In this document: one piece after another, positions 1 through 64,000 of the stretch | Layout of the letters: each line of letters begins with the position of its first letter | Position numbering within the stretch: position 1 is the first letter of the stretch | Assembly (NCBI GenBank): GCA_035578905.1 | Contig: JAQJVL010000286.1 | Span: 124,001-188,000, forward strand | From: Stictocephala bisonia | Taxonomy: Eukaryota > Arthropoda > Insecta > Hemiptera > Membracidae | Reading direction: 5' to 3' | DNA: 64,000 bases | Notes under the pieces: generated by a model | What the model was told of the DNA's origin: nothing | The model's database searches: none | The model's input: the letters and a program-made list of their open reading frames with translations, nothing else | Translations under genes and position numbers: made by a program

Positions 1-405
1 TGAAAATAGTGTACTAGAAAACCTTTGACAAGAATGTGATACACCCGGCAAGAACGTGTGTATGAGAGCTTGCGAAGAAGATAGTGTACTACAAAACCTT
101 TGACAAGAATGGGATATATCCAGAAAGATAGAGTGTTCGAGAGCTTGTATGGTCGACGAGCACGTAGTATATGAAAATAGTGTACTAGAAAACCTTTGAC
201 AAGAATGTGATACATTCAGAAAGATAGTGTGTTCGAGAGCTTGTATGGTCGACGAGCACGTAGTATATGAAAATAGTGTACTAGAAAACTTTGACAAGAA
301 TGGAATATATCCAGAAAGAAAGTGTATTCGGCAGTTTGTGTGGTCGACATGCCAGTAGTACGTGAAAACAGTGTACTAGAAAACTTTGACAAGAATGGGA
401 TACAA
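1..405. repeat. Tandem repeat, about 95-bp unit, cut by window start
   Basis: About four to five imperfect copies of a unit that begins near GAAAATAGTGTACTAGAAAA and continues through TTTGACAAGAATG and a GGTCGACGAGCACGTAGTAT segment. Successive starts lie at about 171, 267 and 361, giving a 94-96 bp period. The first copies lack the GGTCGACGAG segment and are shorter. The array runs off the left edge. Open frames inside it are repeat translations, not genes. Confidence 0.85.
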
Positions 406-1310
406 AGTTGCAAAATATAGAGTTTTTTTTGAAATATAATAAATTAAATACGTTATAAATGTGTTTAATCAATTTAATATTGAACTCGTGGTTTATTTAG
501 TAGCATTAAACTATGAAAATTGCAGTAATTTATTGAATGTTTTGGTTTTCTGGATAAAAATGTATTTATAGTTTTGTATTTAACTAATTAAAAAACTTAT
601 TTAATGAGTTTCGCTTGACAAAATGTCATACTGGTGCTGTATGTTATTATTTGAGGTAAAACATAATTTGGTATATAAAGGTGAAAGTTCACGCACAGTT
701 TACACCTGCATGTTGAAGATTCAGTAAATTCTTGTTCCAATAAAATTTAACTGACATATATTCTTACTTTATTCCGTAAAAACTTATTGAAATCAAATTG
801 AAATTAATTATATCAATAACTGTTTCCTTAGGAAATAAACATTGTAAATATTATTCTAAACTAAAAAATACTACTTGAAATTATTTTATACAGTAAAAAT
901 TTTAAATGTATGATAAAAGGAGGTGCCATTTAAAGAAAGGTAGATAAAAGATCTAACATCCAAAGACACAATTTAAATGCATGAGTAAGGACATTTTCGT
1001 CAGGCGACAATTCGCATTGAGATCAACGCTTCTCTGTTTATGGTTGCTGTTTATACGTATTTTTAGTTTTGTAATGGAATAAATTGAAAATAGGTTCTTT
1101 TTTCTTAGTATATTCGCTTGTAATCCAGGATTTTTTTACATAAACTATTTTTGTCTAGGATAGTTTATGTAAAGGTGTGGGTTTTGAATATACATACCTC
1201 GTATGGTTTTTATGTCTACTAATTAAAATTAAATATAATATCTGAAATATATGTAAATACATGATCAAACATCATGGTAAATTAACAAAAAAGTTTTATC
1301 ATGTCACAAA
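406..1310. other. AT-rich non-coding stretch
   Basis: No coding region or known repeat was recognised. It contains a perfect 14-bp hairpin at 1135-1148 / 1160-1173 (TTTACATAAACTAT and its reverse complement, 11-nt loop), which could be a small MITE relic or chance. Confidence 0.5.
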
Positions 1311-1329
1311 GCTTAATCCAATCCAACAA

Positions 1330-1620
1330 GCCATTTAAGACTTGCTTCACTGTTTCTATTTATGCTAGCTCTTCCCTCTCCTTAAAAGAGCGAAAGAGGT
1401 AGTACTCTGTGACTATGTGATCCATTGTTTGGATAGACTCCCCGCAATCACACGACTGATCTAGTGTCAATCCCCATATCTATTTCCAGTAGTTACATCT
1501 GCCCACACTAGTGCGGTACTGAATCAACGGTGTCCATTCTAATTCTATGCGAGGGAATTGATCCTACCAACGTGTACTGACGGATCGATAATAAGGAACT
1601 CTTTTCCTCCATCAAAACTG
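1330..1620 (-). pseudogene. LINE (jockey/CR1-like) C-terminal relic
   Basis: Read on the minus strand, 1476 down to 1381 gives an uninterrupted stretch starting WGLTLDQSCDCGESIQTMDH and continuing IVTEYYLFRSFK. The C-x-C-G ... Q-T-M-x-H-I-V pattern is what I know from the short cysteine/histidine segment after the reverse transcriptase in jockey-type non-LTR retrotransposon ORF2 proteins. The flanks (ELASINRNSEASLKWLVGLD on the downstream side) fit the same C-terminus but contain stops and frameshifts. No RT core was recognised upstream, so this is a truncated, dead copy. The exact LINE clade cannot be fixed by eye. Confidence 0.65.
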
Positions 1621-1625
1621 TTCTG

Positions 1626-3952
1626 CGCTATGACCCAGCTAAAATTGAATAATGTTGTCTTTAATTACATAAAAGAAATAGTGGATTCTACTAAGGAAAA
1701 GAGATACACTCTTTAGTTGAATTTTCTTTGTTTATAAAAACTTAATAAAATAAGCAAACAAGATGTTGGATTGAATGGCAAGAGAAATAACTAAAAACCA
1801 GTGTTCAAGGGTTTATATTACTTTAAGGTCCTGTGTTTGGTCCTTACTATTTTATTATATTCATAATTACCTGATGTTATGAATGCGTATGCTATATGAT
1901 TTAGAGAGTGTATAATTTGCCTTTTATTACCGAAAAATTAATATATTTCATACAAAACTACTTATATCCCTGTTTGGTGATTGAATATTTATTAAGAAAG
2001 GGTAAGAAACATTATATTTGGAAGCCAGACCGGTAGAAGAATCCGATTACAATATATAGCTTTTAAGAATGATGGCCTTGAATTGCTTTGGATGACGAAG
2101 GTAGTACAGTGTACACATTAAGTACACAAAATAATAATAGTCTAAACTATACAAGTAAGTCAGCACCTGAAACAAAATTTTTTTTATTTTTAAATGAAAG
2201 GCCGACCTCCTTCTTAACCTCACTCTGCCCATTCTTCATGGACTATTGACCTGTGTGGGGAACTTATTCAGAGGAACATTGGCTAGTAGTTTAGAGACCT
2301 TTAGGAATCATTGACCTAAATATTTCTTATAACAATTATTTTTTCTTTGAGTGAAAATCCATTCAAGTAAATTATTGAATAGTGAATTTTACTAGAATCA
2401 ATATCCAACAAAAGGTACTATGGTATTTTAGGAAATGAATCGTAATTATATTTTATATTCATTTTTCCTCTTTTAGGTTTTATATTTTCAGATAAACAAA
2501 TCAATTGATTAGAGCTCCCTTTGGTCTGATCATGATAGTTGTGATTTCCTACATCAATCACCGTTCAGTAATATATTGTACTCATTTTTAAGTCTTTGTT
2601 ATTTTAATTTTTTAGATTGTCAAGTTTTAGTAAGCTTGGATTTTCTGTTATGAGTAACACATTTAATTAAATAAGTATTGATCTTAAAGTGATTTACTTT
2701 ATGGTTCTTTGACAGAAGGAAACGTTCTGTAGTCCCCTGACTGTCTTATAATATCTCTAACAATCTTTCTTGCTTTAAAGCCAAAATGCATTTCTTGTTA
2801 GTTATGAATGCAAACCAGAACCAATAAAATACAATAAATAAGAGTTTTGTCCGAACTTTGCTTGAATAGTGTGGATTTTGCAAATACTGTTGTTTGCCAT
2901 GCTAGAGATTTCAAATCACATCTTATTTCGATTTCCGTATGTCAGCAAAGCTCCGATTTTCCTATTTCACAAGTAAAGAAATCTATACAGCATGATAGAA
3001 AACAAATTAACCGTTCAAAATTTATTAAACTATTTGGTAACTGTTTCTTATAACCGATATTATCGTAGCAATGTTTTATTAAATGTAGTGGGAAGATGAA
3101 TTAAATGGTAAGGTTAAACTCTTAATACAACTATATCATTATTGAACATTTTTATAAATTCAAAGAAAAAATGATAAATAGTTTATGTATTGTTAATGTG
3201 GCGTATTAGCGACTCACCGTTTATGTATAATTAACTACACCTTAGTACATATTTGAATTTAAGAAAAAGAGAATAGAAATTAGGGACCGAACAAATTCAA
3301 TTCTCGTACTTACAAACTTAAAAGCATATAAAGTGAAGATATTAAATAAAATATGCTAACGAGCTTAAAGTTCATGTAAAAATTATAGATATTATTTGGT
3401 CCCTATTCAGTAACTGGAATTGTAACAGTCAAAAAAGTAATTAATGGGTAGAATGAATAAGGAAATTAATTTAGGGTTGTAAAGAATGTCTTAAGATATA
3501 AAACAGAACATCTTTGAAGATTGCCTCCAAGGCATTCCCATTTTCCCCTTGTTTACGATGACAACAGCTATACAAAAGGTTGAGAAACAGAGAACCCAAA
3601 CAAATCGGCTATATCATTGTCTGCTTCGTTGTTGTTTTCCTCCGAAGAATAATTTATTTCTAAAATATAGCATTTTTTTCTGATTGTGATGAAACATCGG
3701 GTCCAAACATGACTATTTGACACATTTAACCGAAATTGTCCAAGAAGATTGGTAGAATTTAATTATTGAAATATAATTCCTAATTAAAATATGTCCACTT
3801 TCTCGGATATTTCAGTATTACACATCAAAGCATTAAAAGTTCTTCACTTGTGAGCTGAAAATGAAATTGGCTTGTAGAATAGTAAATTCTTATAAAAACA
3901 AAATAAACTAAAGAAATTTTTACATCAATTAAAGAAATTTTTAAATCAATAT
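1626..3952. other. AT-rich non-coding stretch
   Basis: About 2.3 kb with no recognisable gene, tRNA or tandem repeat. Open frames at 2047-2232 and 2847-3053 are short, of low complexity and resemble nothing I know. Confidence 0.5.
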
Positions 3953-4096
3953 CACTGTGCGTGTATGGGTGGGCGGGTGGGTCAGTATCACTGTGCGTGT
4001 ATGGGTGGGCGGGTGGGTCAATATCACTGTGCGTGTATGGGTGGGTGGGTGGGTCAATACCACTGAACGTGTTTGGGTGGGCGGGTGGGTACATAT
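3953..4096. repeat. 36-bp G-rich minisatellite, locus 1
   Basis: Four copies of a 36-bp unit of the form CACTGTGCGTGTATGGGTGG followed by GCGGGTGGGTCAATAT. It has runs of three G on the plus strand. It belongs to the family also seen near 8.75, 23.1, 39.55 and 57.8 kb. Because 36 is divisible by three, several frames stay open across it on both strands; these ORFs are artefacts. Confidence 0.92.
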
Positions 4097-4197
4097 ACAG
4101 ACAAGTAAACGTCACACAACACAAATTTACTACAATATAAGCACAAAATGCATGTACCCATATACGTACATCATCTGGTTGGTACTTATTGCATTTA

Positions 4198-4201
<4 letters not shown>

Positions 4202-4239
<38 letters not shown>
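4202..4239. repeat. (TA)n microsatellite
   Basis: About 19 uninterrupted TA dinucleotides. Confidence 0.97.
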
Positions 4240-4247
<8 letters not shown>

Positions 4248-4508
4248 TCAATATAATGTTTGTATCTAGTTAAATTATCAGATAAAATGAAATTTACTTT
4301 GAAAAATAATCTTTGAAACCTTCAGAGGAATTCGTTGATTGCAAATTGAAAAATAAAAATAACATATTTTAAAACCAAATTTATGATCGAATAAAACTAA
4401 AAATACAGCGCCAGAGAACTAACAGTTAACGTTAAAGGATGTCTTATTTAATCAGATGAAGGTAGAAAGATAGAGTGCTAAGAAACCGTCTGTAATACTT
4501 GTACTTGT

Positions 4509-5416
4509 AAACCACCAGCAGTGACCAGGCAGGCGGGCTGCGTGCAAGGATCGCTCAGATGTCACAGATCCAAGAACCACCAGCAGTGACCGGGCAGGCG
4601 GGCTGCGTGCAAGGATCGCTCAGATGTCACAGATCCAAGAACCACCAGCAGTGACCGGACAGGCGGGCTGCGTGCAAGGATCGCTCAGATGTCACAGATC
4701 CAAGAACCACCAGCAGTGACCGGACAGGCGGGCTGCGTGCAAGGATCGCTCAGATGTCACAGATCCAAGAACCACCAGCAGTGACCGGGCAGGCGGGCTG
4801 CGTGCAAGGATCGCTCAGATGTCACAGATCCAAGAACCACCAGCAGTGACCGGGCAGGCGGGCTGCGTGCAAGGATCGCTCAGATGTCACAGATCCAAGA
4901 ACCACCAGCAGTGACCGGGCAGGCGGGCTGCGTGCAAGGATCGCTCAGATGTCACAGATCCAAGAACCACCAGCAGTGACCGGGCAGGCGGGCTGCGTGC
5001 AAGGATCGCTCAGATGTCACAGATCCAAGAACCACCAGCAGTGACCGGGCAGGCGGGCTGCGTGCAAGGATCGCTCAGATGTCACAGATCCAAGAACCAC
5101 CAGCAGTGACCGGACAGGCGGGCTGCGTGCAAGGATCGCTCAGATGTCACAGATCCAAGAACCACCAGCAGTGACCGGACAGGCGGGCTGCGTGCAAGGA
5201 TCGCTCAGATGTCACAGATCCAAGAACCACCAGCAGTGACCAGGCAGGCGGGCTGCGTGCAAGGATCGCTCAGATGTCACAGATCCAAGAACCACCAGCA
5301 GTGACCGGGCAGGCGGGCTGCGTGCAAGGATCGCTCAGATGTCACAGATCCAAGAACCACCAGCAGTGACCGGGCAGGCGGGCTGCGTGCAAGGATCGCT
5401 CAGATGTCACAGATCC
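4509..5416. repeat. 65-bp GC-rich satellite array, 14 copies
   Basis: Fourteen nearly identical 65-bp units, each starting AACCACCAGCAGTGACC and ending CAGATGTCACAGATCCAAG. The only obvious variation is at one short site after GTGACC (GGGC, GGAC or AGGC), so the array is young or strongly homogenised. It is clearly GC-rich against AT-rich flanks. Each unit contains GGATC ... GATCC, able to form a short hairpin. A diverged single match to part of the unit (ACAGGATCGCTCATCG ... ATCCAAGAAAC) lies near 17930. Confidence 0.97.
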
Positions 5417-5989
5417 TCAATGTTGCTTGACCCAGTTATCTTGCGAACCCTCCGGTCAAAGTAACATAGTAGATGCGTACGATCAGGCATACACCTTATT
5501 CATGAACATAATTAATTATAATTTTCAACAGTCAGAGATAAAGCTGTCGTACGCGAGGCTTGTGCTTTGGCTGTCCAAATATGCTTTACAATTTTGACAC
5601 TAGTTCACAATAGTTGATATTATTGGAGGATGCCTTTAAAAACAAATAGATAAATACTAATGTTAAGACACTGGTTGTTCGTTGTCTTTAGCGTAATACG
5701 ATAGAAACACATTTATCTATCATGGTTAGCAATAACTCAAATGGAAAGCAGTCTGTTCGGTTTGATGTAACTGAATCAGCAGTTATAAATTACAAGCAAA
5801 GTGCAATATGTTTTTGACATAACTAAATGGAAATAATTAAATAAAATATAATTTGATAATGTTGATATAATGTAATGGATAAATTAACCAGATGATCTTC
5901 TAAAGAAAATAAAAAAATATCATTTATATTCTACTTATTATCCTAAAAAATTCACATTAGGGGCGTGGGTGATCGTAAATTAATTGTAG

Positions 5990-6135
5990 TCGTTAACAAT
6001 CACAATAATACTGATTGTCTACATTCACAATATTAATGGCTAAAAACAATCACAATACTAATGATGGCCAGCAATCAAAATACTAATTACTGTCAACAAT
6101 CACAATACTATTGATTGTTAAAATTCACAATATAC
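5990..6135. repeat. Degenerate ~25-35 bp tandem repeat
   Basis: Five or six imperfect copies built around ACAATCACAATACTAATGAT, with variable spacing. Old and diverged. Confidence 0.65.
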
Positions 6136-6383
6136 TAATGATGCCATAAAACTGAGAGCTGGAATATACAGAAGATAGTTGAAATGATGTGAAGCCTACT
6201 AATTAAAACCAGTACCGACCTTCACATCAGATTCACGATAGATCGATAGCAGTTATCCGAGTGACCTAATTAGATGTATGGCCCCATTGACATGCACTCT
6301 CAAGTATCATGTATCAATCGATGACCTAACGTCTGCAGACATTCATCTTGCAATTTATAGACAACAACGAAAATGATATTTTT

Positions 6384-6419
6384 TGTCTAGATACAAAAAG
6401 GTCATTTTGTATCTAGACA
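6384..6419. repeat. Perfect 15-bp hairpin
   Basis: Arms TGTCTAGATACAAAA (6384-6398) and its exact reverse complement (6405-6419) flank a 6-nt loop. Possibly the collapsed ends of a small DNA transposon; function unknown. Confidence 0.8.
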
Positions 6420-7050
6420 GATAACTCCTTTACCAATAAATAATACACAATACAGTTCTTTAAACAGTAAGGAGAGTTAATATTTTACAAATATCGTAAA
6501 GTACAAGAGTTTTGCAACAGGCCTTCTTTTAAATAGTCAGTTTGGTACTTACGTTTTAATATTGTATACGTAAGCTGGAGTAAAATTATTTAAAGGCCTT
6601 AAAAATAAACCTAGTCTATTTACATTTTAGATAGTTAATAGCTGTCAATATAAATCTCGATAACCAATAGAGATTGTAGTGATTCGTTTACCCTGTGCTT
6701 AAGTCTAAAATTATAATCATACCATAATATATGATGGCTTAGGTTTCAATTAAAGGTCCTGGATATGTCTGACAGTGCGTTGAGGTTTCAAACTAGAAGG
6801 ACAATGATCTCGTCTGTGACACTCAATTGTCATATACGAATGAATTTTTAACTTTGCCAAAATGTTTTGCATAAATATCCATACAGGTTGTCTCATTACT
6901 CTTTCCAATATTTCAGGCGCTGTTTGTGGGACAGCAGTAAATGTAAAAAGCAAATAATTGGCTTATTGTTTGAAACATTTTCTAGAATAATAACTTCTAG
7001 ATTTTGCTATGGCGAAAGTAGCAATACCTCAAGTTTAATGATCTACTAAA

Positions 7051-7221
7051 AATAAACGAGATTTACTACAAAAGGTGCACTACTGTTGGTTGAATGCTGC
7101 ACTTCTGACTTAGCAAGCAGCTAATATCCTCTACAATCTACAACAATGCAACGACGACTTGCTAACAGTTAGAAGTGTAACCCGCAACCTACAGAAGAGT
7201 TTATATTAAATCTCGTTTATT
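7051..7221. mobile_element. MITE-like foldback element
   Basis: A 171-bp segment bounded by perfect 15-bp terminal inverted repeats, AATAAACGAGATTTA at 7051-7065 and its reverse complement at 7207-7221. The interior is also an imperfect inverted repeat: CTGTTGGTTG...GCACTTCTGACTTAGCAAG on the left mirrors GACTTGCTAACAGTTAGAAGTG...CAACCTACAG on the right. No coding capacity. No convincing target-site duplication was seen, so the superfamily is not assigned. Confidence 0.65.
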
Positions 7222-7806
7222 CTTTATTAAATCTTTATTAGTTTTACAATTAAACATTGTAAGTTATTAAAGTTTAAACTTGTACACGGCCGCCACTTTT
7301 TTAAATGTTTGCAACACTTAATTTTGCTATCTACTAAATATTGTTTCGTTACTAAATATTGTTATCTAACGACCAAAAATATATTATCATGGTATGAACA
7401 GATTTGAGGTTGACTAGGTAATACTAGAACATAAGTTATTACACACGAAAACCAATTGCACCTACATGAGTAAATAGAGATTTTCTAACAATTAATTTCA
7501 ATATGCTATTTAGATTCACTTTTAACCCACAAAAATGCTTTAAAATATCATCAGGGAGTTCTGAAACACTCTGTATGCATGTATTTAAAATGTTAATATA
7601 GTGTAACTAAATAATAATGTAAATCTGTTATAGCAAATTATTGTGGAACTAAAGGGATTTGTGATCTCTCGGAACATTTATGTAGTTCCTAGAGCACTTT
7701 TTATGAACTGGAACAGTCAAGCATAATTGCGTTACATGTCAAAGACTAAAAAAAGCTTGAACGTTATTGTAAAAACACAAATACTGTACTTTGCATAAAA
7801 CTTCTG
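7222..7806. other. AT-rich non-coding stretch
   Basis: Nothing recognised between the MITE-like element and the 112-bp array. Confidence 0.5.
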
Positions 7807-8559
7807 TAATTGAAAAGAAAGTACGCAGTCATAATCTGTAAAGTGGATTACACATCTAATCTAATCATTTAAACGACTGATTGTTTATAACGATAGCTGT
7901 GACCCATTGTTACTAATGTAATTGAAAAGAAAGTAAGCAGTCATAATCTGTAAAGTGGATTACACATCTAATTTAATCATTTAAACGACTGATTGTTTAT
8001 AACGATAGCTGTGACCCATTGTTACTAATGTAATTGAAAAGAAAGTACGCAGTCATAATCTGTAAAGTGGATTACATATCTAATCTAATCATTTAAACGA
8101 CTGATTGTTTATAATGATAGCTGTGACCCATTGTTACTGATGTAATTGAAAAGAAAGTAAGCAGTCATAATCTGTAAAGTGGATTACACATCTAATCTAA
8201 TAATTTAAACGACTGATTGTTTATAACGATAGCTGTGACCCATTGTTACTAATGTAATTGAAAAGAAAGTAAGCAGTCATAATCTGTAAAGTGGATTACA
8301 CATCTAATCTAATCATTTAAACGACTGATTGTTTTAAATGATAGCTGTGACCCATTGTTACTAATGTAATTGAAAAGAAAGTACGCAGTCATAATCTGTA
8401 AAGTGGATTACATATCTAATCTAATCATTTAAACGACTGATTGTTTATAATGATAGCTGTGACCCATTGTTACTAATGTAATTGAAAAGAATGTACGCAT
8501 TTATAATTTGTAAAGTGGATTACACATCTAAACTAATCACTTAAACGACTGATTGTTTA
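7807..8559. repeat. 112-bp tandem array, interrupted by an insertion
   Basis: About 6.7 copies of a 112-bp unit starting TAATTGAAAAGAAAGTACGC and ending GACCCATTGTTACTAATG, with only a few substitutions between copies. The array stops within ...GACTGATTGTTTA at 8559 and resumes at 9257 with the same 13 bp, continuing to about 9306. The intervening 697 bp are therefore a later insertion. Confidence 0.95.
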
Positions 8560-8599
8560 AAGTGATTTATATACCTGCATTCAAGTAATCCAAGTCGTT

Positions 8600-8650
8600 G
8601 CTTCTGCAACCGGTTTCAACTCATCATGAGAGTCATCTTCAGGCCGTACA
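8600..8650 (-). ncRNA. Hammerhead-like motif, left arm copy
   Basis: Inverted copy of the motif described at 9125-9170. On the minus strand CTGAAGA lies at 8642-8636 and the palindromic ACCGGT at 8614-8609. Core bases match the right-arm copy. Confidence 0.5.
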
Positions 8651-8742
8651 AGGATGTAATAAAATGTGATCACTTCATATGAAGGTCGTCACGAACACAT
8701 AACGAATAACGGACACTACGAATATACGAACACATAAGAAAA

Positions 8743-9029
8743 CCCTCCCACCCACCCATATACTTACTATGTTATGGACCCTCTCATCCATCCATATACT
8801 TACTGTATTATGGACCCTCCCACCCACCCATATACTTACTGTATTATGGACCCTCTCATCCATCCATATACTTACTATATTATGGACCCTCTCATCCATC
8901 CATATACTTACTGTATTATGGACCTTCCCACCCAACCATATACTTACTGTATTATGGACCCTCCCACCCACCCATATACTTACTGCATTATGGACCCTCC
9001 CACCCACCCATATACTTACTGTATTATGT
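8743..9029. repeat. 36-bp C-rich minisatellite, locus 2 (inside foldback element)
   Basis: Eight copies of CCCTCCCACCCACCCATATA followed by CTTACTGTATTATGGA, 36 bp each. G-runs are on the minus strand. It occupies the centre of the 8560-9256 element. The apparent repetitive ORFs across it in several frames are a consequence of the 36-bp period. Confidence 0.95.
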
Positions 9030-9124
9030 GTTTTGTTATGTGTTCGTATATTCGTAGTGTCCGTTATTCGTTATGTGTTCGTGACGACCTTCATATGAAG
9101 TGATCACATTTTATTACATCCTTG

Positions 9125-9170
9125 TACGGCCTGAAGATGACTCTCATGATGAGTTGAAACCGGTTGCAGA
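9125..9170 (+). ncRNA. Hammerhead-ribozyme-like motif, right arm
   Basis: The plus strand shows CTGAAGA (9131-9137, fitting the CUGANGA core), a possible stem II ACTC/GAGT (9140-9143 with 9151-9154), GAA (9156-9158), the self-complementary ACCGGT (9159-9164) and T as the putative residue before cleavage. A palindromic stem III of this kind would pair well only between two molecules, as known for hammerheads of Penelope-like elements. Stem I is weak by eye (about two pairs). Activity is not shown. Confidence 0.5.
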
Positions 9171-9306
9171 AGCAACGACTTGGATTACTTGAATAAGGGT
9201 ATATAAACCACTTTAAGTATTGAACAGTGATCCGGAGGCTAATCCCCCAAAAATGAGACTGATTGTTTATAACGATAGCTGTGACACATTGTCACTAATG
9301 TAATTG

Positions 9307-11759
9307 AACATTGACAACTATAACAACGCTATCCACACCTAGGTCAATCCACTATCTACTGCATTCGAGGTTCAATTAGTTTGATCGTATGGATTTAAAC
9401 ATCGATGAATGCATTTGTAATAAAAACCATTTACGAAAAAAATTCAAAACTATACCACAACTAGAGTTAATTTATTTATGTTATTTAATGTAATACAACA
9501 AATTTAACATGATTTCGTTAGATTTCACATATATATGAGAACGTTTAAATCATTGTATTTATAAAGAATAGTGTCTCAATATGAGCCTACGCCTTACACC
9601 TAGTTTTAGTGAGTGGCGCTACTACACAGATGAAATGATGTCCTAAGTTGGCAAGAAGAGTGTTTTGAGGTTAATTAATTAAATTATTCGTTCTTTTAAC
9701 AACATATCTGTCAATAGGAAATGTCCCCAACTTAGAATATTTCACTGTGGTAGTAGAATATTTCCTTAACCGTGTTGTGACAGGTAGAGAGAGGCTACCA
9801 GTACTTGGGTAATCAGCAAAAGCCCATAAAAATACTCATGAATTGTTGTCAGGCTCACATTTATGAATTTGATTGATATCCAGTTTACATGAGGTGTTAT
9901 AGTTTTCATGTTTCTGTTGCATATTAATAAAAATGTAAAATGAAATTAATGTCAATTTTCATAAATAATTAATCTTTAATAGAAACATTATTCGAAGTAG
10001 TTAATTATAACTATCATTCTGGATACAAATATTAAAAGTTTATACAGAGAAAACCCGATATATTTTTGCAAAGATATCTAACAAAATAATGCAGTTTATA
10101 CCATGGTACAGCCTTCTTTACAGCATTACATTTATATATTTGGTAAACTGTGGTAAGAGTTAGTATTTATTAAGGAGGCTATATAATATGCTTAGTTAGT
10201 TAATAGCCAAGTAAATGGTCAGCATTCTAGTTCTAGATGTATTTTATACAATCACTCCCTTATGTTGTGTCATAAGTAAGGGAAGTCTATGTTTTAGCTG
10301 AGAAAAGTAGTAAATACTTTCAATTTATTTAGCCAACATAATGTAACTGAAAGTAGCTATTTCATACTCGTCAGTGCTTATTGGTAACACAATTAAGGTG
10401 TAGTTGGCTGCACAAATTTTGTGCATCTTAATAAGTTGATCTTAAGCTGTTCTTAATCTTAATATGTGCGTTCTTAATAAGTTGTTAATTGAAATAGTAT
10501 GTAATTAAATATGAAACTGTCCTTTCAAAACACTGCCAAGTTTACCTCATCTTATACAACAGATGGTACAAGGATCTCATCCTACTAAGATACTGATAAT
10601 ACAATTTTGTAATTAGTTCTTATTATTATGTGTTTATCAATTTAAACATTACCCTCAGTTACGAGACGTCCCCGCCGATCCATGCACGCCCATCACACCA
10701 CTCACGACTACGTATAGAGATTGCGTATGTTATTTACGTTTTTGTGTTTTTAGATAGTTTTTAACATTTTGACTATTTCAAAATGTTGAGAGATGCTATA
10801 ATTAATTTGATGCTACGTCAGAAACTTTTCTAAACATTAGCTTTATTTATATTGTTTTCAATATTAGACCATTTTCAAATTAAGTCATGTAGAGTGAAAG
10901 AGCTTGGCCTATGGACATGGGAGAAACGCTATCTGTTGGTTTAGAGCACAAAGAAGAAAGAAACTGAGGTCGTATCCAACTGTACGCTGACTGTGTGTCA
11001 AGTAGTTATTTATACAGTGTGCCATGTGGATGGCAGGGCCAGCAACTTGTCAGTTCCCCCATACAACCCCCCTCCCGTCACTCCTCACGGATAAACATAT
11101 TAATTATTACTACAGATATATAAAGATGTACATTAGTTGCAATCTATATAGCTGCACCTAGGTGGCTATAAGTAAACGACCTCCTCTTCTTTATTCTCTG
11201 TGGATTGAGGTTCAAGGCCTCAAATTCATGAAAAGCACATAATTTGAATGTTCCATAGCTGAACGAAACACTTGTGAATGAAAATGAACTATTACTGTAA
11301 TTTAGAGTTGGACGTAAGTATATTTGTGTTGAAAAATTTTAAAAACTAATTAGTTAAGTTCCATTTACACTTATATCTTTCTTCAAACTCAACCATTATG
11401 ACCGTTAAAAATACTCATGTAAAATAATAAATCCACATAGTTTCCTAGAACCAAAACGAAATAATTCAGTAATTAAAATAGGAGATGTTTTAAATACGAT
11501 TATTAACATACTTGATCAGATTTTAATGAAAAGTATGCAGGAATAAAACGTGTTTCGATGTAAATAGAAGATCATGAAAATTAAGTGAAGTGCATTGATT
11601 CATACCAAATGTGTGCATACAAATCTTTCATAAAGAATAAATAAATAATAACATCAGAAGGAATGGTTGATTGGGTAAACATTTATACAATAATACATAT
11701 TAACAACGATCACAATCAAAAAGCTCCACACACACACACATAGAAAACCATCTATCTTG
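9307..11759. other. AT-rich non-coding stretch
   Basis: About 2.45 kb with no gene recognised. Two short GC-richer patches (10665-10730 and 11030-11095) look like nothing I know. Confidence 0.45.
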
Positions 11760-12175
11760 AATTAAAAGGAATCGTTGCGAAGAATGGGTAGAAGTGAGTT
11801 GGCAACTGCCCAGCAAACAAGACGACTCCTCAGTTTGATAAGACAAAGGTCTGACTGTCTATGAAACTACGGGCCGAGCCAAACAAAAGGTCCTCGGAAC
11901 TCGTATCTCCTGAAAGGATTTTAAGATAGCGAAACGTTGAGGACTTAGCCTGAATGCCCAGTGCAGCCCACGGTACAGAGGATCAGTCCCTTCCTCCTTG
12001 GATGCCCCCTCATCGTGAGAACCTGACAGAGAAACTAGGTGAGCCACCTGGGAGCAACTCCCCTCGCTCCCCACGGGTCTGTGGGCAGTGACGACAGATG
12101 TCCATAGCCGAAACACACTGTTGAACCATCTGCCCTACGAGGCGGACTGGACGGCATGTATACTGTCCAAAGCAT
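11760..12175. other. GC-rich island, probable old repeat fragment
   Basis: About 400 bp markedly richer in GC than its flanks. On the plus strand near 11909-11943, TCTCCTGAAAGGATTTTAAG then ATAGCGAAACGTTGAG resembles a decayed hammerhead context: a CTGA box, GAA followed by palindromic ACGT, and CTC/GAG flanks that could pair. The CTGANGA core is not intact. An 85-aa minus frame (11859-12116) has no recognisable domain. Probably a fragment of a mobile element of unknown type. Confidence 0.4.
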
Positions 12176-12179
12176 ACAT

Positions 12180-15100
12180 TTTGAAAGAGGTAATATTTCT
12201 ATTATATCATTTAAAACGTTCCTTCATTATTTTCTAACGAAATCCTCCCAAATAGTGCGATGGATTTCTTAAGTAGCTAAGTTAACTGAGTCTTCGTTTA
12301 AATCAGTATAATACTGAATTTTCTTAAGTATTTTTTAAAAGTAATAATAATTATTTAAGTTATAAATTTTGAGGACAAATTTCAACAAAAATAATTATAT
12401 AGAATGATGGTGTGTTTCATTTTATTTATCTTATATAAATATGTGAGATACATCCACAGTAGCATGTATACACATACATTTGATCTCACTTTAATGTAAA
12501 CAAATGTTACGTTTGATATTCATGTTATGACAAGAAATGAATGCATGCACGATGTCAGCAAAACCGACCCTGGTAGGACTTTATTATAACATTTGCATGC
12601 ATACATCAATTGACTTAAATCTATCACGTTTTTGCGACACCTGTTAAATGATGACTTTTAAATGATGATGTTAAATGATGAGGTTAAATGATATATTATT
12701 GTGGCAATATGGAACTTCCTTAAGATAAAAAATACGTTAGATATTTAGTTTCTTTTTTTCAAACTACATATCACTTCAATGACTATTATATGTAGCTTTA
12801 TCCTCATAGAAACTTCTTCCATCTTATTAATTTGTGGTATTTTCCTTCGTAAATGCTTTAGAATCCTTCAATTGATAAAAAAAGAGGTCAACCATTTAAA
12901 ATCTTGAAACTCAATAATTAACAAACAACTCTACACTATATATTTAAAATGATCAATATGACTCCAAAAGATCTGCAACGTATGTCCCATCCATGTAAAT
13001 CTATAACTAAGTTTAAGGAGCTATTTTAATTATTCCTAATGCATGATAATAAGTATTGAAGACTTTTTAAAATGATACAGCATTTGATTAGAATATAATT
13101 TTAAACATTGTTTGCTCCTGGTTTAAGTTAGTTTCATTTTGAAACTGTTTTATATTACTGTCATATTTATGATTCTTTCAATTGAAATAAAGAGAAACAG
13201 AACTCATGAAAAGAAGATAGGAAAAAGATATCGGGTAGCTACATCTTATATTACACTCTTGTTGGTATAGACTGTTTCGTTTTATGTACTGGTATCAACT
13301 GATATAAGATCAAATTTGGAGTGTTTAGATAATTTTTTATAGTAACGGATAGCACAAACTATAAAGTTAATTAAGAATTATTTTATTGTTTACATTTATT
13401 ATAACATTAGTTGATTATTTTTTGGTTAAAGACGATAAGAAAGTATATAATCTTTTGGTCAGTTAGACCTCCTTAATGCATGTAAGTAATGCAAGAAAAT
13501 CATAAACTCTATGAAATGAGGTATACGAATTGTTAGATGAATTTGATATGTAAGGGTTGGTTTTCACTGAAGCCGTAGGTAGTGAGTGACTCCCTCAGGA
13601 ACGGTAAAATACTCCCCCTCGCCGGTTATTCAGGGCTCCCAGGATACTTGTTACGTAGGAGTGAGGTCTCTTCCTAGCTTATACCAGGTGAGCTTATTTA
13701 CAAAACACTAGTTAGTAAATGTATACAACAATTTATAATAATCAACCAGTATCTCTTACTTTTTATGATATTAAAACTTTGGTCACAAATAATTTGATAC
13801 CATAGCTGTTCTCTTATCATTATGTTTACGATTTGTTTACTTTCTTATTAAATTTTAAAAAGCAGCAGTTAAATTATTTGTAATATGTTTTCTTGAAAAG
13901 GAATAATTTATTAAATATGAAACCAGCAGATTCAACTACTACAAACACTAAAAATATTAAACAAAAATACAAATTGGGCAGAAAATGAAATACTTGGAAA
14001 TATGGTCCGCTAAAACTAAAAATATTTATTTTCTCTAAATGATGTAACAAACCCTTAAATAAAATACCAGTAATTTTTTCACTACATGTATATCTTAACT
14101 CGTTATAGTTAGTTAAGGCCAAGCTCAATAGTCAAGAGTTCTTCTAATGCGTAATCAATCAATGTAAAATAACTTATGAATAAGATAAATATTGATGTTA
14201 ATTTGACCTTAATGAAATCCAATTTTTAGGTAAAGCTACTTTAATATGTCATAATACACTGAATTGCAAATAAAACTGAACTACACTCTTCTTCTAACTG
14301 TATTCCTGTCCCCAATGAAGCCTTCTTCGTGAGGGGTGGGTGGGCAGAATAGCTACTAGATAGTCAAATTCATCACAATAATCCCCAATCTATGTTCACT
14401 GATAAAACATATAACGATAAAATAATTCGTGAAACCAAATTTTACGTTTTAAATTTCAGATAGTTTGAGTTATAAAATCTATTAAAACTTTTAGTTTATC
14501 TCCACAGGAGTTAATCTTATGACTATTACTTAAAAATTAATTTATGTAATGAAAATGCATTTGGCTACTTAAATAGTCACTAATATGCACAAATGTCTCG
14601 TTCTTTACTTACATGTCTTATTCATCAACACAATTTTAACAACACCGGATGATGTACAGTAATTTCTCAGAATGTTATAGATACTGCAAATGCGGTATGT
14701 TCTCTCCTACTGGAATGTATAGACTGCTTTATAAGAAGTAATAATAGTAATAATCAGATACATTTGGCATTTTTGTTTGAATTTCTACAGTTTCTCGTCT
14801 TTTTGTCCTCCAGAAGACACTACAATTATTTTTTTTAAGGTGAGTCCATCAAAATCAAAGTTACAGTACATATGAGGTGATGTTTTTTCAGTGGTGTTCA
14901 AATCCTACCTGTGACGTGATCTGAACATCTCCATTTCTGGACCATGAAAGAATATTTCTAGTCATAGAAATAAAATTAATTTCACAATACAGATAGTTTC
15001 TTGTAAAATAGATAAAAACCAATTCTATATTTTGAGTTGGATCGCTTATGTCGCGGCCAAGACATGAACTGATGGGAACGAATCCTTTTTAGACGCTTAG

Positions 15101-15923
15101 TAATTCCATTATCTTTGTTTAATGTAGACTTTCTTCAACTTTAAGATAAGATCATTCATCTGTCTCATATTGATTGATTAGATTAGTATTTTACTAGCAC
15201 CTTTCTTGTTTACCAGTGATTAATCTTGTTTACGAGTGTTTATGAGTATCATATTTTAGATTAAATCAATCTACAAGAATATTATGGTATATACTTGCAT
15301 ATAACATATACTTGGTATAACATTTATCTTTAATTCTGCTAAGTTTTAAGAATATTTATTTTTTTAAACACCTTTTCCAAAATTACCTCGCTTATGTCAA
15401 ATAAACGTAAGGCATATTGCATTTATGTTCCTTTATGTTGAATATTCGGTTTTTAAAACATAAATTCTGAAGCTATCTTTGGAAGATATTTATTAGGGAT
15501 TTTATATAATTTCAGGAATATTAACATTTATTCCAAGGAATATTTGTTTCCAAGTGTCAACAATCACCATAATGAACGCACTGCCTAGGAAAATGTTTTG
15601 TCTGTCATTAGTTGAATTGATTTCGGCAGTTGCGAAGTTGGTAGCTAAATATTTTCTTTATAGATGATAGCTTTCCCATAACGGAGATTACCTTCTCAAA
15701 TAGGAAATCTCCATTAACACTGTACGTCTATGTGTGGTTGGAGGATCCAGTAAAACTGCAATTAATTTGGTTATACTGTTAATAAAACTCCGGCATATGG
15801 CATAATAAAGTAATATACTCATAAAACAGCTGAAATATTTATTGAAATTTGATGTAAAATTCAAAATAAAGTCAATATCGATATTTTGTTTGATTGGCAT
15901 TAAAATCTCCAATGGTATTAAGC
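12180..15923. other. AT-rich non-coding stretch
   Basis: About 3.7 kb without a recognisable gene. It contains the GC-richer repeat copy at 13565-13690. The 84-aa lysine/phenylalanine-rich minus frame at 13874-14128 resembles no family and is probably chance. Confidence 0.5.
13565..13690 (+). repeat. Single copy of the repeat tandemly arranged at 18.1 kb
   Basis: CCCTCAGGAACGGTAAAATA, GGTTATTCAGG and ACTTGTTACGTAGGAGT occur in the same order and spacing as in the units at 18105-18610. This is a diverged dispersed member of that family. Confidence 0.7.
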
Positions 15924-15946
15924 TCAAAAACATAAATACAGGGGAG

Positions 15947-16062
15947 ACAAAGGTAGTTGGACATTTGCCATCATTACGTGATAGTTACCAATCACGACGT
16001 TTCGATTTGGTAAAAACCCAACCTTTTTCAAGTGCTAAAAACTAAATTACATCTACACAAAC
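15947..16062 (+). repeat. PLE terminal repeat, left, with decayed hammerhead
   Basis: Inverted partner of 17691-17806 at about 90% by eye. On its minus strand it reads AGCACTTGAAAAAGGTT, then CCAAATCGAAACGTCGTG. This fits a hammerhead whose CTGATGA box has decayed to CTTGAAA, whose stem II could be TTGG/CCAA, and which keeps GAA + ACGT (palindromic stem III) + C, with CAC/GTG able to form stem I. Confidence 0.7.
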
Positions 16063-16704
16063 ATGTTATAGAACTACGTTCTTAAACTAATAAACTTATC
16101 TACTTTAATAATTATCTACATTTTAACCTAGATCCTAGAATGGGGTACAACAAAATGAACTTCTACTAAATATAAAAATGTTAACAGGGTTAAATTAATA
16201 TAACAAATTAGGCGCTGTTAAGGTCACGATATCAACGAAAAAAAGTTAAAATACAGTTAAATTAATATTCAAATCTGACTGAAACAAGGTTAAATTAACT
16301 AATCATAAATAAAATAAATATATGGTACCTAAAAAACACTATTATTTTAAAATGACACTCAACATGCACAAAAAAAAAAAAAAAATATATGACTCGGAAG
16401 GACTGAGTCTACTAGTACAATTACGTTTTAACCTGAAAAGACAACAATTATTAGGAATAAAACAATACAATAATCAAATATTACAAAAATGATGAAGTCT
16501 TACTACCCGCAGTGTCGATGGCGTCTAGACGTCCCAGGCACGAAGTGAGGATGATACAATCCAAATGCAGTGTCTATGAAGTTCCCTCCAAGGTGATAAA
16601 ACACGGGGACAAGACAAACATACACACTACACTTCACAACAACCATACACAGACTGACGAGGTCAGGGGGACGTACGCTCCGAGATCGCCAAGAATGCGG
16701 TGAC

Positions 16705-17209
16705 TCAGGTACGGGGACGGGGACGTAGACTCATGGGGTGTTTAATTGTTGAAGGTGCAGGTGGTGTAGGATTCTGGTTAGATGATGTCATGAGTGTACT
16801 AAACTTTTTATCAAGTGTGTTTTTAAGTAAAGGAACCCACATGGGTCTAACTTCTATGCTACTTTGACTGATTACTTGTTCATTATTTAGTTTCATAAAG
16901 GCACCTTCCATGAATTTACGTTAAAAAAACTGTGGTTCCCTGTGAAGTATTTTAGTGTTATTCCAGTTAAATCTGTGTTTATTGTTCCAGGAATGTTCAG
17001 CTAATTTAGAATGTATAGTGTCTCCTTTTTTAATGTTATTTTTGTGTTCTTTTAGCCTAAATTCCAGTGGTCTCTTTGTTTCCCCTATGTATTTTTCATT
17101 GCATTCACAAGTAATGCAATATACTACATTTTTGGAGGATTGCGTGTTGAATGATGTGCTGATTTTGTATTTCCTAGCTATGCGTCTGATTTTGTTTGAA
17201 AGTTAGGCG
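16705..17209 (-). pseudogene. PLE GIY-YIG endonuclease domain
   Basis: Minus-strand translation from about 17208 reads LSNKIRRIARKYKI and, after a short linker, VVYCITCECNEKYIGETKRP then LEFRLKEHK, ending HREPQFF at 16924. The VVYCI ... YIGET pair is the GIY-YIG signature. The R of EFRLKEH and the following histidines and asparagines are in the usual order for PLE endonucleases, and the C-x-C near the first motif fits the zinc-binding linker of this family. A TAA at 16921-16923 interrupts the frame; it then continues RKFMEGAFMKLNNEQVISQ and ends at 16705. A frameshift near 17210 separates it from the RT. The domain cuts target DNA to prime reverse transcription in active PLEs. Here it is broken by one stop and one frameshift but otherwise well preserved, so the insertion is not very old. 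Confidence 0.85.
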
Positions 17210-17690
17210 TATATGGAATGGACATGAATGCTTTAGGCTTTTATGTGTCAGTGGGTGTTTGTTTGTGTTTTCTTATTTGTTTGCATTTGTTTATAAGAGA
17301 CTGAGGGTAGCCATTGTTTATTAGATCTTTGGAAACATTTTTTAGTTCATTATCTAGTTTAGTTTTGTCTGAGCATATGGCTCGGGCCCTATCAAAGAGA
17401 GAGAAGGCTACACCTTCTTTAACAGTTTGTGGGTGGTTAGAATTGAAATCGAGGTATTTGCCTGCAAAATTGTTTTCTGTAGACTGATGTTTTAAGGCCA
17501 TGTTTTGTTTTTTCTACATTTACATCCAAAAATGATAATTTATTGTTTACTTCTTTTTCCATGGTGAATTTAATGGTGGGTGAAACTTTGTTTAAGTGTT
17601 TTAAAAATTCTTCTAAATTTGGTTCACCGTGACTCCAGCAGACACATGTGTCGTCCACGTACCTAAGCCAAACCTTAGATTTGAGATTTG
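17210..17690 (-). pseudogene. PLE reverse transcriptase, C-terminal part
   Basis: The minus strand from about 17688 reads KSKVWLRYVDDTCVCWSHGE, where YVDD is the catalytic palm motif, then PNLEEFLKHLNKVSPTIKFT and NKLSFLDVNV, which match the post-YVDD part of Penelope-like RTs (FTME ... FLDV). A frameshift near 17470 moves the reading into a second frame that continues GKYLDFNSNHPQTVKEGVA, SLFDRARAIC and LINNGYPQSLINK, the conserved thumb/linker of the family (the 86-aa frame 17241-17501). Everything N-terminal to YVDD is missing and the sequence runs directly into the right terminal repeat, a typical 5' truncation. No functional protein is possible. Confidence 0.88.
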
Positions 17691-17806
17691 TGTAGATGTA
17701 ATTTAGTTTTTAGCACTTGAAAAAGGTTTGGGTTTTATCTAATCAAAAAGTCGTGATTGGTAATTTTCACGTAATGATGGCAAATGTCCAACAACCTTTG
17801 TCTCCC
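17691..17806 (-). repeat. PLE terminal repeat, right
   Basis: Reverse complement of 15947-16062 with scattered differences; here the GAAACGTC of the partner has become AAAAAGTC. About 28 further bases (17807-17834) form the one-sided extension before the target-site duplication. Confidence 0.85.
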
Positions 17807-17865
17807 TCATCTGATACTCCATCACTAACAAATTTCAAAAACATAAATACGACTAGAATAAACAT

Positions 17866-17895
17866 ATACAGGTTCTGTACAAAAAGAACCTGTAT
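17866..17895. repeat. Perfect 11-bp hairpin next to the PLE
   Basis: ATACAGGTTCT (17866-17876) and its exact reverse complement (17885-17895) with an 8-nt loop, just outside the target-site duplication. Significance unknown. Confidence 0.7.
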
Positions 17896-18104
17896 TTAAG
17901 AACAGGCAGAGTTCGCGGACAGGATCGCTCATCGTTCACCCATCCAAGAAACAGCCACAACATTCATCATGATGTCAATTACTCAAACGTCACTTCAGCA
18001 TTATTTTTGTAGGACTACATTAACATAGTGGACATTCCTACTTAATCATTAGTAGTTTTCAAAGTACTCTTTAAGATAAAGTAAAAATCGTTTATTTTAC
18101 TGTT

Positions 18105-18610
18105 AAATCCGTGATAAAAGTGTCACTTCGCTAGTTATTCAGCTAGAGACTTGTCAGTTAGGACTGGAGTAAACGCTGCGGCCATGTCCTACTGAATCAA
18201 TAGTAGTTCTTCAAATACACCCTCAGGTACAGTAAAAGCCCACATTCACTAGTTATTCAGGCACACCCTGAGAATTGTTAGGTAAGACTGGAGTAAATGC
18301 AGAGGCAATGGTAGTGCTCAAAGTACACCCTCAGGTACAGTAAAAGCTACCCTCCGGTAGTTATTCAGGCGTCTCTTGAGACTTGTTAGGAAGGACTCGT
18401 ATAAAGGAGTAAACGCTGCGGCCTTATCCTGCTGAATCAATTGTATTTATCCACGTACAATCTTAGGTATAGTAATAAAACTGATCTTCGCTAACTATTC
18501 AGTCACACATAGAGCCCATTTAGGTAGGACTGAAGTAAACGCTTCGGTCTAAACTCTTAGTCTAAACTCTCTTCAAGTACACCCTCAGTTGCAAAAGAAG
18601 TAATCAAGGT
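18105..18610. repeat. Diverged ~115-125 bp tandem repeat
   Basis: Four to five imperfect units containing CACCCTCAGGTACAGTAAAA, AGTTATTCAGGC, ACTTGTTAGG and GGAGTAAACGCTGCGGCC in that order. Copies differ by substitutions and small indels. A further single copy lies at 13565-13690. Confidence 0.8.
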
Positions 18611-21096
18611 TCTCAATGACCTTTGTTCGGTTGATGTACGCATTAATGCTTTCTACTGTAATTACCATTTTCTTAGTCCGTGGTTTAAATGTACCAGTTA
18701 TATGTGTGAGTTATTCATCTAAACGTAATTTTATTGTTGAATTATAATGAAATTAGATTCAATAATGATCATCTCGTAACTATTGTTGTATTATTGTAGA
18801 TATAGGGTTTAACCCATGTGTGGTACTGTTTTTTTTACTGCTTACATTAGTTGTGTGTATACTATTATTGATATTGTATAGGATACTTTTAACATATTAC
18901 CTTGAATACTACAAAATATAACATTACTTATTTCACAGTATTTCAAAGTATGTGTGGCATCTGTTTTCCTTCATCATATTTAAATTTTGTTTATTTATAC
19001 ATCTATTTTTTTCATTCAACCTTGGTGTAGATGATACCGAACTAAATTATACCTTAAATTGTTTAAACATTTTAACGTGGACTGAGTGCAGAGTATTCAG
19101 AGGTGCAAGTATATGGAAGTGACAAAAATAAATTGTCAGGTGGAATGTGAGTTTGGTGAGCTGAATGAATAAGTAATCGTTTAATTTGACGAATGTAAAC
19201 CATCAAAAACTGAAATGGGATTAGTCCAAACTCTCACCCAACGAAGGAGTGATTTAGTTATATCAATTTTAAGAAATATTGATGTAAATACATTCATAAA
19301 TCACAGATCAAGTATATAATTTGTAATTCAGTTTAATTCAATTAGTATATATGTTTTATTCTTAATTAGTATATATGTTCCACTTATAAATAGCAATTCT
19401 GACTTGTGAACAATTTCAGTTTTTGTACTGTTATTTAATAGTAGTTTCATATTTAATAAACAGTTACTTAAATTATGCTTTGTATTGCTGTGAGATATAT
19501 TTTCAATATAAATAGAATATGACATAAAATATGGATAGTAATATGCCATTAAAGTACTCATCTTGCACTAAATATTATAGAAAGAGAGTTTATTAACTCT
19601 TTCAAAATCAGACAGTAAAAATAAATATGTTTATTAATTCATTTATAAACAAATGAAATAATTAACTATAAAATGATTACTGCCAAGTTCATTTTTAACA
19701 GACCACTGTTTGATGCATTTGACCGAGAAAAATAATCCCATTTAAATTGTCAGAACTTCCTATTTTAAAACTTATAACTATATCCAACTGTTATATATTT
19801 ATACACTGCTATTTATTTTAAGTTATATATTTTGTTGTACATAAATTAAAATTATTCGATTTAAAAGGCAACGAGGAAAATAAATTTGTATATAAAGGCG
19901 AAAAACCAACAAATAACTTTTACTTAATCCTTTTTTAGCCAAATTAAGCATTCCAACATGTGGAAACGGTGAGCCAAAAATAAACTCTGTATGCAACTAA
20001 ATTATTTTTTTTTTTAACATCGTATAGTTAAGTAAATAGTCTCATAGACATGAGTTGGTAGAGTGTCATTTCGCTTAAATTGTAGATGTATTATTGGCCT
20101 GGCTTATGTTAGACATCAATCTAAATTGGATTCTAAGTTTCGGGCCATTACCATATTCAAAAAACCAAAACTTCGGTAATATGCTGAAAAAGAAATAGTA
20201 ACAGAGTTGGTTTAAAAAGTCATTACTAACCACATCTGGCCGGATCGCGAAGGTAAATGGACCAATCTGAACGCGTTCCAAATGTAAATTGTTCTCGAAA
20301 GAATGAAATGACCAATTTCAGGTAGCACGTGTTTTGCTTGTCGATAGTATCTGTGGAAACAGTGTCACTACCACCATTCCGCTCCTTATTTGCAAACTTG
20401 CCATGAATATGTAAGGTGAGTAAGTAGTGAAGGGCAACTACAATCAGCCAACTTCGAATCAGCCAAATACAGTATACAGGTTAATGGAAAACAAAAGATA
20501 TCCAAACAAATAATATATTACATAACACATATGTATATCGTGCCCAAAATCATATCGTGTCTATTTATGTTTATTGTATAGTTTGTGATGTAAATATTCT
20601 TGTGGTTAAAATCCTTTTGTATTCAATAAAGGACGCGAAGCTCAATACGTAAAACCACCCTTCTGCAACATCAAACTGCTTATCGATTATTTGTTTATCG
20701 ATTTTCGATGTTAAGAAATTTGCTGAAGTTATTTTCCAATAATTTACGAAGATAAATCTGCGTTTAACAGATATTTTAACGAAGCAAGGCTGAAAACAGC
20801 GTCGGTTACTGACGCAGTCTAAGTGGAGTTGGGAAAAAATTAATGCAGATAAGTCTTGTGCGCACCCATTCTCCTATTAAGTCTACTTATTTTTTTAATC
20901 GAATCTCCTTTCAAATAAAAACATAATATATTGTCTTGATGGTTGACGCGGAATTATCAATTGTGGATCGACGTGTTTAAACATTATTTTGGTCTCCAAT
21001 ATATGAAGTGTAATAGTATCACAGTCTACTGGAGGGTTCTTTATTAGTTTTTATGTTTTAATACATTTCATGCTGGTAAATTGATTTCTTGAAATA
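18611..21096. other. AT-rich non-coding stretch
   Basis: About 2.5 kb with no gene recognised. The 77-aa and 68-aa minus frames (19328-19561, 20075-20281) have no known motif. Confidence 0.5.
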
Positions 21097-21447
21097 ATGA
21101 AAACACATTTTATTAGACTAATATTTAATAAAGGGAAGCATGAACCATCCTTGCCTCAATTCAAACAACTAAAAATGCGTCCATTAAAATATCTATTTGT
21201 TTATAAAGCACTGAAAATGCATTATGTTCGTAGAGGTAACATTGGAATATATAGAATGCACTACAGGACTAGGATGTATTCTCAAGGCCTTTTCTTAAGA
21301 CTTCGAGTAAACAAAACTATGTTTAGTAAATATTTTGTGTTCCTCGGACCCAAAATCTTTAATTTGTTGCCTCAGTACATAAAACATTGTAATAATTTAC
21401 ATAGATTTCAGATTACACTCAAAAAGTGGCTTTTAATAAGGACTTAA
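21097..21447 (+). pseudogene. Non-LTR retrotransposon ORF2 C-terminus
   Basis: A 116-aa open frame containing RLIFNKGKHEPSLPQFKQLK, PLKYLFVYKALKMHYVRRGN, YRTRMYSQGL and FLGPKIFNLLPQYIKHC, ending KKWLLIRT. The order (PSLP, P-L-x-Y-L-x-V-Y-K, R-x-G-N, Y-x-T-R, G-P-K-I-F-N-x-L-P) matches the region after the RT domain in jockey/CR1-type LINEs. It carries no RT motif, and no RT was recognised upstream, so this is a 5'-truncated copy. The frame itself is intact. A 3' UTR-like stretch follows to about 21800. Confidence 0.75.
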
Positions 21448-21925
21448 TTGAAATTTTTCAGTGAAATGCTATTTAATGTAACTTTACATAGTTGTCTGAA
21501 TATGTAACCAATGCTTAACGGTGTGTACAATTGTATAGTTATTATTGTAAATGTAAACTAGTATTAGTAGGGAATATTTGTACTACATGTTAATTAGGTT
21601 AAGTATTTGGATAACAAACCAATTTGGATAACAAATCAAAGTTAGTGATAGATTTAGGATATGTGCAGTGGAATGTATTCATTGTCCAGTTATCAGTTCT
21701 TGTCAGCAGAAGTGATTTTAGTTTGCAGATAAGGAATACTAAAGCCGACACGCGCTACAGCAACCCACCGCTGGGATTATTATTAAAGCACAGACTGTAT
21801 TAGTTCATATTATTTTTATGTACTGTGCTAGCCATCAGAACTTGTAAAGATGGCTAGAAATTCTAAGTAAAATTTTGTAAAATTTTGTTCTGTATTGTAT
21901 AAGAGTGGAATACTTATTCTTATTT

Positions 21926-22179
21926 GACATTTGTAGCTATTAGATTGCTTAATATTTTTATATATATGAAGAACAACACTTAGCAATCTTTTTTTGGTGG
22001 TTTTAATGTTCAAGATCGATTTCTGTCTCGAAAGACCATTATCAGTTGAAAACAGAATAAAAATAACCCTATTTTTATTCTGTTTTCAACTGAGGAAGGT
22101 CTTTCGAGACAGAAATCGATCTTGAACATTAAAACCACCAAAAAAAGATTGCTAAGTGTTGTTCTTCATATATATATAA
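21926..22179 (-). mobile_element. Small PLE-like palindromic element with hammerhead motifs
   Basis: A 254-bp insertion between perfect 14-bp duplications ACTTATTCTTATTT (21912-21925 and 22180-22193). About 105-bp arms (about 21960-22065 and 22074-22179) are almost exact reverse complements around the short centre near CCCTATT. The left end has about 35 extra bases (21926-21959), the same one-sided extension as the other three elements but in the opposite orientation. No coding sequence. Hammerhead-like motifs sit in both arms. Confidence 0.8.
22083..22130 (+). ncRNA. Hammerhead-ribozyme-like motif, intact core
   Basis: Right-arm copy: CTGAGGA (22090-22096) fits CUGANGA. A GTCT/AGAC stem II with a TTCG loop follows, then GAA, palindromic ATCGAT as stem III (22115-22120) and C (22121) as the putative cleavage residue. 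Stem I is a perfect TTCAA (22085-22089) with TTGAA (22122-22126). The base before GAA is A rather than the usual C of stem II, a possible weakening. The inverted copy in the left arm reads CTGATAA and would lack the conserved G8. Confidence 0.65.
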
Positions 22180-22193
22180 ACTTATTCTTATTT

Positions 22194-23134
22194 AAATTTT
22201 ATTGAAGTATCCTACAAGATAATCTGTTATAAAAGTCAGTAATTGTAAATAAATCATATTTATACGCATATACAGGTGTTTTTAAATTACGCTTGACAAT
22301 TTTAGACAATTTTTATTTTAAGCCAATAAAAAAAGTTCCTACAAGCACAGGTTCTCTAAAATGCTTAGTACCTAAAATATGATATACCTTTTTGACTTTT
22401 ACATTAAACTCCATAGCTCAAAAGACCTTTAAGTTACATAATTGTAACTTTGCATATCATTTTAACTATTTAAGGCCTAAAACTGTGCAAGAGATTAATA
22501 AATTATCTTCACTAGATTCAATATGCACCTGTTTAAAAAGCTAGATACTAAATTTCATGAAAACTATAGCAGATACGATAAAATTATAAGATACATTAAA
22601 AAAAGGTTGTTAAGAAAACGTTTAAACTTAAATTTTTGTAAAAATAATTCTATAAACAACAGAGGAATTGGAGTATTACTCACATCTTCACTTTATAATT
22701 AATTATTACAACGAATAATGATACTCTCTTTAAACAAAAGTTAAAATAAACACTTTTAACATCTGTTTATTCCTAAACCAGATGGTTTCCCCCTTTAAAC
22801 ATTATTGCATTGTCGAGTAAATCAAGAGTTCCCAAGGTCCTGTAAATGCATTGTTTACATATTTCCATTCTGTTTGACAAACAGTAGTAATTCACTTTTT
22901 ACATGTTAAGAAGTTTTAATAGTTATTTATTTATTGTTATTTTATTTTTTTAATTGTCAGCTAGTTTTATTGTTTTTCTGAACTAGCTGACATGCATTTA
23001 ATGTTTTGGCTAGCATGCCGCAATAGGTTTGAAGGTTCTAGTATGGTTGCACCCACGTCCCTAACAGAATGTGTCCATGCGCAAAAACATTTTCAACCAT
23101 ACACCAAAGTCTCTCTAAAACTGGTTCATTTAAT
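22194..23134. other. AT-rich non-coding stretch
   Basis: No gene recognised; GCTAGCATGCC and its surroundings near 23010 show no motif I can name. Confidence 0.45.
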
Positions 23135-23310
23135 TGACCCACCCGCCGACCCATACACGTACAGTGGTAATTACCCACCCGTCCACCCATATACGTACAC
23201 TGGTATTGACCCACCCACCCATACACGTACAATGGTATTGACCCACCCGCCACCCATACACGTACAATGGTATTGACCCACCCGCCCACCTATACACGTA
23301 CAATGGTAAT
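23135..23310. repeat. 36-bp C-rich minisatellite, locus 3
   Basis: About five units of about 36 bp (some 32-35 bp after small deletions) built on GACCCACCCGCCCACCCATA and CACGTACAATGGTATT. It lies immediately upstream of the mariner-like transposase relic. Confidence 0.9.
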
Positions 23311-23319
23311 GAGTCCAAT

Positions 23320-23802
23320 CAACACAATAATGCCGGAAGACCAAGATCCACTAGAACTTCAATGTTTGATGACATGGTACTTGACGAATTTTTTAAAAAC
23401 TCTGAAAAGAGTGCGAGAGAAACTGTGCTACAGTTAAAATTTGAACAACGCCAGTATTTGGAGGGTTCTATGTTACATCCCTTCCACGTTAAGCAAGTGC
23501 AAACTCTAATGCCAATATTACTGTGTTCCTCGTGTTGTTATTTATGAATGGTTCTTGAGAAATGTATTGGTCCAAACTTGTTATCGAAAGTTTTATTTAC
23601 TGATGAGGCTCATTCACAAGGACAGTTATAGTTAACCTCCATAGTCAAAATGGTTGGGCAGAACCGAATCATAAAGTAATCAAACAGAATCGTATACAAC
23701 ATAAATGTTTAGTAAATACTCGGCATTTCAGGAGACAATCTATTTAAGACCATACTTTCTACCTAGGTTAATGGAATTTTGTATTTAGACACTTTGAGAG
23801 TG
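23320..23802 (+). pseudogene. Mariner/Tc1-like transposase, N-terminal part
   Basis: The frame from 23362 reads MFDDMVLDEFFKNSEKSARE, then HPFHVKQVQTLMP, the helix-turn-helix-to-catalytic linker I know from insect transposases of the IS630/Tc1/mariner superfamily. After frameshifts, KVLFTDEAHSQGQL (about 23590), then VNLHSQNGWAEPNHK, shows the first catalytic aspartate in the TDEA box, and later GDNLFKT...VNG and YLDTLRV. Several frameshifts and stops make it a dead copy. The remainder of the protein resumes at about 24890 after an insertion. Confidence 0.7.
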
Positions 23803-24889
23803 TATCGGTTCGTTTTGACCGGTACATTTTTTTTCGTCGTGGTCTGCCAGGCTGCCTGAGACCGCTTGTGCACGGCGATTCGCTTACTTTGGTGGCCGTT
23901 GGCTCGGACTCGGTCGTTCCGTGTTCCAGCCTTTGTCTGTCAGGTTGGCCGTCATTTGACCTTCTACGCCTAGAGGCTTCTAGACATGCACGGCTAGAGC
24001 CTCCCTAAACGTAAGTGTTCATTTTGTAATTTCTAATATCTAATCACCCTTTTGGTGAAAATACTTTGTTTAAATAATAATCATCGGGCTTAGTTGGGTT
24101 TTCAGGGTTTTGTTCAATTTATGTTCTTTGTCTAGATATTCGTTAACCTAGGTTCGAGCCATGTGCTCAATGTTACCTTTTTATCATTAATTGCTTTTTA
24201 TATCTGGTTTTATATTTAATAGTAGTTCTTATACTGTTTCGTTGAGCCTGTTTTCAGTTGGAGTTACCGATTTACCATCTTTATGTTAATTGACAATAAC
24301 CTAGCCTATCTGTGTAGTTTGAAAAAAAATAAAATAAATAAAAAAATAAAAAAACAAAATCTAATTTGGAGCTGCCCAGGGATTCCGGCTTACTCCCTGG
24401 CCTCGGTGGAATTATGGGATGGTGGGCTAAATTGTCGGGGTATTTGGGGTTATCTAAATTGTTTCTAAATGTTCCCTTTTTAAATTGTTAATAAATTGTC
24501 TTACGTTTTGGGTGTCTCAGGTTAAACTGCAGGTCGGCCATGTAGTTGTTAATTGTTAATTTTGGTATTTATAGAGTTTGGTGTTTTTGTAGCTTTTGTA
24601 TTTTCTTGTTAATTTTGTGTAGCTTGTTTGTTAAGTGCACTTGATATTGTGGCCTTCTGCCTGTTCATATGGTGGCCTTCTGCCAAGTCTGATTATAATC
24701 CTTTTTGGTTACTTGAAAATATAGTAGTTTTGCTCAGCTGCCGAGTTTTATTTTGACCCTCCAACTGCCACCCGTGATCCCATCGCTTGACTTGTTTTGA
24801 GCCATCCCCCAGTTGGCACGCTTTCCAGCTTTGGTGGGGGGGATGGGTCTCAAGAGAAGAGCTCCATTTTTTGTAAAATGTAGCTCTTC
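23803..24889. mobile_element. 1.09-kb insertion in the transposase relic, unrecognised
   Basis: Everything between the transposase segment ending ...TTGAGAGTG and the one resuming GCAACAAGAAAATATGG is foreign to it. The first 200 bp are GC-rich. A CGGTTCG...CCGGT fold sits at the left end, and an AGAGCT ... AGCTCT hairpin (AAGAGCTCCATTTTTTGTAA then AATGTAGCTCTT) at the right end. An A-rich tract lies at 24318-24360. No open frame has a known domain and no clear target-site duplication was seen; about 40 bp of the transposase seem lost at the junction. It could be a solo LTR or a non-autonomous retroelement. Confidence 0.5.
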
Positions 24890-25205
24890 AGTCGCAACAA
24901 GAAAATATGGTTAATGCTTGATGTAGCACCTTCATTCTAGAGTTGCTGTCCTTGAACATCCACATTGCAGTTTTCAAATTGATGGATAGATCGGGGGCAA
25001 AATCTGTTCAATGACCAGCAAGGTCACCAGACCTAAATCCTTTGAACTTTTACCTACGGGGTCATTTGAAAACCTAAGTGTACTTATCTCTAAACAAGAC
25101 CATTAGAGAATTACGATTGAAAATATGTAGTGGGATGGAAATTATCAAGCATAGGCTAGGAACTTTTGGACGACTCCACCCACTTTCAAAATAGAAGGCA
25201 ACTGG
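24890..25205 (+). pseudogene. Mariner/Tc1-like transposase, C-terminal part
   Basis: After the insertion the homology resumes: a decayed MLD-x-APSF then VAVLEHPHCSF, ending in a motif close to W-x-A-R-S-P-D-L-N-P-L-D-F-Y-L-W-G-H-L (DNA GGTCACCAGACCTAAATCCT at about 25021-25040). SPDLNPLD contains the second catalytic aspartate region typical of the superfamily. Frameshifted and non-functional. Confidence 0.75.
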
Positions 25206-28200
25206 ATGCGTGCATTTTGAATAACTGAGGTCGTTTTTAACATGGTCTGCGACATTTAAATGTTTCGTAAAACAAGTTAGTCTTGTTAATTCGTTTTATA
25301 AAAGTTTTGAAAATATAAGATTATGATTAATTGAGATTACATTTGATACATCCAATGATTTATTCATTCAGTTAGCAAAACACAGTGTAAAATTTCAGTT
25401 GAAAAAAATCACCGATAACCCTTTAGGCCGAAATTCCAATTATTTTCGATTATTTGTGAACCGATCACAAAATTTGAGGTTCCAAACATTTTATAGGGTA
25501 ATATACTGTTTTTACTTACATTATAAATTTATTACATTGGTTTTTATGAAAAATTATCATCAAAGTCAAACTTTTAAATGGCCACCATTACGAAATAATT
25601 AAAGATATTTTAATCAACCAAATAGGGCCTAACATTTAAGAATAAATAAAACCAATAAAGAGTGTACAAAAATAGTTTAAATCAATGTTTAATTCCTCCG
25701 GCATGACTATCTTTCATTTCCAATGAGTTACATAAAACATTAATTCCATAATAGTAATGTCGTAAGAAGACACCTGTTTAATCAACAAAAACTAATTATG
25801 TATTTACTGATAGCTTGAGAAAATCTCCATCCATATAATTTACTCTGTGACTATCTACTACCATTTTGTAGTACTACAACATAATACATACTTTGACAAA
25901 GACTAGGCAGTGGCAGTATTTTAAATGATTCTTGAAAGTTTAACAATAATGTCTTACAGAATGGGAGAGGTGTGTTTTATGTCATGGTTCAAGTGTGGAT
26001 AGGCAATGGTTGTGGAGTAATCAAGCTATTTTATGATTTTGACTAAATTGACTGAAGATAATTAATACGACCGAGACCGTATCTGCTGACGAGGGTGAGT
26101 GGAAGAATCTCTGACAGATCAACACTACCTAGGGTCATCGCATGGTCGATGTGTGGAGGGAGGTCTCCAGTGTAAGACTCCTGATGTGTTTGCAATGGTA
26201 GGAAAGTGGTGGCAGCGTCAGTTTGGACGCAAGATCAAACCCATTATGTTCAGTAATGCATATAGTTTGTTCAAATCTCCTATATAAGGTTCGTTTACTC
26301 ATAGAAGGAGTCACCATGAGAGAAGGTTACAAAACTTAGTTTCATATCTAAGTTTCAAAGAATTAGACATATAATGATCGTAGTTATTTTTAGCGGATAG
26401 TCTTGGACTTATTTTCCACTAAACCTTGAACCACCTGCTCTCATAAAATCTAGCATTCTTTACAAAATAATTGCTACATACAATGTCTTTAGGCGTTTTC
26501 TTGTTTCATACATTTATACGCAAAAAACTCTCTCAAGGACTTTCATCCACCAGTATAGGTAAAATAAACTATTTGACTATAGTCTGTTTGATAAACAACC
26601 CTACGATTTTATACATTAAGTTACCTAAAATGTATAAAAAGTGAAGAACTGTTTATAAAAAATTATACGTTACCTTTATTGTTTATGATGATTTATTAAT
26701 ATTCATATTGTTTATAATAAATTTTTTGTTTCATATAATAATTTTACAATATATTAATCAGTCTAAATTACTAATGATATCTATCTATTTAATAACAGTT
26801 AATGAGTTATTTATATAAATTATATTATATTACTATCTATTCAATAATCATGTAACATACTATACCCAGCGAACATTTCAGCTACATAAAAGAAAAATAG
26901 TATACATAATTAACGTGTAAACAGAGAACATTTAGTTTATGGTTAAAAAACAACTAAGGCATCATCACTCTCCAGATTAGACAGGTTCTAATGGCCCTAA
27001 TTGTAATAATTCAATAAGAAAACTGATAGTAAAAACAAACAAAAAGCAAAATTGAGATGACAGTACGGCATTGACAGGATGTAAAAGAAACGTGATGACA
27101 AATCAACACCAATAGAGTGATTGATGTCGAGTTGATGATAATACGATGAAGTCGGCAGAGAGTGTGGCACGTCATCAATTTTGCCCGGTTGGCCAAGGGA
27201 GGGGGGTTGGACATGATGGTGTTGGTCGACGAGCTACATGGATAAAAACAGCAACTCCATCACCACCATACTGCAGTAAACAGCATGTCCTGTTACTCAA
27301 TTATTGAAAGTAAATTAATAAACCTCCCCAATAATCTCTAGGGAAACAGAATTTATGACAGGATTACAGGTTTGTTAACAACAAATATGTGTTTTTAAAC
27401 ATTGTCGTTGCACTTACAGTCGTTTATTTGACCAAGTATACTAAAATAATAAGAAATATATATATATAAAATAAGTTGTGACTATGTAAAAATGTTACGA
27501 AGTTTTATTTAAAATAATTATTCTGTCTAAGTATCTAACAAGTTCAAGTGAAGGTGTCATATGTCACAGAACAGTCAGGGTAATTTGTTATCCTTGCTAG
27601 AAATATGTTTGTCCAACTATTGTTTTGTATACATAGTCAGGGTTTATTTTCCGGAAATTCAAACAAAAATGTTTTTCAATTTTTGTCAATTATCTCATTG
27701 CTTGTAATAACGTAATTATAAACTTGTAAGACCAATGTTAAGCTTTATGGCATAAAGGGTACGCAAATATGATGTTTTGATTAGCTGTTTTTGGCAAATT
27801 GCCCATATTTAAAAAAAAAGGATCATATTGGTATAGATTAATCTGTTATTTCTTTCAATCCTCACATTTTCATAGTTCTCAATCAGATATGTCATTATGT
27901 TACGTCATGGCCACGTGCTGTGTCGTTATGTTTGTAATTATTTACTCTCAGGAGAGTGGGTGTATCTGTTTACAATTATGAATGAGAAAATGCATAACCA
28001 TACATTAATATGATTCTACCGGTGATAAAGCCAGAATTAACCAGGAAGACATGTTATTTATGTAGTTTTTAATTCGTTGTATTATTTATTAATTTTTGAA
28101 ACAAACTATGGCATTCAGTCAATCCAGTCAAGAACGAAAGCACCATATGGGGGAGAGGGAAACCTAGCGTAAACTTTATGTATATCTTCATTCCATCCCG

Positions 28201-28430
28201 CTTGCCTTGAGTTGAAGGATGCCAAGTATGAAATCTACAAAAGTAAGTTTTACACTGTGGTTCTTGTCTTAAGAAAATCAATTATGACTCTCATACTTTA
28301 ACTAAGCTAGCCACTACTGGAAAATCAATAATGCAATGGTCATTAATTTCACTTTTACGCTCGACAAGATAAACGTACTGAATTTTGTCAAGTCTTTGAG
28401 CTCTTATCATATATGCATTTGTATGGGATA
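25206..28430. other. AT-rich non-coding stretch
   Basis: About 3.2 kb. Short open frames (25399-25602, 26099-26317, 27011-27214, 27799-27981, 28069-28281) were read and have no recognisable domain. GC-richer patches at 26060-26300 and 27030-27290 may be old repeat fragments. Confidence 0.45.
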
Positions 28431-28560
28431 GCTGTTGGCCAAGTGGTTTAAGGCATCAGGAGCCTAAGTTAGAGATAATGCAGGTTCGAATCATGGTTTT
28501 GTCTACAAATGGTAACTTAATCTATGGGACTGCATAGATGATGTTAAAAAAAGATCGGTC
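28431..28560 (+). mobile_element. tRNA-derived SINE (Ser/Leu-like head)
   Basis: An RNA polymerase III promoter pair is visible: box A TGGCCAAGTGG at 28436-28446 and box B GGTTCGAATC at 28483-28492, with the spacing and GGTTTAAGGC context of a class II (Ser/Leu-like) tRNA. The tRNA cloverleaf is not complete, and a non-tRNA body (TACAAATGGTAACTTAATCT...) follows, so this is a SINE rather than a tRNA gene. Confidence 0.7.
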
Positions 28561-29656
28561 TTTCCTTAAAAAAATATTCTAGAACATTGAACGTCTTGAC
28601 TCAGACGTTACAGCGAAATTTAGCATCTGAGACTGCAAGATTTTCTAAAAAAATTGCTAGTCTTAAAAAATAAATCAGTGACTTAAGGCAGTCTAAAACT
28701 CTAACATCAGAGTTGTACCGTCCCACTTCCTCTGCACGCTAAGGTAAATAAGAGAAGAAGGGGAAAATGGTGAAGAAAGCTGAGGTAGCTCTTAGCTGAA
28801 GCTGTGTCATTAGTACATAAGAATACATTAGTTAGGTATTTCTCAGCCCCTTAATGTATATTATAAGATTCAGTTAGTAGACCCTTTTTTACAATGAGGA
28901 AATGACACGTGGTCAGTGGTAATCACCAGACAAAGCCAATAGTGTTCTTCAACAATATCCGAAGAAAGTGAGTAAATATGACTATTAGAAGTGGATCCAC
29001 AAGCACCTGTGTTGTTGATAAGTAGAAGGCTCTAATAGTCACTAATTATAGCCTTGACGTCACTTGAAGATATTTTCCATCTTTGTTGGAAATAGGTGTC
29101 TAATATGTTGCCAGATTAAAAACTAAATAAATACAGGCTATAAGTCTTTCAATAATGCATTGGCTGAACTTGAATTTTCCGGAGTCTTTAAAGCAAACAT
29201 GTGGCTGTCTGGTCTTTTGCTTGATCAGGCATCTGAACCCAATTTTTGTTTATGGTGATCAACAAATTAGTATTGCATATTAATAAAGGAAGGTAAAGAG
29301 GTAGATAATTATATATAATTGCTATATGAAATTAGAAAAAATTACCACTTATTTTATTTATATGCTCAAAATATTATAAATTCAACTATATAGAAGCAGC
29401 TGCTAAAATATTACACGTCTACTGTGGAAATATACTTTAACACTTTTAATGCTTTATAAATACGTGTATGAGATTAAAATCTTAGCAAATACAAAACAAA
29501 AAATAGCTGTAAAATAAATAAAATAAAACAGTGAAAAATCATGATAAATCAAAACAAACAATGACTTTTGTCATAATATGTAAACAATCATAAAATGTGT
29601 CAATAGTTAATCAAAATATTAAATAGGAGGGTTTGATGGTCCTTAAAAACGTGTTT
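28561..29656. other. AT-rich non-coding stretch
   Basis: No gene recognised. The 28560-29100 part is less AT-rich and may hold an old transposon fragment that I cannot name. Confidence 0.4.
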
Positions 29657-30366
29657 ATATTTTAGAACTACTACTCCCTACTGTTATATTTTAGAACTAC
29701 TACTCCCTACTGTTATATTTTAGAACTACTACTCCCTACTGTTATAGATAGAACTACTACTCCCTACTGTTATAGATAGAACTACTACTCCCTACTGTTA
29801 TAGATAGAACTACTACTCCCTACTGTTATATTTTAGAACTACTACTCCCTACTGTTATATATAGAACTACTACTCCTTACTGTTATAGATAGGACTACTA
29901 CTCCCTACTTTTATAGATAGAACTACTACTCCCTACTGTTATAGCTAGAACTACTACTCCCTACTGTTATAGATAGAACTACTACTCCTACTGTTATAGA
30001 TAGGACTACTACTCCCTACTGTTATAGATAGGACTACTACTCCCTACTATTATAGATATAACTACTACTCCCTACTATTATAGATATAACTACTACTCCT
30101 TACTGTTATAGATAGGACTACTACTCCCTACTTTTATAGATAGAACTACTACTCCCTACTGTTATAGCTAAAACTACTACTCCCTACTGTTATAGATAGA
30201 ACTACTACTCCTACTGTTATAGATAGGACTACTACTCCCTACTGTTATAGATAGGACTACTACTCCCTACTATTATAGATATAACTACTACTCCCTACTA
30301 TTATAGATATAACTACTACTCCCTATTGTTATAGATAGAACTACTACTCCCAACTGTTATAGATAC
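29657..30366. repeat. ~27-29 bp tandem array
   Basis: About 26 copies of GAACTACTACTCCCTACTG plus TTATAGATA (or TTATATTTTA in the first copies). A block of about 190 bp starting near 29881 recurs near 30108, including the same one-base deletion (ACTACTCCTACTG), which shows segmental duplication inside the array. Confidence 0.95.
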
Positions 30367-30765
30367 GATAGGATGACGAGTTGTTGCCTTTGAGAGCTGC
30401 AATACATTACATAACTTCAAATGTAAAATATTTGTCTATGGTCAATTTATTTTTAAAATTAACAATGTTTGCTTCATATAAAGTTGTATAATTACTCAAA
30501 AGTTGTCATTCAAAAAGTATGCATATTATTAATAGACAAATATACAATATTGCAGTGGAGAATGTGAAGGCGATAAGAAGAGATTTCTGTAACAGGCTCC
30601 AATCAAAACGGAAATAAGCACATTGCAATTGGCCCCAATAGTCTCGTTCGAAATCTAGTTGTTGACCTCATTGCATGCCGCCTGCAATTGAAAACCTCGT
30701 ACTTAAACAATTCAATAATGTTTCACTGCAACATTTAATTAAAAACCGTTCTAAACGTTAACTCT
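30367..30765. other. AT-rich non-coding stretch
   Basis: Nothing recognised. Confidence 0.4.
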
Positions 30766-30850
30766 GTACATTGTGACTGAGCGGCTAAATCAGCTGATTG
30801 TGGAAGGCAAGGTTCCGGGTTCGAGTGCTTAACTAAGATAACGGTCATTT
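30766..30850 (+). mobile_element. tRNA-derived SINE head, second family
   Basis: Box A-like TGACTGAGCGG at 30774-30784 and box B-like GGTTCGAGT at 30818-30826. The tail (AACTAAGATAACGGTCATTT) differs from the other SINEs in the window. Confidence 0.6.
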
Positions 30851-31033
30851 CTTTATTGGTGAAAGACATGAAGAACTCTAGAATTATATGTCAAGTTAAA
30901 AAATCTAACTACAACAGTAATACGATGTACATATCCTGATGTCCTAATATATATACATTACAAATCAGTACATAAATAGTAAAATAAAATGTTTACCTTT
31001 TAATGTTAATATTTGTTAAACAATTAGTTTATG

Positions 31034-32255
31034 AACGTTGAGTTCATTCTCCGTCATCCACTCTAATGGAACTGTATGTCAATAATTACTTCAAGAAAAT
31101 GAAGACAATTATATGACATCAACTCAGTTCGCTGTAGTGTAATGGTAAATAGGAAACTCTCACCTATTTACACCTGATGAGACGAAACAACGTCGAAACA
31201 GCACACATGGAGACCATCTAGTCCACGTACCAACATCTTTTCGGTGTGGCCTAATGCATAGTAACCAACTGTTGTCAGTTGGCACCTTAGCAGTACCCAA
31301 GGGGTGGTTTACTTTTGTAAACGCAGAGTAACCCGTAGACTTGTGTCATTCGAAAAACTGCAATCATGTGTAATAATTGATGTCTTAGCGACCATTGGTT
31401 AGAGGTTCGCCCTGTGATGGTAGCGAGTAACATGCTCGTGAGTCCAAAAGCCAGTCTTAACCAGGTCAGTATGGTTAAAGCGCTACAAAGTTGAATGTAT
31501 GAAGCACTTTTAGTATGAATGGAGTGTGAATGCACGGCTGTTACCACCTCATGTCGTTTGGTGGAAAAGGGGTAAGAATGGCTTTTGGACTCACGAGCAT
31601 GTTACTCGCTACCATGAGAGGGTGAATCTCTAACCAATGGTTGCTAAGACATCAATTATTACACATGATTGCAGTTTTCCGAATGATACCCCTTTCCACC
31701 TAACGACATGAGTGCTTCCACAAAAGTGCTTCATACATTCAACTTTGTAGCGCTTTAACCATACTGACCTGGTTAAGAATGGCTTTTGGACTCACGAGCA
31801 TGTTACTCGCTACCATGACAGGGCGAACCTCTAACCAATGGTCGCTATGACATCAATTATTACACATGATTGCAGTTTTCCGAATGACACAAGTCTACGG
31901 GTTACTCTGCGTTAACAAAAGTAAATCGCCCCTTCTAGGATCTGCTAAGGTGCAACTGACAACAGTTGGTTGCTATGCATTAGGCCACACCGAAAGGATG
32001 TTGGTACGTGGACCAGATGGTCTCCATGTGTGCTGTTTCGACGTTGTTTCGTCTCATTAGGTGTAAATAGGTGAGGGTTTCCTACTCACCATTACACTAC
32101 AGCGAACTGAGTTGATGTCATATAATTGTCTTCATTTTCTTGAAGTAATTATTGACATACAGTTGCATTAGAGTGGGTGACGGAGAATAAACTCAACGTT
32201 CTTAAACTTACTCCACTACTAAGATCTTCGGACTAACAACTCGTCCATCTCGATT
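31034..32255 (+). mobile_element. Long PLE-like foldback element
   Basis: A 1222-bp insertion between perfect 13-bp duplications CAATTAGTTTATG (31021-31033 and 32256-32268). The arms of about 520 bp (31034 to about 31565, and about 31690-32203) are nearly exact reverse complements beginning AACGTTGAGTTCATTCTCC. The right end carries about 52 extra bases (32204-32255). A segment of about 110 bp containing GGACTCACGAGCATGTTACTCG occurs three times: inverted in the left arm (about 31380-31475) and twice on the plus strand (about 31573-31690 and 31774-31890). No protein domain is visible; the 86-aa and 64-aa frames are mirror images produced by the palindrome. Each arm also has a tRNA-like patch (TAGTGTAATGG ... 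CTCTCACC) near its outer third. Confidence 0.8.
31165..31205 (+). ncRNA. Hammerhead-like motif in left arm
   Basis: CTGATGA (31174-31180), a perfect 4-bp stem II GACG/CGTC (31181-31184 with 31191-31194) and GAAA (31195-31198) form an intact two-box core. The following ACAGCACAC does not form an obvious stem III, so the present sequence is probably inactive. The right-arm copy reads CTAATGA. Confidence 0.5.
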
Positions 32256-32268
32256 CAATTAGTTTATG

Positions 32269-33229
32269 TTTGAATATGTTAAATTGTGTAAGGATAATAA
32301 AGTACACTATCTTATAAAAATACTATTATACAAATAGGATGATCGATTTTAAGCTATACCACAATAGAATCATAATTCTAACTACAATAAGATGATGCAA
32401 GTATACCAAGTAACTTAAAAAAAATATATTAGACTGGAATTACGAACCAAACTTATATGTGTGCAATCGAATAAAGTAATTCCAAAATGTATCACATTTA
32501 ACTTATAATACATTTAAAATTATCTCCAATTATTTAAATGTTCTTTTAGTTGATATCATAATTTACTTATTCTAATTGCTGTAAACATTCATTTTGATTA
32601 TTATAACTAAGGACCTTTGCGTAAACTTAAGAAACTGTGATAAATTTACAGAGAAACAAGTCTGATACATGGGTTTCTAGGTTGATGCATTAGAGCCTTC
32701 AGTACGCAATAATGTGTCGTGATAAGGGTGGATTGGACGTGATACGAAGGGTGACGGGGACGATAGGTGACATGACAAGAGGTGGGGGTTAGCTCATGTA
32801 GGAGACGAGCTGTCAAGGGGGGGGGGAGACTTAGATTGATCACATTCAGCTGTGATCGTGTGTCTGCAGAGAGAAACGTCGCCTTGTATATCTCGGCGAG
32901 AGAAAGTACAATCCCTTTTGTCAATCTGTGTTGTTTTGTCAAATTATGACTATTACTATGACGATATTTTAAAATATATTAAAAAAAAAAAAATACCACG
33001 CATATTAAAGGCTAAATAATCACTAAATAAATGGAACAAAACCGAAATTGCGGAAAAACTTGTTACGAGGTTGCTGGTGTAAATTTTGAATGAGTGTGAT
33101 GAGTGTAGATGAGCGAGTGTAGTCACTGTTACAAACTAAGGGCCCTTAGAAAGTGTCATTAATTGATAATCCAATGATGAACTAAATGATCAGCCGGTCG
33201 TCATCAGCAGATCCCTTCCAAAATTTGTT
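32269..33229. other. Non-coding stretch
   Basis: Mostly AT-rich. A GC-richer patch at 32645-32945 with a G-run (32817-32826) has an open minus frame of 98 aa (32646-32942) that matches no family I know. An A-run lies near 32981. Confidence 0.45.
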
Positions 33230-33312
33230 ATGGACACTGAATGGGATCGAACTGAGAACCTTTGGCTTATGAAGCTGGGATTTAACCCACTACGCTACCG
33301 ACTGATAAACTA
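33230..33312 (-). mobile_element. tRNA-derived SINE head, third family
   Basis: On the minus strand, GTCGGTAGCGTAGTGGG (33302-33286) is a box A region and AGTTCGATC (33252-33244) a box B. The spacing is right for a tRNA-derived SINE; the 3' body lies toward lower coordinates. Confidence 0.65.
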
Positions 33313-34320
33313 TGGCACCTTCACAGAAAAGTCATTGTGATAGTAAAAGAATCAATGCAAATTATTTGTTAGCATACTAATAGAATCTTTATACAATAGT
33401 GCAGTATTGATCGACAAACCATAATGTATTGGAGGTTTACACAGGGTGCATTAAAAGCCCCCCTCTCATTAACTTTTTTTAATAAAGATAAAGTGATTCA
33501 CTACGAGAAATGTCTAACTTATATGATAAACTGAGGAGTGTTTTATGTAAGAAACATGTTGACCTCCCTCCAAAATTGGGTGGTAATAGGAACCCCAACA
33601 AGTGACACACCATTTAATAAGTATGAAAAAAGAAGAAAAATGGCACAAACTGGAGCTCTTTAATGATACTCCTATCAAGTGTGTTACTGATTAAAGTAGG
33701 CATTGTTTCCTAAACTCCATAATTAATGTTAGATTTCAAGATAGGTAAAACATTCACTCATCAGTTATTTTGAGAACTTATTTGACCAAATCATGTAAAA
33801 CAAACAAAAACCATGATTAATAGCATTTGATAGGTTTTGGATTGTCGAACGGAAAGTCAGTAGGACAGCCTGCGAATACCAGTGGCATCAGTGGCATCAC
33901 AATAACCAGTGATTGAATGTTATCTGCCTTCAAATAATTTTTAATCTAATTTGAGCTATAGGGGTTATAGAACAAAATTCGAAATTTAATTAATCACCAA
34001 ATTCAGTAGAGTAACATTAGAGACATCTAGTTTGTGTCATTCTTCTTATTTATTGTTAAGTGCATTTAAAATCAGGTGTCTCTTGTTAGGGGTTTGTATT
34101 AATAAAGTTTGACTTAACCCCAAACTAACCAATTTTTTTAGGGGATTAACAATGGTTAATACATCAAAACTCCTCAATTGGTCATATAAACACTCCCCAA
34201 AGTAAATAATTTCATCTCTTTCATGATAAAGTTAATAAAGTTAGCAAATTATTTACGTTACGATGAGTTTTAAAAAACTTCCTGTATTTATAATAAATGA
34301 AAAAAATCGATTTAAATTAC
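33313..34320. other. AT-rich non-coding stretch
   Basis: No gene recognised. Confidence 0.45.
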
Positions 34321-35690
34321 AAAAATAGTATCATATTCACTCTCAAGAGTGCCTGAGCAAAAATAGTATCATATTCACTCTCAAGAGTGCCAGTGTAAAA
34401 ATTGTATCATATTCACTTCAAGAGTGCCAGTGCAAAAATAGTATCATATTCACTTCAAGAGTGCCAGTGTAAAAATAGTATCATATTCACTTCAAGAGTG
34501 CCAGTGCAAAAATATTATCATATTCACTCTCAAGAGTGCCAGTGCAAAAATAGTATCATATTCACTCTCAAGAGTGCCAGTACAAAAATAGTATCATATT
34601 CACTCTCAAGAGTGCCAGTGCAAAAATAGTATCATATTCACTCTCAAGAGTGCCAGTACAAAAATAGTATCATATTCACTCTCAAGAGTGCCAGTGCAAA
34701 AATAGTATCATATTCACTCTCAAGTGTGCCAGTGCAAAAATAGTATCATATTCACTCTCAAGAGTGCCAGTGCAAAAATAGTATCATATTCACTCTCAAG
34801 AGTGCCAGTGCAAAAATAGTATCATATTCACTCTCAAGAGTGCCAGTGCAAAAATAGTATCATATTCACTCTCAAGAGTGCCAGTGCAAAAATAGTATCA
34901 TATTCACTCTCACGAGTGCCAGTGCAAAAATAGTATCATATTCACTCTCACGAGTGCCAGTGCAAAAATAGTATCATATTCACTCTCAAGAGTGCCAGTG
35001 CAAAAATAGTATCATATTCACTCTCAAGTGTGCCAGTGCAAAAATAGTATCATATTCACTCTCAAGAGTGCCAGTGCAAAAATAGTATCATATTCACTCT
35101 CAAGAGTGCCTGTGCAAAAATAGTATCATATTCACTCTCAAGTGTGCCAGTGCAAAAATAGTATCATATTCACTCTCAAGAGTGCCAGTGCAAAAATAGT
35201 ATCATATTCACTCTCACGAGTGCCAGTGCAAAAATAGTATCATATTCACTCTCAAGAGTGCCAGTGCAAAAATAGTATCATATTCACTCTCACGAGTGCC
35301 AGTGCAAAAATAGTATCATATTCACTCTCACGAGTGCCAGTGCAAAAATAGTATCATATTCACTCTCAAGAGTGCCAGTGCAAAAATAGTATCATATTCA
35401 CTCTCAAGAGTGCCAGTGCAAAAATAGTATCATATTCACTCTCAAGAGTGCCAGTGCAAAAATAGTATCATATTCACTCTCAAGAGTGCCAGTGCAAAAA
35501 TAGTATCATATTCAGTCTCAAGAGTGCCAGTGCAAAAATAGTATCATATTCACTCTCAAGAGTGCCAGTGCAAAAATAGTATCATATTCACTCTCAAGAG
35601 TGCCAGTGCAAAAATAGTATCATATTCACTCTCAAGAGTGCCAGTGCAAAAACAGTATCATATTCAATCTCAAGAGTGCCAGTGCAAAAA
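34321..35690. repeat. 38-bp tandem array, about 36 copies
   Basis: Unit GTGCAAAAATAGTATCATAT followed by TCACTCTCAAGAGTGCCA. Most copies are identical; recurrent variants are AAGTGTG, ACGAGTG and a 2-bp deletion (CACTTCAAGAG) in the first third. Each unit holds a short dyad, CACTCT-CA-AGAGTG, so the array is a regular series of potential small hairpins. A 75-aa frame in it is a by-product of the repeat. There are no spacers, so this is not a CRISPR array. Confidence 0.97.
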
Positions 35691-36164
35691 CATTTCTTCA
35701 GGTTAGCAAAATTTTAACGTTCTCTTATGTAAATAAATTCTTAAATTATTATTCAAGTTTGTCAGAAAGAATATGTATTCCTGTTTGCTTCAGCTGCTGA
35801 AGACACTATGCTGAGAGGTGACGTCAGAATTCTCAAAGACGAAAATTTAAAACAAAAATGTACTATTTGCAATGGAATTAGGCTACTCAACTGCCTTCTC
35901 GAAATATTTAAGTTGTAGGTTAACCAAAAGGCCTTGCTACCTGGCCTCTGCTGTTACAGAATCCAGGAAATTCCAAGCTTGTGTTAATAAATTGTTAAGT
36001 TTTAATAGTTAACATATTTTTTACTGTGTCCTTTTTATTTAAATATTTTAAGTTGTAGATTGTAATTAGATGCATATTTATCCTCTAATAATCACTTTAA
36101 AATATATAAGGGGGAAGCATGCATTGACAGTAAGTGTTTTATTAGTTGGACTTTTTTGACACTT
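35691..36164. other. AT-rich non-coding stretch
   Basis: Presumed intron between the 38-bp array and the SINE; nothing recognised. Confidence 0.45.
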
Positions 36165-36304
36165 TACTCGCCAGTTCACATGGGCTACAGCCTGTGCGTA
36201 AATCTTATTCAAGGAGTGAAGTACTGACCGTTGGCTCAGTGGAGAATCTTTGGACCTTGGCCTCCGATGTCCGAAGCCTTAGCCACTGAGCCACCATGCC
36301 GGCT
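36165..36304 (-). mobile_element. tRNA-derived SINE, fourth family, minus copy
   Basis: Minus-strand box A TGGCTCAGTGG (36293-36283), followed by CTAAGGCTTCGGAC and, further on, CAGTACTTCACTCCTTGAAT and TTACGCACAGGC, in the same order as in the plus-strand copy at 42775-42925. Box B is degraded here. It lies about 90 bp outside the SK exon donor, within the inferred intron. Confidence 0.75.
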
Positions 36305-36394
36305 TATGATTGTATGATCGATATTTAATGCCAGACGGTATTGATTCATTAACAATTATTATGCTATAATTAATTAATGTGATGGTTGACTTAC

Positions 36395-36751
36395 CTTGGT
36401 GTAGACGCCAGCACTGCTCAGCTCGTTCTCTATGACCATAATGATGATCCCGAACATTCCCATGACAAGGGCGTAGTCACTGATGCGTTTTCTCTTCTCG
36501 AACAGAGCCTTCCTCCGTCCCAGCCGGTAGCCTACGTTGGGTTTGTGTTTGCCACTTCCGTTGAGACCACCACTGGAGCCCAGACTACCCCCCTTGCAGA
36601 TCAGCCCGCCGCCCAGCGCCCGCTCCTCTGTATACTTGGGGTACTCCGAGTGTATGCCCACCAGCGCAATGCCCGCCTCTTCCTGGCTGCCCTGGCCGGA
36701 CCCTCCCTTCATCGCTCCAGGGATGGACAACGTCGAGACTGGCTTCCGGAG
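36395..36751 (-). CDS. SK: SK (small-conductance Ca2+-activated K+ channel) exon
   Basis: A 119-codon internal exon, phase 0 at both ends. The minus-strand acceptor is TTCTGTTTCAG before CTCCGG (36751) and the donor AAG|GTAAGT after 36395. It starts [17 protein letters not shown], passes through [12 protein letters not shown] and a glycine/serine-rich linker, then [40 protein letters not shown] and [12 protein letters not shown]. The last part is the conserved pre-S1/S1 segment of SK (KCNN) channels: basic [11 protein letters not shown], then the first membrane helix. The wording is especially close to insect SK. The channel sits in the plasma membrane and is opened by Ca2+-calmodulin; the pore and calmodulin-binding exons would lie at lower coordinates and were not found in this window, so the flanking introns are long. 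The SIPG/IHSEYP part is the cytoplasmic N-terminus. No lesion is visible. The overlapping plus-strand 174-aa frame is its antisense shadow. Confidence 0.95.
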
Positions 36752-39545
36752 CTGAAACAGAACATGGAGCAAATGAAAACTGATTTATTTTTGACAGTGT
36801 TTTGCGTATTACAGAATTGTTATATGTATAATTATGGCTGTGAAGAATTTATTATTCGCCTAAAATATGATTTCAGTGAACTTTTACGTCAATTTAATAC
36901 GATGCCATAGTTTGATTAAGTACTATAAGTTACTTTTTGCTAGATACCGGACCATTCCATCATAAACATCTATCACCTGCCTCAAACTTGCAGATTATGG
37001 TTAAAGTCTGAAGAGATATATTATTCTTGATTACGTTAACTTAATTAGTAAATAATTATTATAACTTTTTAAAATTTGACTGGAGATAATCTTAAGTCGG
37101 GAATATATATCACTTTGACTATTACAACTCAATGTAATTCAGCATTATACATTAATTAAATTACAAATATCCCGAGTACAGAGCTACCCTTGTATTTGTC
37201 TCACGAGCGTATATATATATTAGGAAAATAAGATAGTAAATTTAATGGTTCCAATAGTCGCTTGATGTTGACAAGTTTTACAGTAGACTTTGTTCAAAGA
37301 AATAACTTTAAGCTTCCACTAAATTTCACTGTTTAATGTACAGAAAGACACATAAATCGGGCCCTAAACAGCTTGGCTGGAAACAGCTGTTGGGGCTATA
37401 GCAGTATTTATACTCTTATAATGGCCAGTGTTGGTTCATGAAAAACGATAAATGCCATATAAATGGAGTTTAATAAGGTTAGTAATTTTATATCTGTGTT
37501 ACAATTTTTATCATAACTAAATAAATATGTCGTTGAGCAGTCAGATTAGATATACAATTATTTAAATGTTAATTCACAGAACTTTAAAGCATATAAGTTA
37601 TTTGCTACGAAATTTATTTAATTGGCTTGTCATCCATCCAGAATGGAAACGAACTATTGTTGATTTTTAATAAGGCTTCACATTTCGTGAGTGGTTGATA
37701 ATATAGGGGTCGTTTTAGTTACGATAGTGTCTAATATGCCTTTTTGTATTTGCGAATACATCATTTATAAATATTACTTGTTTTTGTCTCTTAGGGAAAC
37801 TGTTTAAATATTGTCAATTTAAAAAAGATCATTATTTTTCAAATATACTTACATTTTATATTCAAATGTAATACAAATAGATGAACATTCCAAAGCAAAC
37901 AATGTATAAAAATGACTACCGCAGCAAGGCCGATGGCTCAATCATTGCTAAGCAGTCATCCACCCATGACTTCTCTGTATCGTTCATTAGTGGCAATGTC
38001 TGGCGTAGTAAACTGCAACGTATACTTTCATTTGATTGACATACTTTTCAAACAGTTAAATTTAATAGTTATATTCTATACATTCAATTTTTATACTAGT
38101 GATAGTTGTAACATTAAATTTTAAGAGTTAAAAATCCATGTTTGAGATTTTATTTTTCGTAAATATCCCATAAAAAATGATAAATTATCTGTGTGATTAG
38201 TTACACTTTCAATATCTAAAGTTTTATATTAACGTTTGTTTATTTGTCTAACCAATAAATAACCCTATTTATAAGTGTAGATATAAACGATTTTAAAATA
38301 ATAATAGGGTCTAAAGTTAGCACATTTTAACAATAAATGTGACAGCTGTCTTACAAGCCATTAGGATATGCAGGATATATTTAGTAATTCATAAAATTAC
38401 CCTAAGTATTACTGTTTTTCTGTAAATGAATCAAACTATAGTATGGAAATATAGCCCTAGGGTTTACTAATGCAACATATTTAGTACTGACTGATCCATG
38501 GAGTTGATGATGACATTATAACAAGGGTACACGATGTAACACTAGAAATGTCAAATGAGCAGTAGATAATGATGACCCATTTGGAAGTCACCCTTAGTCT
38601 GCAGATACATATGTGTCAAAGGGTTAGTCGTGGAAGGGGCAATAAGGGGATCAAATTATTCAAATCTCACAGTGAATGATGCATTGGTAGACCGAGTCAG
38701 GATATACGTGAAACAATATTATTAATAAAACTAAAAAAATAAAACTATCTTATGAAAGTAAGAATATAACTACTGTATATGTTATAGTACGACTTAGTTA
38801 TTAATATCAATGTTATAGTACGACTTAGTTAATAATATCGATGTTATAGTACGACTTAGTCATTAATATCGATGTAAAATTTTTTAATTGCCAATCCCTA
38901 TTTTACCTGTAGGTACACTGAGTTCAAATTGCTAGTACTGGTTTAACTCAGTGATAACGTAGTGTTTATTTTTATTTTTAATGATATATAGAGATTGTTG
39001 TTTGTATTGGCCAACCGACCGTTTTCTTCTATTGTCAAAGTTATTATCAACTCTAGTAACAAAACTCCAGTGAATTAAATATACAACTACTTAGATATTA
39101 AGCCACGGAACTTTAAAGCATTATATTCGGTTACAAGATCTATTCCGTCCGTTGTTTGGCGGCCAACTATAATCGAAAACAACTAGAATGAAACGTAACA
39201 ATGTTTGTTGTTCAGCCTGAGCATGTACAATAACTGAGTACGTTTAAGTAATTATTACTATCAAATAAACAACTAATTACCGGCTGATGAAAAACGTGAG
39301 GGTAAAAGTGGATGAAGTTCAATCCATCACCAAATAACGGCTGGTTCCCATAGAACACATAACTGCCATGTCACCTATAATATCTCCGAAACGAGGTATT
39401 TGCAGCTGACATCAATGTGTTATGACTCATGTGAACGTCAGAGTTATGTCCCTGTAAATACTTAGCACAGTGGGCAGTGTGCCTCGAACGTAAGTTAGGA
39501 AGGTTCGTTTACAGGGCAGGAACATTGACGTGTCGCAGAGCCACT
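36752..39545. other. AT-rich stretch, inferred SK intron
   Basis: Sequence directly 5' of the SK exon. No further exon was recognised. Contains the small 31-bp repeat at 38780-38872. Confidence 0.5.
38780..38872. repeat. 31-bp tandem repeat, 3 copies
   Basis: TGTTATAGTACGACTTAGTT plus an ATTAATATCGA tail, starting at 38780, 38811 and 38842. Confidence 0.9.
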
Positions 39546-39872
39546 AGCCATTGTACGTGTTTGGGTGAGTGGGAGGGTCATCAGCACTGTTAGTGTATAG
39601 AAGGGTGGCAAGGTCATCACCACTGTGCGTGACTGGGTGGGTGGGTGGGTCATCAGCACTATAAGTGTATAGAAGGGTGGCAAGGTCATCGCCACTGTGC
39701 GTGTCTGGGTGGGTGGGAGGGTCATCAGCACTGTAAGTGTATAGAAGGGTGGCAAGGTCATCGCCACTGTGCGTGTCTGGGTGGGTGGGAGATTCATCAG
39801 CACTGTACGTGTCTGGATGAGTGGGAGAGACATCAGCACTGTGCGTGTCTGGGTGAGTGGGAGAGTCATCCA
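39546..39872. repeat. 36-bp minisatellite, locus 4, dimeric form
   Basis: About nine 36-bp units in which two types alternate in the first part: a G-rich type (CACTGTGCGTGTCTGGGTGG then GTGGGAGGGTCATCAG) and a diverged type (CACTGTAAGTGTATAGAAGG then GTGGCAAGGTCATCGC). This gives a 72-bp higher-order unit. G-runs lie on the plus strand. Long apparent ORFs on both strands (up to 148 aa) are repeat artefacts. Confidence 0.92.
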
Positions 39873-41789
39873 ATCTCCTAAGCTAAAATTATTGTAAAAT
39901 GCATCAGATAATTGACTGAAGAACAAACTTAAAATTATCATTGAATCTTTGAGTGCAAAATTGGGCAGAAACTCACATTAAATGCTTTACAAAATACCAA
40001 ACTATAGTTAATGTTTAAAGGAACCAGGTCTTTGTTCAATCAGTTTAATATTGATTAGAAAAAATATACTGCACATATTTTTCTAATCACATAAAATTAT
40101 GATTAGAAAAAATAATCATAATCATAAAAAATCATATAAAATATAAAAAAAGTATTAAAAGAAGATGCTACACAGTAATAGAAGGTTTTGATATATTTTA
40201 CCTATTTATTCCTTTTTATTTATTTTTTTGTAACTCAAGAAAGCAGACGCAGAAAATTAAGCAAAAAATATACTAAAATTCATGTTTTTCTTGATATTTC
40301 CTTGTTACTTAATAATAATAGTAATATGAATGACTTAAATGGATAGTTTGTAGTGAAAGCTGGGTCAATTTTTGAATCATTGAGTGGTCACTGGCAAAAG
40401 ACATAGAATACAAACAGGCTAAGAAATGCAAAAGACTTGCATAGTTCTAAATGTTTATTTTTATGGATTTAATAGAAATGAAGATACAACATTATATAAT
40501 ATATTGAAATAATAACTATTGAAATAAGTGTGTAGTATAATAAATTTTTCATCGAATCTATTCCACTGAAATTGTGGTATATTGATATTTTTTCTTATTT
40601 CATAAAAATAATACATGTCCTGGAAAAAATTTGCTAAACCACATGGTAAAATATATTTAATGAGTAGAAAATAATAAAACATAATTAAATTGTATTTTCA
40701 CTTGTATTTAATTTGTTCGCGATGGCATCTTGAAATGATGAACATCATTTCTGGATTGAATCTCTATGGGTCAACTAACTTACTACTACATGTAGACCCA
40801 TTGCCACCACGCCCACATAAAAAAAATTGAGTAGATTATGTTAAAACTATTGTTTATTTTACACGTAAATTATTTAACGACGTTTTTTCTGACTTAACTG
40901 AAATGACTGAATTGATTTAGCCTCTTGTAAACAAATCATACCGAACTTATTAAACATGTATACTGTTGACAGAAATTATTTCATTGCGAACAGTAATTTA
41001 AAGTAAAAAAAGAAACGGAAAATATTAACTAGCCAATGTGTGGTGGCCCTAACCACCCACCCACCCAACGTGCATCTTGGCGTATTAAGTGGTTAATCCA
41101 AACTGTAATCGCGATCTTATTTGGTATTGCTGGCAATTAAACTCAAATTTATACTTAAGCATAGAGAGAAGTTGTATAAAACTCAGATTAACCAATAATT
41201 AAATTTAATATCCTTAAATTAATATTGATATTAAAGTATACTTTAGTTGTGAGCAGTCAAACAATCAGTCAATATAACCCCAACCCCACATTCTACGATA
41301 TAGTGGTGTCTGTCATCGCTACAGTTGTGTATAGTCTACGGCAAGTGGTCGCCGTTACTAAGTTTATATGGCTCTGTTTATCTTTAGTTTATGGCTGAAG
41401 TTATGGCACCAACGTGTTTACAGGGACTACCATCTTCGTGACTGGTGGCGTCACTAAATAACGTAGTGCTACAAAAAGTGGGTTACATTTACTAGGTATG
41501 AGTGTAATTGCAAGCTCCCGTGTGTTTAGGCACTGATATAATCTTAAGGCTGAAGTATTTTAAATATAACTTATATTCAAAGCATACTCTTTACAGTCAC
41601 AACGTAGGCGTACAATAAATATCAAGATATATGTTAGTTACAATAATAATCTAATATTAACTACATTAAATATCCAAATATAGTTTTATATCACGGGTTA
41701 TTATATCACTAACACCCATAGAACCAAAACGATATCAAAGTGTGGTAAAGAATCTGAATTCCCTTTTGAATAACACGCATAATACAAAG
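39873..41789. other. AT-rich non-coding stretch
   Basis: No gene recognised. A single CCACCCACCCACCC run at about 41057 could be a lone relic of the 36-bp minisatellite. Confidence 0.45.
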
Positions 41790-42770
41790 GATAAGTTGGG
41801 CGGTCGGCGTATTGGACAAAGGGCGATGGGGAGTAGGTAGGAGTCTACGTGAATGGTGTTTTAGACAAACGATGAGTTGGGGAAAATACAAGACTAGTTG
41901 GATGGTGTTTTGGATAAAAGATCGAGTAGGAGAAGGTACGAGAGTAGTTGGATGGAATGTTGGACAAAGGACCAGGTGAATGATGTTTTGGACAAAGTAC
42001 ATGGAGTGGTGGAGCTATAAGAGTGATGTTTTATTCAAAGGACGAGGTGGAGGGGTTCAAATCTAGGCGGGTGGTATTTTGGACAAAGGACGAGATAGAG
42101 GAGAGGTATAAGACTAGGTGGATGGTGTTTTGGACAAAGGACGAGATGGAGGAAGTACAAGTATAATTGGATAGTGTTTTGGACAAAAGTCGGGTAGGAG
42201 GTATGAGACTATTTGAATGGTATTTTGGATAAAAGATCGTGTGAAAGCGGTCTTGAGACTAGGTGGTTAGTGTTTTGGATATAAGATCGAGTAGTAGGAG
42301 GCACTAGACTTGTTAGATGGTGTTTTGGACAAAGGACGAGATGGAGGAAGTACAAGTATAATTGGATAGTGTTTTGGACAAAAGTCGGGTAGGAGGTGTG
42401 AGACTATTTGAATGGTATTTTGGATAAAAGATCGTGTGAAAGCGGTCTTGAGACTAGGTGGTTAGTGTTTTGGATCTAAGATCGAGTAGTAGGAGGCACT
42501 AGACTTGTTAGATGGTGTTTTGGACAAAGGACGAGATGGAGGAAGTACAAGTATAATTGGATAGTGTTTTGGACAAAAGTCGGGTAGGAGGTATGAGACT
42601 ATTTGAATGGTATTTTGGATAAAAGATCGTGTGAAAGCGGTCTTGAGACTAGGTGGTTAGTGTTTTGGATCTAAGATCGAGTAGTAGTAGGCACTAGACT
42701 TGTTAGATGGTGTTTTGGACAAAAGATCGAATGGAAAGTAGCCCAAGACTTGTTGGATGGTATTTTCTCC
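41790..42770. repeat. ~48-bp repeats in a 195-bp higher-order array
   Basis: Degenerate units of about 45-50 bp around GGATGGTGTTTTGGACAAAG and an ACGAG/TCGGG segment. From 42121, four distinct units form a 195-bp block that repeats with few changes (starts at 42121, 42316 and 42511). The flanks hold more diverged single units. Confidence 0.9.
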
Positions 42771-42774
42771 TTCC

Positions 42775-42925
42775 TTGCCAGCGTAGTGGCTCAGTGACTT
42801 AGGCTTCGGACTGCGGAGGACAAGTTTTAAGGTTCGAATCCCTACTGAGCAAGCGGTTGGTACTTTACTCGTTGAATAAAGTTCACGCACAGGCCTTTAG
42901 ACCCACGTTTTTGAGCTGACGAGTT
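42775..42925 (+). mobile_element. tRNA-derived SINE, fourth family, plus copy
   Basis: Box A TGGCTCAGTGA at 42787-42797 and box B GGTTCGAATC at 42831-42840, then GGTTGGTACTTTACTCGTTG and TTCACGCACAGGC. Same family as the minus copy at 36165-36304, here with an intact box B. It abuts the end of the 195-bp array. Confidence 0.8.
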
Positions 42926-45900
42926 TAGTTAATTCCCTCAAAATCTGAAAGAGAACTCATGCCCCAGATTTTGACAATAAGTCTATTAGTTAGACTGATA
43001 AAGATTTTCAATGATTACCATTAATGGATTGATCCGTTTATTTTAACCATTTAAATTTTGAATACTTTTTTAAAATATACTGGTCCCAATTACATAACCA
43101 GCACATATATCGTCCGCTGCGTTAATAATTTATAGTTTACGTTATAGTTGCGTTGCAAAAATATAATTTCCGTTAGTAATTTGATGGGAAATAAATATTT
43201 CATAAAAAAAGATATCCAAACAAAGTCATAAATATTACAATTCAATGTGAAACCACTTGTAAACAATCAATGTTTATGGTTGGATACAATAGTGCTATCA
43301 GAGGTATATCGAGAGATCTGAAAGCACAACTCTGTCATTTCTTGGGACACTGCCAAAGATATGGCACACTCAGTAGGGATACTTTATTGCCTACCTTTAT
43401 TTTCAACTTAAGAACTATGACCATTGAATGAAGGTTTAATTTAAAAATGTTAATTGAAAGAATATGTTGACTATTCACTTGACATATGCTTATAATTTTA
43501 TACAAAAATTGATAAAAATCTTTTAAATAATTAACTGTAGGTATTGAACAGGTAACATAAAAGATATAATAACATCAAAAAGGACGTCACAATCTCAGTA
43601 AATTAAAACACAATATATCATTTTAACATTATCATTGAATCATTGACAAAGAATTTATGAAAATATGGTACATAATGCTATACAAAAAGTTCTCTTTTAA
43701 TTTTATATTGATTAATAAGTGGCCTCAGAACAACAATAGTTTGGATGATAAATTGTTTATTAAATCTATCATCAACAATATCGATGTCTTTGTTGTATAT
43801 ATGATCGATGTTATTAGAAATAAATGTATATATAATCGGTATAATAATCAGTATAACAATTTTATTCCAAAATTATTTAAATTATTCAAATTTTATATAT
43901 TATAAGTAATTTTTAGATATTCATAAAGTTAAATGGTTCCATTAAATGCATACTATGTACAAGATTGTCTAAGAGTAGTGATAAAGGGCTTCTAGGAGTT
44001 TCGTATGTAAAGTGAATGGCTTGGTGGTTCTAAGGAGTCAAGAGCAAGCCCTGGACAAAGAAGTGGTGTTACTCGTGCGGCCTAGCAACTCCGTGTTACC
44101 TGTGTATAGACTAGCAGGATGTGCTACAATATAGTATACACACATAAGATAAGATCTTATAAAAACCGGATTTTAATAAAACCAACTAGCCACATAGGTG
44201 TTAGCATACATTTGATGTACATGTGTATTATTATAATATATTAATATTATGATTTCAATACTAATTATGTTTGTGCATAAATATGAGTTAAATGATCTAC
44301 TTGCTGTCTGTTAAACTATTCGCAATTGTTAGTGTGTTACCTAACGATATATATCGTGAACGTTAGCCTCGAGCTCCCCGCGTACTGTATAGCAAAATAT
44401 AAATACTGTAGCTTTATACAAATAGGTTGTTGATACTAATATGAATATGCAAAGCTGATTAAAGGGTCCTTGAAGTGAACGCGGTTACAAGCCAAGTGCC
44501 TTCTAGGAAAACGTCCACAAAGCGAGGGTCTTACACGTGTTTGTGTAAAAACACACTAAACATTTGATAGTGTAAGTTTAATTAATATTTTTACACTTAA
44601 TTAATTTTGAAATATCGAAAAGTAACGCTCCCAATATTGAAATATTCTGTAACTTTGCCTTATACTAAAAAACTGACGATTGTTGGGAACTGTTATTTTT
44701 CTTTATAAAAGAAACGTTATAGAACAGTTGTTCTTTTATTAAGTATTTACTTTCACAAACGACATTGCCTTTTATAAAACCTATACAAACTATTGTTTTT
44801 ATACGAATATCAGATATTCAAAGCGAATTATATTTATAGGAATAATAACATGTACCCTAAGTAATAACGTTTGAACCAAAATAATCTAAAGAAATGGCTC
44901 AGTATACGTTGGGTGGGTAGAATTCTCAACAAAGGTTGAACGGAGAGGCCCTCTGACTATACCCATTAGCCTTCCTAATCGAAAAGCTAATATTTGCTAA
45001 TCACGTTAAATTTAAATTAAATGAATTAATTGCTTTCCCTTATACACGCAAGCTGCTGATTCCAAATTAATCTATGTGTAAACTGACAAAATCAGCTAAA
45101 TATTCTGAAGTATGATGTTTTCAAATTAATTCAAAAGTAAACCATGTTAAATAATAACATTGCAGAAATTTTTCCATCCTGACCATTCAAAAAAAAAAAA
45201 AAATGTAAATATAAGTGCTAAATATTGGTCAAAAATTATATATATATTTATATATATTTTCACTGCATATACATTTTCAGTATACAGTTTTCATTAAATA
45301 CTACTGAAGTATACATTTTCATTACTAATATAGCAATTTTAATATTACGGGTAGTAACATATTTAATGTAAAGACGAATGTTGTCCTTTTAGTATTCCCT
45401 CTGCATGCACAGAAGCAAAATGTTCAAACATAGGGTAGAGCTAGGTTGATAGTTCTAGTAGCATTTCCACGCTTCAAATTAATTTTAAAACAAGGTGATA
45501 AAATTGTATCTGGCAGGGACTCGTTCACAAAGATGTTGGATAAGTAGTTTTCCAGTTGAGGAAAGAGATTTTCTTTGGTATTTTCGTTCAACTACATACA
45601 AAGGACGGTGACTTCATTCTCCCGTTCTCCATTATTAGACCTTCCTTGTTACATTCAAATTTAAGCCATGTTACACTTTCGATCTGTGGACTTATTATAA
45701 GCAGTGAAATCTCTTCTTTGGTTCACATCTTAAACAAACAGTTCCTTATAATTCAAGGTATGCTCTAATTACACATTTTTTAAATAGAATCAGTTAGTTC
45801 TGATATGATATTCCTGCTAAATTTCCCACTTCATCCACTAAAACTCGCTAAAATGTCTTCTTAAAATCTTTATCCCATTCACTTCACCTTTTCCACTCTA

Positions 45901-46040
45901 TTCTCTCACTTCACTTCTCTTCCAACACTCTCACACGAAAGGTGTCCTCTATCCTCATTTCCTACGTACATTCCAATGCACATTCAGTTTATATCTTTTC
46001 GTCACCATATCCCTCTAGCCTTTTATTAAAATTTGTTGTC
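42926..46040. other. AT-rich non-coding stretch
   Basis: About 3.1 kb, no gene recognised. The less AT-rich patch at 43970-44120 and the A-run at about 45190 carry no motif I can name. The 70-82 aa frames (43657-43905, 45556-45768) match no known family. Confidence 0.45.
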
Positions 46041-46378
46041 TCCTTAGTTCCTATAGTTAGGTTTAGTATGTATACTTATCACCATACACTCACGTTTTCT
46101 CTTCTATAGTATCCTCCCATTTACTCGTACGTCCCAATTGTCCCTTACACCCTCCTTAGTTCCTATAGTTAGGTTTAGTATGTATACTTATCACCGTACA
46201 CTCACGTTTTCTCTTCTACAGTATCCTCCCATTTACTCGTACGTCCCAAATGTCCCTTACACCCTCCTTAGTTCCTATAGTTAGGTTTAGTATGTATACT
46301 TATCACCGTACACTCACGTTTTCTCTTCTATAGTATCCTCCCATTTACTCGTACGTCCCAAATGTCCCTTACACCCTG
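46041..46378. repeat. 112-bp tandem repeat, 3 copies
   Basis: Units beginning TCCTTAGTTCCTATAGTTAG start at 46041, 46153 and 46265 and end GTCCCTTACACCC. They are almost identical and unrelated in sequence to the 112-bp array at 7.8 kb. Confidence 0.95.
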
Positions 46379-46746
46379 CTTAGTTCCCACAAATTTAAGT
46401 AAAGGATCTTTTTGTTGGCATTTGCATGTTATATTAATACAACAGTTCGGTATTTTATTTAGTATTAAGTAAACTAGTTAACTGGTAATATAACTGAAAA
46501 AATGTCTACTATCTCAGTAATGCATCAAACAACTCCGGGGTTTGCTGTATTTGATTTTTAAATCATAATTTTTAATGAAAATTAGGTTTTTATGAATTTA
46601 TTTGTAACTGCCATCAACACGGCTACGAAATTCTCAACAATGGATTTACATAATTATATTGATAAGAAAGTAATAATAAATTAGAGACTCCTCACCTTAC
46701 CTTGCACGTTTATCTTACAATTTTATTAACTTTTTTCTAGTTGCAT

Positions 46747-46807
46747 TTCAAACTAACCCAATATACAAATAAATTGGTTATTTATTTGTATATTGGGTTA
46801 GTTTGAA
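46747..46807. repeat. Perfect 27-bp hairpin
   Basis: TTCAAACTAACCCAATATAC AAATAAA (46747-46773) and its exact reverse complement (46781-46807) around a 7-nt loop. The perfection implies recent formation or selection. It may be a tiny foldback transposon or a small hairpin RNA source. Confidence 0.85.
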
Positions 46808-46954
46808 TACAATATACAATATACAATAAACACACTAACTGTTGGTCTATTATTCAGGTGGCACTAGGTTACCTTTGTATTTTTTGGATTGATCTTTAGC
46901 TTTTAGGTTCCCAAATAGTTAAGAGTTAATGACATAAATACATTTTTCTGTCTA

Positions 46955-47008
46955 CATGGCGGGGATTTTGGCAGTGTATACACTGAATAAAAGAGCAGGA
47001 ACAGAACC
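46955..47008 (-). pseudogene. LINE reverse transcriptase fragment
   Basis: The minus strand from 47008 reads GSVPALLFSVYTAKIP, close to the GVPQGSVLGPLLFS-x-Y-T-x-D-I-P block (RT motif 4) of jockey-type LINEs. The upstream part up to about 47600 may belong to the same relic but is too decayed to read. The YADD box that should follow was not found. Confidence 0.45.
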
Positions 47009-47015
47009 TTGTAGC

Positions 47016-48379
47016 AGTAACTAATTTAGGTTCCTTAAAGAACTTCCTATGCGTCCAAGAAATACTTTAATTAACCTGTTGCTGAGGGTAGAATTAAGAT
47101 ATCACAACAATCAAGCATTAGGTTATAATAGGACCTTTCTCAAGACATTTGCTGCTGAAAAATGTGCAAATGATGTTGTTATTTTAATTTTCTTTGCAAG
47201 CCCATCCATCCCATTGAAAGATGTCAAAGAAAGTACCTGGTACATAACTTTTCACCACAAGCCTGAACCAAGATTGTTCAACAGGAATTCTGTTATTGAT
47301 AATATGTGATTTTGTTTGTTTACTATACTCTTCAGAAATTTACAGGAGACACTTAAGAGAGCTATGATATCTTTTGGCTCGTTCTGCTATTTTAAGTGGC
47401 TTTAAAACAGCTATTATTTTAGATATTTTAAAAACTTTGGGCATTTCGCCACTTGCTAACGTGGCACTGAAAACTGTTAGGAGACAATGTTTCACTATCG
47501 CACCAACACGTTATGGAAATTTCGGAAATATGTCATCCAGTGCCTCTCTTAATAGGCAGAGCATCCAGCTGCCTCATTTAATCTTTGGAGAGTGCAAGGC
47601 CTAAAGCAGTGCATGTGGCATTTTTAATCCCATTCAGTTAGTATTCAAAATTTTATCAGAAGTTTGGTGGAACACACTTAGATAAGCTAAACATGTATTT
47701 TGTTATGTCCATAGGTCTCAGATGCTACCGAGCGTAATTTCTAAGAGGCTATCTAGTGGATAATTATCCAGAGCAAGGACCAAGATTGCCTGCTGCTTTG
47801 GATACATTTTAGGCTTTCTATTGTACACTATTTAACTTATATCTCATATAAAACTGAGAAGTGCAGCAACGAACTATCTGCACCAGTACTCCTTTTTCTG
47901 ATCCTCACATTCTTGACAACATCCTGATGATATGCATTCTTTTCTGAAGCCTCTAGGGACACACAACTTAGTCCTGGACATTACAAGGAACATCATAATT
48001 CCTTACTAAAGGTGGAATAAACCTTGATATAAAGGCCCTCCAGCGAGCTTCGTTAAAGTTCCCTCTAGATCGAGTAAAAGATTGAACAATAGGAACCTAA
48101 TTTCATTAATTTATAAAAACAGACCTGATTGGCAAATAAGGAAGCCACCAAACACGCACTCTTCATAGTTGCTAGTGGTCTTAAAGATAATTTACATGAA
48201 CAAAAACTTAATTTTAATGGAATATTCATGGAGCCAATGAGCTGAGAAGTTGCTAGTTTTGCGTTAGTTCATTAGGCTTACGTACATATCGTTTCCCAAA
48301 GAGTAACCCAATGGATGGTTGTGAGGACTTTTAAAGCCCTCAACACACAGTTCCAACATTGGAAGCACTGCATATAACA
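47016..48379. other. Non-coding stretch, probable transposon debris
   Basis: Less AT-rich than average. Open plus frames at 47049-47309 and 47374-47604 (86 and 76 aa) have no recognisable domain and may be antisense to a LINE relic. Confidence 0.35.
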
Positions 48380-51300
48380 ATGAGTATTGAGTGGTTTGTA
48401 CACATTTACTTTGGTACATCACAGCTTCTCATGTCCGATAGCCTACACCAGTCTACCTATAATATAACAATGAGGTATTGAGTGGTTTGAACACATTTAC
48501 TTTGGTACATCACATCTTCTCTATGTCCGATAGCCTACACTAGTCTACCTATAATATAACAATGAGGTATTGAGTGGTTTGTACACATTTACTTTGGTAC
48601 ATCACAGCTTCTCTATGTCCAATAGCCTACACTAGTCTACCTATAATATAACAATGAGGTATTGAGCGGTTTGTACACATTTACTTTGGTACATCACAGC
48701 TTCTCTATGTCCAATAGCCTACACTAGTCTACCTATAATATAACAATGAGGTATTGAGTGGTTTGTACACATTTACTTTGGTACATCACAGCTTCTCTAT
48801 GTCCGATAGCCTACACTAGTCTACCTATAATATAACAATGAGGTATTGAGTGGTTTTTACACATTTACTTTGGTACATCACAGCTTTCCTATGTCCAATA
48901 GCCTACACTAGTCTACCTATAATATAACAATGAGGTATTGAGTGGTTTGTACACGTTTACTTTTGTACATCACAGCTTCTCATGTCCGATAGCCTACACT
49001 AGTCTACCTATAATATAACAATGAGGTATTGAGTGGTTTGTACACATTTACTTTGGTACATCACAGCTTCTAATGTCCGATAGCCTACACTAGTATACCT
49101 ATAATATAACAATGAGTTATTGAGTGGTTTGTACACATTTACTTTGGTACATCACAGCTTCTCTATGTCCTATAGCCTACACCAGTCTACGTATAACATA
49201 ACAATGAGGTATTGAGTGGTTTGTACACATTTACTTTGGTACATCACAGCTTCTCTATGTCCTATAGCCTACACCAGTCTACCTATAATATAACAATGAG
49301 GTATTGAGTGGTTTGTACACATTTACTTTGGTACATCACAGCTTCTAATGTCCGATAGCCTACACTAGTATACCTATAATATAACAATGAGTTATTGAGT
49401 GGTTTGTACACATTTACTTTGGTACATCACAGCTTCTCTAAGACCTATAGCCTACACCAGTCTACCTATAACATAACAATGAGGTATTGAGTGGTTTGTA
49501 CACATTTACTTTGGTACATCACAGCTACTCTATGTCCTATAGCCTACACCAGTCTACCTATAATATAACAATGAGGTATTGAGTGGTTTGTACACATTTA
49601 CTTTGGTATATCACAGCTTCTCTATGTCCTATAGCCTACACCAGTCTACCTATAATATAACAATGAGGTATTGAGTGGTTTGTACACATTTACTTTGGTA
49701 CATCACAGCTTCTCTATGTCCGATAGCCTACACCAGAATACCTATAATATAACAATGAGGTATTAAGTGGTTTGTACACATTTACTTTTGTACATCACAG
49801 CTTCTCATGTCCGATAGCCTACACCAGTCTACCTATATTATAACAATGAGGTATTGAGTGGTTTGTACACATTTACTTTGGAACATCACATCTTCTCTAT
49901 GTCCAACAGGCTACACCTGTCTACCTATAATATAACAATGAGGTATTGAGTGGTTTGTACACATTTACTTTGGTACATCACAGCTTCTCTATGTCCAATA
50001 GCCTACACTAGTCTACCTATAATATAACAATGATGTATTGAGCGGTTTGTACACATTTACTTTGGTACATCACAGCTTCTCTATGTCCAATAGCCTACAC
50101 TAGTCTACCTATAATATAACAATGAGGTATTGAGTGGTTTGTACACATTTACTTTGGTACATCACAGCTTCTCTATGTCCGATAGCCTACACTAGTCTAC
50201 CTATAATATAACAATGAGGTATTGAGTGGTTTTTACACATTTACTTTGGTACATCACAGCTTCCCTATGTCCAATAGCCTACACTAGTCTACCTATAATA
50301 TAACAATGAGGTATTGAGTGGTTTGTACACATTTACTTTGGTACATCACAGCTTCTCTATGTCCGATAGCCTACACCAGTCTACCTATAATATAACAATG
50401 AGGTATTGAGTGGTTTTTACACATTTACTTTGGTACATCACAGCTTCTCTATGTCCGATAGCCTACACTAGTCTACCTATAATATAACAATGAGGTATTG
50501 AGTGGTTTTTACACATTTACTTTGGTACATCACAGCTTCCCTATGTCCAATAGCCTACACTAGTCTACCTATAATATAACAATGAGGTATTGAGTGGTTT
50601 GTACACATTTACTTTGGTACATCACAGCTTCTCTATGTCCGATAGCCTACACTAGTCTACCTATAATATAACAATGAGGTATTGAGTGGTTTTTACACAT
50701 TTACTTTGGTACATCACAGCTTCCCTATGTCCGATAGCCTACACTAGTCTACCTATAATATAACAATGAGGTATTGAGTGGTTTTTACACATTTACTTTG
50801 GTACATCACAGCTTCCCTATGTCCAATAGCCTACACTAGTCTACCTATAATATAACAATGAGGTATTGAGTGGTTTGTACACATTTACTTTGGTACATCA
50901 CAGCTTCTCTATGTCCGATAGCCTACACCAGTCTACCTATAATATAACAATGAGGTATTGAGTGGTTTTTACACATTTACTTTGGAACATCACAGCTTCT
51001 CTATGTCCGATAGCCTACACTAGTCTACCTATAATATAACAATGAGGTATTGAGTGGTTTTTACACATTTACTTTGGTACATCACAGCTTCCCTATGTCC
51101 AATAGCCTACACTAGTCTACCTATAATATAACAATGAGGTATTGAGTGGTTTGTACACATTTACTTTGGTACATCACAGCTTCTCTATGTCCGATAGCCT
51201 ACACTAGTCTACCTATAATATAACAATGAGGTATTGAGTGGTTTGTACACATTTACTTTGGTACATCACAGCTTCTCTATGTCCGATAGCCTACACTAGT

Positions 51301-53884
51301 CTACCTATAATATAACAATGAGGTATTGAGTGGTTTTTACACATTTACTTTGGTACATCACAGCTTCCCTATGTCCAATAGCCTACACTAGTCTACCTAT
51401 AATATAACAATGAGGTATTGAGTGGTTTGTACACATTTACTTTGGTACATCACAGCTTCTCTATGTCCGATAGCCTACACCAGTCTACCTATAATATAAC
51501 AATGAGGTATTGAGTGGTTTGTAAACATTTACTTTGGTTCATCACAGCTTCTCTATGTCCAATAGCCTACACCAGTCTACCTATAATAAAACAATGAGGT
51601 ATTGAGTGGTTTGTACACATTTACTTTGGTACATCACAGCTTCCCTATGTCCAATAGCCTACACTAGTCTACCTATAATATAACAATGAGGTATTGAGTG
51701 GTTTGTAAACATTTACTTTGGTTCATCACAGCTTCTCTATGTCCAATAGCCTACACCAGTCTACCTATAATATAACAATGAGGTATTGAGTGGTTTGTAC
51801 ACATTTACTTTGGTTCATCACAGCTTCTCTATGTCCAATAGCCTACACCAGTCTACCTATAATATAACAATGAGGTATTGAGTGGTTTGTACACATTTAC
51901 TTTGGTTCATCACAGCTTCTCTATGTCCAATAGCCTACACCAGTCTACCTATAATATAACAATGAGGTATTGAGTGGTTTGTAAACATTTACTTTGGTTC
52001 ATCACAGCTTCTCTATGTCCAATAGCCTACACCAGTCTACCTATAATAAAACAATGAGGTATTGAGTGGTTTGTAAACATTTACTTTGGTTCATCACAGC
52101 TTCTCTATGTCCAATAGCCTACACCAGTCTACCTATAATAAAACAATGAGGTATTGAGTGGTTTGTAAACATTTACTTTGGTTCATCACAGCTTCTCTAT
52201 GTCCAATAGCCTACACCAGTCTACCTATAATATAACAATGAGGTATTGAGTGGTTTGTACACATTTACTTTGGTTCATCACAGCTTCTCTATGTCCAATA
52301 GCCTACACCAGTCTACCTATAATAAAACAATGAGGTATTGAGTGGTTTGTAAACATTTACTTTGGTTCATCACATCTTCTCTATGTCCGATAGCCTACAC
52401 TAGTCTACCTAATAATATAACAATGAGGTGTTGAGTGGTTTGTACACGATTACTTTTGTACATCACAGCTTCTCATGTCCGATAGCCTACACTAGTCTAC
52501 CTATAATATAAAAATGAGGTATTGAGTGGTTTGTACACATTTACTTTGGTACATCACAGCTTCTAATGTCCGATAGCCTACACTAGTATACCTATAATAT
52601 AACAATGAGTTATTGAGTGGTTTTTACACATTTACTTTGGTACATCACAGCTTCTCTATGTCCTATAGCCTACACCAGTCTACGTATAACATAACAATGA
52701 GGTATTGAGTGGTTTGTACACATTTACTTTGGTACATCACAGCTTCTCTATGTCCTATAGCCTACACCAGTCTACCTATAATATAACAATGAGGTATTGA
52801 TTCGTTTTTACACATTTACTTTGGTACATCACAGATTCTCTATGTCCTATAGCCTACACCAGTCTACCTATAATATAACAATGAGGTATTGAGTGGTTTG
52901 TACACATTTACTTTGGTACATCACAGCTTCTCATGTCCGATAGCCTACACTAGTCTACCTATAATATAACAATGAGGTATTGAGTGGTTTGTACACATTT
53001 ACTTTGGTACATCACAGCTTCTCTATGTCCGATAGCCTACACTAGTTTACCTATAATATAACAATGAGGTATTGAGCGGTTTGTACACATTTACTTTGGT
53101 ACATCACATCTTCTCTATGTCCCATTGCCTACACTAGTCTACCTATAATATAACAATGAGGTATTGAGTGGTTTGTACACATTTACTTTGGTACATCACA
53201 TCTTCTCTATGTCTGATAGCTTACACTAGTCTACCTATAATATAACAATGAGGTATTGAGTGGTTTGTACACATTTACTTTGGTACATCACAGCTTCTCT
53301 ATGTCCGATAGCCTACAACAGTCTACCTATAATATAACAATGAGGTATTGAGTGGTTTGTACACATTTCCTTTGGTACATCACATCTTCTCTATTTCCGA
53401 TAGCCTACACTAGTCTACCTATAATATAACAATGAGGTATTGAGTGGTTTTTACACATTTACTTTGGAACATCACAGCTTCTTATGTCCAATAGCCTACA
53501 CTAGTCTACCTATAATATAACAATGAGGTATTGAGTGGTTTGTACACATTTACTTTGGTACATCACATCTTCTCATGTCCGATAGCCTACACTAGTCTAC
53601 CTATAATATAACAATGAGGTATTGAGTGGTTTGTACACATTTACTTTGGTACATCACAGCTTCTCTATTTCCGATAGCCTACACTAGTCTACCTATAATA
53701 TAACAATGAGGTATTGAGTGGTATGTACACATTTAGTTTGGAACATCACATCTTCTCTATGTCCGATAGCCTACACCAGTCTAACAATAATATAACAATG
53801 AGGTATTGAGTGGTTTGTACACATTTTCTTTGGTACATCGCAGCTTCTTATGTCCGATAGCCTACACTAGTCTACCTATAATTT
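48380..53884. repeat. 92-bp satellite array, about 60 copies
   Basis: Unit: TATAATATAACAATGAGGTA, TTGAGTGGTTTGTACACATT, TACTTTGGTACATCACAGCT, TCTCTATGTCCGATAGCCTA, CACTAGTCTACC (92 bp; some copies 90-91). Variants cluster: TTTTACAC with TTCCCTATGTCCAATAG copies around 50.2-51.4 kb, and GGTTCATCAC with TAAACATT copies around 51.5-52.4 kb. Edge copies are more diverged, as expected for unequal exchange. No coding potential. This is the largest feature of the window. Confidence 0.98.
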
Positions 53885-53900
53885 TTAAATTTTTTTTAAA

Positions 53901-54105
53901 AAATCTTGAATTAAAATTATATTTAATAAAATAATACTATGTCAGAAACACACTTTAATGAAAAATAAAATTTGCATTTAAAGAAAATTTTATTTTCTGA
54001 TTAGAAAGTTATTGAACATTAATTTATCAAATGTTTAAACAATATTTATTAGTAAATAATGTAAAAGTATATAGTCGTAAAATGAAACTTGGTGTTATTG
54101 TCCTA
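53901..54105 (+). repeat. Dispersed ~205-bp repeat, copy 1
   Basis: Matches 58480-58690 at roughly 85-90% by eye, including AATGTAAAAGTATATAGTCG and TAAAATGAAACTT. It starts just after the end of the 92-bp array. Confidence 0.85.
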
Positions 54106-57100
54106 TTATTTAATACTTTATAGTTCTTTGACGTGTATTTCTTGGAGTGTAAGAATATTAGAAATATAACCAATATATTTTTAATTTGTCTGACCGAAAG
54201 CTTATTTAGGGATACCAAATAAGTACAACTGGTCAATTGCAATACTTGAAAGATGAAACATAAAATTAAAATTAAGGTTATATATAAACTAGCTCATGAA
54301 ATCCGTGAAACTATATATTAAAATAAATAAATTTTAAAGAAGAAGTGTAAAGAAGAAACTTAAAACGTATACGGTGTGAATAAATAATAACATTTATGAG
54401 CGTGTCCTTAGGCATTATGGTTATTATGGTCCAAACGTAGCAACAAGAATCATCGGACACGATAACACTGGGACAGGCGATCGATGCAAACCTCATAAAA
54501 TATTGAATCCTATGTTTTTGTTGTTGCAATCGTCCATAGTGAGGCTCGTTACAAGGAGATATATCTTTAAAACTCCAATTGTCGAACTGTACTTAGTCAT
54601 GAGTTGGCATGCCATATGTGGACACATCACTTGCAAATACCAAAATAGGATTATTGATTTATACAAGAAAGAAGTCATTTGCATTATCAATTCAAAATTT
54701 GAGAAACGACTATTGTACTTTAATGTTTTCTGGGTTAGTGAGCTACAAGTTCTAGCAACTGTTTTATGAGTTTGAAACATTGTAATAAAATATCTTTAGT
54801 ACCCAAAATACTTATTATGTAAATTTTACTTATATTAGAAAGAAAATAGCTGCCAATTAATATTCCAACTTAGTGGCAGTAATTAAATTAATACTTATGA
54901 TCATAGTTAATCACTGCCATGGTCCATTCCTAGTTTAGGCACATTTGGACCTTACTGGTTCTTTTTATATGAGTTTCTAAAATTTTTTTAACGAGTTCTT
55001 TCAGTCAGAATGAAAGGTGTGATTGTAGGTTGGTCCGGTTTCAGGTGGACAAAGTTAGGGTTATTGACATCTCAAAATGTTGCCTTGTCTCAGAAAGGAC
55101 ACAGATATAGTATTGAGAGGGTTCCCACACAGATCGATTCTAATTTAATCTTAAATTTCATTAAGATTTGCCCATTATAGTTTATATGGCAGTTTTTCTG
55201 ATAACTCCTTTTTCACTCTTCCCTGCTAAAACGTCAGAAACATATTGAAAAATGAGATTCTCAAACGATAACAATTTCCTTCACTAGTTTGTTGAAAATA
55301 TTAAACAGTATGCTTTGGGCATATGTAAATTCTGGACTTATTTCTCCAGTATTACAGAGGATAACCAACGTATGTGAGGCAGTGAAGCACAACAAACTAA
55401 AATAACCAACTTATGCGAGGCAGTGAAGCACAACAAACTAAAATAACCAACTTATGCGAGGCAGTGAAGCACAACAAACTAAAATAACCAACTTATGCGA
55501 GGCAGTGAAGCACAACAAACTAAAATAACCAACTTCTGCGAGGCAGTGAAGCACAACAAACTAAAATAACCAACTTATGCGAGGCAGTGAAGCACAACAA
55601 ACTAAAATAACCAACTTATGCGAGGCAGTGAAGCACAACAAACTAAAATAAAATATATAATACCTCGCCAATCAATCGTTTTCTTATTTATTTTCATCTA
55701 ACGATTTCGGCATCGTAATTATATATTTTATCTCATATCCAAATCCTTAGGCTAACCATGCATTGGTAGCCAATTCATGACACCATAAATGTGGTAATAT
55801 TCAAGTCAAACTATGACATTTATTTTGCATAAATTCCACAGTTTAGCGCGAGATATCTTTGTTTACACAAAATTGTACTCTTTTGATATCTAGATAGAAC
55901 ACAAAATCGCAATAAAATAGGGTTTTATTGGTCAAAGTTCTGTCTGTCTGTAAATTGTAGCGAATGTCAAATTTCTTTTTAAACCCGTATTAGAATAGTT
56001 CACACTTTGCAAATTTCATTTCTAGGTGGCTTTAGTGGGTTTTAGATTCTACTGGATTAACTTTACAATGGATTTTTGCGTATTATGTGTTGTTTTTAAC
56101 TTTATCTCAGATTGCGATTTTATTGGCTAATTTGTACACTGGCCTGATGTAAAATTTTGCAAACAAACGTTTTAAAATTTGTCTGCTGATTTTAAAAATA
56201 GAATTAGATACTTCTAACTATTTGATCAGGCAATTAAAGATACTGCTTTAAACCGATCGGCATTGCGTATGGTATACTAAACAAAATAAGCCTGGCACAG
56301 TCGTGTTCGATAAATTTACAGCAAACTCGTTAACTTCAACAGAAGTCCTATATCGTAATTTGACGGCTAAACATTATTAGTATAAAATATTTTATCCATT
56401 TTGACATGTTAATTAATGATTATATTAATATTAGAGATGTATTAATGTTGGATATATTGATATTATATATATTTATATTAAAGTTTTTACGAAAATATAA
56501 CCTATTAACACAATCCATCTAAAAATCAGCGTAGCCACTATTTTTGATTGGTAGGCCGAAAAACTATTGATATAAGAGAACAGAAATGTTACCGAGTGCG
56601 TTTTATGACTATGGTCAAAAGATTTACTAAGTTGAACAAGTCTTCAAGTTTCATTAACGAACTGAATCATTTCTTTGATTGCAAGCATGTGTCGCTTATC
56701 AATGTCAGTTCCGTTTTCCTTGCAGACCTAGCATGTACCTGCTAAGCATGTACTATAGTAACATTACCCTTCAATTATAGTAATTATCATTATTTTCTGC
56801 GATTAACTGTTACAAATCATTAAAAAAATAAAAGTCCTCAATAACAGATAAAGTATAATAGTTGATAAGGATTGATGATTTCTCCTAAATCACATTCCCA
56901 AAGATTTCATTCATAAACGACACGCAGTTGTATTCCTCTCGCAAACTGTATGTAATCAGATTTAACTTCTCATATATCCATGAGTGAACAGCAAAACGAG
57001 CAAAGGGGTTTATATTACACATCCAATTCTAAAGTTATATTGAGTAACAAGTACAGGAGAACTACTGCCCCAATCTTCAGGATGCCCAATTTATATTTAT

Positions 57101-57767
57101 CTAGGCCAGACGTCAACGCAATGTACCACACTGGAGTATGTATATACCATAGTTTATAGTTCTACTAGCATACACTGCCAGCTTCAGTTATATTATCTTA
57201 TGAGCATTTTTACTATCAACCAATAAAGTTACACAAACAATCACAAAACATAGTTTATTCTGAGAGCACACATGGGTTTGAAAAATTTATTAATTCTATT
57301 AAAAAACTGAAATCAGCATAGTTCAATAAGTTTTATTGTTCGTTATAAACTACATATATCTGTTTTATTAATTTATCTTAACTAACAGACCATAGTTATC
57401 CTAACAAAACACAAATGGACATACCTTCATTCACCTTTAAACCAAATTTAATGATTGTAGAACTTAAATTTCGTATTATGATTAAAAACTAAACTATTCA
57501 ATCATTTCCAAATTTAGACTATTGAAAACCGTAATAACGTACTGAAAAACATAATTTAATATTATTTATATATTCCAAACCTTTTACTTCCTTCACAAGT
57601 CAATAGATTATATATACTACCAAATGTATAGTTTATTAGATTATTTGTATTACAGACGATGTAGGCAACAAAGAGTAAATCTAATAATTGTTTGTGTATA
57701 AAAAAGTGTTTGTCTGCAATCATGTATACTCTAACTACTACACTGAAATGTTTCACCCTATTACGTT
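54106..57767. other. AT-rich stretch with one small array
   Basis: No gene recognised apart from the 41-bp array at 55361-55648. Overlapping frames at 54493-54780 (-) and 54503-54769 (+), about 90 aa each, show no motif I know; at most one could be real. Confidence 0.45.
55361..55648. repeat. 41-bp tandem repeat, 7 copies
   Basis: Unit ATAACCAACTTATGCGAGGC then AGTGAAGCACAACAAACTAAA. The copies are nearly identical; the first differs at two positions. Confidence 0.96.
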
Positions 57768-58095
57768 CAGTGGTGTTGGCCCACCCATCCTTCCATACAC
57801 GTAAAATGGTATTGGCCCACCCACCCCCCATACACGTTCAGTGGTATTGTCCCACCCGCCCTGCCATACACGTTCAGTGGTGTTGGCCCATCCACCCTCC
57901 CATACACGTTCAGTGGTGTTGGCTCACCCACCCTCCCATACAGTTCAGTGGTGTTGTCCCACTCGCTCTCCCATACACGTTCAGTGGTGTTGACCCACCC
58001 GCCCTCCCATACAAGTTTAGTGGTGTTGGCCCATCCGCCCTCCCATACACGTTTAGTGGTGTTGGCCACATTGCCCTCCCATACACATTCGGTGT
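57768..58095. repeat. 36-bp C-rich minisatellite, locus 5
   Basis: About nine 36-bp units of the form GTTCAGTGGTGTTGGCCCAC then CCACCCTCCCATACAC. The open frames on both strands (up to 139 aa) are artefacts of the 36-bp period. Confidence 0.93.
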
Positions 58096-58299
58096 ATATA
58101 TTAAGGGGTGAGTGGCACAAACCATATATTAAACTTTATAGCAAAAACCACATTATAACAAGTCCCGTCGTAAATTTTGCGCTGTTATATATTTTAGTCA
58201 AGCATATTTCAAATTACTTGGCCTATTAAACAAATAAGGAAAACTTTCCTGTCAAAAAAATGGAACATTTGCTAAAGTAGTTTATAAATATGTATATGA

Positions 58300-58305
<6 letters not shown>

Positions 58306-58330
<25 letters not shown>
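58306..58330. repeat. (TA)n microsatellite followed by T-run
   Basis: About 12 TA units and then a T-run. Confidence 0.95.
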
Positions 58331-58339
<9 letters not shown>

Positions 58340-58479
58340 TTTGCGTATGGTAGTTCTGTTTAGGAAACTGTGGTAGACTGTGTTGTTTTAGTAACAGTAT
58401 AGTTTACACATTAGGAATCATATTAAAACGAAACAATTAAAGAAAACAATAGGCTTATTATAGAATACATATAATTTTA

Positions 58480-58690
58480 AAATCCTGAATTAAAATTATA
58501 TTTAATAGAATAATAATAAGTCATAAAAACAGTTTAATGAACAATAAAATATGCATTTATAGAAAATATTATTTTCCGATTAGAAAGTGAATGAACATTA
58601 AATTAGTTTAATTATATCAAATGTTTGAACAATACTTATTAGTAAATAATGTAAAAGTATATAGTCGTAAAATGAAACTTTGTGTTATTG
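58480..58690 (+). repeat. Dispersed ~205-bp repeat, copy 2
   Basis: Partner of 53901-54105 in the same orientation. Contains a 16-bp insertion (TAGTTTAATTATATCA region) relative to copy 1. Confidence 0.85.
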
Positions 58691-60108
58691 TTGAACAGTT
58701 GGCAATTTAGGGGATTGTTGAGCCGAAGGGACCAACCCAGGGTCTAGTGGTGACTTGTTCACAAATGGGTGACATTTTCGATCTTCGAGGTTTGCGGAAT
58801 TCTGAAAAAGATCTCACATTCCAGTTACCAAATGCTCTCTTTTTAAAATCGTGTTTGTGATAAGTAAATATTTACTCGATCAAAGATGCGTAAATCTCTC
58901 TTACCTTCATTAATAACTTCCCAACATTTAGCCAATGGGCTTAAATATAGCTAACGGTTTAAAATTGTCTTCCTACAAATAACTTTGAATTCTCTTTCAC
59001 TCCTTGCCATATATTTCTCAATAAAATAAGCGTTAAATCTTCTCCATTCCATCCAACCTTCATCTTATCAATTCCATTCATTTATATCCATAAATACCAC
59101 ACCATAAATACCACCACTTTATGAATCAATGTTTATTAGTTATAGCCCGGACTAAAATTTATTGATTAAACAATCATTTTGATCAAATATAATACTGGAG
59201 CCAATTTAGCTATTCCTACTAGAGGCTTTAGATGCTGAATCAAAGTTTGGACAAATGCAAATTTGGATTTGTTCAGGGTGTTATCATTTTCTTGTGCTGT
59301 TACTAAAGTGTAAGAGTAAGCTTGTCTACCTTTTACCACAGTTAAATAACAAATTGTGGGTTTTTAGAACTTAATTAAATTACGTTTAAGAAAAGTGCCG
59401 ATAATTATTTGGTCAAATACACAACATAGTGTAGGCTAATTTATAATTTATTACTCAAGATATGATTCTTTTAGTAGTTTTATCTTTATGAGATAAAATA
59501 TTTACAAAAAATATCATCACCATCCTTGAAACTGATTATTTTGTATCTGTATTGACATAACATATTTTATTATTTTTATCTTCCGAAAGTAAATTTTTCC
59601 ATTACAATCCTTTTTTTTTTAAATGCGTAAATCATTCCTCATGATTAAATATAAACTTCTATCGATTTTTTTTCCAAACGTATGACTTGGGAATAAAGGG
59701 TTATAATATTATACGTCAAGTCAAATATAGGGTTATAGTTGATTTAGTGACTTTCCTGACTTGACTTTAGCGCGCTTTTTTCGCTCGAGTGAAGCTCTGA
59801 CATGTAGTGTTGCGATGAGCTGAGCACACCACGTCTGGCAATATATAAACAATAGAAATATAATCAAATAGGACATTACAAACAAATTGATAATACACCA
59901 TTATAACATGCACAACAATTCGCATATTAAAACAATTAGGTGGACAAAAATGTTCAGATAAAGAACTGATATTTAACAACCAAGGAAGGTATTAAGGCGT
60001 CGCTATAATTACGGCTTGTTAAATTCGTCACATCATAGGTCATAGCATTTTAAACCTTGCTGTAGAAGGGTTCTGAAACCAAGTCGGAAGATTCAATGAT
60101 TGGAATAC
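58691..60108. other. AT-rich non-coding stretch
   Basis: No gene recognised. Confidence 0.45.
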
Positions 60109-63100
60109 AATACTAGTAGCACACTAAAAATACATTATACTCGTATACTGGTGACGAATAGCAGGTAGTTTCCATAATACTAGTAGCACACTAAGAATAC
60201 ATTATACTCGTATACTGGTGACGAATAGCTAGTAGTTTCCATAATACTAGTAGCACACTAACAATACATTATACTCGTATACTGGTGACGAATAGCTAGT
60301 AGTTTCCATAATACTAGTAGCACACTAACAATACATTATACTCGTATACTGGTGACGAATAGCAGGTAGTTTCCATAATACTAGTAGCACACTAACAATA
60401 CATTATACTCGTATACTGGTGACGAATAGCTAGTAGTTTCCATAATACTAGTAGCACACTAACAATACATTATACTCGTATACTGGTGACGAATAGCAGG
60501 TAGTTTCCATAATACTAGTAGCACACTAAGAATACATTATACTCGTATACTGGTGACGAATAGCTAGTAGTTTCCATAATACTAGTAGCACACTAAGAAT
60601 ACATTATACTCGTATACTGGTGACGAATAGCTAGTAGTTTCCATAATACTAGTAGCACACTAAGAATACATTGTACTCGTATACTGGTGACGAATAGCTA
60701 GTAGTTTCCATAATACTAGTAGCACAGTAAAGACACGTTATACTCGTATACTGGTGACGAATAGCTAGTAATTTCCATAATACTAGTAGCACACTAAGAA
60801 TACATTGTACTCGTATACTGGTGACGAATAGCTAGTAGTTTTCATAATACTAGTAGCACACTAAAGACACGTTATACTCGTATACTGGTGACAAATAGCA
60901 GGTAGTTTCCATAATACTAGTAGCACACTATGAATACATTATACTCGTATACTGGTGACGAATAGCAGGTAGTTTCCATAATACTAGTAGCACACTAAGA
61001 ATACATTGTACTCGTATACTGGTGACGAATAGCTAGTAGTTTCCATAATACTAGTAGCACACTAAGAATACATTGTACTCGTATACTGGTGACGAATAGC
61101 TAGTAGTTTCCATAATACTAGTAGCACACTAAAGACACGTTATACTCGTATACTGGTGACGAATAGCTAGTAGTTTCCATAATACTAGTAGCACACTAAA
61201 GACACGTTATACTCGTATACTGGTGACGAATGGCTAGTAGTTTTCATAATACTAGTAGCACACTATAGACACGTTATACTCGTATACTGGTGACGAATAG
61301 CTAGTAGTTTCCATAATACTAGTAGCACACTAAGAATACATTGTACTCGTATACTGGTGACGAATAGCTAGTAGTTTCCATAATACTAGTAGCACACTAA
61401 AGACACGTTATACTCGTATACTGGTGACGAATAGCTAGTAGTTTCCATAATAATAGTAGCACACTAAAGTCACGTTATACTCGTATACTGGTGACGAATG
61501 GCTAGTAGTTTCCATAATACTAGTAGCACACTAAGAGTACATTGTACACGTATACTGGTGACGAATAGCTAGTAGTTTCCATAATACTAGTAGCACACTA
61601 AGGACACGTTATACTCGTATACTGGTGACGAATAGCTAGTAGTTTCCATAATACTAGTAGCACACTAAGAGTACATTGTACACGTATACTGGTGACGAAT
61701 AGCTAGTAGTTTCCATAATACTAGTAGCACACTAAGAATACATTGTACACGTATACTGGTGACGAATGGCTAGTAGTTTCCATAATACTAGTAGCACACT
61801 AAGAATACATTGTACTCGTATACTGGTGACGAATGGCTAGTAGTTTCCATAATACTAGTAGCACACTAAGAGTACATTGTACACGTATACTGGTGACGAA
61901 TAGCTAGTAGTTTCCATAATACTAGTAGCACACTAAGAGTACATTGTACACGTATACTGGTGACGAATAGCTAGTAGTTTCCATAATACTAGTAGCACAC
62001 TAAGAATACATTGTACTCGTATACTGGTGACGAATAGCTAGTAGTTTCCATAATACTAGTAGCACACTAAGAATACATTGTACTTGTATACTGGTGACGA
62101 ATGGCTAGTAGTTTCCATAATACTAGTAGCACACTAAGAGTACATTGTACACGTATACTGGTGACAAATAGCTAGTAGTTTCCATAATACTAGTAGCACA
62201 CTAAAGATACGTTATACTCGTATACTGGTGACAAATGGCTAGTAGTTTTCATAATACTAGTAGCACACTAAAGACACGTTATACTCGTATACTGGTGACG
62301 AATAGCTAGTAGTTTCCATAATACTAGTAGCACACTAAGAATACATTGTACTTGTATACTGGTGACGAATAGCTAGTAGTTTCCATAATACTAGTAGCAC
62401 ACTAATGACACGTTATACTCGTATACTGGTGACGAATAGCTAGTAGTTTCCATAATACTAGTAGCACACTAAGAATACATTGTACTTGTATACTGGTGAC
62501 GAATAGCTAGTAGTTTCCATAATACTAGTAGCACACTAAGAATACATTGTACTTGTATACTGGTGACGAATAGCTAGTAGTTTCCATAATACTAGTAGCA
62601 CACTAAGAATACATTGTACTTGTATACTGGTGACGAATAGCTAGTAGTTTCCATAATACTAGTAGCACACTAAAGATACGTTATACTCGTATACTGGTGA
62701 CAAATGGCTAGTAGTTTTCATAATACTAGTAGCACACTAAAGACACGTTATACTCGTATACTGGTGACGAATAGCTAGTAGTTTCCATAATACTAGTAGC
62801 ACACTAAGGACACGTTATACTCGTATACTGGTGACGAATAGCTAGTAGTTTCCATAATACTAGTAGCACACTAAGGACACGTTATACTCGTATACTGGTG
62901 ACGAATAGCTAGTAGTTTCCATAATACTAGTAGCACACTAAGTACACGTTATACTCGTATACTGGTGACGAATAGCTAGTAGTTTCCATAATACTAGTAG
63001 CACACTAAGGACACGTTATACTCGTATACTGGTGACAAATGGCTAGTAGTTTTCATAATACTAGTAGCACACTAAAGACACGTTATAATCGTATACTGGT

Positions 63101-64000
63101 GACGAATAGCTAGTAGTTTCCATAATACTAGTAGCACACTAAAGACACGTTATACTCGTATACTGGTGACGAATAGCTAGTAGTTTCCATAATACTAGTA
63201 GCACACTAAGGACACGTTATACTCGTATACTGGTGACGAATAGCAGGTAGTTTCCATAATACTAGTAGCACACTAACAATACATTATACTCGTATACTGG
63301 TGACGAATAGCTAGTAGTTTCCATAATACTAGTAGCACACTAACAATACATTATACTCGTATACTGGTGACGAATAGCAGGTAGTTTCCATAATACTAGT
63401 AGCACACTAAGAATACATTATACTCGTATACTGGTGACGAATAGCTAGTAGTTTCCATAATACTAGTAGCACACTAAGAATACATTATACTCGTATACTG
63501 GTGACGAATAGCTAGTAGTTTCCATAATACTAGTAGCACACTAAGAATACATTGTACTCGTATACTGGTGACGAATAGCTAGTAGTTTCCATAATACTAG
63601 TAGCACAGTAAAGACACGTTATACTCGTATACTGGTGACGAATAGCTAGTAATTTCCATAATACTAGTAGCACACTAAGAATACATTGTACTCGTATACT
63701 GGTGACGAATAGCTAGTAGTTTTCATAATACTAGTAGCACACTAAAGACACGTTATACTCGTATACTGGTGACAAATAGCAGGTAGTTTCCATAATACTA
63801 GTAGCACACTATGAATACATTATACTCGTATACTGGTGACGAATAGCAGGTAGTTTCCATAATACTAGTAGCACACTAAGAATACATTGTACTCGTATAC
63901 TGGTGACGAATAGCTAGTAGTTTCCATAATACTAGTAGCACACTAAGAATACATTGTACTCGTATACTGGTGACGAATAGCTAGTAGTTTCCATAATACT
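60109..64000. repeat. 67-bp satellite array, about 58 copies, runs off the window
   Basis: Unit: CCATAATACTAGTAGCACAC, TAAGAATACATTATACTCGT, ATACTGGTGACGAATAGCTA, GTAGTTT. Main variants alternate between AGAATACATTGTAC and AAGACACGTTATAC, and between AGCTAGTAG and AGCAGGTAG. A block starting near 60324 recurs near 63205 with an offset of exactly 2881 bp (43 units). Confidence 0.98.

What the first reader, a model, noticed from the sequence alone, without database searches (positions are those of the whole stretch)
8547..32268. Four foldback insertions with the same Penelope-like architecture
Insertions at 8560-9256, 15940-17834, 21926-22179 and 31034-32255 share five traits: a perfect 13, 16, 14 and 13 bp direct duplication at the edges; inverted terminal arms; a 28-52 base extension at one end only; hammerhead-like motifs in the arms; and no known DNA transposase. 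Their arms are unrelated in sequence, so they represent four families with one mechanism. One holds PLE RT and GIY-YIG remnants. Penelope-like elements are known to have inverted or direct terminal repeats and to carry hammerheads. That three coding-less families are mobilised by the same machinery is inference.
Basis: partly seen in the sequence, partly recalled or inferred. Interest (0 to 1): 0.88.

Follow-up and report, generated by a model that had tools for sequence, protein, structure and literature searches.

The report
Penelope-type foldback insertions with ribozymes
Four hairpin-shaped DNA insertions beside an insect ion-channel exon carry the marks of copy-and-paste elements of the Penelope type, and one of them belongs to a non-coding family with an unusual hammerhead ribozyme reading in the opposite direction.

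Summary
Four foldbacks (E1-E4) have perfect 13, 16, 14 and 13 bp direct repeats, inverted arms (92-97% alike) and an extra "tail" at one end only. For E1, neighbouring units of a 112-bp array give an empty site.

E2 is a 5'-truncated Penelope-like element (PLE) with RT and GIY-YIG remnants; its tail reads as the start of the PLE protein. E1 and E3, unrelated to it in sequence, share its outward-pointing minimal type I hammerhead-like motif, 58-68 nt from the tail-less end.

In the 1.68-Gb genome, arms of the E1, E2 and E4 families end mostly at two discrete outer points, with or without tail, and inner ends vary; E3 copies have a one-sided tail (39 of 40 loci). This fits reverse transcription started at two adjacent template sites, one per cut strand, not a DNA transposon.

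E4 lacks the outward motif. It carries a type III hammerhead pointing inward (143 exact copies of its core pattern; 19 of 19 close opposite-strand pairs among the 100 places listed converge) on a ~705-nt tandem unit: retrozyme-like, inserted PLE-style.

Not shown: that PLE protein moves E1, E3 or E4; TSDs of their other copies; ribozyme activity. A few copies have tails at both ends.

The parts
8547..8559 (.). E1 left TSD (13 bp), inside a 112-bp tandem array (7805-8559)
8560..8743 (-). E1 left arm, end without tail; minimal hammerhead-like motif starting at 8642 on minus, pointing outward (left)
8742..9028 (.). E1 centre: 36-bp minisatellite
9030..9216 (+). E1 right arm; minimal hammerhead-like motif starting at 9131, pointing outward (right)
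9217..9256 (+). E1 tail (40 nt); 36 of 39 other tail-type arms end within 3 nt of the same place
9257..9269 (.). E1 right TSD
15924..15939 (.). E2 left TSD (16 bp)
15942..16061 (-). E2 3' pLTR arm without tail, with minimal hammerhead-like motif starting at 16031 minus; carries the start of the PLE frame (MMANVQLPLSP)
16714..17691 (-). E2 PLE remnant: from just before the YVDD motif to the C-terminus with GIY-YIG; three blocks in two frames, 5'-truncated
17687..17806 (+). E2 inverted 5' pLTR arm
17807..17834 (+). E2 tail; in frame with the PLE N-terminus (SSDTPSLTN); many family copies match about 9 nt further, into E2's TSD
17835..17850 (.). E2 right TSD
21912..21925 (.). E3 left TSD (14 bp)
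21926..21954 (-). E3 tail (29 nt)
21955..22179 (.). E3 near-perfect palindrome; outward minimal hammerhead-like motif in both arms (22045 minus, 22090 plus)
22180..22193 (.). E3 right TSD
31021..31033 (.). E4 left TSD (13 bp); its last bases resemble the end of the element
31026..31511 (.). E4 left arm (end without tail)
31131..31202 (+). E4 type III hammerhead with intact core, pointing inward (CTGATGA at 31174); the right-arm copy has CTAATGA
31548..31712 (.). E4 centre: inner hairpin enclosing a third, diverged copy (31570-31689) of an arm segment
31722..32208 (.). E4 right arm
32209..32255 (+). E4 tail (47 nt)
32256..32268 (.). E4 right TSD

Best explanation
The four insertions are products of Penelope-type retrotransposition. 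An endonuclease cuts both target strands with a 13-16 bp stagger. Each cut end primes reverse transcription of its own template, at one of two adjacent start sites about 28-47 nt apart, usually one site at each end. The two cDNAs run towards each other, stop at variable points and are joined head-to-head. The result is TSD, tail, arm, ragged centre, inverted arm without tail, TSD. E2 is a truncated coding PLE. E1 and E3 are coding-less copies with PLE-type terminal repeats. E4 belongs to a ~0.7-kb tandem, coding-less, retrozyme-like family inserted by the same kind of reaction. Shown: the anatomy, two outer-end classes (E1, E2, E4) or a one-sided tail (E3) in genomic copies, variable inner ends, and PLE coding in E2. 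Inferred: priming by both strands, and use of PLE protein in trans.
For: TSD, arms and one-sided tail in 4 of 4 and in 7 of 7 of the survey's TSD-bearing inverted repeats, E1-E4 included. E1 empty site. E2 PLE coding, tail in frame with the PLE N-terminus, and E2-family copies overlapping PLE protein matches at 6 places. Minimal type I descriptor matches only E1, E2 and E3 in the window, 0.03 expected per 64 kb of Markov sequence. Outer ends: E1 tail-type arms 225-230 in 36 of 39; of 10 two-armed E1 loci 9 have one tail; E2 26 tail, 14 no-tail, 6 elsewhere of 46 arms; E4 41 tail (1233-1240), 22 no-tail (1171-1195, 18 of them 1182-1190), 4 elsewhere of 67 arms, and 15 of 18 loci with inverted arms have one of each outermost; E3 39 of 40 loci one-sided, 0 both. 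Inner ends vary. An independent PLE with RT and EN remnants (L022) has an 11-bp TSD, outward motif and one-sided 36-nt tail. PMC11167929 (main text read): a PLE protein cleaves and extends both strands and starts RT at two sites bounding the 'tail'. PMC3846280 (passages and Discussion): inverted pLTRs, 31-bp one-sided tail, TSDs. PLE frames in this genome: 55 scored of 14,738 candidates, some without stops.
Against: TSDs of other copies of E1-E4 could not be read. Not every copy has one tail: of 9 two-armed E2 loci 3 have one of each, 1 has tails at both ends, 5 have one end elsewhere; 1 of 10 two-armed E1 loci has tails at both ends; 3 of 18 E4 loci with inverted arms have one end elsewhere. 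E4 lacks the outward motif, has a longer tail and an oppositely directed ribozyme. G12-to-end spacing is not universal: 58-68/90-101 in E1, E2, E3 and L009, but 109/150 in L022 and 110/136 in L026 (weak motif). No coding partner with E1, E3 or E4 ends was found; none of the 55 P0001-type PLE places scored coincides with a listed E1 arm. The hammerhead descriptor was written after seeing E1-E3. PMC3846280 prefers self-priming on an antisense template for the inverted arms. [quoted passage not shown]
Confidence: 0.8

Rival explanations
1. The inverted arms arise from one cDNA that snaps back and primes on itself (or on an antisense template), as proposed for Adineta vaga PLEs, rather than from priming at both cut ends.
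For: Proposed in PMC3846280 (Discussion). E3 is an almost closed palindrome, as a snap-back would give. In 5 of 9 two-armed E2 loci one outer end is irregular.
Against: Snap-back predicts one fixed and one ragged outer end. Here the tail-less outer end is also fixed in many copies: E1 188-192 in 7 of 9 arms, E2 1886-1893 in 14 of 46 arms, E4 1182-1190 in 18 of 67; raggedness lies mostly inside. PMC11167929 shows both strands cleaved and extended in vitro.
Confidence: 0.17
2. E1, E3 and E4 are MITE or foldback DNA transposons with long terminal inverted repeats, unrelated to PLEs.
For: Short, coding-less, multi-copy, with inverted termini and direct repeats.
Against: In the window's four and in most genomic copies examined a tail separates one inverted repeat from the target. 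Direct repeats of 13-16 bp exceed those of known cut-and-paste families (recalled). Outer ends of two classes and variable inner ends are the pattern of reverse transcripts.
Confidence: 0.05
3. E4 alone is a separate system: a type III hammerhead, retrozyme-like circular-RNA element inserted by some other reverse transcriptase; its likeness to E1-E3 is convergence.
For: No outward minimal motif, longer tail, inward type III hammerhead; ~705-nt tandem unit, close to the 600-800 nt of plant retrozymes as quoted in PMC7229834 (passages).
Against: Same two-class outer ends with one tail in 15 of 18 loci with inverted arms, 13-bp TSD, variable inner ends.
Confidence: 0.3

Closest known systems
Penelope-like elements with inverted pLTRs (Pen2a of Adineta vaga, PMC3846280; Poseidon of Anolis, PMC11167929)
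   Same: Inverted terminal repeats, a one-sided ~30-40 nt tail, TSD, 5' truncation. In A. vaga the pLTR carries the first 12 codons and the tail extends this to 22; in E2 about 11 and 20-21. Anolis hammerhead cut at +26 and RT start at +111-118 give 85-92 nt (my subtraction; the text does not say which of the two start sites this is); here cleavage base to tail end is 91 (E1), 82 or 91 with the family end (E2), 88 (E3), 90 (L009).
   Different: E1 and E3 have no coding between the arms; TSDs are longer (13-16 versus 8-10 bp in the passages read).
Captured sequences between solo pLTRs in A. vaga (PMC3846280)
   Same: pLTRs suffice to mobilise unrelated DNA in trans, flanked by TSDs, by that paper's inference.
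   Different: E1, E3 and E4 are multi-copy families with recurring ends, not single captures.
Metazoan non-LTR retrozymes and plant LTR retrozymes (PMC7229834, PMC7761336; passages read)
   Same: E4: coding-less tandem unit with a full hammerhead; type III and ~0.7 kb as in plants.
   Different: Metazoan retrozymes have type I hammerheads and ~170-400 nt RNAs; plant ones have LTRs. E4 is foldback with a one-sided tail, and its ribozyme lies on the strand opposite to the inferred template.
Atypical type III hammerheads of HDV-like circRNAs, termites and flies (PMC7936874; passages and sections 3.1 and 3.2 read)
   Same: Short first helix I stem, internal loop, ~20-nt cap hairpin (E4: 6 bp, 6-nt bulge, 19-nt cap).
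   Different: E4 lacks the GCCR/YGGC loop pairing and has a 4-bp helix II. That paper reported no such motif in the hemipterans it searched, and found the termite genomic motifs isolated, without recognisable ORFs nearby.

Membership tests
Penelope-like elements | Encodes PLE RT and GIY-YIG | tested here: met
   E2 only. E1, E3 and E4 show no such frames (tblastn of 100 PLE relatives hits only E2), so they fail as autonomous PLEs.
Penelope-like elements | Inverted or direct pLTRs with optional one-sided tail | tested here: met
   4 of 4 in the window; E1-E4 families in the genome, with exceptions
Penelope-like elements | Minimal type I hammerhead in the pLTR, sense towards the tail | tested here: met
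   E1, E2, E3 and, by eye because of a stem II mismatch, L009. NOT met in E4. E2 and E3 copies carry changes in or near the core.
Penelope-like elements | TSD on insertion | tested here: met
   4 of 4, empty site for E1; not testable for other copies of E1-E4
Penelope-like elements | Ends shared with a coding PLE of the same genome | tested here: inconclusive
   E2: met, family copies overlap PLE protein matches at 6 places. E1: two direct copies 2.8 kb apart fit one PLE unit but coding was not read. E3, E4: none seen.
Retrozymes (E4) | Coding-less tandem unit with full hammerhead | tested here: met
   143 exact copies of the core pattern, control 0; 4 direct pairs 704-714 bp apart among 100 places listed. 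The pattern does not cover stem I or the 5' strand of stem III.
Retrozymes (E4) | Type I hammerhead, 170-400 nt RNA (metazoan form) | tested here: not met
   Type III, ~705 nt
Retrozymes (E4) | Circular RNA intermediate | not testable with these tools
   needs RNA
MITE / foldback DNA transposon | Terminal inverted repeats abut the TSD on both sides | tested here: not met
   in families by end classes

The most novel reading that the evidence does not exclude
E4 is a new class of retrozyme: a ~705-nt coding-less RNA unit with an atypical type III hammerhead, parasitic on the Penelope machinery. Its template strand is the complement of the ribozyme strand, so the element would use both RNA polarities, one for ribozyme processing and one for insertion. 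It would give the type III hammerheads seen as isolated motifs in insect genomes a host element, and give PLE-mobilised retrozymes anatomical evidence.
Probability: 0.35. Interest if true: 0.8.

Novelty: new variant of a known kind. Interest (0 to 1): 0.62.

Why it matters
How Penelope elements come to form inverted repeats with a one-sided tail is not settled in the papers read here. Many copies of four unrelated families in one genome show two recurring outer ends and variable inner ends, which makes the two-start-site, two-strand reading directly testable. E4 bears on a second open question: which enzyme moves ribozyme-bearing circular-RNA elements in animals.

Tried and rejected
Rfam: 0 matches at gathering thresholds in the window, 0 up to E 1 in E4 as a whole. 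For the E4 hammerhead segment alone the best-scoring match was Hammerhead_3 with 13.2 bits, E 2.7, below its 48.5-bit threshold; E1 and E3 segments gave no hammerhead hit; E2 was not searched on its own. Single-strand folding did not single out E1 or E3 motifs (z 0.35 and 0.87), and for E4 gave z -1.92 or -0.94; its best fold is a three-way junction with stem I in a register 2.4 kcal/mol better than the hammerhead register. Exact motif searches of viral contigs: 0. PLE loci in viral and genome contigs: none. An A+C-rich tail as a shared mark was weak (60% versus 50%, reached by 2.9% of random sets). Distances for E1 are one base short (G12 is 9156 and 8617, giving 101 and 58; one search has 58). 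Papers not held: Cervera 2014, Lunse 2017; known here only as cited by others. Confidence was lowered from 0.82 to 0.80 after a recount showed copies with tails at both ends.

Rows dropped: one search leaves out the window's own matches and the last 15 short matches printed, whose list was itself cut; 8 of the 15 are of right-arm type, 7 in the two end classes and 1 (1139) not. One search's E1 and E2 lists leave out the window's own copy; one search includes it. One search uses the 100 places listed of 143. The scored sets are capped: 40 of 276 (E1), 2922 (E2), 1635 (E3), 586 (E4) candidates.
Full report
WHERE. The window is part of a 1.683-Gb assembly of 11,105 contigs (C286:124001-188000). 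A minus-strand exon at 36374-36784 is a small-conductance Ca-activated K channel whose best match, 91%, is named Homalodisca vitripennis, so the host is very likely a hemipteran insect. E1-E4 all lie on one side of that exon.

OBSERVATION. All four foldbacks, their direct repeats and one-sided extensions are as described. Of the inverted repeats listed for the 64 kb, the others had direct repeats of at most 9 bp near their ends. E1's repeat sits in a 112-bp tandem array, where a 13-bp match means little by itself. But the joined flanks align without gaps over 139 bp to five other array units at 91-93%, so the array supplies an empty site and the duplication is real.

E2 IS A PENELOPE-LIKE ELEMENT. 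On the minus strand it carries the last ~330 residues of a PLE protein, from just before the YVDD motif through GIY-YIG, as three blocks in two frames, 44-62% identical to the three 828-836 aa PLEs printed. Reading outward, its arm and tail form one open frame, MMANVQ(Q/L)PLSP|SSDTPSLTN. The relative P0010 begins MANVRHVGSHNQPSFRNF and others begin M(N/T/S)F. About 11 codons thus lie in the arm and 20-21 with the tail, against 12 and 22 in Adineta vaga (PMC3846280, passages). Genomic arms of the family often match about 9 nt further, into E2's TSD (mode 1920, 11 of 46), so template and target probably shared those bases. At 6 places E2-family DNA matches overlap PLE protein matches by about 1 kb.

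E1 AND E3 SHARE E2'S MOTIF AND SPACING. Outward on the arms lies [CU]UGANRA, one or two unpaired bases, a 4-6 bp hairpin, GAAA, a self-complementary CG, CCGG or UCGA, then UH, then a strand pairing 2-5 bp with the bases before the core. That resembles the minimal type I hammerhead, lacking the non-conserved bases of helix III, that a review ascribes to PLEs (PMC7761336, passages). The descriptor, written after seeing them, hits only E1 (both arms), E2 (one arm) and E3 (both arms) in the window; 100 Markov sequences gave a mean of 0.03 per 64 kb. In the independent 300 kb it hits 6 places. Three of these are one repeat, and in L022 that repeat lies at both ends of an RT and EN remnant. From the first G of GAAA to the tail-less end is 58, 64, 68 nt (E1, E2, E3) and 61 in L009, whose motif was found by eye; to the tail end 101, 90 (99 with the family end), 98 and 100. 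L022 has 109 and 150, with a repeat inside its pLTR; L026, with a weak motif, 110 and 136. The spacing is therefore common, not universal.

GENOMIC COPIES. E1: 40 of 276 candidates scored; of 39 other tail-type arms 36 end at 225-230 of the query (tail end 227). Of 10 loci with two arms in opposite orientation, 9 have one tail and one tail-less end (7 at 188-192, one each at 178 and 202, inner ends 1 to 132), and 1 has tails at both, 840 bp apart. E2: 40 of 2922 scored; 35 of the first 40 other rows begin at the same base, 19, while inner ends vary; of 46 right-arm matches 26 end with the tail, 14 without, 6 elsewhere. Of 9 two-armed loci 3 have one of each, 1 has tails at both ends, 5 have one end elsewhere. 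E3: 40 of 1635 scored; 39 of 40 loci, the window's included, have the tail on one side, 0 on both, 1 on neither. E4: 40 of 586 scored; of 67 right-arm matches tabulated 41 end at 1233-1240, 22 at 1171-1195 and 4 elsewhere. In 39 loci, 10 simple inverted pairs and 5 triples have one tail and one tail-less end outermost; 17 show one arm, 4 direct repeats only, and 3 have an end elsewhere. Recurring outer ends of two classes with variable inner ends are what reverse transcription from two adjacent start sites would leave. The both-tail and irregular copies show that one tail per insertion is a tendency, not a rule.

SURVEY. In window plus 300 kb, 7 of 38 inverted repeats have 10-bp or longer direct repeats at their ends, all with a one-sided tail; swapped-flank control 16 of 1306. 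The three beyond E1-E4 are L009, L026 and the doubtful L018. L022, whose arms are too far apart for that scan, adds an 11-bp TSD and 36-nt tail.

MECHANISM. PMC11167929 (main text) found that a purified PLE protein cuts and extends both strands and starts reverse transcription at two internal sites that bound the tail; it saw no difference in start site between the strands. Two cDNAs, one from each cut end and each from one start site, meeting head-to-head, would give this anatomy. I did not find this stated for the inverted arms in the parts of the two PLE papers I read; PMC3846280 favours self-priming on an antisense template. Library searches for 'twin priming' with Penelope and foldback with Penelope listed no paper that looked to be on it, by title and abstract start. 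That is no proof of novelty: key papers are not held.

E4 STANDS APART. Its left arm holds a type III hammerhead: stem III GCUGU/ACAGC, stem I GUGUAA/UUACAC with a 6-nt bulge and a 19-nt cap hairpin, CUGAUGA, stem II GACG/CGUC, GAAA. The descriptor gave 1 hit in the window and 0 in 150 x 64 kb of Markov sequence. The other arm has CUAAUGA, which should be inactive (recalled). A 23-base pattern of the core, stem II and one strand of stem III occurs 143 times in the genome, control 0. Among the 100 places listed, close opposite-strand pairs are 19 convergent and 0 divergent; 4 direct pairs are 704-714 bp apart and one 89. So the family is a ~705-nt tandem unit with the ribozyme pointing inward, on the strand opposite to the one that ends at the recurring outer ends. 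The layout resembles the atypical type III hammerheads of HDV-like circRNAs, termites and flies, without their loop pairing (PMC7936874, sections 3.1 and 3.2). That paper reported none in the hemipterans it searched. A review names PLEs as likely movers of metazoan retrozymes (PMC7761336, passages); E4's ends fit that idea but do not prove it.

LIMITS. No other E1-E4 copies could be read base by base; only coordinates were available after 300 kb. No coding partner for E1, E3 or E4 was seen. No ribozyme or enzyme activity was tested.

Noticed in passing
window 36374-36784 minus: Exon of a small-conductance Ca-activated K channel, best match 91% named Homalodisca vitripennis; points to a hemipteran host.
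   Followed up: yes
window 48372-53882, 60109-64000, 34320-35690, 4510-5416, 29663-30365: Large minisatellite arrays (92, 67, 38, 65 and 28 bp units, up to 60 copies); the window is very rich in them.
   Followed up: no
window 3946-4090, 8742-9028, 23135-23312, 39552-39870, 57763-58094: 36-bp CACCC-rich minisatellites recur; one forms the centre of E1 and matches the arrays near 4000, 23200 and 39700 at about 65-75%.
   Followed up: no
window 21085-21447 plus: 120-codon open frame that looks like the C-terminus of a LINE protein (recalled resemblance only).
   Followed up: no
window 31548-31712 (E4 centre): A 27-bp hairpin encloses a third copy of an arm segment, about 6-8% diverged, with flanks unlike those in the arms.
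   Followed up: partly
L022 2010-5938: 5'-truncated PLE of another clade with inverted pLTRs, outward hammerhead-like motif, 11-bp TSD and one-sided tail.
   Followed up: yes
L018 3115-4707: Inverted repeat with a 30-bp direct repeat and one-sided 32-nt extension; may be a local repeat instead of a TSD.
   Followed up: partly
G000 contig C900, 276361 and 276450: Two exact E4 hammerhead patterns in direct orientation only 89 bp apart.
   Followed up: no
G000 contig C580, 374355-375648: Two E1 arms in opposite orientation, 840 bp apart, both with tail: an exception to the one-tail pattern, or two insertions.
   Followed up: no
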